A DNA stretch of 33,433 bases. Origin: Clostridiales bacterium (GTDB lineage: Bacteria; Bacillota; Clostridia; Lachnospirales; Lachnospiraceae). Below the pieces are notes generated by a model. It saw only the letters and a program-made list of their open reading frames with translations. It did not search any database and was not told the DNA's origin. Where the stretch lies: NCBI GenBank assembly GCA_023663185.1, contig JAMPHY010000031.1, positions 1 through 33,433 on the forward strand, written 5' to 3'. Below are positions 1 through 33,433 of this stretch, one piece after another (within the stretch, counting starts at the first letter, position 1; each line of letters opens with the position of its first letter). Both the position numbers and the translations under genes were made by a program.

Positions 1-76
<76 letters not shown>

Positions 77-156
77 GTCCTGTCAATCCCTTTTTAATAA
101 TTTTTCAAAAATTTCTGCGTATTCTTTTCAAATTTTCAGCATATCTCTTACGGATT

Positions 157-208
157 ATGCAAGTTGATTATAGCACAACTGTTTTTATGCGTCAACTATG
201 ACTTGCAT
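157..208. repeat. 8-bp inverted repeat bracketing a promoter
   Basis: ATGCAAGT at 157-164 and ACTTGCAT at 201-208 are perfect inverted copies placed just outside the -10 and -35 boxes of the minus-strand promoter at 167-195. This could be a pair of operator half-sites, an RNA hairpin in a longer transcript, or a very short version of the inverted repeats that flank invertible promoters. Eight bases is short for a recombinase site, so an operator is the safer reading. Confidence 0.45.
167..195 (-). promoter_or_regulatory. Sigma-A-type promoter for the GACA-tract gene
   Basis: On the minus strand TTGACG (190-195) and a perfect TATAAT (167-172) are separated by 17 bases. Transcription would start near 160, giving a leader of about 84 nt before the ATG at 76. 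The rpn terminator lies just upstream at 235-276, so this is an independent transcription unit. Confidence 0.8.
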
Positions 209-234
209 TTCGCGTAAGTATTGCTACTTTAAAT

Positions 235-276
235 AAAAAAGGTGAAAACATACGTTAAATATCTGTGCTTTCACCT
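235..276 (-). terminator. Rho-independent terminator after the rpn gene
   Basis: AGGTGAAA (240-247) and TTTCACCT (269-276) form an 8-bp stem with a 21-nt loop. Read on the minus strand the stem is followed directly by a T run (235-240). It lies about 70 nt after the stop codon of the nuclease gene, and before the next promoter. Confidence 0.7.
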
Positions 277-347
277 AATTTTATTTACATATTCTTTTTT
301 CGATTTTTCCGAATCAATAAATCTTTAAATGTTTTATATTTTGTCTC

Positions 348-551
348 TTAGTCTGTCCAATATAATTCTATTTTTTCATTAGCTTCATTTTCATTAAGCG
401 AATATTTCTGTATCAACTGACTGCACGCCACCATCTTTGAAGCACCAATATCTCTTATAGTCTTTATCAGCTTCTCTATGCCAGACGCCATTTCGGTAGC
501 TATTCCTTCTTCATATCCTTCCAATCTCATATCCTCAAACGCTTTACACAT
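348..551 (-). CDS. Possible in-frame internal small protein (RpnS-like antitoxin) within the rpn gene
   Basis: Inside the nuclease gene, in the same frame, an ATG at 549-551 is preceded at 6 nt by AGGAGAGG (558-565), a stronger and better-spaced ribosome site than most true gene starts here. It would yield a 67-residue protein beginning MCKAFEDMRLEGYEEG, identical to the nuclease C-terminus. In E. coli, rpn genes are reported to encode such a small C-terminal product, which binds the full-length nuclease and blocks its toxicity. Presence of the signal is seen directly; expression and function are inferred from that precedent. The purine-rich codons Gly-Glu-Glu-Arg would create the site by chance in some proteins, so it needs testing. 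Confidence 0.5.
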   Translation of the reverse strand: MCKAFEDMRLEGYEEGIATEMASGIEKLIKTIRDIGASKMVACSQLIQKYSLNENEANEKIELYWTD

Positions 552-1322
552 ATTGTACCTCTCCTCTCCATCTTTTTCTGTTTTGAACTCCTCTGGTATC
601 CTTACGTTCGCTACTACTTCAAGCATATCCTTTGTTTCACTGTCTATATTGCTATATGCTTCCTTATTTTCTTCCATAACTTCTTTAAGCCTCTCCTTGT
701 CCTTTGAATACCTTACCGTCTCAAATACTTGCCTTAACCCTGTTCGGTATTCATTAAAAGTATCATGCTCCTGACAGTCATATAAGTTAATTTTGTAGTT
801 TGTCACATACTCTTTTAATTCTTCATCAATATCAAGCAGGTCATACAGACACTTTGCCCCGTCCCACTTATGCTCATCTCCGAAATATACCACCAGCGTA
901 ATAATAGGCGCAAACTTCTCGTCCTTCTTTATTCCGGACAAATACTCGTCTTTGCCTTTTAAATCTTTTGAAACCGTATGCTGCCGCTTCTTTTGCTTCC
1001 ATTGTTTACGATAGCCGATACCATCCGAAAGAATATTCCGCATCACCATCTGGTAATCGACATAGTTCTGGTTCTCAACTACAAGAATATGTAACTTCCT
1101 GCCTTTCCAGACACGCACCTTGTCCACGACCGTCCTGATACTGCTCTTGCCGCGTTTTTTATCCCCTTCGATATGTAACTTGCTTACAGTCTGTGAGTCT
1201 TCCGGCTCCAGTTCTTCCGGTTTTACAACCTGTTTTCCCTTGAATAGTGCTCCGTTTATCTGGTCTGCAAACCTTGTATTGTCGTCCAGATAATCAAACT
1301 GATAATCATCTTTTCTTCCCAT
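348..1322 (-). CDS. Rpn family recombination-promoting nuclease / PD-(D/E)XK putative transposase
   Basis: This 324-residue protein resembles the Rpn (transposase_31-like) nucleases of Lachnospiraceae. The FADQINGALF stretch near the N-terminus and the core with D67 (VVDKV), E83-x-Q85 (VENQ) and R95 fit the PD-(D/E)XK fold in its Rpn variant, where Q replaces the usual K. E. coli Rpn proteins are DNA endonucleases linked to recA-independent recombination and to phage defence. I place the start at 1322 because GGGAGG lies 7 nt upstream; a longer frame to 1370 lacks such a site. The C-terminal third is charged and helical and contains a second start signal (see 348-551). The gene has its own promoter (1422-1451) and terminator (235-276), so it forms a single-gene unit. 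Family assignment is confident; activity is inferred. Confidence 0.85.
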   Translation of the reverse strand: MGRKDDYQFDYLDDNTRFADQINGALFKGKQVVKPEELEPEDSQTVSKLHIEGDKKRGKSSIRTVVDKVRVWKGRKLHILVVENQNYVDYQMVMRNILSDGIGYRKQWKQKKRQHTVSKDLKGKDEYLSGIKKDEKFAPIITLVVYFGDEHKWDGAKCLYDLLDIDEELKEYVTNYKINLYDCQEHDTFNEYRTGLRQVFETVRYSKDKERLKEVMEENKEAYSNIDSETKDMLEVVANVRIPEEFKTEKDGEERYNMCKAFEDMRLEGYEEGIATEMASGIEKLIKTIRDIGASKMVACSQLIQKYSLNENEANEKIELYWTD

Positions 1323-1421
1323 CAGTCGTCCTCCCTTTTTTATTTTGCATATAAGGGATTCAGATTCCATGATGTGAAAAAAGATTTTCCAGAATTTAAG
1401 ACTCCCAGATATGTTTAGTTA

Positions 1422-1451
1422 ATCATAGCATAGTTAATGCTATTTTGTAAA
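1422..1451 (-). promoter_or_regulatory. Promoter of the rpn gene
   Basis: On the minus strand TTTACA (1446-1451) and TATGAT (1422-1427), each 5/6 to consensus, are 18 bases apart. Transcription would begin near 1415, leaving a leader of about 93 nt. It lies between the upstream terminator at 1465-1502 and the gene, as expected for an independent unit. Confidence 0.6.
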
Positions 1452-1464
1452 GCAAAATTTTATG

Positions 1465-1502
1465 AAAAAGGTTGCCATCAAATGAATACACTGATGGCAA
1501 CC
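1465..1502 (-). terminator. Rho-independent terminator after the alcohol dehydrogenase gene
   Basis: GGTTGCCATC (1470-1479) and GATGGCAACC (1493-1502) form a perfect 10-bp stem with a 13-nt loop. On the minus strand it is followed by CTTTTTC. It lies 46 nt after the stop of the dehydrogenase gene. Confidence 0.85.
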
Positions 1503-1548
1503 TACATATTAACAATCTCTTTAATTTTTAATATTTATTTACAGCCTT

Positions 1549-2697
1549 TCACGGAAGCAGACTCTTATAAAGTCCAACAATATCCTCTACGCCCGTCTCC
1601 CTCGGATTTCCCGGAAGGCATGCGTCTTCATAAGCAGACTGCGCCAACGCTGGAATATCCTCTTCTTTTACAATTCCTTCTAATGACTGCGGAATGCCTA
1701 CGTCCTGACTAAGCTTCTTAACTGCATCAATCGCTGCCTGACGATATTCTTCCTGCGTCATCTTATCTACATTTTCCACTCCCATAACACGTGCAATCTC
1801 GCGATACTTCTCGCCGCTGTACTCTTTGTTGTATTCCATAGCGGTCGGAAGGAGAATCGCACAGGCAACTCCGTGCGGCGTGCCATAATAAGCAGATAAT
1901 GTATGCGCCATAGCATGATCAACGCCAAGTCCTACATTGGAGAAGCCCATTCCGGCAACATACTGTCCAAGAGCCATGCCCTCGCGTCCTGCCTTTTCAT
2001 TGGCAACAGCACCACGAAGGGAATCTGAAATCATTTTGATAGCAGTAATATGGAACATATCAGAAAGAGCCCATGCTCCCTTTGTAATATATCCTTCAAT
2101 CGCATGTGTTAAAGCGTCCATACCGGTAGCAGCCGTAAGTCCCTTTGGCATCGTCTCTGTCATATCAGGATCGATTACTGCGACAATCGGAATATCATGA
2201 GGATCGACGCATACAAATTTTCTCTTCTTCTCTACATCTGTAATTACATAATTAATCGTTACTTCTGCTGCCGTTCCTGCCGTCGTCGGTACGGCGATAA
2301 TCGGAACTGACGGTTTCTTAGTATCTGCTACGCCTTCTAAGGAACGCACATCAGCAAACTCCGGATTGGCAATAATAATACCGATTGCCTTAGACGTATC
2401 CATAGATGAACCTCCGCCGATTGCAACGATACAGTCAGCGGCAGCGTCCTTAAATGCTTTTACGCCATTCTGTACATTCTCAATGGTCGGATTCGGCTTA
2501 ATATCACTATAAACTGCATAAGCGATTCCAGCGGAATCCAAAAGGTCTGTCACCTTAGCGGTTACGCCGAATTTTAACAAATCCGGATCCGAAGCTACGA
2601 ATACCTTCTTAAAGCCCCGTGCCTTTATCTCATCAGGAATTGCCTTTATTGCTCCGCTTCCGTGATAAGATGTTTCGTTCAAAGTAAATCTGTTCAT
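1549..2697 (-). CDS. fucO: Iron-containing alcohol dehydrogenase, lactaldehyde reductase (FucO) type
   Basis: The 382-residue protein belongs to group III (iron-dependent) alcohol dehydrogenases and is strikingly close to E. coli FucO, which reduces L-lactaldehyde to 1,2-propanediol with NADH during fucose or rhamnose fermentation. The NAD-binding loop IGGGSS is at 93-98 and an acidic residue at D37 fits NAD rather than NADP use. The four metal ligands of FucO are matched with identical spacing at D194, H198, H261 and H275. The start has AGAAGGG upstream. It follows the DUF1905-like gene by 79 nt and ends at a strong terminator. No fucose or rhamnose genes are visible nearby, so the natural substrate could also be another short aldehyde or diol. 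Confidence 0.88.
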   Translation of the reverse strand: MNRFTLNETSYHGSGAIKAIPDEIKARGFKKVFVASDPDLLKFGVTAKVTDLLDSAGIAYAVYSDIKPNPTIENVQNGVKAFKDAAADCIVAIGGGSSMDTSKAIGIIIANPEFADVRSLEGVADTKKPSVPIIAVPTTAGTAAEVTINYVITDVEKKRKFVCVDPHDIPIVAVIDPDMTETMPKGLTAATGMDALTHAIEGYITKGAWALSDMFHITAIKMISDSLRGAVANEKAGREGMALGQYVAGMGFSNVGLGVDHAMAHTLSAYYGTPHGVACAILLPTAMEYNKEYSGEKYREIARVMGVENVDKMTQEEYRQAAIDAVKKLSQDVGIPQSLEGIVKEEDIPALAQSAYEDACLPGNPRETGVEDIVGLYKSLLP

Positions 2698-2726
2698 ATT
2701 GTTTCCCTTCTTTCTTTTATTTTTTC

Positions 2727-2755
2727 AGCCGGCACCATTAATAGCAGCGCCGGCT
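2727..2755. other. GC-rich inverted repeat between two minus-strand genes
   Basis: AGCCGGC (2727-2733) and GCCGGCT (2749-2755) form a 7-bp GC-rich stem with a 15-nt loop, 21 nt after the stop of the upstream gene and 30 nt before the dehydrogenase start. On the minus strand it lacks a T run, so it may act as a weak terminator, an mRNA processing hairpin, or a binding site. Confidence 0.5.
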
Positions 2756-2776
2756 GTTCATTTTAATTGATATGTA

Positions 2777-3445
2777 TTAACATTTAATCTCCAGATACCC
2801 TAAAAGTTTGCTCATATCATACTCGGTAAGCACGCCCGCATGGGAATCATAGAACTTGCCGTCGAAATGCACCAGATAGTGACAGAAACGCCCCATTCTC
2901 TCCATAAGTATCGCGCATTTAGGCAGAACCGTATCGCGCCCTTCCGTATAATTGATAATATCCGTGTGATCGATACCATAATAATTCAGGGCGGAAATCA
3001 CACGTCCCATAGTTGCCTGCCACTCACGACAGTCCATAACGCTTATTACTTCTGCAATAGTAACTCCCGCTAACATAGCCACGCACGCCTGTCCGCACAG
3101 ACCGTCCTCAGGCAGCTTGATTACTTCTACGCTGTCGATTTTACGAATCGGTTTATCGAAACTGTACGGACTGTTCTGGTCCATACGTATTAATGAACCG
3201 TTTACATGCAGCAGAATTTTATGAACGCTGCCGGGTTCTACGCTAACCGCTGATTCGTCTTCGACAAAAATAAAATAGTTTCCTTTCTCCTTCGGGTGTA
3301 ATTCGCAGTCAATTATCTTATTATCAAGAACTAAGTCGCCCTTGATAATATCCCGCTGTTTACATACCTCCCACACATTAAACGGGATATCAATCGAATA
3401 CCCTTTATCCTGTTTTTCAACTTTGGACTCAAAAAAATACCTCAT
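2777..3445 (-). CDS. DUF1905-like domain fused to a C39-like cysteine peptidase domain
   Basis: The 222-residue cytoplasmic protein has two parts. Residues 1-85 read like a DUF1905 beta domain (FESKVEKQDKGY, IP, KGD). Residues 110-220 look like a C39/papain-type fold: the stretch LCGQACVAML at 116-125 matches the catalytic-cysteine motif of bacteriocin-processing C39 peptidases (DCGAACLAM type), with C117 as candidate nucleophile, H189 (CHYLVHFDGKFYD) as candidate histidine and D200 as third residue. No glutamine stands six residues before C117, so the oxyanion residue is missing or displaced, and Q119 or C121 might matter instead. GGGAGA precedes the ATG. It has its own promoter with a palindrome at the start site. 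Substrate unknown; domain calls are by eye. Confidence 0.55.
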   Translation of the reverse strand: MRYFFESKVEKQDKGYSIDIPFNVWEVCKQRDIIKGDLVLDNKIIDCELHPKEKGNYFIFVEDESAVSVEPGSVHKILLHVNGSLIRMDQNSPYSFDKPIRKIDSVEVIKLPEDGLCGQACVAMLAGVTIAEVISVMDCREWQATMGRVISALNYYGIDHTDIINYTEGRDTVLPKCAILMERMGRFCHYLVHFDGKFYDSHAGVLTEYDMSKLLGYLEIKC

Positions 3446-3495
3446 TGCTATCTCCCTTCCGGTGTTCTACACCAATCGCTATACCTCTCTATAAT

Positions 3496-3518
3496 AATGT
3501 GAAAAAATATTTCACACT
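3496..3518. promoter_or_regulatory. Candidate operator overlapping the transcription start
   Basis: AATGTGAAA (3496-3504) and TTTCACACT (3510-3518) form a near-perfect inverted repeat (8 of 9) with a 5-nt centre. It lies just downstream of the -10 box at 3522-3527, on the expected start point, a classic position for a repressor site controlling the DUF1905-like/C39-like gene and perhaps the dehydrogenase behind it. Confidence 0.5.
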
Positions 3519-3521
3519 ATC

Positions 3522-3550
3522 ATTGTATCAAATTCTTTGGCGATTGAAAA
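3522..3550 (-). promoter_or_regulatory. Promoter of the DUF1905-like/C39-like gene
   Basis: On the minus strand TTTTCA (3545-3550) and TACAAT (3522-3527) are exactly 17 bases apart. The -35 box matches consensus at 4 of 6 and the -10 box at 5 of 6. The start codon is at 3445, giving a leader of about 70 nt. Confidence 0.5.
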
Positions 3551-3555
3551 CTTTT

Positions 3556-4662
3556 TTATTGAGAAAGATTTTCAAAACTTATATTAATATCTACATTTAC
3601 ATCAATTCCATCTACGCTGCCCTCGTCCGTATACTGCCATACCTTAAATTCATACGGAAAATACGCCTGCGTATCATACTGCGCAAACCATTTATCGTAT
3701 TCCTCTATCCTCTCGATATCCAACATCAGCATAAACGTCTTTAAATTGCCGTAAATCATCGGCGTATATCCTGCTTGCTTTATTTTATTGCAAAAAGCGA
3801 TACAATAGTCCGTGCGCTCTTCCCTCGTCAAATCCACCGTTCTTGCGTTATCGTTAGAAAGCGCTTCCACATCTATTACAACAGGATATGTAACGTCATA
3901 AGCTTCTATTTCATCGAGCACAAACTGCGCTTCCTCTTCCGCTTCTTCCACGCTGGTTGCCTGCGTAAAAAAGTACACTCCCACGGCAACATCATTTTTC
4001 AGTGCTTCTTCTATGTTATATTCAAACCTGTCATCTTTTGAAATCTTACCTTCGGAATAACCCCTGATTCCCAGTCTTATAAAAGCATATTCCACGCCGT
4101 CGTTGGCAACCTTTTCCCAATCGATTGTTTCCTGATATCTGGATACGTCTATGCCTTTATGAGATATCAAAGCGTCGTCCTCATAATATTCTATCAAACC
4201 TTCGTCTGTATTTACAAAGTTTTCCGCCTTATATGTATTACGCTTAAGCGTATCAATTACCGGAAAGAAATAATAATTATTGGCGTCATAAATCACCACA
4301 TCGTCCGGATAAAAATACCGTAACATCTTTATCGCGCTGCCTTCGGAAATTACCATATTCTTTATCTCGTTTAACACTTCTGCTTCCGTCTCCTGCGACG
4401 CCTGCAGCCTTGCTTCTTCTATTCTGCTATTTAACAGGGCTTGTACCTCTTCTTCGGTATATCTGTTTTGTAAAGTCTCAAGTTCGCTCATCACCTCTTT
4501 AGTTTCAAGCTGCGACGCCCGATACTTAAATACCAGAACCAAACAGAACGTAATCGCGCTTAAAGTAACGAGGCAGAGCATAATTGAACCGAATAAAATT
4601 CCGTTTTCATTTCTCCTGCGCCTCTTGCCCTTAGTCTTCGCCTGTAAATTATTATCCTGCAT
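3556..4662 (-). CDS. Membrane-anchored GH25 muramidase (lysozyme)
   Basis: The 368-residue protein has a basic N-terminus (GKRRRR), one membrane helix at about 22-46, a coiled-coil-like acidic stalk to about 100, a spacer, and a GH25 catalytic domain from about 167 to the end. Hallmarks are GIDVSRYQ at 170-177 with catalytic-site D172, the VVIDVEA strand with D264 and E266, and WQYT at 342-345 followed by DGIDVNVD. GH25 enzymes cleave the N-acetylmuramyl-beta-1,4-N-acetylglucosamine bond of peptidoglycan. The single N-terminal helix indicates an extracytoplasmic, membrane-tethered cell wall remodelling enzyme rather than a phage endolysin, and no holin or phage gene is nearby. AGGAGC precedes the ATG. 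It follows the YitT gene by 56 nt and is probably cotranscribed with it. Confidence 0.92.
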   Translation of the reverse strand: MQDNNLQAKTKGKRRRRNENGILFGSIMLCLVTLSAITFCLVLVFKYRASQLETKEVMSELETLQNRYTEEEVQALLNSRIEEARLQASQETEAEVLNEIKNMVISEGSAIKMLRYFYPDDVVIYDANNYYFFPVIDTLKRNTYKAENFVNTDEGLIEYYEDDALISHKGIDVSRYQETIDWEKVANDGVEYAFIRLGIRGYSEGKISKDDRFEYNIEEALKNDVAVGVYFFTQATSVEEAEEEAQFVLDEIEAYDVTYPVVIDVEALSNDNARTVDLTREERTDYCIAFCNKIKQAGYTPMIYGNLKTFMLMLDIERIEEYDKWFAQYDTQAYFPYEFKVWQYTDEGSVDGIDVNVDINISFENLSQ

Positions 4663-4718
4663 ACTTGCTCCTATCTTATGCTTTATGCCTGTCCACTATC
4701 TTCACAGTTACACGTTTT

Positions 4719-5576
4719 CTATATCCGTTCATTAAAATAGCTCTTATATCCTTCGCCAAATACCTCTGTCGCGCTTGAAATTATCATAAAGGCATCTGCG
4801 TCTTCTTCTCTTACAACAGCCTCTACCCTCGGAGATACCGGTTTCTTAACCGCGCACATAAGCACCTGCTTCTCTTTGCCGCTGAATGCGCCGCGCCCCT
4901 CTATATACGTTACCCCGACGTCCAGTTCTTTAAGCATTCGTCCCGCAATCTCTTCTGAATGATCGCTTATGATATAGATAAGCTTCGCCTCGTCTTTACC
5001 GTACAGCACGATATCCAGCACAACGGAATTGACCGCCACGGTAATCCCCGCATACAGCGCTGCGTCGATATTTTTAAAAACAATGCCCGACATCATTATA
5101 ATTATAACATCTGTCACGAAAAAAAGCACTCCTGTTTTTAAATATGGCAGTTTTATTCGCAGCCATTTCACTATAATGTCCATTCCGCCCGTAGTAGCTC
5201 CGGCTTTAAACATAAAGCCAATTGATATAGCGTACAATACTCCGCCGGCAAGAGCCGCTAACAGTATATCATCTGTTGCTGCGCCAAGCGGCGCTAAAAT
5301 ATTGGTAAACAAAGAAATAAGTGTAATCGAGTAAACCGTCGATATTGTAAAGCGAAGACCAAATTTCCATATCGAAAATAATAAAATAGGCACATTAAAT
5401 GCAAATATCAGAGTACCGGTCTCTATTGGCAAAAACCTACTGATAATAATAGCTATACCTGTTACCCCGCCCGGCGCCATGTCGTTTGGGTCAATAAACA
5501 AACTAACCGCAGCCGCATATACAAAAGCCATAACGGTAATAATGATATACTTTTTTAAAGTACCCAGCTTAGACAT
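4719..5576 (-). CDS. YitT family membrane protein (DUF161 + DUF2179)
   Basis: The 285-residue protein has about five to six hydrophobic segments in residues 10-195, including the family motif PGGVTGIAI near the N-terminus and ATTGGMDI in the middle, then a soluble C-terminal DUF2179 domain (about 200-280, with GVTYIEGRGAFSGKEKQVL). Family members are bacterial inner-membrane proteins; a transport role is suspected for the family but no substrate is assigned. AAGGAG stands 12 nt before the ATG. The upstream 140 bases are AT-rich; I see no convincing promoter there before palindromic element copy 1. Confidence 0.9.
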   Translation of the reverse strand: MSKLGTLKKYIIITVMAFVYAAAVSLFIDPNDMAPGGVTGIAIIISRFLPIETGTLIFAFNVPILLFSIWKFGLRFTISTVYSITLISLFTNILAPLGAATDDILLAALAGGVLYAISIGFMFKAGATTGGMDIIVKWLRIKLPYLKTGVLFFVTDVIIIMMSGIVFKNIDAALYAGITVAVNSVVLDIVLYGKDEAKLIYIISDHSEEIAGRMLKELDVGVTYIEGRGAFSGKEKQVLMCAVKKPVSPRVEAVVREEDADAFMIISSATEVFGEGYKSYFNERI

Positions 5577-5715
5577 TATCCAAACATACTCCTTACTCTG
5601 ACTCTAATATATATATTCCTTACTTCATAGTATTGTATTTTCATCTGCCATTATTCACTATATCATATAATTATGCGTACAATCTTCACACTAAATATAA
5701 CGTTTCGTTCCCCAA

Positions 5716-5867
5716 GCGTCAGGGGCACATATGTTTTCACTTAAGGTCCTTGTAAAACGCCGGTACTTAGCGAAAAAGCTGCTTTTTAAGCTTTTGAGCT
5801 TAGTACCGCTGCGATTTTACACGGAGCGAGAGCGTGCCTTAAGTGGAAACATATGTGCTTCTGACGC
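5716..5867 (+). repeat. Palindromic structured element, copy 1 (MITE-like or ncRNA)
   Basis: This 152-bp element lies 24 nt after the stop codon of the threonine ammonia-lyase gene, in the 315-bp gap before yitT. Outer arms 5716-5745 and 5838-5867 pair over all 30 positions; the only three non-Watson-Crick positions are G-T pairs on the plus strand, which would be G-U wobbles in plus-strand RNA. The core holds GTCCTTG, the stem GTAAAACGC with GCGATTTTAC, the stem CGGTACT with AGTACCG, a tip stem AAAAGCT with AGCTTTT, and a hairpin at 5820-5836 capped by a GAGA (GNRA) tetraloop. Both arms contain CATATG. A run of eight C follows the right end (5867-5874), then GAACTG, as at the ends of copies 3 and 4. 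Confidence 0.9.
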
Positions 5868-5891
5868 CCCCCCCGAACTGCCGCTAACTTA

Positions 5892-7106
5892 TTATATACT
5901 CGCCCTTACCAACTCCGGATTATACCCGCTTTCTTCAAGCGCCTTTATTATCTGGTTCTTATGCTCCGTACCATACGCCTCCAAAGTAATCCTCAGCTCC
6001 ACAGCCGCATTCCTATTAATCGATACGAACTGATTGTGCTCAAGTTTAATTACGTTTCCGCTCTGCTTCGCGATTATATCCGATACTCTGGAAAGCTCGC
6101 CCGGCTTATCCGGAAGCAGCACCGATACGGTAAAAATTCTGTCGCGCATTACAAGCCCTTGCTGCACCACCGAGGACATAGTAATAACGTCCATATTTCC
6201 GCCGCTTAAAATCGATACTACTTTTTTATTTTTTACTCCCAGATGTTTAAGCGCCGCTACCGTAAGCAGACCTGAATTTTCCACCACCATTTTATGACTC
6301 TCGACCATATCCAAGAACGCCACTACAAGCTCCTCGTCGTCTACTGTAATAATGTCGTCCAGATTCTTTTTTACATAGGGGAAAATTATGCTTCCCGGAG
6401 TCTTAACCGCAGTACCGTCCGCAATCGTATTCACGCTCTCAAGCGTCAAAACTTTTCCCGCCTTAACTGATTCCTGCATACAGTTAGCGCCCGCAGGCTC
6501 CACTCCAATTACCTTAATCTTAGGATTGAGCAGCTTAGCAAGGGTGGATACTCCTGCGGCCAGACCGCCACCGCCGATTGGCACCAGAATATAATCTACA
6601 AGCGGCAATTCCTTAATAATCTCCATCGCGATAGTTCCCTGTCCTGTCGCCACGTCCAAGTCATCAAAAGGGTGTACAAATGTATATCCGTGTTCCTCCG
6701 CCAATTTATACGCATGTTCACACGCCTCGTCATAGACATCGCCATACAAAACCACCTCTGCTCCATAGCCCTTCGTTCTGTTGACTTTTATAAGTGGAGT
6801 CGTCGTAGGCATTACGATAGTCGCCTTGCCCCCATAGCATTTAGCAGCGTAGGCAACGCCCTGCGCATGATTTCCTGCCGAAGCCGTAATGATACCCTTC
6901 TGTCTCTCTTCGTCTGTGAGGGTGCTCATTTTATAATATGCGCCCCTTAATTTATATGCGCCTGTAAGCTGCATATTCTCTGGCTTAAGATAAACCTTGT
7001 TTCCAGTCTGCGCACTAAAATAATCGCTGTATACAAGCTTAGTCTCCTGCGTAACCTTCTTAACAACCTCGCATGCTTCCTCAAATTTATCTAATGACAA
7101 TTCCAT
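5892..7106 (-). CDS. ilvA: Threonine ammonia-lyase with C-terminal ACT domain
   Basis: The 404-residue PLP enzyme converts threonine to 2-oxobutanoate and ammonia, feeding isoleucine synthesis or propionate formation. K52 in TGAYKLRGA is the expected Schiff-base lysine; ASAGNHAQG (75-83) and the phosphate-binding GGGG at 178-181 are the fold type II signatures; SGGN at 301-304 lines the PLP ring. A single ACT-like domain spans about 324-400. This single-ACT length (about 400) is the type often named IlvA or TdcB, shorter than the E. coli IlvA with two regulatory domains, so either a biosynthetic or a catabolic role is possible. AAGGAG is 7 nt before the ATG. It sits between element copies 1 and 2. 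No T-box or leader peptide is visible upstream. Confidence 0.92.
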   Translation of the reverse strand: MELSLDKFEEACEVVKKVTQETKLVYSDYFSAQTGNKVYLKPENMQLTGAYKLRGAYYKMSTLTDEERQKGIITASAGNHAQGVAYAAKCYGGKATIVMPTTTPLIKVNRTKGYGAEVVLYGDVYDEACEHAYKLAEEHGYTFVHPFDDLDVATGQGTIAMEIIKELPLVDYILVPIGGGGLAAGVSTLAKLLNPKIKVIGVEPAGANCMQESVKAGKVLTLESVNTIADGTAVKTPGSIIFPYVKKNLDDIITVDDEELVVAFLDMVESHKMVVENSGLLTVAALKHLGVKNKKVVSILSGGNMDVITMSSVVQQGLVMRDRIFTVSVLLPDKPGELSRVSDIIAKQSGNVIKLEHNQFVSINRNAAVELRITLEAYGTEHKNQIIKALEESGYNPELVRASI

Positions 7107-7147
7107 ATCCCCACTCCTTTTCCTTTTATAGTATCAACAGTCTCAGG

Positions 7148-7286
7148 GCGACATGGACTCATATGCTTCCTCTTGAGGTCCTTGTAAAACGCCGGTACTT
7201 AGCGAGGTATTTTCGAGCTTAGTACCGCTGCGATTTTACACGGAGCGAAAGCGTGCCTCAAGTGGAATCATATGAGTTCATGTCGC
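7148..7286 (+). repeat. Palindromic structured element, copy 2
   Basis: The shortest complete copy, 139 bp, starting 16 nt after the ftsY stop. The outer arms begin GCGACATG and end CATGTCGC and pair through CATATG with three non-Watson-Crick positions (one G-T, one C-T, one T-T). The core is nearly identical to copy 1 (GTCCTTGTAAAACGCCGG, TTAGTACCGCTGCGATTTTA), but the tip hairpin is shortened. The 17-nt side hairpin at 7239-7255 is capped by GAAA where copy 1 has GAGA, both GNRA loops. Orientation is the same as copies 1 and 4. Confidence 0.9.
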
Positions 7287-7302
7287 ATTCAGCCATAATA
7301 CT

Positions 7303-8232
7303 CTATTCCCTAACAAAAAGCGCCTCCACAAACTGCTCCGAATCAAACTTCTGCAAATCCTCAATCGTCTCCCCAACTCCGATATATTTTACGGGAATCT
7401 TAAGCTCCGACTGAATCGCTACCGCAATCCCGCCTTTAGCCGTTCCGTCCATTTTAGTAAGTATTATTCCGGTAAGATTAGCGACTTCTCCAAATTCCTT
7501 CGCCTGCTGCAAGGCATTCTGTCCGGTAGATGCGTCAAGCACCACCAGATTTTCCCTATGAGCGTTTGGAAATTCCTTATCTATAATGCGATTAATCTTC
7601 TTCAGCTCTTCCATTAAGTTTTTCTTATTATGAAGTCGTCCCGCGGTATCGCAGAGCAGTACATCGACATTTCTAGCCTTAGCCGCCGCTACCGCGTCGA
7701 AAATTACACTCGCAGGATCAGAGCCTTCATTTCCGCTTATTATATCGACTCCGGCGCGGTTCGCCCATTCAGCAAGCTGTTCTCCTGCCGCTGCGCGAAA
7801 AGTATCAGCCGCAGCTAATAGCACCTTTCTACCGTCTGCTTTTAGCTTGCCGGCAAGCTTACCAATAGAAGTGGTCTTGCCTACGCCGTTGACTCCGATA
7901 ACAAGTATCACGGACTGCTTATGTTCAAATTCATAAGCGGTATCGCCTACCTGCATCTGCTCCTTGATGTTCTGAATCAGAAATTCTTTACATTCTGCGG
8001 GTTCTTTAATATGGTTTTCTTTTACCTGCGCACGCAGCTTCTCTAAAATCTCCTCGGTCGCATTCACGCCTATATCGCCCATAATAAGAATTTCTTCCAG
8101 TTCTTCATAGAAATCCTCGTCTATATATGAGAAGCCGTTAAATACTGAATCAATTCCGCGTACAATATTATCCCTTGTCTTAGCCAGTCCGTTTTTTAAT
8201 CTGGCAAAAAATCCTTTTTTCTCTTCACTCAT
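7303..8232 (-). CDS. ftsY: Signal recognition particle receptor FtsY
   Basis: The 309-residue SRP-type GTPase is the membrane docking receptor for ribosome-SRP complexes during cotranslational protein targeting. The helical N domain (about 1-95) is followed by the G domain with P-loop GVNGVGKTT at 113-121, DTFRAAA at 143-149, DTAGR at 195-199 and TKMDGTAKGG near 260. The long acidic A domain of E. coli FtsY is absent, as usual in Firmicutes; a short amphipathic N-terminus (KKGFFARLKNGL) probably binds the membrane. Its ATG overlaps the smc stop by one base (TAATG), so the two are translationally coupled. Palindromic element copy 2 follows its stop and may help end the transcript. Confidence 0.96.
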   Translation of the reverse strand: MSEEKKGFFARLKNGLAKTRDNIVRGIDSVFNGFSYIDEDFYEELEEILIMGDIGVNATEEILEKLRAQVKENHIKEPAECKEFLIQNIKEQMQVGDTAYEFEHKQSVILVIGVNGVGKTTSIGKLAGKLKADGRKVLLAAADTFRAAAGEQLAEWANRAGVDIISGNEGSDPASVIFDAVAAAKARNVDVLLCDTAGRLHNKKNLMEELKKINRIIDKEFPNAHRENLVVLDASTGQNALQQAKEFGEVANLTGIILTKMDGTAKGGIAVAIQSELKIPVKYIGVGETIEDLQKFDSEQFVEALFVRE

Positions 8233-11200
8233 TAATCGTCCAATTCCTTATCTATTAAATTTACGCTTACCAAGGTCGATACGCCTTTTTCCTGCATCGT
8301 AATACCATACAGTCTGTCGGCTTTCTCCATCGTGCCGCGCCTGTGCGTGATAACGATAAACTGTGTGTTCTTCGTCAGCTTATGTAGATATTTGGCAAAC
8401 CTTCCTACGTTGTTCTCATCAAGCGCTGCCTCAATCTCATCTAGCAGACAGAACGGCGAAGGCTTAAGGTTCTGTATTGCAAACAGCAGGCAGATGGCGG
8501 TAAGGGACTTCTCCCCGCCGGACATCTGCATCATATTTACCAGCTTCTTACCGGGCGGCTGTGCAATAATACGTATTCCCGCCTCTAGCACGTCCTCGTC
8601 CTCGATAAGCTCCAATGTGCCCCGTCCGCCGCCGAACAGCTCTTTGAACACCTTGTCAAACTCCTTATTGATTTCGGCAAACTTCTCTGTAAACTGCTTG
8701 CGCATAGAGGTATCAAGCTCTTCAATAATACCGAGCAGAGTTTCTTCCGCCTCTACCAAGTCGTCATGCTGTCCCTTTAAGAAAGTATATCTCTCCATCA
8801 GGTTCTTATAATCTTCAATGGCGTTTACATTGACGTCGCCCAATTTTCTGATTTCATCTTTTAACCTTGAAATATCCTTCTTCATTGCAGAAAGGTCTGT
8901 CATTTCTTCGTTACGCATTGCCGAAGCGTCCGAAAGCGTGATTTCATACTCTTCCCACATATAGTTAATCTGAGTTTCGATGGACTCTTCCATCTTCTCT
9001 TTTTGAGAGTTCAGACGATACACTTCCTTATCCAATGAGTTCATCTGCTCCGAGAGCTTCTCTCTTTCAGCAAAGAAATTCTTCTGCTTGGTTGAAAGTT
9101 CTTCCTTAGAAGCAATATCCTCTTTAAGTTTTATCTCCGTCTCCGACTGCGTGGTATGGGAAGCAAGAATAGTCTTTTCTAACTCTTCGATATTCTGTTT
9201 TCTGCGCTCCACTTCTTCTTTGCCGAGCTTCAAGCCGTCCTGTACTTCCTTAAGTTCCAGTTCGTAGCGTTCAATCTCTCCCGTAATACGATCTACGTTC
9301 TGTTTATGGAAGTCAGCCTTTTGCAGCATCTTCTCTACTTCTACGTCCCACTCTGAGACTTTCGCGCTCTGCTTAGACTCCTCTTCCCTTTCTTCTTCGA
9401 GTCTGCCCTGATAGTCGCTTATTCGCGCTTCCATATCCTTCTCTAACTGTTCGGACTCTTCAAGCTCTTTAATGATATCCTGCTTATTATTCTGAATTTC
9501 CAGCAGTTGATTTTCCATATCGGTCTCTTCCGCCTTCAATTCGCCGAAGCCCTCCGCAACTTCGTCCTTACGCTCGTTTGCCTGAATTACGTTCAGTCTC
9601 GCCGTATTCTGCTCAATAAATTTACGCTGTAACTGCCCCTTAATATCTTCTATTTCAAGTCTTAATTTATTCCTCTTTGTCTTGGTAGCTTCTATATCCT
9701 CTAAGAGCCTGTCTATTTCCACTACATACTGCTTAACCTTTTTCTCAAGCTCGTCCATCTCTCTACGCCGTCCCAAAAGGTTGCTGTTATTTTTATAGGT
9801 ACCGCCGCTTATGGCGCCGCCCGGAACAAGCAGTTCGCCCTCTATTGTCACCATACGGATACTGTAATGGTATTTGGCGGCAATTTTAACCGCGTTGTCC
9901 ATATTATCAATTACTACTATGCGCCCCAGCATTGATTTAGCCACGTCGCGATACTTTTTGTCTATCTTAACAAGCTCATCCGCCATGCCGATTGCGCCTT
10001 TTTCATTAAGCACCTGCTTATTATTAAATTCCTGCGGATTTTTAATGCTTGTAAGCGGCAGGAAGGTAGCACGCCCCGCTTTGGTACGCTTTAAAAAGGT
10101 AATCATGCTCTTAGCGGTCTCTTCGTCCTCTGTCACAATATTCTGAATATTGCCGCCAAGCGCCGTCTCGATTGCGGTTTCGTATTTCGCCTCAACCTGA
10201 ATAATATCCGCCACTACGCCTATTATCCCTTTATGCTCATGCTTCTGCTCCATAACCGCCTTGACCGAACCGCCGTAGCCTTCATATCTCTCAGTCAGAT
10301 TGGAAAGCGCCTCTAACTTAGATTTCTCCTGATGGTAAGACACCTGCGTATCGCGCAGCTTCTGGTCTTTATCCGCCAGCTCGTCGCGCATTCCCGCCAG
10401 TCTTTCTTCTAAGGTCTCCTGATTATCCTGCAATTTTTTAATGGCGCTGCTTACTTTTTCAAATTCTTCCTCCAGATTCTTAATCGTCTCCGTCTGCGCC
10501 GCTTCGTCTGATTTTGCACGCAAAATTCTTGAGTTTAACTCCGATTTTCTGATTTGAATCTGCTCTAACATCGTATCGAAGCGCCCCATTTTAGATTTAA
10601 TGGTCGCCCTGTTATTAAGCGCTTCAATTATTGTATTTTTATCTTCTTCAATACGGGCGTTAATTTCCTCTATCTTAGTCTGGACCTTTTCAAGCAGCCC
10701 TCTCGCTTCCTCGCGTGCAGCGTTAAGAGCAGCAAGTTTATCGTCAATCTCGCCCTTTTCTGTAAGAATGCCTTCTTTCTCCTGATTTCTTTCATCTATT
10801 GACGCTTTAATATTATCAATCCTGGAAAGCAGATGTTCCTCATTTCCCTGCGCAGAATTAATCTGCTCTTTTAATACGTTAATTTCACCTTCTAATTTGG
10901 AGCGCAATACGCCCGTATCTGTAAGTGTGGCACGCGCTTCTTCTATTTCTTTATCAAGGCTTTCAAGCCTTGCTTCTATCTGCTCATATTCTTCTTTTAT
11001 ATTTTCATATTTCTTAGTAGTCTCTTCTAAATCGCCGCCTGCGATATTCAACTTCTCCTCAACCGCATCAAGCTGGCTTTTAACCTTCACATTTTCAAGC
11101 AGAAAGGTATTGACGTCCAGCGTTTTTAATTCTTCTTTTTTGCGAAGATATACTCTTGCTTTTTCAGACTGCTTTTCCAACGGCTCAATCTGCTTCTCAA

Positions 11201-11792
11201 GTTCTGCCAGAATATCATTCACACGCACCAGATTTTGTTTCTCGTCCTCTAATTTCTTCTGCGCCGCGTATTTTCTACGTTTGAATTTAACGATACCCGC
11301 CGCCTCGTCGAACAACTCGCGTCTCTCCTCCGGCTTGCCGCTAAGTATCTTATCAATCTGTCCCTGACCTATAATGGAATAGCCTTCCTTACCTATACCC
11401 GTATCATAGAAAAGCTCGTTCACGTCTTTTAAACGGCAGGGTGCGCCGTTTATCATATATTCGCTCTCCCCCGAACGATACAGCCTCCTTGAAACCGTAA
11501 CCTCGTCATAGTCAATCGCAAGCTGATGATCGGAATTATCCAGTGTAATTGCCACATAAGCATAACCTAAAGCCTTACGCATCTCCGTACCGGAAAAAAT
11601 TACGTCCTGCATAGACGCCCCGCGAAGCTGTTTAATGCGCTGTTCGCCTAACACCCATCTTACAGCGTCCGCAACGTTGCTCTTACCGCTTCCGTTCGGT
11701 CCTACTATACCCGTGATACCGTTGTGAAACTGAAATGTAATTTTATTTGCAAATGACTTAAATCCTTGTACTTCAATACTCTTTAGATACAT
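8232..11792 (-). CDS. smc: Chromosome segregation ATPase SMC
   Basis: The 1186-residue protein has the full SMC layout: N-terminal ATPase lobe with Walker A GPNGSGKSN at 31-39, a long coiled coil, a hinge at roughly 505-670 (around GYGGSVKAVM to GGAISGG), a returning coiled coil, and a C-terminal lobe with the signature MSGGEKSLTA and Walker B FCLLDEIEAALD. It forms the condensin-like SMC-ScpAB complex that loads at the origin and organises the chromosome. Length is typical for Firmicutes. It starts 19 nt after rnc and runs into ftsY, the conserved rnc-smc-ftsY order. GAGG lies 5 nt before the ATG. Confidence 0.98.
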   Translation of the reverse strand: MYLKSIEVQGFKSFANKITFQFHNGITGIVGPNGSGKSNVADAVRWVLGEQRIKQLRGASMQDVIFSGTEMRKALGYAYVAITLDNSDHQLAIDYDEVTVSRRLYRSGESEYMINGAPCRLKDVNELFYDTGIGKEGYSIIGQGQIDKILSGKPEERRELFDEAAGIVKFKRRKYAAQKKLEDEKQNLVRVNDILAELEKQIEPLEKQSEKARVYLRKKEELKTLDVNTFLLENVKVKSQLDAVEEKLNIAGGDLEETTKKYENIKEEYEQIEARLESLDKEIEEARATLTDTGVLRSKLEGEINVLKEQINSAQGNEEHLLSRIDNIKASIDERNQEKEGILTEKGEIDDKLAALNAAREEARGLLEKVQTKIEEINARIEEDKNTIIEALNNRATIKSKMGRFDTMLEQIQIRKSELNSRILRAKSDEAAQTETIKNLEEEFEKVSSAIKKLQDNQETLEERLAGMRDELADKDQKLRDTQVSYHQEKSKLEALSNLTERYEGYGGSVKAVMEQKHEHKGIIGVVADIIQVEAKYETAIETALGGNIQNIVTEDEETAKSMITFLKRTKAGRATFLPLTSIKNPQEFNNKQVLNEKGAIGMADELVKIDKKYRDVAKSMLGRIVVIDNMDNAVKIAAKYHYSIRMVTIEGELLVPGGAISGGTYKNNSNLLGRRREMDELEKKVKQYVVEIDRLLEDIEATKTKRNKLRLEIEDIKGQLQRKFIEQNTARLNVIQANERKDEVAEGFGELKAEETDMENQLLEIQNNKQDIIKELEESEQLEKDMEARISDYQGRLEEEREEESKQSAKVSEWDVEVEKMLQKADFHKQNVDRITGEIERYELELKEVQDGLKLGKEEVERRKQNIEELEKTILASHTTQSETEIKLKEDIASKEELSTKQKNFFAEREKLSEQMNSLDKEVYRLNSQKEKMEESIETQINYMWEEYEITLSDASAMRNEEMTDLSAMKKDISRLKDEIRKLGDVNVNAIEDYKNLMERYTFLKGQHDDLVEAEETLLGIIEELDTSMRKQFTEKFAEINKEFDKVFKELFGGGRGTLELIEDEDVLEAGIRIIAQPPGKKLVNMMQMSGGEKSLTAICLLFAIQNLKPSPFCLLDEIEAALDENNVGRFAKYLHKLTKNTQFIVITHRRGTMEKADRLYGITMQEKGVSTLVSVNLIDKELDD

Positions 11793-11811
11793 ATATACCT
11801 CGCATATACAC

Positions 11812-12498
11812 TTATTTCTTAAGTCGTTTAAGCGCTTCGTATGCAGCTCTTTGCTCCGCCGACTTTTTAGTTTTTCCTGAGCCTGTTCCGATTATCTTTT
11901 CGTCTATTTTTGCCTCTACAATGAACTTTTTATCATGGTCGGGACCTTTCTCGCTTACAAGCTCATAATGAAGAATCCCCTTATTATCACGCTGCACATA
12001 CTCCTGAAGCGTAGTCTTAGAGTCGTAGAACAACTGCTTCTTCTCAAGGTCTGAAAAAATATACTTATTGATAAACTTAGACGCATTCTCCATGCCGCCG
12101 TCTAAGTATACCGCTCCGATTATTGCTTCCATAACGTCAGAAATTATCGAGTCCTTATTTCTGCCGTCTGTCATTTCCTCGCCCCTGCCAAGCTTTATAT
12201 ATTCTTCAAGCTTAAACATTCTGGCACAATAAGCAAGCGCCGACTCACATACCATAGACGCCCTCAGTTTAGTAAGCTCGCCCTCGCTCATGGTCTGATT
12301 TTCATGAAAAAGAAATTCGCTTGTGACAAGCTCTAACACGGCGTCGCCTAAAAATTCCAGCCGCTCATAGTCTCCATATTTATTGATTTTCTGCTCATTG
12401 GCAAAAGAGCTGTGCGTCAATGCCTGCTTAAGCAGCAGCTTGTCCTTAAAAGAATATCCGATTTCTTTTTCCAATTCTTCAATAGATATCTGTCTCAT
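11812..12498 (-). CDS. rnc: Ribonuclease III
   Basis: The 228-residue enzyme cuts double-stranded RNA in rRNA processing and mRNA turnover. The signature ERLEFLGDAV carries E45, E48 and D52, and a second cluster carries D121 and E124; all five align with E. coli E38, E41, D45, D114 and E117 at a constant offset of seven. A double-stranded RNA binding domain fills about 157-226. I choose the ATG at 12498, with GGAAAG 10 nt upstream; a TTG six codons earlier at 12516 is also possible. It is preceded by a terminator-like hairpin after acpP, so rnc-smc-ftsY may be expressed at a reduced level from the upstream operon. Confidence 0.96.
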   Translation of the reverse strand: MRQISIEELEKEIGYSFKDKLLLKQALTHSSFANEQKINKYGDYERLEFLGDAVLELVTSEFLFHENQTMSEGELTKLRASMVCESALAYCARMFKLEEYIKLGRGEEMTDGRNKDSIISDVMEAIIGAVYLDGGMENASKFINKYIFSDLEKKQLFYDSKTTLQEYVQRDNKGILHYELVSEKGPDHDKKFIVEAKIDEKIIGTGSGKTKKSAEQRAAYEALKRLKK

Positions 12499-12514
12499 CT
12501 GCTTCCATCTTTCC

Positions 12515-12553
12515 AAAACAACAAAAACAAAACGCAGACTTAGGCAGCCTGCG
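12515..12553 (-). terminator. Terminator-like hairpin between acpP and rnc
   Basis: On the minus strand CGCAGGCT pairs with AGTCTGCG (12533-12553, one G-T pair, about 8 bp, short loop), followed by TTTTGTTTTTG. It would partly terminate transcription after acpP and so lower expression of rnc, smc and ftsY relative to the fatty-acid and ribosomal genes upstream. Confidence 0.6.
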
Positions 12554-12580
12554 CCCTATTCACAACGGCACAAACAATTA

Positions 12581-12820
12581 TTACATCGCTGAATCAACAG
12601 CGCTCTTAATTAAGTTTACCGCCTCGCCGACCGTTGTAATATTTTCTATCTTGTCTTCGGGGATTTCCATATCGAACTCTTCTTCAATACCCATTACAAT
12701 TTGGTATATATCCAATGAGTCTGCGCCTAAATCCTCCGTAAATGTAGTTTCTGTCGTAATTTCCTCCGGATCTACATTTAAAATGTCTGCAATAATTTTT
12801 TTGAGTTTTTCAAATTCCAT
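12581..12820 (-). CDS. acpP: Acyl carrier protein
   Basis: The 79-residue acidic protein carries growing acyl chains in fatty-acid synthesis on a phosphopantetheine arm. The attachment serine is S35 in LGADSLD. Size and composition are typical. AAGGAAGG stands 11 nt before the ATG. It lies 17 nt after plsX, the usual pairing with the enzyme that draws acyl groups from it, and is followed by a terminator-like hairpin. Confidence 0.97.
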   Translation of the reverse strand: MEFEKLKKIIADILNVDPEEITTETTFTEDLGADSLDIYQIVMGIEEEFDMEIPEDKIENITTVGEAVNLIKSAVDSAM

Positions 12821-12837
12821 AATAAAGCCAACCTTCC

Positions 12838-13848
12838 TTAATCCTGTACGGTAATTTTCTCTTTAATTTTTTCGTTAATCTTCTGTTCCTTAAAAGTAAC
12901 GCATTGCAAAATGGAGTTTTTAATCTCAACCGACTTAGAGCTTCCGTGCGTCTTAACGACCAGTCCGTTTAAGCCCAACATCGGCGCACCGCCGTACTGC
13001 TCCAAGTCAAAAGCTTTGAGCGTAGTCTTTAGGGCAGGCTTTACTAAAAGCGCTCCTATCTTGCTGCGCAGAGTCGTCATCATTCCCGCTTTTACCTTCT
13101 TAATCAGGACTGCGCCGACTCCTTCGTATGTCTTAAGTATAACGTTTCCGACAAACGCCTCACATACAACTACGTCCGCCATGCCTGCCGGAATGTCCCT
13201 TGCCTCGATATTGCCAATAAAATTGATATCGGGGCAGTTTTTAAGCAGCGGGAAGGTTTCTTTCACAAGGGCGTTACCCTTATCCTCTTCCGCGCCTATA
13301 TTGACAATCGCCACTTTAGGATTCTTCACTCCCATGATACTTTCCATGTAAATCGAACCCATCTTGGCAAACTGCACTAAATGAGAAGGTCTGGCGTCCA
13401 CATTGGCTCCGCAGTCTATCAGTAAAGAACAGCCGTTCTCAGTAGGAATAAGCGGGGCAAGCGGCGGTCTCTCCACGCCTTTAATGCGTCCGACTATAAT
13501 CTGTCCGCCTACTAAAGTCGCTCCGGTGCTTCCTGCGGACACATATGCATCGCAGGTTCCGTCCTTTACCATATACAGCGCTTTAACAATCGAAGAGTCC
13601 TTCTTCTTACGAATAGCCATAACCGGCGGCTCCGCGTTTTCAATAATCTCATTCGCGGGAACGATTATAAGCTGCTCATCAGAATATGTGTATCCGGTAA
13701 GCTCAGCCTTCAACACATCTTCTTTTCCTACCAGATAGACTCTGACTTTACTGTTTTCGTTAATTGCCTCTATCGCGCCTTTGACAATTTCCTGAGGGGC
13801 ATTATCGCCGCCCATCGCGTCCACAGCTACATTTACATATTCACCCAT
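12838..13848 (-). CDS. plsX: Phosphate acyltransferase PlsX
   Basis: The 336-residue peripheral membrane enzyme makes acyl-phosphate from acyl-ACP and phosphate, the first committed step of phospholipid synthesis in most Firmicutes (PlsX-PlsY route). The N-terminus VAVDAMGGDNAP is the family signature, and GCSLLIDCGANVDARP and GAEEDKGN are characteristic internal stretches. AAGGAG lies 13 nt before the ATG. It follows rpmF across an 80-nt gap with a hairpin and precedes acpP, the classical arrangement. Confidence 0.97.
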   Translation of the reverse strand: MGEYVNVAVDAMGGDNAPQEIVKGAIEAINENSKVRVYLVGKEDVLKAELTGYTYSDEQLIIVPANEIIENAEPPVMAIRKKKDSSIVKALYMVKDGTCDAYVSAGSTGATLVGGQIIVGRIKGVERPPLAPLIPTENGCSLLIDCGANVDARPSHLVQFAKMGSIYMESIMGVKNPKVAIVNIGAEEDKGNALVKETFPLLKNCPDINFIGNIEARDIPAGMADVVVCEAFVGNVILKTYEGVGAVLIKKVKAGMMTTLRSKIGALLVKPALKTTLKAFDLEQYGGAPMLGLNGLVVKTHGSSKSVEIKNSILQCVTFKEQKINEKIKEKITVQD

Positions 13849-13888
13849 GCCTATAACGCTGCTCCTTCCTCATGTGCAAATCGCATAC

Positions 13889-13922
13889 TTTTAAAAGTCC
13901 CCATCAGACATATCTAATGGGG
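13889..13922 (-). terminator. Hairpin between rpmF and plsX
   Basis: On the minus strand CCCCATTAGA pairs with TCTGATGGGG (13899-13922, 10 bp with one T-G pair, 4-nt loop), followed by ACTTTTAAAAG. The short T run suggests partial termination or mRNA end protection, letting rpmF be expressed above plsX from the shared promoter. Confidence 0.6.
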
Positions 13923-13928
13923 AAAAGA

Positions 13929-14108
13929 TTACTCAACCGCAATGATTTCTTTTTTGTTGTAAGTTCCACATTTCTTACATACTCTGTGCGGCATCATTAA
14001 AGCTCCGCATTTACTACATTTTACTAATGTAGGAGCAGACATTTTCCAGTTTGCTCTTCTTTTGTCTCTTCTTGATTTAGAAGATTTGTTCTTAGGACAT
14101 ATAGACAT
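13929..14108 (-). CDS. rpmF: Large ribosomal subunit protein bL32
   Basis: A short frame of 59 residues reads MSICPKNKSSKSRRDKRRAN and continues into the bL32 core. Four cysteines at C31, C34, C44 and C47 form a zinc ribbon (CSKC and CKKC), the zinc-binding version of this protein. AAGGAGGTG seven bases before the ATG is the best ribosome site in the window and overlaps the end of the DUF177 gene, whose stop is 2 nt away, so the two are tightly coupled. Confidence 0.97.
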   Translation of the reverse strand: MSICPKNKSSKSRRDKRRANWKMSAPTLVKCSKCGALMMPHRVCKKCGTYNKKEIIAVE

Positions 14109-14110
14109 CG

Positions 14111-14635
14111 TTACACCTCCTTATTTGCATCAAAGATATCTTTTATCGCCGCCATCCGAGGGTCAGGAACGAACGTATCACAGCCGCAGTCCCCTGTATT
14201 CAGATTCTTTCCGCATTGTAAGCATATTCCCTTGCAATCCGGTCTGCATAATATCTTCATTGGCCAGTTAATCATTATTTCATTGTTAAGCAAGTCTTCT
14301 ACATTCAACTGATAACCGTCCATAAAGCTCTGTTCATCGCTATCTAAAGAAACGTCCTGCGCATCGGGAGAATATACTTCCCGGCAGATATTAAGCGTCA
14401 TCTTCTCTTCCACCGGCTCAAGACACCTGTCACAGCTTAAAGAAAATATAAACTCCGCCCGTCCTTTAATCATCGCCTTATCTTTGCCGATATTAGTTAT
14501 ATCTAATTGAATCGGCAACTTTCCGGTAATCTGAAATATCTCTCCGCCTATGGAAACCTCCGTCATATCAGTTTCTACCTGTAACGAAAGTTCTTCGTCC
14601 TCGGAGTTAAATACATCAGTTAAATTCACGAACAT
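14111..14635 (-). CDS. DUF177 (YceD-like) protein
   Basis: The 174-residue soluble protein belongs to DUF177, known as YceD in E. coli and almost always encoded just before rpmF. Cysteines are at C68 and C71 (CDRC) and in a cluster C130, C134, C138, C141, C150, C152 (CRPDCKGICLQC, CGC), suggesting metal binding. Homologues have been linked to ribosomal RNA accumulation; the precise role is not settled. AGGAG stands 6 nt before the ATG. It is the first gene after the consensus promoter at 14662-14690. Confidence 0.93.
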   Translation of the reverse strand: MFVNLTDVFNSEDEELSLQVETDMTEVSIGGEIFQITGKLPIQLDITNIGKDKAMIKGRAEFIFSLSCDRCLEPVEEKMTLNICREVYSPDAQDVSLDSDEQSFMDGYQLNVEDLLNNEIMINWPMKILCRPDCKGICLQCGKNLNTGDCGCDTFVPDPRMAAIKDIFDANKEV

Positions 14636-14661
14636 AGCAGACTCCTATCCACACTCCACCT

Positions 14662-14690
14662 ATTATACATACAGCGTTTTAGTTTGTCAA
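14662..14690 (-). promoter_or_regulatory. Consensus sigma-A promoter of the DUF177-rpmF-plsX-acpP operon
   Basis: On the minus strand a perfect TTGACA (14685-14690) and a perfect TATAAT (14662-14667) are exactly 17 bases apart. Transcription would start near 14655, about 20 nt before the DUF177 start. It fits strong, growth-linked expression of a ribosomal and lipid synthesis operon. Confidence 0.9.
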
Positions 14691-14728
14691 CCAAATTTTT
14701 ACTCTATTACGCCTTTTGTGCCATTTAA

Positions 14729-17365
14729 TTATAGCTGCCCTTCCAGAACCTTAGACGCTTCCTCGATTGCCGCATCGATTCCCGCCGGATTCTTTCCGCC
14801 TGCCTGCGCCATATTGGGACGTCCGCCGCCGCCGCCGCCGACAAGTCCAGCGATTCCTTTAATCAAATTGCCCGCATGAGCGCCCATTGACATAGCTTTA
14901 TCGGTCGCCATAGCAATAAGGTTGACTTTGCCTTCATTTTCGGAAGCAAGTACGACTACGCCTTCGCCAATCTTTGCTTTTAACTGGTCTCCCAAATCGC
15001 GCAGACCGTTCATATCCACGCCGGATATCTTCACCGCTAACAGCTTCGTTCCCTTTATTTCACGGACATTGTCCATAACGTCTCCTAAAGCGTCCTTAGC
15101 CGCCTTACTCTTTAACGACTCATTCTCACTCTGCAGGGCTTTAAGTTCAGCCATCAAATGTGAACATCTATCCAGCAGATTAACCGGCGTCGTCTTTAAT
15201 ATTTTGGCAGCTTCCTCGATTTTTGCTTCCATCTCGGCGTAATATTTCGCCACGCCGTTACCGGTAAGCGCCTCGATTCTTCTTACTCCTGCCGCTACGC
15301 CGCTTTCTGAAATTATCTTGAAAGAAGCAATCATTCCCGTACTGCTAACATGCGTACCGCCGCAGAACTCTTTAGAGAAATCGCCCATTTCCACTACGCG
15401 CACCTTTTCCCCATATTTTTCACCAAAAAGCGCCATTGCTCCGGTCTTCTTCGCTTCCTCTATCGTAAGCACTTCCGTCACAACCTGAATGTTTTCCGCA
15501 ATCTTCTCGTTGACGATTTGCTCTACCTGCTTAATCTCGTCCGCCGTCATTGCCGAGAAATGCGAAAAGTCGAAACGCAGTCTTTCGCCGTCATTATAAG
15601 AGCCTGCCTGCTCAACATGAGTTCCTAATACCATTCTTAATGCTTTTTGCAAAAGATGTGTCGCGCTATGGTTCTTACAGGTATCATTCCTTCTCTTTTC
15701 ATCAACCTCTAACGTAACGGTATCGCCAAGCTTAAGCATTCCTGATGTCATGCGTCCGATATGCCCTACTTTGCCGCCAAGCAGCTTAACGGTATCCTCT
15801 ACCTTAAATTCACCGGCAGCGTTTCTGATAATACCGATATCCCCTGCCTGACCGCCCATAGTCGCATAAAAAGGCGTCTCATCAACTATTATGGTTCCAA
15901 TCTCGCCGTCGGTCAGCGCATTGGTAAGCTCTGTCTCCGTGGTAATAACCGATATCTTGGAATCGTATTTAAGCCTGTCATATCCTACAAACTCGGAAGT
16001 TATACTTGGGTCTATGGACTCATAAACCGTCACATCAGCTCCCATATAATTAGTGGTCTTACGCGCCTTGCGAGCCTTGTCCTTCTGCTCCTGCATTGCC
16101 GCGCCAAAGCCCTTCTCGTCCACGCTAAAGCCCTTTTCTCCCAAAATCTCCTTAGTCAAATCTATAGGGAAACCATAAGTATCATAGAGTTTGAAGGTAT
16201 CTTCTCCCGACAACTCCTTCTTACCGCTCTTTGTAAGTTCTTCTTCCATTTCGGCAAGAATGCTTAAGCCCTGATCTATCGTCTTGTTGAATTTATTTTC
16301 TTCCTGCGTAAGCACATTGAATATAAATTCTTTTTTCTCGTCCAGTTCCGGATAGCCGTCCTTAGAGCCCTCAATTACGGTATTGCTTAAGTTAGCAAGA
16401 AAAATATCCTGAATCCCAAGCTTACGCCCCTGTCTTGCCGCCCTTCTGATAATACGCCGCAATACATAGCCCCTGCCTTCGTTAGACGGCATAATTCCGT
16501 CAGAAATCATAAATGTAGCGGAACGGATATGGTCTGTAATTATACGAATGGATACATCGGTATCATAGTCCTCTTTATAGGACACTCCCGCAATTTCACA
16601 TACCTTAGTACGCAGGGCGAGAATCGTATCCACATCAAAGATGGAATCCACGTCCTGAACGACGGAAGCCAGCCTCTCAAGCCCCATACCTGTATCAATG
16701 TTTTTCTGTTTAAGCTCCGTATAATTTCCTTTGCCGTCATTATCAAACTGCGTAAAAACATTGTTCCATATTTCCATGTATCTGTCGCAGTCGCAGCCTA
16801 CCGTACAGTCCGGCTTGCCGCAGCCGTACTTCTCACCGCGGTCATAATATACCTCTGAGCAGGGACCGCAAGGACCTGAACCATGCTCCCAGAAGTTGTC
16901 TTCTTTACCAAATCTGTAAATTCTCTCTTTGGCAATACCGATTTCCTTATTCCAGATTTCAAACGCTTCATCGTCGTTTTCATAAATTGAAGGATACAGC
17001 CTATCCGCGTCCAAACCTACTACGTCCGTCAGAAATTCCCAGCACCACGCAATCGCCTCATGCTTGAAATAATCCCCGAAAGAAAAGTTACCAAGCATTT
17101 CAAAAAACGTGCCGTGCCTTGCAGTCTTTCCCACATTTTCCAAATCGCCTGTACGAATACATTTCTGGCAAGTAGTCACACGTCTCCTCGGCGGTATCTC
17201 CTGTCCCGTAAAATAAGGCTTAAGCGGCGCCATGCCGGAATTAATCAGCAGCAGACTGTTATCATTGTGCGGCACCAGAGAAAAGCTTTTCATTTTTAGA
17301 TGTTCCTTGCTCTCGAAAAATTCAAGAAACATACGTCTTAGTTCATTTACACCATATGGCTTCAT
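14729..17365 (-). CDS. alaS: Alanyl-tRNA synthetase
   Basis: The 878-residue class II enzyme charges tRNA-Ala and edits mischarged serine. The N-terminal catalytic domain begins YGVNELRRMFLEFF; the editing domain has the zinc-site motifs HSATH (H566, H570) and CGGTH (C668, H672); the C-terminal C-Ala domain includes a six-glycine run encoded by a GGN repeat near 14820-14840. I place the start at 17365, where AAAGGA lies 11 nt upstream; an ATG three codons earlier has that site only 2 nt away. It follows glyS by 38 nt and no T-box leader is visible, so it is probably cotranscribed with glyS. Confidence 0.97.
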   Translation of the reverse strand: MKPYGVNELRRMFLEFFESKEHLKMKSFSLVPHNDNSLLLINSGMAPLKPYFTGQEIPPRRRVTTCQKCIRTGDLENVGKTARHGTFFEMLGNFSFGDYFKHEAIAWCWEFLTDVVGLDADRLYPSIYENDDEAFEIWNKEIGIAKERIYRFGKEDNFWEHGSGPCGPCSEVYYDRGEKYGCGKPDCTVGCDCDRYMEIWNNVFTQFDNDGKGNYTELKQKNIDTGMGLERLASVVQDVDSIFDVDTILALRTKVCEIAGVSYKEDYDTDVSIRIITDHIRSATFMISDGIMPSNEGRGYVLRRIIRRAARQGRKLGIQDIFLANLSNTVIEGSKDGYPELDEKKEFIFNVLTQEENKFNKTIDQGLSILAEMEEELTKSGKKELSGEDTFKLYDTYGFPIDLTKEILGEKGFSVDEKGFGAAMQEQKDKARKARKTTNYMGADVTVYESIDPSITSEFVGYDRLKYDSKISVITTETELTNALTDGEIGTIIVDETPFYATMGGQAGDIGIIRNAAGEFKVEDTVKLLGGKVGHIGRMTSGMLKLGDTVTLEVDEKRRNDTCKNHSATHLLQKALRMVLGTHVEQAGSYNDGERLRFDFSHFSAMTADEIKQVEQIVNEKIAENIQVVTEVLTIEEAKKTGAMALFGEKYGEKVRVVEMGDFSKEFCGGTHVSSTGMIASFKIISESGVAAGVRRIEALTGNGVAKYYAEMEAKIEEAAKILKTTPVNLLDRCSHLMAELKALQSENESLKSKAAKDALGDVMDNVREIKGTKLLAVKISGVDMNGLRDLGDQLKAKIGEGVVVLASENEGKVNLIAMATDKAMSMGAHAGNLIKGIAGLVGGGGGGRPNMAQAGGKNPAGIDAAIEEASKVLEGQL

Positions 17366-17403
17366 ATCTGTCATTGTCCTTTCTATAATCCCTTTATAAA
17401 GAA

Positions 17404-18792
17404 TCAGAAATCAAATTTATCTGCAAAGTAAGCGCTAAGTGAGTCAATCGCTACACGTTCCTGCTCCATTGAATCTCTGAATCTGACGGTTACGCAGTTA
17501 TCAGTCTCTGAATCGAAATCATATGTAACGCAGAAAGGCGTACCGATTTCGTCCTGTCTCCTATAGCGTTTGCCAATATTGCCCCTGTCGTCAAATTCAC
17601 AGTTATATTTCTTAGAAAGCTCTGTAAAAATCTTCTCCGCGCCTTCGTTCAACTTCTTAGAAAGCGGCAGTACGCCAATCTTAACAGGCGCAAGCGCAGG
17701 GTGGAAATGCAGCACTGTTCTTACATCGCCCTCGCCGATTTCTTCCTCATCATATGCCGCGCATAAAAAGGCAAGCACGACACGGTCTGCGCCCAATGAT
17801 GGTTCAATAACATATGGTATATATCTTTCATTCTTAACATCATCAAAATATGACATATCTTCACCGGAGGTATTCTGGTGCTGCGTCAGGTCATAATCAG
17901 TCCTGTCTGCGATACCCCATAATTCGCCCCAGCCAAACGGGAACATAAATTCAATATCGGTCGTGCCCTTAGAATAGAAGCAAAGCTCTTCTTGAGAATG
18001 GTCCCTAAGACGCATTTCTTCTTCCTTAATACCAAGAGAAAGCAGCCAGTCACGGCAGAAGCCCCGCCAATACTGGAACCATTCCATATCTGTCCCCGGT
18101 TCGCAGAAAAACTCTAACTCCATCTGCTCAAATTCTCTGGTACGGAAGGTGAAATTGCCCGGCGTAATCTCGTTTCTGAACGCCTTTCCTACCTGACCTA
18201 TGCCAAAGGGAATCTTCTTACGCGAAGTTCTCTGCACATTCTTAAAATTAACAAATATCCCTTGCGCTGTCTCAGGTCTTAAATATACCGTGTTCTTCGC
18301 GTCCTCGGTAACTCCCTGAAAAGTCTTAAACATCAGATTGAACTGTCTTATATCGGTAAAATTATGTTTATTGCAACTCGGACAGGGAATATTGTTTTCT
18401 TCCACAAACTCCTTCATCTGCTGCTGCGTCCAACCGTCTACGGAGCTTTCTAGTGTAATATTATTTTCCTTAGCATAGTCTTCTATCAGATTATCGGCGC
18501 GGAAACGCTCATGACATTCTTTACAGTCCATAAGCGGATCTGAAAAGCCCGCCAGATGTCCCGACGCTACCCATGTCTGCGGATTCATCAAAATTGCGCA
18601 GTCCACTCCTACATTATAGGGATTCTCCATTACGAATTTCTGCCACCACGCCTTTTTTACGTTATTCTTTAATTCTACTCCGAGATTCCCGTAATCCCAT
18701 GTGTTTGCAAGACCTCCGTATATTTCCGAACCGGGATATATAAATCCCCGCGCTTTTGATAAAGCGACAATTTTCTCCATCGTTTTTTCCAT
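17404..18792 (-). CDS. glyS: Glycyl-tRNA synthetase, alpha2 type
   Basis: The 462-residue class II enzyme is the single-chain homodimeric type shared with archaea and eukaryotes, not the alpha2beta2 GlyQ-GlyS of many bacteria. The N-terminus ([29 protein letters not shown]) and the motif [14 protein letters not shown] at 216-229 are diagnostic. Two CxxC pairs (C90, C93 and C137, C140) suggest a zinc site. AAGGAG is 11 nt before the ATG. It follows the lipoprotein gene by only 34 nt, leaving no room for a T-box, so it depends on the upstream unit. Confidence 0.97.
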
Positions 18793-18826
18793 TACTATAT
18801 TATCTCCTTCCTAAGTATAAACTTTA

Positions 18827-19453
18827 TCACTTAAATACAATACACGAAATCATATCTGAACCTTTAGTTTCTATAATTACATCGTTATTGCCTGCCTTCA
18901 CGATATTATCGCTTGTATATAGAATTTTGTCAAAAACATTGACGTCAATTTTTTCATCTATTTTAGTCTGTATTATCACCACATGATTGTCCCAAATCTC
19001 TTTTGTATCGCTAAGCTTAGCGCCATCTTCACCATAAACATTTTTCACGGAATAGCCCTGTGCTGACGCTTCTGAAACCGTGCCATAAAAAAATTCCCTG
19101 TTATTATACTGTTCGTAATATTCTCCCGATTTATATATCAGTTTAACGACTATATTTCCATTATTATCTTCTGCCGATTGAAGAATAATATCGCCTTCTT
19201 CATCAGTATATCCGTCTATTTTCTCCTGCGCTTTTGCCGCAAGTTCATTTATATCATAATAGTCCATCTCAAATTGGTCTATAATCTTCTGTTCTATACT
19301 CCCGTCTTTCTTAACGGAAACCGTATCCATTTTGCCCGAAGCTGCGCCTTCTCCTACTAAACTCTCGTAGCTTCCATCACCGCAGCCGGTAACTAAATAT
19401 GCTGACATAATTATTACTGACATAATTGTCAGAAATTTTATCCCTTTTTTCAA
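18827..19453 (-). CDS. Uncharacterised secreted lipoprotein
   Basis: The 208-residue protein has a lipoprotein signal peptide: KKGIKF, a hydrophobic stretch and the lipobox LVTGC with lipid-attached C24. The mature part is acidic, begins with a Gly-Ser-Ala linker, and has no motif I recognise; alternating hydrophobic segments toward the C-terminus suggest a small beta-rich domain. The start codon is TTG, supported by GGAGGGAGGGG five bases upstream. It is wedged between recO (39 nt) and glyS (34 nt) in an otherwise housekeeping run, so it is probably cotranscribed with them. Confidence 0.8.
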   Translation of the reverse strand: MKKGIKFLTIMSVIIMSAYLVTGCGDGSYESLVGEGAASGKMDTVSVKKDGSIEQKIIDQFEMDYYDINELAAKAQEKIDGYTDEEGDIILQSAEDNNGNIVVKLIYKSGEYYEQYNNREFFYGTVSEASAQGYSVKNVYGEDGAKLSDTKEIWDNHVVIIQTKIDEKIDVNVFDKILYTSDNIVKAGNNDVIIETKGSDMISCIVFK

Positions 19454-19492
19454 CTTTTCCCCTCCCTCCGACTGTACTACATTATATCTAAC

Positions 19493-20158
19493 TTATTCAG
19501 AATATTCAAGCTTTATATCTTCCAGTATTTCCAGACTTTTAAAAGCTTTATCCACATAACGCTTTCTATATTCATCTGCAATGTTTTTTAACTGCGCCAG
19601 AACTGTCTTAGTTACCGTAAAAGTATATAGTTTTTCGACAGATGACGCCATAATATAATTTACTGTATATATTGTAGACTCGTCGAAATCCCTTTCCTTA
19701 GGAACTCCGGGAAATTCTCCGGCAAGTACCATTGCCTTAATTTCAAATATGTAACGCACCATGTCGTTAGGGAGTTTTTCGTGCATAAGCGCCCGCAGCG
19801 ACTGATACAAGAGTTTTAGCATTTCCTTATCTTCATTATTTTCTCTGGTATAGTAATCCATCACCTCTAAAAAATACATTCCATAATACGCGCCTTCAAA
19901 ATCCGTTCTAAGCCCCTCAAAATAATTACTTATATTGGCTTCGACAAGGTTATATGACGACCTTCCCACATAGAGCTTAAAAGTACCAAAAGAAAAAGGG
20001 TTAGTGGCAGCAAGTAATCTGCTGCCCTGCTTTCTTGCCCCTTTTGCAAAGGCGGAAAGCTTCCCTCTTTCTTTCGTCAAAATAACTACTCTTCTGTCAT
20101 ATTCTCCTATTGGTTCAACCTTTAAAACCATTCCCGTAATCTCTATATATTCCTGCAT
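19493..20158 (-). CDS. recO: DNA repair protein RecO
   Basis: The 221-residue protein carries an N-terminal OB fold (EITGMVLKVEPIGEYDRRVVILTKERGK) typical of RecO, which with RecF and RecR loads RecA onto SSB-coated DNA. The start at 20158 is chosen because GGTGGAC lies 6 nt upstream; the longer frame starting at 20230 adds 24 residues unlike the family and lacks a site. The CxxC zinc pairs of many RecO proteins are absent and the C-terminal half is short. Its start lies inside the end of yqzL (44-nt overlap), a coupled arrangement. Confidence 0.9.
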   Translation of the reverse strand: MQEYIEITGMVLKVEPIGEYDRRVVILTKERGKLSAFAKGARKQGSRLLAATNPFSFGTFKLYVGRSSYNLVEANISNYFEGLRTDFEGAYYGMYFLEVMDYYTRENNEDKEMLKLLYQSLRALMHEKLPNDMVRYIFEIKAMVLAGEFPGVPKERDFDESTIYTVNYIMASSVEKLYTFTVTKTVLAQLKNIADEYRKRYVDKAFKSLEILEDIKLEYSE

Positions 20159-20300
20159 GAGAATGTCCACCCGACTTAATCTTATTGTCAAAGTCTTCCG
20201 CTTTGCCGTTTTCTGCATCCTGTTGTGCATTTTTATATGAGAGGAAGTCGTATATGCTTCCGGTCATAAGAAATCTGTCCCAGTAATTTATATCCTTCAT
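20115..20300 (-). CDS. yqzL: YqzL family small protein
   Basis: The 61-residue protein reads MKDINYWDRFLMTGSIYDFL then SYKN, matching the W..F..TG.I..YL.YK pattern of Firmicutes YqzL, a short protein encoded between era and recO in Bacillus and relatives. The rest is polar and Gly/His-rich. GGGGGC lies 5 nt before the ATG. The last 44 nt overlap the recO start in another frame. Function is unknown; the conserved position between era and recO is the best evidence that it is real. Confidence 0.75.
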   Translation of the reverse strand: MKDINYWDRFLMTGSIYDFLSYKNAQQDAENGKAEDFDNKIKSGGHSHAGIYRDYGNGFKG

Positions 20301-20353
20301 CTTAAGCCCCCTAAGCTATTGCATACTATTAGGGTTCGCATATTTCATATTTT

Positions 20354-21265
20354 CTATTCTGAATCCTTAGGATTATATCCGAAATTTTTCAGAAGAAAAT
20401 CACTGTCGCGCCAGTCCTTCTTTACCTTTACCCACAGCTTAAGATTAACCTTAGACTCTACCAAATCCTCTATGTCCGGTCTTGCCATTGAACCGATTTT
20501 CTTTAACATACTTCCCTGTTTGCCAATAATTATACCCTTATGCGATTCCTTCTCGCAGATAATCGTCGCCTCTATATCTACAATACGCTTTCTGTAATTC
20601 ATAGACTCAATCGTTACCGCGACGCCATGCGGTATCTCGTCCTCTAAACATCTAAGCGCCTTCTCACGAATCAACTCTGCTACTATCTGTCGTATCGGCT
20701 GGTCTGTGATAGTGTCTTCATCATAAAAAGGTATGCCTTCCGGCAGATACTTCATAATATATGAAATAAGCTCGTCAACTCCACGGTCTTTAAGCGCCGA
20801 TACCGGTATAATCTCGGCAAAATCAAGTTGTTTTCTGTATGTATCGATAACGGCAAGGATTTCTTCTTTTTTAATCGTATCGATTTTGTTAATCACAAGG
20901 ATAACAGGTGTTTTTATTTTAGCAAGCTGCTCAATTATATGGCGTTCCCCTGCTCCGATAAAACAGGTTGGTTCAACCAGCCACAGCACCACGTCTACAT
21001 CTGACAAGGTCCTTTCGGCAACGCCCACCATATAATTGCCGAGTTTATTTTTTGCCTTATGGATTCCCGGCGTATCTAAAAAGACAATCTGCCCCTCCTT
21101 AGAGGTATATACGGTCTGAATCCTGTTTCTCGTAGTCTGGGGCTTATTGGAGGTAATCGCAATCTTCTGCCCTATTATGTTATTCATAAGCGTAGATTTG
21201 CCTACATTCGGTCTGCCTATCAATGTGGCAAAGCCTGCCTTATAATGTTCCTGTTCCTTGTTCAT
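20354..21265 (-). CDS. era: GTPase Era
   Basis: The 303-residue ribosome assembly GTPase binds the 3' end of 16S rRNA and the 30S subunit. The G domain has GRPNVGKST at 17-25, DTPGIH at 64-69 and NKID at 126-129; a KH domain follows with GIIIGKQGSMLKKIG around 240-255. The ATG lies 4 nt after the DUF4349 gene, and its ribosome site GAGG is within the end of that gene at 12 nt, indicating coupling. It heads the era-yqzL-recO run conserved in Firmicutes. Confidence 0.97.
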   Translation of the reverse strand: MNKEQEHYKAGFATLIGRPNVGKSTLMNNIIGQKIAITSNKPQTTRNRIQTVYTSKEGQIVFLDTPGIHKAKNKLGNYMVGVAERTLSDVDVVLWLVEPTCFIGAGERHIIEQLAKIKTPVILVINKIDTIKKEEILAVIDTYRKQLDFAEIIPVSALKDRGVDELISYIMKYLPEGIPFYDEDTITDQPIRQIVAELIREKALRCLEDEIPHGVAVTIESMNYRKRIVDIEATIICEKESHKGIIIGKQGSMLKKIGSMARPDIEDLVESKVNLKLWVKVKKDWRDSDFLLKNFGYNPKDSE

Positions 21266-21269
21266 TGGC

Positions 21270-22328
21270 TCATTTTTCCTCTTCTTTCTGATTCTGTGGC
21301 GGAATGTTCATATTCTGCGGCTGCATGCTCATGTTCTGCGGTTGTTGTACTTTAAGAGCTTTCTTAGCTTTTCTCTTTCTCATAACAAATCTTATTACCA
21401 TGAACGCGACGAAAATCACTACCGCCCAGATAATTATATAAGGGATATTGACTACAAACCATATAAAGAAGTTCACAATCCCCTGCCCGATATTATAAAT
21501 CGAATTTGAAAAACCGTTCCTAATCTTATCCCAGACGGTCTTTTCTTCCGTGAGGGTATATCTCTTTACTTCCCTGATAGTCAGATTAATTGTGCTGTAA
21601 TCAATCTGGTTGTCAAGGGTTCTAAGCTGTGACTCCATGCTCTCAAGCTGGTATCTTACATCAGAAAGCCGCTGTTCTATCGTAATTATATCTTCTACGG
21701 TTTCCGCCACTTCAAGTAAGTCTAAGAGTCTATCCTGTTCAGTAACAAGTGTTTTTTTATGACTCTCTAAGTCCACATATCTTAAAGTAACGTCTTCTAC
21801 CTGTTCTTCCTTGTTGGTGATATTGGTCTGTTCGCCCACTTTTTCGATAAAACTATCCAGATTATTCACCGGAATGCGAATCTGCATATTGGCGTGGCGG
21901 TTTTCCGTATAATCGGAATAGCCGCTGCCATTATACTGATACTGGTATTCAATGTAGCCGCCAAGCGCCTTAATCTGCGCTTCCAGTCCGGCAATCAGAG
22001 CGTCGTATTCTTCCGTCTCGGCGTTTAAGCTTACCGTCTTAATCAGCTTTCTTTGCGACTGACTTACTTCTTCGCTTTGAACCTGCGCGCCGCCCGCCTC
22101 CGCTGCGACCGCAGATTCTTCCGTCATGTAGTCTGCCGTCTCATATTCGACTGACGGCTCCATCAGCATATCTGCAGTTGCACTCGTTGTATAACTAGCG
22201 TTATTATATGCTGCACCACCGGCATTCTGCACCGCCGTGTCATATGCTTTCGAGCCTGAGTTTCCGCAGCCCGTAATAAGAGCCGTAATAACAAGTATCC
22301 CCGCCATTATGACAAGTTTCTTCTTCAT
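21270..22328 (-). CDS. DUF4349 lipoprotein
   Basis: The 352-residue envelope protein has a lipoprotein signal with lipobox LITGC (C21), a Ser/Ala/Glu-rich linker, a DUF4349 domain (LIKTVSLNAETEEYDALIAG and the cysteine-free body to about 250) with a helical hairpin (VTLRYVDLESHKKTLVTEQD and on), and a C-terminal membrane helix near 285-315 (FFIWFVVNIPYIIIWAVVIF). After a basic segment it ends in a Gln/Pro/Asn/Met-rich tail with QPQNM repeats and EEEK. It is thus tethered at both ends. AGGAGG lies 7 nt before the ATG at 22328, so I reject an ATG seven codons earlier. Function is unknown; it is likely cotranscribed with era. Confidence 0.88.
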   Translation of the reverse strand: MKKKLVIMAGILVITALITGCGNSGSKAYDTAVQNAGGAAYNNASYTTSATADMLMEPSVEYETADYMTEESAVAAEAGGAQVQSEEVSQSQRKLIKTVSLNAETEEYDALIAGLEAQIKALGGYIEYQYQYNGSGYSDYTENRHANMQIRIPVNNLDSFIEKVGEQTNITNKEEQVEDVTLRYVDLESHKKTLVTEQDRLLDLLEVAETVEDIITIEQRLSDVRYQLESMESQLRTLDNQIDYSTINLTIREVKRYTLTEEKTVWDKIRNGFSNSIYNIGQGIVNFFIWFVVNIPYIIIWAVVIFVAFMVIRFVMRKRKAKKALKVQQPQNMSMQPQNMNIPPQNQKEEEK

Positions 22329-22435
22329 AGTATTTCCTCCTTTTCGCAATTAAAGCGTTACGTTAAAATTTTCTTTACACTATAATATACGAATGGCAAA
22401 AAATATTTTATGGGTTTTTTTATAGTAAACTTTTT

Positions 22436-25357
22436 TTAATGAAATAAATATTCAGTTTCATTAAACATCTGCTTCTGCTGCTTGATTTTTTCTTCATTTC
22501 CTACTACGCACAAGCAGTCGTCAGCCATAAACGCCCTTATATATTCAGCAAGTCCCCTGAATGTCTCAGGCTGCACGCTAAGAAGTTCGTCCCTCTCCTT
22601 TTGCACCTGTTCATAAGTGTAATGAGTCATATAACCCGCCAATGAATATGCGCCCTTTCTTGCCGGAGTCATCGGCGTATCCAGTTCGCCAATCGCACCG
22701 ATAATATACTGCGTCATTGTTCTTTCATCTGCCTCAAACTTCTCAATATAATCCGCCGCTTTCTCATAGATATCTATGGTTTTGTTAAGATTTGGATCCC
22801 TGTATGATACGAAAAAGCTTTCTCCGGTTTTCCCAAAACTGCACATACAGCCATATGCGCCGCCCTTGACGCGAACCTGCGTCCAGAGGTAATCGCCGCT
22901 AAGCATGGTCTTAAGCGCCTTAAGCGCTCCCGTATAAGCCAGCCCTTTATGACTAAAATTACCAGCCCTACACACATACTGCACCTGTGCAGAGGACATA
23001 AAGCCTTCGTTCTTCTTCTCAGTAACCGGTACATACGGCTGGGATTCAATAACACCTGTATTCAAACTTCCTGCAAGGTTTATTATATAATCGTCGATTT
23101 TATCAAGCCCTTCCCTCTGCGCCGTATAATCCACCATCATATTTTCCGCTCTGAAAATATACTCTGTCAGTTTGTTAAGCTTCTCTATAAGTTCCGTCTT
23201 ATGCTTGTCAAAATCGTTATCAAGCTCCTCTAACATACGATAGTACGGAAGCCCGCTTATGCTGTCGGAGATTGACGCCGTCTTGGATATATATGAAAGC
23301 GCGCGCGCCATAGCGAGCCAATGTCCTGCCGACATCATACTCGCCTGTTTCTGTGACTTTAACTCTGCAATCAACTCATGCAGACGCTTTTCGTTGCTGA
23401 ATACGGAGTTCATAATTATCTCTTTTACCAATTCAAACGCCTTATCCAGATTTTCATACAACACCTTTGCCCTGATTTCAAGCGTAACCGTGTATTTCTG
23501 CACATCGAGGGCGTCCGTATAGGTATTAGCTACTGTATCAATTCCACCGGTCTGTATATTTATTTCGTTAAATAACTCCCCGTAGGTATAGTTCTTCGTA
23601 TCTACCATTCCCAGAATGGATTTTAATAAGCCCACATATGAGAAAAGCTCTTCCGGAACCTGCCGCAAATCAAACATAAACCGCAGATATCCGATACCGT
23701 TAGTAAATATGTCATGGTAAAGCAGCAGAGTATCCCCCGCTTTTCTCTCCTCATTGACATATTTTTCCGCTTCCTTTTTCATATCTTCTCTCTTAAGCAT
23801 AGGAATTTTTTCCAAGTCCTCTTTAGGACTGGGTTCTTCCTGATACTGCTTTAACGCCTTAGTCTGCTCCACTATCTCTTCAAGCTGCTCTGTGGATAAT
23901 TCAGCCTTCTTCTTAGCCAATTTATCCGCCAGTTCTTTATCCTTCCTGCCGGTCAGCCCCTTAGACGGCTCTATCACCACTATAGTCCTGTGATTGTTGC
24001 CTAACAGATTCTTCTGAATAAGCTTCTCATAATAATCCGTGTCGATTGCCGCTTTTAGAATCTTGTAAGTCTCGTCCGCCTCAATGTGCATAAACGGAAG
24101 GTCGTCGTCATAAAGCCAACTGTCAAGCGCCTGCAGACCGAATAATAACCCCTTCGGGTGCGAGCCGAAATCCGCTTCCCTATATCTGAACTCATAGTAA
24201 TTTAAGCCCGCCTTCAACGCTTTTTTATCAAGCCCCTGCGTGACAAGCTTCTCTAATACATTCTCGATGGTGTCCGTAAATTCAGAAAGCTGTTCTTTAT
24301 TGGCGTTTTTTGCCACAATCGAGAAATACGGCTGTTTAATACCATTTTCATACATACTCTCTATATCTTTACCAATACCCTTATCGATAAGCGCCTGTTT
24401 AAGCGGAGCTCCGGGCGCAGCGCAAAGCGCATAGTCAAGCACCTGAAAAGCGATATACTGCTCTTTGTCCAGATTATTTCCAAAGGAAACATTATAAGAC
24501 AGATAGGTATTATCCTTCTCAGACTCACTCTCCATAATCGGATACTCTTTATATACTGAAATCGGTTTAGCAAAAGGAGCTTCCGTTGCAAGCGCTGAAT
24601 CCACTTCCAGCGCATCATACTTGGACAGATATTCTTCGTCTAAAAAGGTAAGCTTCTGCGCCATGTCCATATCGCCGTACAGATAAATATAGCTGTTAGA
24701 CGGGTGATAATATCTTTTATGAAATTCAAGGAAATCGCTATAGGTAAGATTAGGAATATCATCGGGATCGCCGCCCGACTCCACTGAATAAGACGTATGC
24801 GGATACAAAGAATTCATAATCTCTCTGATAAGCACATCATCAGGCGATGAATACGCGCCCTTCATTTCATTATAAACCACACCGTTAAGAGTGAGCTCGT
24901 CGTCTACGCTCTCCATCTCATAGTGCCAGCCCTCTTGCTTGAAGATTTTCTCCTCATGATATATATTAGGGTGGAAAACCGCGTCCAGATAGACGTCCAT
25001 AAGGTTCTGGAAGTCTTTATCATTGCAGCTTGCCACCGGATATACCGTCTTATCAGGAAATGTCATCGCGTTTAAAAATGTATTTAACGAACCCTTAAGC
25101 AATTCAACAAAAGGATCTTTAACCGGAAATTTATCGGAGCCGCAAAGCACGCTATGCTCAATAATATGAGCAACGCCTGTACTGTCCTTAGGCGGCGTCC
25201 TGAAGCCGATATAAAAAACTTTATTATTATCATCATTTGACAACAGCACGATTTTTGCGCCTGTTTTATTATGTTTCAACCTGTATCCTACTGAATTTAA
25301 TTCTTTTATCTCTCTTTTCTCTAATACTGTATAAGCCTGTAACTGTTCAATCTGCAT
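22436..25357 (-). CDS. M16C family zinc metallopeptidase (presequence peptidase / insulinase-like)
   Basis: The 973-residue protein has the inverted zinc motif HIIEH at 64-68 (H64, E67, H68), with E164 in YNEMKGAYSSP as third ligand; the 96-residue gap matches PreP-type peptidases. It holds two halves of the M16 clam-shell fold joined by an M16C-associated helical linker around 470-540, with the second half lacking the zinc motif. No signal peptide is visible, so it is probably a cytoplasmic oligopeptidase that degrades peptides of moderate size. AAGGAG is 12 nt before the ATG. A promoter at 25421-25449 lies next to palindromic element copy 3. Confidence 0.93.
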   Translation of the reverse strand: MQIEQLQAYTVLEKREIKELNSVGYRLKHNKTGAKIVLLSNDDNNKVFYIGFRTPPKDSTGVAHIIEHSVLCGSDKFPVKDPFVELLKGSLNTFLNAMTFPDKTVYPVASCNDKDFQNLMDVYLDAVFHPNIYHEEKIFKQEGWHYEMESVDDELTLNGVVYNEMKGAYSSPDDVLIREIMNSLYPHTSYSVESGGDPDDIPNLTYSDFLEFHKRYYHPSNSYIYLYGDMDMAQKLTFLDEEYLSKYDALEVDSALATEAPFAKPISVYKEYPIMESESEKDNTYLSYNVSFGNNLDKEQYIAFQVLDYALCAAPGAPLKQALIDKGIGKDIESMYENGIKQPYFSIVAKNANKEQLSEFTDTIENVLEKLVTQGLDKKALKAGLNYYEFRYREADFGSHPKGLLFGLQALDSWLYDDDLPFMHIEADETYKILKAAIDTDYYEKLIQKNLLGNNHRTIVVIEPSKGLTGRKDKELADKLAKKKAELSTEQLEEIVEQTKALKQYQEEPSPKEDLEKIPMLKREDMKKEAEKYVNEERKAGDTLLLYHDIFTNGIGYLRFMFDLRQVPEELFSYVGLLKSILGMVDTKNYTYGELFNEINIQTGGIDTVANTYTDALDVQKYTVTLEIRAKVLYENLDKAFELVKEIIMNSVFSNEKRLHELIAELKSQKQASMMSAGHWLAMARALSYISKTASISDSISGLPYYRMLEELDNDFDKHKTELIEKLNKLTEYIFRAENMMVDYTAQREGLDKIDDYIINLAGSLNTGVIESQPYVPVTEKKNEGFMSSAQVQYVCRAGNFSHKGLAYTGALKALKTMLSGDYLWTQVRVKGGAYGCMCSFGKTGESFFVSYRDPNLNKTIDIYEKAADYIEKFEADERTMTQYIIGAIGELDTPMTPARKGAYSLAGYMTHYTYEQVQKERDELLSVQPETFRGLAEYIRAFMADDCLCVVGNEEKIKQQKQMFNETEYLFH

Positions 25358-25420
25358 TTTATAACTATGCTCCTTCCTAAATTTTCTCTGCTTATGGTTT
25401 TATATTGCTGCATATGGTTT

Positions 25421-25449
25421 AGTATATCACCTATGGGGAAAATAAGCAA
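25421..25449 (-). promoter_or_regulatory. Promoter of the M16C peptidase gene
   Basis: On the minus strand TTGCTT (25444-25449) and TATACT (25421-25426) are 17 bases apart. The -35 box begins 7 nt from the edge of element copy 3, so the element abuts, and may influence, this promoter. The same TTGCTT-17-TATAAT arrangement is found at 28402-28430. Confidence 0.55.
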
Positions 25450-25455
25450 AACAAA

Positions 25456-25655
25456 AGTTCAGCCCACAGGCAGCATGAGCACATATGTCTCCCCTTGAGG
25501 CACGCTCTCGCTCCGTGAAAAATCGCAGCGGTACTAAGCTCAAAAGCCATAAAACAGGCTTTTTCACTAAAGTACAAGACCACTTTCTGTGGTCTGCGTT
25601 TTTCAAGGACCTCTGCGCGAAGACATATGTGCTCATGCTGCCTGTGGGCTGAACT
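25456..25655 (-). repeat. Palindromic structured element, copy 3 (reverse orientation, extra internal hairpin)
   Basis: At 200 bp this is the longest copy. The outer arms 25456-25490 and 25621-25655 are a perfect 35-bp inverted repeat. Read on the minus strand the core matches the others: GGTCCTTG, GAAAAACGC with GCGATTTTTC, GAGCTTAGTACCGCTGCG, and the GNRA hairpin (25501-25517, GAGA loop). It differs in one arm by an added hairpin, GACCAC with GTGGTC around AGAAA, inserted between CGC and GTACT. The tip stem is AAAAGCC with GGCTTTT, a compensated change from AAAAGCT/AGCTTTT in copy 1. The right flank GGGCTGAACTGTCT is shared with copy 4. Confidence 0.9.
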
Positions 25656-25660
25656 GTCTA

Positions 25661-25701
25661 TTAAAAGAACCGGCAAAAACAAAAAATGTTTCTACCGGTT
25701 C
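25661..25701 (-). terminator. Rho-independent terminator
   Basis: GAACCGG (25667-25673) and CCGGTTC (25695-25701) form a 7-bp stem extendable through AAAC/GTTT; on the minus strand it is followed by CTTTTAA. It lies about 115 nt after the stop of the unknown protein gene and just before element copy 3, so most transcripts would end before reaching the element. Confidence 0.7.
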
Positions 25702-25781
25702 AGTGTAAAAGGGGAATTTTACCAGAATTTGTCTAGTAGAGTCAGTTTAACAGAAAATAATGTCAAAATCAAGTGTTTTAT

Positions 25782-25809
25782 GCGCTAAATAATTTGTTAT
25801 TTATCGCGC
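25782..25809. terminator. Hairpin just after the unknown gene, possible bidirectional terminator
   Basis: GCGC and TAAATAA pair with TTATTTA and GCGC across a 4-nt loop with a 2-nt bulge. It begins 6 nt beyond the stop codon at 25815. The plus-strand side is followed by TATTTTTATAC, the minus-strand side by a poor T run. Confidence 0.45.
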
Positions 25810-25814
25810 TATTT

Positions 25815-26258
25815 TTATACACTAAAAGATATCATTGCCAGCTTAGAAATCATTATCTCCTGTATTTTCAAACCGCATTTTTTCTTCTGTGCAAGATTCA
25901 TCTGCACTAACTTTTCAAGCGGAAGGTTCATATTCTTATAAACCAGCTTATTTGCCCCGAAAAGTCCCTTTTTCTCTATGTACATACATACTTTAACCTT
26001 CGTCTTAAGCTGCATATAGGTCTTATAGGAAAAATCTTCCTTATTCATATAATAAAACTGGCTCTCAAGCGTGGTATCCGCCTGCGTATCCTTCATTATA
26101 TAATGCTCGATAATACTCTTTAACTTAAACGGAACCATCTCATTCCCGATAATCTCCGCATAATTATAGCGGGCGCCCATATACAGACTTCCCACGTCCT
26201 GCATAAAATATTTAAAATCGTTATCCTGATATTTATCGTCTGTCTCAAACTGCTCCAT
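25815..26258 (-). CDS. Conserved-looking protein of unknown function
   Basis: The 147-residue soluble protein has no signal peptide, membrane helix or motif I recognise. The first half is acidic with aromatic residues (KYFMQDVGSLYMGARYNYAE), the second half is basic (KTKVKVCMYIEKKGLFGANK and KKKCGLKIQEIMISK). Its ribosome site is weak: AAAGG stands 17 nt before the ATG. It is enclosed by two palindromic elements in opposite orientation, copy 3 downstream and copy 4 upstream, with copy 4 ending 24 nt before its start. Confidence 0.65.
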   Translation of the reverse strand: MEQFETDDKYQDNDFKYFMQDVGSLYMGARYNYAEIIGNEMVPFKLKSIIEHYIMKDTQADTTLESQFYYMNKEDFSYKTYMQLKTKVKVCMYIEKKGLFGANKLVYKNMNLPLEKLVQMNLAQKKKCGLKIQEIMISKLAMISFSV

Positions 26259-26282
26259 CTATTATAATTACCATGCCTTTCT

Positions 26283-26456
26283 TTCAGCCCGCAGGAGCAT
26301 GGACGCATATGCTTCCGTGCAGAAGTCCTTAAAAAACGCCGGTACTTAGTGAAAAAGCATCTTTTCAGCTTTTGAACTTAGTACCCGCTGCGTTTTTTAC
26401 GGAGCGAAAGCGTGCTTCAAGGGGAAGCATATGCGTCCATGCTCCTGCGGGCTGAA
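26283..26456 (+). repeat. Palindromic structured element, copy 4
   Basis: The 174-bp element starts 8 nt after the stop of the sigma-like gene. Outer arms 26283-26316 and 26423-26456 are a perfect 34-bp inverted repeat. The core has AAGTCCTTA, AAAAAACGC with GCGTTTTTT (GTAAAACGC with GCGATTTTAC in copies 1 and 2, so both sides changed), GGTACT with AGTACC, tip AAAAGC with GCTTTT, and the 17-nt side hairpin at 26398-26414 with GAAA loop. Next to the junction GAAG pairs with CTTC where copy 1 has AAGG with CCTT. Right flank GGGCTGAACTGTCT equals that of copy 3. Confidence 0.9.
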
Positions 26457-26464
26457 CTGTCTTT

Positions 26465-27199
26465 CTATTTCTGTATAGCCTCTATTTTATCCGCAGTAAT
26501 ACGCAGCGCGTCTAAAATAGTTTTCCTGCTCATTCCGGTCTCATTCATCAACTCTTCCACCGTCACCTTGCGTTGTAAGTCCTGCGCAAGCTCGTTTGCC
26601 TTATCCGCGACTTTATTTACCCTATCGGCTATCTTTTTATCCTTCTGCGCTTCTCCTGCGTCTTCCGCTATAAGTTCTTCCATAGAGTCCATAATCATTT
26701 TACCTAACATGCCCTGTGCTTCTGCGGCATTCTCAAGCGCGCCTAACATAGTCACGCCCATAGCAAGCGCAACATTGCCTTCTCCAATTAAATCCTCTAA
26801 CAGCACGCCCTGTCCTGTATAGAGTTTCGCAATTTCCACTACGCGCGGTAAGAAAATCTGCGTCAGACGGTTCTGCGCCGCCGTATCTCCTGCCATCGCT
26901 GAGAGCGTAACAGCCTCCTGCTCTCCGTCTGAAACTTCCGGAAGTTCATTTAACTGATTTAAATAGTCTTGCAGATAGTCAACTTCGTCTTCACTCAGAT
27001 AATCGTCCAGATTGACCGGCTCGCCAATCCCGATTTTATGCTGTTTCAGATAGTCGAAGACCATATTTAACTTTTCGTTATCCAGCTCAAGAGCCGCAAA
27101 CGCCTCTTCCACCTGCTCTTTAGATATGCAGTTTCCCTGCTCCTTCGCCGTCTTTTTGACCTGCTCCAAAGTCTTGGCAAATACAACTTCCTGATTCAT
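26465..27199 (-). CDS. Degenerate sigma-70-like protein
   Basis: The 244-residue protein looks like a primary sigma factor that lost its DNA-recognition parts. Residues 1-65 resemble region 1.1 (ISKEQVEEAFAALELDNEKL, then YLKQHKIGIGE). Residues 92-150 resemble regions 1.2-2.2 (AAQNRLTQIFLPRVVEIAKL, LLEDLIGEGNVALA), the core-RNA-polymerase contact. Where regions 2.3-2.4 should hold the aromatic promoter-melting residues there is instead GALENAAEAQGMLGKMI. Residues 186-240 resemble region 3 (VTVEELMNETGMSRKTILDAL). Region 4 is absent. It may bind RNA polymerase without initiating normally. GGGG precedes the ATG by 12 nt. It follows the rhomboid-like gene and may share its transcript. Confidence 0.75.
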   Translation of the reverse strand: MNQEVVFAKTLEQVKKTAKEQGNCISKEQVEEAFAALELDNEKLNMVFDYLKQHKIGIGEPVNLDDYLSEDEVDYLQDYLNQLNELPEVSDGEQEAVTLSAMAGDTAAQNRLTQIFLPRVVEIAKLYTGQGVLLEDLIGEGNVALAMGVTMLGALENAAEAQGMLGKMIMDSMEELIAEDAGEAQKDKKIADRVNKVADKANELAQDLQRKVTVEELMNETGMSRKTILDALRITADKIEAIQK

Positions 27200-27240
27200 T
27201 TTTATAAAAGTTCCCCTTTCATAAGCCTAACTATAAATAC

Positions 27241-27290
27241 CGCGAAAACGTATCGCAAATGGAACATATGCTTCCATGCGGGCTACGCTG
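27241..27290 (+). repeat. Possible remnant (right end) of the palindromic element, copy 5
   Basis: Between the rhomboid-like and sigma-like genes, GCGAAAACGT resembles the GCGAAAGCGT hairpin of the other copies, followed by CAAATGGAACATATG (compare CAAGTGGAATCATATG in copy 2) and GGGCTACGCTGT (compare GGGCTGAACTGT). ATGGAA and TTCCAT also form a small palindrome around CATATGC. The left arm and core are missing. It starts 8 nt after the stop of the rhomboid-like gene, the same placement as the complete copies. Confidence 0.4.
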
Positions 27291-27297
27291 TTTGACT

Positions 27298-28191
27298 TCA
27301 TTGATGTTTCACATGGGTATGCGTATATAAATGTTCTTCGCAGTATTCGTAATTGCCGTCACACTTAGAGCAGAACCTAAACTGCATACCGGGGCTGTTT
27401 TCCTCCGTCCTGCCGCAGATTGCGCACTTATGCTTGGTGATACCGCCACCCGCCCGCCTTACGTCGCGCTTAAATTCCTGCCGCCTGCGTATCTGCTTAG
27501 GATTAAGGTGCATCATATTTCTTGATGTAAAGAAAAATACTATAAAGTTCATCAGCGATGCGGCAATCACAAACTTAGCATATATACTGCCCTGAAGGAA
27601 TGAAATAACAAGTATTATTCCATAAATTATTCCCATCCACTTCATCTTAATAGGAATAATAAACATCAGCAATACCGAATGTTCAGGGAATGTCGCCGCA
27701 AATGCAAGGAAAATCGACATATTTACATAGTAGGTGCTGAACATAGTGGAAACGGCATTAAAATATTCGTATGGCATTGTATCAGGCGTTGCAACCATAC
27801 CATAAACGCCACGCAGTAAAATCGGCTCTTTCACCAGATAGCAATAGCCCATCAACAGAAAACTTCCGAGAATCGTAAAAAGTATCCCGCCGAAAATATA
27901 TACATTATATCTGTATGTCCCCCATGTACGCTCTAACGTCGTACCGATGGAGCAGTAAAAATATAGCATTATAAGAGTGAAAAAAAGATTTGACGATTCC
28001 GGCGGAATCAGAATCCACGACACAAGCCGCCATATCTGCCCGTGCAGAATCGCATAAGGATTCAAGGTAATGTAGCCGTAAATACTTGGTATTATCAGCT
28101 CAATCACATATCCTACCGCATAGCAGACAACCAGTACCAGCGAAAGATTCCTGATTGCATATTTACCGAATTTCTTTTCAAACGAACTCAT
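27298..28191 (-). CDS. Rhomboid-fold membrane protein with C-terminal zinc ribbon, probably not a protease
   Basis: The 297-residue protein has about six membrane helices in residues 15-225. IWRLVSWILIP (53-63) and LERTWGTYRY (86-95) are rhomboid/derlin landmarks, but the catalytic GxSG serine and the partner histidine are not found where expected, so it is probably a pseudoprotease. After an Arg-rich stretch (RRRQEFKRDVRR) the cytosolic tail has C256, C259, C274, C277 and C284 plus several histidines, a likely zinc ribbon. AAGGAG is 12 nt before the ATG. It is transcribed away from the activase gene and toward the sigma-like gene. A membrane quality control or scaffold role is a guess from derlins. 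Confidence 0.75.
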   Translation of the reverse strand: MSSFEKKFGKYAIRNLSLVLVVCYAVGYVIELIIPSIYGYITLNPYAILHGQIWRLVSWILIPPESSNLFFTLIMLYFYCSIGTTLERTWGTYRYNVYIFGGILFTILGSFLLMGYCYLVKEPILLRGVYGMVATPDTMPYEYFNAVSTMFSTYYVNMSIFLAFAATFPEHSVLLMFIIPIKMKWMGIIYGIILVISFLQGSIYAKFVIAASLMNFIVFFFTSRNMMHLNPKQIRRRQEFKRDVRRAGGGITKHKCAICGRTEENSPGMQFRFCSKCDGNYEYCEEHLYTHTHVKHQ

Positions 28192-28515
28192 ATTTATATC
28201 ATACTCCTTCTATGTTGTGTCATTTCTTATGAAAATTTTTAATATATTGAATTGTCCAATACTTTCACAGTTACAAATATATTACCATTCCTATTTTTAA
28301 AAGTAAATGACACTCTTGTAAAATAAATTAAAGGTAATAAAAATTTAATATTTTACTTGCAAAAACTTCATAATTTCTCAAAAATTCTCAGGCAGAGTTG
28401 ATTGCTTTTTCAAAATGAGTGTCGTATAATGACTAAGCATGTCAGTTTATAATGCGCAGACCTGTCGAACAATTACATTAGTTCATTATATTCATATAGC
28501 AAGAAGAAGTATAGT
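28192..28515. other. Divergent intergenic region
   Basis: This 324-base AT-rich gap separates the minus-strand rhomboid-like gene from the plus-strand activase. It holds the plus promoter at 28402-28430 and an inverted pair GACACTC (28309-28315) and GAGTGTC (28417-28423), the second copy lying between the -35 and -10 boxes. I find no convincing promoter for the minus-strand gene and no open frame of interest. Confidence 0.6.
28402..28430 (+). promoter_or_regulatory. Promoter of the activase gene
   Basis: TTGCTT (28402-28407) and a perfect TATAAT (28425-28430) are 17 bases apart. The spacer contains GAGTGTC, which has an inverted partner 100 bases upstream, so a regulator bound there could block the polymerase. 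The leader to the ATG at 28558 would be about 120 nt. Confidence 0.7.
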
Positions 28516-28557
28516 ATGAAAAATAAAGCAGGCCAAGAAAGGAGCATGATTGTTGTA

Positions 28558-31500
28558 ATGAACCAAACACAGTATACTTTAGGTATCGATATAGGTTCAA
28601 CTACTGTAAAGATAGCCGTTTTGGACGGTAAGCACAGACTTATGTTCTCCGACTACAAACGGCATTTTGCTAATATCAGGGAAACCTTGTCCGACTTACT
28701 CCAAAGTGCATATAAAGAATTAGGAAATATTTCCTTAAATCCGATGATTACAGGTTCGGGCGGCCTAACCCTTGCCAATCACCTGCAAGTGCCTTTTGTG
28801 CAGGAGGTAATCGCGGTATCTACATCGCTTCAGGAATTTGCCCCCGTTACCGACGTGGCAATCGAGTTGGGCGGTGAAGACGCTAAAATTATATATTTTG
28901 AAGGCGGCAACGTGGAGCAGCGTATGAACGGAATCTGCGCAGGCGGCACGGGCTCTTTTATAGACCAGATGGCTTCCCTGTTACAGACAGACGCTTCCGG
29001 CTTAAACGAGTACGCTAAAAATTATCATTCGCTCTATACTATTGCGGCAAGGTGCGGCGTATTTGCCAAATCAGATATCCAGCCGCTTATAAATGAAGGC
29101 GCGACTAAGGAAGATTTGTCGGCGTCCATATTTCAGGCTGTAGTCAACCAGACTATCAGCGGTCTTGCCTGCGGCAAGCCAATCCGCGGACATGTTGCCT
29201 TCTTAGGCGGTCCGCTGCATTTTCTCTCTGAGCTTAAGCAGAGCTTTATCCGCACTTTAAAGCTTGATGAGGAACATATTATAGATATGGAGAACACACA
29301 TCTGTTCGCCGCAATCGGTTCCGCCTTAAACGCTAAAGAAAACGTATGTTATTCTATGGAAGAAATGGTGGCAAAGCTCTCTTCCGATATCAAAATGGAA
29401 TTTGAAGTAGAACGTATGGAGCCGCTGTTTGTCTCTAAAAATGATTATGACGATTTCAGTAAAAGACACTCTCTTCATCATGTAAAGACCGCTGATTTAG
29501 CATCATACCACGGCAAATGCTTCCTCGGCATAGACGCAGGAAGCACTACGACTAAGGCAGCTCTTGTCAGTGAAGACGGCTCTTTGCTTTATTCTTTTTA
29601 TAGCAGCAATAACGGCAGTCCGCTAAAGACGGCAATCCGCGCAATTAAAGAAATCTATTCCCTGCTCCCTAGCGGTGCGTCAATAGTCCGCTCATGCTCC
29701 ACAGGCTACGGCGAAGCGCTGATGAAAGCCGCCTTTTTACTTGATGATGGTGAAGTTGAGACAGTTGCGCACTATAACGCCGCCGCCTTTTTCAATCCGG
29801 AAGTTGACTGCATTCTGGATATCGGCGGTCAGGATATGAAATGCATTAAAATAAAAAATCAGACGGTTGACAGCGTACAGCTTAACGAGGCGTGTTCCTC
29901 AGGCTGCGGCTCATTTATAGAGACATTTGCCAAATCGCTTAATTACAGCGTACAGGATTTTGCCAACGCGGCGCTTTTTGCCAATCACCCTATCGACTTA
30001 GGTACGCGCTGCACCGTATTTATGAATTCCAAAGTTAAACAGGCGCAGAAAGAAGGCGCAGATGTCTCGGATATTTCCGCGGGACTTGCATATTCTGTTA
30101 TTAAAAACGCTCTATTTAAAGTTATCAAAGTATCCGACGCCTCAGAACTTGGTAAAAATATCGTCGTACAAGGCGGCACATTCTATAACGACGCTGTACT
30201 GCGCAGTTTTGAGAAAATTGCAGGCTGTGAAGTTATACGTCCGGATATCGCGGGCATTATGGGCGCATTCGGCGCGGCATTGATTGCAAGAGCAGGCTAT
30301 CGCGAAGGTTATCAGACCACCATGCTTAGCATTGATAAAATCAATTCCCTTCAATTTGAGACAAGTATGGCTAAGTGCAAGGGCTGCACCAATAACTGCC
30401 GTCTTACCATAAATAAATTTACGGGCGGCAGACAGTATATCTCCGGCAACCGCTGCGAGCGCGGGCTGGGGAAGGCTAAGAAAGAAAGCGACATACCTAA
30501 CCTTTTTGATTATAAACTTAAACGCATATTCTCCTATGAGCCGCTTCCGGCAGACGAGGCGGTAAGGGGCAGCGTAGGCATTCCGCGAGTATTGAATATG
30601 TATGAAAATTATCCGTTCTGGTTCACGTTTTTCACAAGGCTTGGATACCGCGTCGTACTCTCGCCGGTTTCCAACCGCAAAATCTATGAGCTGGGTATTG
30701 AATCGATTCCAAGCGAGTCCGAATGCTACCCTGCCAAGCTTGTGCACGGACATATAACATGGCTGATAAAACAGGACGTGGACTTTATTTTTTACCCTGC
30801 GCTATTCTATGAACGCAATGAGTTTAATGAGGCAAACAATCATTACAACTGCCCCATTGTTACTTCTTATTCCGAAAATATCAAGAACAATGTGGAAGAA
30901 ATCGGGCGCGGTGAAGTCGTATTCCGCAATCCTTTTATGTCGTTCAGGGATTTAAAGACTGTTACCGAGGCTCTTGCCAAAGAATTTAATGAACTTCCGA
31001 TAACAGATGTTATGGACGCATGCAAGGCGGCGTGGGAAGAACTGGCAAAAGCTAGGGAAGATATGATGGAAAAGGGTGAAGAAACCCTTGAATATATGGA
31101 AAAGAACCACAAACGCGGCATTGTGCTTGCCGGACGCCCTTATCATATCGATCCGGAAATCAACCACGGCATACCCGAACTGATTAATTCCTATGATGTG
31201 GCGGTATTGACGGAAGATTCCGTCTCCCACCTTGCGCTGCCTGAGCGCCCGCTTATCGTTTCGGACCAGTGGATGTACCATTCCAGACTTTATGCGGCGG
31301 CAAGCTTCGTAAAGATAAGGGACGATTTAGATTTAATACAGCTTAACTCCTTCGGCTGCGGCTTAGACGCCGTGACCACAGACCAAGTTAATGATATTTT
31401 ATCGGGCTCGGATAAGATTTATACATGCTTAAAGATTGATGAAGTCAACAACCTCGGCGCCGCAAGAATACGTATCCGCTCTCTCCTTTCTGCGATTAAG

Positions 31501-32793
31501 GTTAAAGAGCAGAAACAAAAAGAAAGGATAATTAATTCCAGCGCATTTATAAGAAGCGAATTTACGGAAGAAATGCGCAAAGAATATACGATTCTCTGCC
31601 CGCAGATGTCTCCTATCCACTTTGATATATTACAGCCTGCTTTCAACGCCTGCGGCTATCATTTTGAAGTGCTTGGCAATGACAACAGACACGCAGTAGA
31701 CGTCGGACTTAAATATGTAAATAATGACGCATGTTATCCATCATTGATGGTAGTAGGACAGATTATGGACGCGCTTTTGTCAGGTAAATATGATATAAAC
31801 AAAACAGCCGTTATCATAACCCAGACCGGAGGCGGCTGTCGTGCAACCAACTATATCGGCTTTATCAGAAGAGCTTTAGAAAAAGCAGGAATGGGGCAGG
31901 TACCCGTAATTTCCTTAAATTTATCGGGCTTAGAAAGCAATCCCGGTTTCCATCTGAATGCGGATATGCTTATGCGCGCCGCTTATGGCGCTGTATTCGG
32001 CGATATCTTCATGCGGTGTATATACAGAATGCGCCCCTATGAAAAAACGCCCGGCTCCGTCAATGCCGTTCATCAGAAATGGCTGGCAAAATGCCGCGAA
32101 TTTGTTTCGGGCAAACATCTTAACTTTTTTACATTCAATAAGATGTGCAGACAGATAATTGAAGATTTCGACAACATACCTATTACCGATGAAGATAAAC
32201 CCCGCGTCGGCATTGTAGGGGAAATCCTCGTAAAATTTGCTCCTGCGGCTAATAATCATCTGGTTGAACTGCTTGAGTCGGAAGGCGCGCAGGCAGTTGT
32301 TCCGGATTTGCTCGATTTTATACTTTACTGCTTCTACAATCAAATTTATAAAGCGGATAACTTAGGCACTTCTAAAAAAGCGGCGGCTATATGCAGACTT
32401 GGAATAGGGGCTATAGAGAAACTCCGCGGCAGCGCTGCCAAAGCATTTGAAAAGAGCGTGCATTTTGAACCGCCCGTAAGCATTTATAAACTCGTGGAAT
32501 ACGCCAAACCCATCGTCAATATCGGCAACCAGACCGGCGAAGGCTGGTTTTTAACCGGAGAAATGATTGAGCTTATCCACAGCGGAGTCAACAATATAGT
32601 ATGCACCCAGCCGTTTGCATGCCTGCCTAATCATATTGTGGGAAAAGGAGTAATTAAAGAAATAAGAAAGCAATATCCGCTTTCTAATATAGTGGCAATC
32701 GACTATGACCCCGGCGCAAGCGAGGTCAACCAGTTAAACCGAATCAAACTGATGCTCTCTACAGCACAGAAAAACTTAAAGAAAGCAGAGTAG
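28558..32793 (+). CDS. Two-module acyl-CoA dehydratase activase-related protein (BcrA/BadF/HgdC + DUF2229 + HGD-D-like)
   Basis: The protein is 1411 residues long. Residues 7-256 and 321-580 are two ASKHA-fold ATPase modules of the 2-hydroxyacyl-CoA dehydratase activator type: phosphate loops [10 protein letters not shown] and [10 protein letters not shown], and LGGEDAK and IGGQDMK. Each keeps two cysteines where HgdC binds its [4Fe-4S] cluster (ICAGGTGSF and [17 protein letters not shown] and TRCTVFM). Then comes a CKGC..NC..C cluster, a DUF2229 region ([15 protein letters not shown]), and a HGD-D-like part ([17 protein letters not shown]). HgdC-type proteins use ATP to drive one electron at very low potential. 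The lone gene may be a self-contained ATP-driven reductase; its substrate is unknown. AAAGGAG is 13 nt before this ATG; starts at 28516 and 28546 are possible. Confidence 0.9.
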
Positions 32794-32813
32794 CTTCGGC
32801 TACATCTGCTTTC
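32781..32813. terminator. Bidirectional hairpin shared by two convergent genes
   Basis: GAAAGCAGA-GTAGC pairs with GCTAC-A-TCTGCTTTC around a TTCG loop, closed by C-G (the very stable UUCG tetraloop in plus-strand RNA). The 14-bp stem contains the stop codon of the activase gene (32791-32793) and that of the convergent small gene (32800-32802). The minus-strand side is followed by TTTAAGTTTTT, the plus side by a poor T run. Confidence 0.85.
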
Positions 32814-32976
32814 TTACTACCTTGTATTCATCGTCCAACTGATAGAAGGAACATTCAAAACTCCCACCGCTTAAGAAACGGCTCATATCGTCCTCGTCCA
32901 AATCCACCATACAGACATAACATTCATAGTCTTCATCATAGACATAATTACTGCATGTATCACAATTACTGCTCAT
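32800..32976 (-). CDS. DUF6472-like small cysteine-rich protein
   Basis: A 58-residue frame reads MSSNCDTCSNYVYDEDYECY and continues to VRKQM. Pattern C5-xx-C8, YVYDEDYE, C19, C22, LDEDD, FLSGG, C42 and the ending DDEYKVVRKQM matches a small family common in Lachnospiraceae. Five cysteines among acidic residues suggest metal binding. AAGGA lies 11 nt before the ATG. It ends 6 nt from the convergent activase stop and is preceded by the 96-residue gene at 27 nt, with which it is probably cotranscribed. Function unknown. Confidence 0.85.
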   Translation of the reverse strand: MSSNCDTCSNYVYDEDYECYVCMVDLDEDDMSRFLSGGSFECSFYQLDDEYKVVRKQM

Positions 32977-33003
32977 TCTGGTTTTAATCCTTATTATACT
33001 GTT

Positions 33004-33294
33004 TTAATAAAAAGATTTATCAAGTTTGCGGTTAATGAATTTAATACGGCAGTTCTCTTCATCAATAAGCGGCTGTATCGCGGCGTCGGCAATCTCCTTC
33101 TGCAACTGATTGACGCAGAATATACAAGTGCCAAATTTATCGCCGGAGAACAACTTAGGCTTCTCCCATTTCACATAATACGACACCCTGCTCTTCAATA
33201 AAAGCTTCTCGATATTTTTCTTAGTCTCCAAGTCGCCGACCTGACACCATTCCAATTCGTTGTGTACTTTTACTTTTTGATATGCTGTTTCCAT
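33004..33294 (-). CDS. Small protein of unknown function
   Basis: The 96-residue soluble protein starts METAYQKVKVHNELEWCQVG and contains LLLKSRVSYYVKWEKPKLF, CIFC and QLQKEIADAAI. The pattern of a short beta-alpha-beta unit with LETKKNIEKLLLKSRVSYYV is similar to small signal-transducing or DUF2007-like ferredoxin folds, but I do not assign it. C57 and C60 form a CxxC pair. AGAGG stands 9 nt before the ATG. It lies upstream of the DUF6472-like gene on the same strand. Confidence 0.7.
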   Translation of the reverse strand: METAYQKVKVHNELEWCQVGDLETKKNIEKLLLKSRVSYYVKWEKPKLFSGDKFGTCIFCVNQLQKEIADAAIQPLIDEENCRIKFINRKLDKSFY

Positions 33295-33336
33295 ATAACC
33301 CTGCCTCTTTCTTAAGTATACGGATTTATATTCTCC

Positions 33337-33361
33337 ATTATACCTTTCAAAATTGTGTCAA
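33337..33361 (-). promoter_or_regulatory. Possible promoter with unusual spacing
   Basis: On the minus strand a perfect TTGACA (33356-33361) and a perfect TATAAT (33337-33342) lie upstream of the small gene, but only 13 bases apart, too close for a normal sigma-A promoter. Either only the TATAAT is used with a poor -35 box, or this is an unusual or crippled promoter. Further out, TGCAAGCTTGCA (33403-33414) is a perfect 12-bp palindrome. Confidence 0.4.
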
Positions 33362-33433
33362 AATTTTCAGTCTGTTTAATTATATAACTTTTTCTCTAAA
33401 TGTGCAAGCTTGCAGAATATCATATTTTATGTT

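Follow-up and report, generated by a model that had tools for sequence, protein, structure and literature searches.

Four palindromic sequences in a 33,433-nucleotide stretch of Lachnospiraceae DNA (the window; contig JAMPHY010000031.1, positions 1 to 33,433) are, on balance, best regarded as belonging to a superfamily of short, non-autonomous, MITE-like elements that spans the Lachnospiraceae and carries a selected RNA fold. A sequence-only reading had described them as a dispersed family, possibly a new structured RNA or a MITE. The combination of more copies, strong covariation on several alignments, no Rfam match, and terminal inverted repeats (TIRs) with target-site duplications in related subfamilies suggests that they are probably both. 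The family is larger than that reading saw, as covariance model R1 located at least 85 loci in the window's own genome (G000).

Copies in the window and their fold

5716–5867, + strand: copy 1; core and inner P1 arms, tip type AAAAGC..GCTTTT, loop GAGA
7148–7286, + strand: copy 2; consensus-like, tip GAGGTATTTTCGA, loop GAAA
7148–7178, + strand: copy 2, 5' arm of P1 and P2, paired with 7256–7286 (from pair counts)
7180–7181, + strand: copy 2, left-junction CC, partner GG at 7242–7243 (from covariation CG/AU/GC/UA, columns 8-72 and 9-71)
7183–7192, + strand: copy 2, 5' strand of P3, partner 7230–7240 with one bulged A (from pair counts)
7193–7203, + strand: copy 2, 5' strand of P4 with U-U mismatch, partner 7217–7227
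7204–7205, + strand: copy 2, GA of the tandem GA/GA internal loop, partner GA at 7215–7216
7245–7252, + strand: copy 2, P5 side hairpin GC-GAAA-GC, GNRA loop at 7247–7250
7256–7286, + strand: copy 2, 3' arm of P2 and P1 (from pair counts)
25456–25655, − strand: copy 3; outer arms TTCAGCCC../..GGGCTGAA, loop GAGA
26283–26456, + strand: copy 4; outer arms TTCAGCCC../..GGGCTGAA, loop GAAA

All four copies were found by model R1, which includes them, and on the strands given above by model R2 (99.5, 78.5, 71.7 and 30.3 bits), which was built from 37 core sequences, one of them a window copy (7173–7262). The core matches of copies 3 and 4 span 25470–25641 (−) and 26294–26445 (+), respectively. Outer complementarity in copy 1 (GTTC/GAAC) extends to 5707–5878, and this copy with 10–13 nt of flank has a folding energy of −93.1 kcal/mol (z −11.2), while copy 3 features an additional hairpin, GACCAC..GTGGTC, inside P4. 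The common fold comprises a variable long arm, P1, a three-way junction where P2 and P3 meet the GNRA-capped hairpin P5, and, at the tip, hairpin P4 with its U-U mismatch and, in most cases, a GA/GA internal loop.

Conservation and covariation

The paired changes that had been listed for the stems are present, and across 32 copies 29 of 57 pairs were changed on both sides, compared with 12.8 in shuffles; among 103 distinct members this applies to 29 of the 30 core pairs. Covariation counts were accompanied by slid-partner controls. For alignment A3, 38 members were chosen by eye for diversity out of 82 matches and 35 were entered, with L189 and L200 (insertions) and L233 (different fold) excluded; L233 was included in A5. 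Alignment A2 was made without L016, which has a chimeric left arm, and A5 and A6 were fitted to the covariance models. The side hairpin, seen to be GNRA-capped in the window, has such a loop in 102 of 105 members, beyond the window too, and the third base is a purine in all 102 four-base loops with first G and last A. A purine at this position is the RNA GNRA rule. The P4 mismatch is TT, and the internal loop GA/GA, in 35/35 members each, which were retrieved with a pattern containing both features; a pattern of this type, fixing the tip, supplied those members of A3 and A4 that come from other genomes, so their tip conservation is partly by choice. GA/GA is replaced in certain other genera (for example L352, L353 and L355).

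A contact between a TCC in the left junction and a bulged GGA in the side hairpin had also been proposed, and part of it stands. The CC pairs with GG, covarying as CG, AU, GC and UA, and thereby extends the middle stem across a mismatch, whereas the T pairs with the opposite base of the next stem (CG, UG, GC, UA, AU) and the A of GGA does not vary among the 37 sequences of A4. The core sequence is conserved between genera but the arms are not; outer arms are wholly different between lineages with complementarity kept, and P1 arms are long, perfect and of arbitrary sequence.

In the 109 of 145 copies that satisfy a symmetric criterion (129 of 145 were used in another analysis), arm pairs include 96 G-U and 30 A-C, an excess indicating that one strand is the folded one. 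By gene orientation, G-U:A-C is 24:4 for sense and 43:16 for antisense copies. Comparison of orthologues gave a weak wobble excess (20 vs 12); of 54 double changes, 25 lack a G-U path. The pairing may therefore stem in part from DNA-level hairpin correction or from gene conversion. Pairing maintained mainly by mutation, through template switching or gene conversion in palindromic DNA and with little selection on the fold, would account for these G-U-less changes and for the arbitrary, perfect P1 arms. We nevertheless consider this improbable, as it does not predict the GNRA loop, the conserved U-U, GA/GA or the preference for G-U over A-C, nor does it sit well with a core conserved between genera while the arms are not.

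Distribution

A core-only covariance model matched 141 of 299 sampled Lachnospiraceae genomes, the window's own included (140 of 298 genera), so the search that had been suggested did yield further covarying copies. In a class-wide sample 12 of 391 genomes matched, and all 12 are Lachnospiraceae; one search with R2 covered 92 chosen sources, among them the window. Matches in G000 are 137–208 bp long, with one truncated at 88, and the sister species (G007) has 60 loci in 789 kb, in regions chosen partly for holding copies. Copies 1 and 2 are common to G007 and missing from G011 in an orthologous-site comparison, and thus appear to show turnover between relatives.

Comparison with Rfam 15 gave no match at gathering score in the window and 16 diverse loci (62 kb), and a relaxed search of 5600–7400 returned just two chance-level matches (best E 0.53). 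A blastn comparison of copy 2 with phage and plasmid collections gave no match, and exact-pattern scans of IMG/VR found no member, on which grounds phage or plasmid cargo was rejected. We found no description of this hairpin repeat family in the open-licence PMC literature, and it is apparently undescribed so far.

Genomic placement

Copies are intergenic and, in either orientation, adjoin stop codons. Median distances in G000 are 19 bp to the stop codon of a downstream neighbour lying antisense (52 cases) and 32 bp to that of an upstream neighbour lying sense (31 cases); neighbours there are convergent at 13 of 85 copies. Copies with both neighbours antisense versus both sense number 39:17 in G000, 22:17 in G007 and 20:27 in other genomes, from which 74 copies were included. 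There is thus no general orientation bias, and an mRNA element of fixed orientation is not supported.

Runs of five T within 40 nt occur at 10/145 copies on the + strand and 12/145 on the − strand, with none at copies 1 and 2 in a scan of 5550–7330; this scarcity led us to reject a Rho-independent terminator. Promoter scores upstream on the folded strand (mean 8.13 vs 7.96 shuffled) showed no clear enrichment, with scores of at least 9 in 54 of 143 copies against 37 entering from the other side, and scores within the element were 6.2 against 7.1 in shuffles. Promoter scoring therefore does not support an own promoter on the folded strand. On the opposite strand, 85 of 143 A-type copies contain an internal promoter-like match (8–9 of 12 positions), found in copy 2 at 7261–7233. 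The elements could in principle encode a trans-acting small RNA or a protein-binding decoy from their own promoter, which would suit the conservation of the core between genera and the many copies per genome. We give this little credence, given the lack of clear promoter enrichment and because the arms turn over, such that no conserved flank was seen as a common promoter.

Ends and mobility

Related subfamilies have a 17-bp TIR, TAGGYAATTGCGAAACT, paired in G060, G062, G007, G000 and G061, with 52, 66–99, about 138–152 or 205–232 bp between TIRs. Direct repeats of about 9–12 bp, some mismatched, were read by eye at L321, L322, L325, L326, L328, L332, L333 and L335–L338, and are ambiguous at L329 and L334. 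No gene was recognised by eye in the elements. For the window's own subfamily the evidence for ends is weaker. Of its 145 copies in G000 and G007, just 17 have both TIRs (TTACTATTCACA-like), and direct repeats are imperfect (about 22 bp in the L005 copy); a few A-type copies have one of about 10 bp (G000 C52:145765, G007 L177), with none resolved at the four window copies. Compared with G007, the G000 locus C3:41952 has an apparent 9–10 bp duplication, yet G007 retains one terminal motif; deletion is then as likely, and a precise empty site was rejected. C54:107328 of G000 is missing in G007 and has a possible 10–11 bp repeat.

A scan of 341 sequences for TIR pairs 600–3500 bp apart, together with a PF01609 search (four draft genomes, one transposase family), found no autonomous partner with the same ends: no transposase was recognised by eye in the TIR-bounded stretches or in L321 and L322, and none of the four PF01609 loci has these ends. 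L360 holds an insertion sequence whose ends are similar (TAGCCATGAGCAAAACT) and which has an 8-bp direct repeat.

Derivatives lacking the core are also dispersed. Six were read out at separate sites (52–90 bp), five with clear direct repeats, which indicates that the core is dispensable for mobility in those subfamilies. Four of five partial-core derivatives (L323, L324, L326 and L330; sizes 138–151 bp) retain the GNRA hairpin, which is lost in L333. These derivatives bear on whether the fold serves the element itself, being recognised as + strand single-stranded DNA or RNA in replication or transposition, with selection on source copies and not on host transcripts. Sequences of the GCGAAAGC type also form very stable DNA hairpins, and retention of the GNRA hairpin, the independence of the wobble excess from gene orientation and the unbiased placement would all be consistent with such a role. 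The dispersal of core-less derivatives and the invariable purine of the loop, which follows the rule for RNA, argue against it, and we regard it as unlikely, though a serious candidate.

Proposed role

For a selected RNA fold on a MITE-like carrier, we propose that a transposase provided in trans mobilises the copies as DNA and that the fold is selected as RNA. Once inserted, it would act within transcripts that cross the intergenic space, where a compact RNA block may alter 3'-end decay, processing or read-through; this role is modelled on proposals or reports for BOX, bcr, ERIC and Correia elements. More tentatively, the core could be an ancient, Lachnospiraceae-specific RNA class outside Rfam that has passed through many mobile carriers, being inherited while arms and transposon ends were replaced, so that the fold now occurs in about half the genera, with at least 85 copies in the genome sampled best, and affects many transcripts together. 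If it works as RNA, the fold would rank among the more abundant structured RNAs that lack annotation in the gut microbiome, where a common structured RNA may have been overlooked, and would show a mobile element bringing one RNA device to many genes. R2 is a covariance model ready for annotation, and transcript tests are possible in cultured Lachnospiraceae.

Comparison with known systems

EFAR elements are a further comparison for a hairpin repeat family, beside those discussed here. BOX and RUP of Streptococcus pneumoniae are described, in the relevant passages of one report, as short dispersed repeats with tight folds and TIRs in the duplex, found in pneumococcus, to a lesser extent in S. 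mitis and seldom in other streptococci; BOX copies were shown to be transcribed and probably affect co-transcribed genes (PMC3049150). The Lachnospiraceae elements are likewise short, dispersed and tightly folded with TIRs, but judged by these descriptions they are set apart by the GNRA three-way junction and a core present in about half the sampled genera. SPRITE repeats of S. pneumoniae, as outlined in the same source, look like Rho-independent terminators, with enrichment at the 3' ends of genes and a preference for convergent ones (PMC3049150). Location at gene 3' ends is shared, whereas the scarcity of T runs and of convergent neighbours in G000 differs from that outline.

The bcr1–bcr18 repeats of the Bacillus cereus group are intergenic, according to the portion of the report consulted; bcr1–bcr3 are MITE-like, 40–51% of copies are expressed in UTRs or operon gaps, a conserved RNA structure is described for bcr10 and for bcr18, and decay rate went with the presence of bcr3 only (PMC3446304). 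Intergenic repeats that are MITE-like or RNA-structured are thus common to both host groups, but on this account the two traits belong to separate bcr families, while one Lachnospiraceae element has both. REP/RAYT palindromes, from the excerpted definition, are 20–40 bp with a GTAG or CGTC tag (PMC3733652), and identity with these was rejected as our element measures at least about 137 bp and no end tag was noticed by eye.

MITEs in general are summarised, in the part of a review that treats them, as having TIRs, direct repeats, stem-loop transcripts and probable mobilisation in trans (PMC10969869). TIRs and direct repeats in the Lachnospiraceae relatives fit this summary. A MITE family usually has a narrow host range, whereas here the inner fold is widely shared and the arms and ends differ between lineages.

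Copies in the genome and their fold

The sequence-only reading had described four complete palindromic copies in the window, and these are real. With copy 2 (7148–7286, forward strand) as the blastn query, 105 candidate places were found in the same genome (G000), 40 of which were scored. A search for further copies with a covariance model, suggested in the same reading, was then productive: the model built from 32 copies (R1) gave 140 matches, which correspond to 85 distinct loci once opposite-strand repeats of the same places are removed. This is a minimum (at least 85 loci), since a first look at this genome scored 150 of 1051 candidates. At L016 (G000 C45:3420–3556), unrelated sequence stands in place of the 5′ arm, possibly a chimera or a nested insertion.

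The fold consists of a three-way junction (P2, P3, P5), a tip (P4) and a long variable arm (P1). In the alignment of the 32 copies, 96.6% of paired cells are complementary versus 89.5% in shuffles, and both-sided changes occur in 29 of 57 pairs, compared with 12.8 in shuffles and 2 to 9 with slid partners. P1 arms of members from other species are unrelated in sequence and remain self-complementary. RNAfold returned the same core for most of 38 members picked by eye, L205, L233 and L255 being among the few that do not reach it alone; 35 of the 38 show both-sided changes in 18 of 31 pairs (9 to 12 with slid partners). For 107 members (103 distinct, 92 sources), in an alignment fitted to the model, the values are 29 of 30 pairs and 92.0% paired cells (73.7% in shuffles). 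Strong covariation is seen in several alignments, and the GNRA cap assigned to the side hairpin P5 is borne out by 102 of 105 four-base loops (GAAA, GAGA, GCAA, GGAA, GGGA and GCGA; the other three are AAAA, GAAG and AGGA). All 35 members of one set, found with a pattern that contains both features, have a U-U mismatch and GA/GA; in some genera (L352, L353, L355) a continuous stem replaces GA/GA.

Spread across genomes

At E 0.01, R1 matched 58 of 60 genomes sampled from the genus, and a core-only model (R2, 37 core sequences) matched 141 of 299 Lachnospiraceae genomes at E 1e-5, own genome included in both, or 140 of 298 genera; E-values of these searches are rough, and weak matches are lost under strict filters. 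Of 391 genomes sampled across the class, 12 matched, all of them Lachnospiraceae. Among the matches listed for the exact tip pattern, most named records are Lachnospiraceae or Butyrivibrio MAGs; a few carry the label Acetatifactor, Clostridium, Clostridiaceae or uncultured bacterium, one is labelled Bacteroides, and strain 1XD21-72 also appears. Elements L195 and L241 lie on a contig recorded as Bacteroides sp. (JAMPBO010000004.1), possibly a mislabelled MAG. Copy 2 had no match in phage and plasmid collections, and two exact-pattern scans of IMG/VR found no family member.

Placement and folding strand

Judged by simple ORF calls, 0 of 85 copies in G000, 0 of 60 in the sister species G007 and 2 of 74 in other genomes lie within an ORF. 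Median distances to stops in G000 are 19 bp (antisense downstream neighbour) and 32 bp (sense upstream neighbour), with neighbour starts farther away (78.5 and 96 bp); the stop distances in G007 are 24 and 28 bp. The contrast is weaker in the other genomes, where the medians are 36 and 59 bp (stops) against 72 and 63.5 bp (starts). Antisense:sense orientation is biased in G000 only (39:17; 22:17 in G007, 20:27 elsewhere). The absence of a general bias argues against a simple UTR element tied to one strand, so that a fold working for the element's own benefit stays a serious rival reading.

Counted over the first 28 arm pairs in 109 of the 145 G000 and G007 copies, G-U pairs outnumber A-C (96 to 30; sense neighbours 24:4, antisense 43:16, mixed 29:10), and 53 copies are richer in G-U against 11 in A-C; because the copies are related, p-values overstate this excess. 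At the stricter threshold R2 gave no opposite-strand match at the same place, weak ones appearing at a laxer one. From the G-U excess and this strand specificity, the folding strand is the one bearing GGTCCTTG..GGAGCGARAGCG, as RNA or single-stranded DNA.

Change, ends and mobility

Across 15 orthologous G000/G007 copy pairs, 56 base pairs changed on both sides and still pair (16 of them from a single copy pair whose orthology may not be simple), 6 both-sided changes are unpaired, 38 one-sided changes broke pairing and 20 went via G-U. A G-U path is missing for 25 of 54 Watson–Crick double changes, and the excess of single changes to G-U over those to A-C is modest (20 versus 12). This suggests that hairpin correction in DNA, or conversion, contributes to pairing alongside selection.

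Copies 1 (5716–5867, forward strand) and 2 are common to the window and G007, whose flanks there are 88–91% identical; in the ilvA region of 18 other congeners, the only member that R2 found is a divergent one between ftsY and ilvA in G035. One site holds the window's subfamily in G000 and a different subfamily in G007. Where G000 C50:80842 has a family member, G007 has a different long palindromic repeat (L167, ~3013–3211). Neighbouring element pairs in G007, oppositely oriented (minus then plus) and separated by short spacers, resemble REP clusters (L180 14155–14483, L168 9177–9489, L177 10145–10485 and L155 18580–19022).

In the subfamilies whose arms resemble TTGTACAA, the elements terminate in TAGGYAATTGCGAAACT and are flanked by ~9 to 12 bp direct repeats. 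TIR pairs are spaced by 52, 66–99, 138–152 and 208–211 bp in G060 and G062 (most commonly ~151 bp in G060) and by 205–232 bp in G007 and G061. The elements of 52 to 90 bp read out (L321, L322, L328, L329, L332, L336) all lack the core, and five of the six carry clear direct repeats; the core is therefore dispensable in cis for movement in subfamilies with such derivatives. L332, L321 and L322 are 52 bp long, with ends intact or nearly so. The ends of the window's subfamily are less certain: of 145 copies, 17 have TTACTATTCACAG-like terminal motifs, and their direct repeats are imperfect, in one case ~22 bp long. An insertion sequence with ends TAGCCATGAGCAAAACT, resembling the MITE ends, was found at two loci:

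L360, 1031–2376 (G060): insertion sequence, flanked by 8-bp direct repeats GATATAAA
L361, from 803 (G000): insertion sequence

Its transposase matches PF01609. Separately, a window ORF (348–1370, reverse strand) has a partial Transposase_31/YhgA-like match (PF04754, E 1e-6), a family of the Rpn type.

Identity and possible role

The sequence-only reading had offered a structured RNA or a MITE; the best-supported identity combines the two, a MITE-like element carrying a selected RNA fold. The elements were searched for a terminator signature, which was not found, and for a promoter on the folded strand, none being clear; 85 of 143 copies of the window's subfamily have a promoter-like match on the opposite strand. 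In copy 2 such a match (TTGAGG-17-TAAAAT) lies at 7261–7233 on the reverse strand. The MITE-like element may act within transcripts, a role suggested by comparison with BOX, bcr, ERIC and Correia elements.
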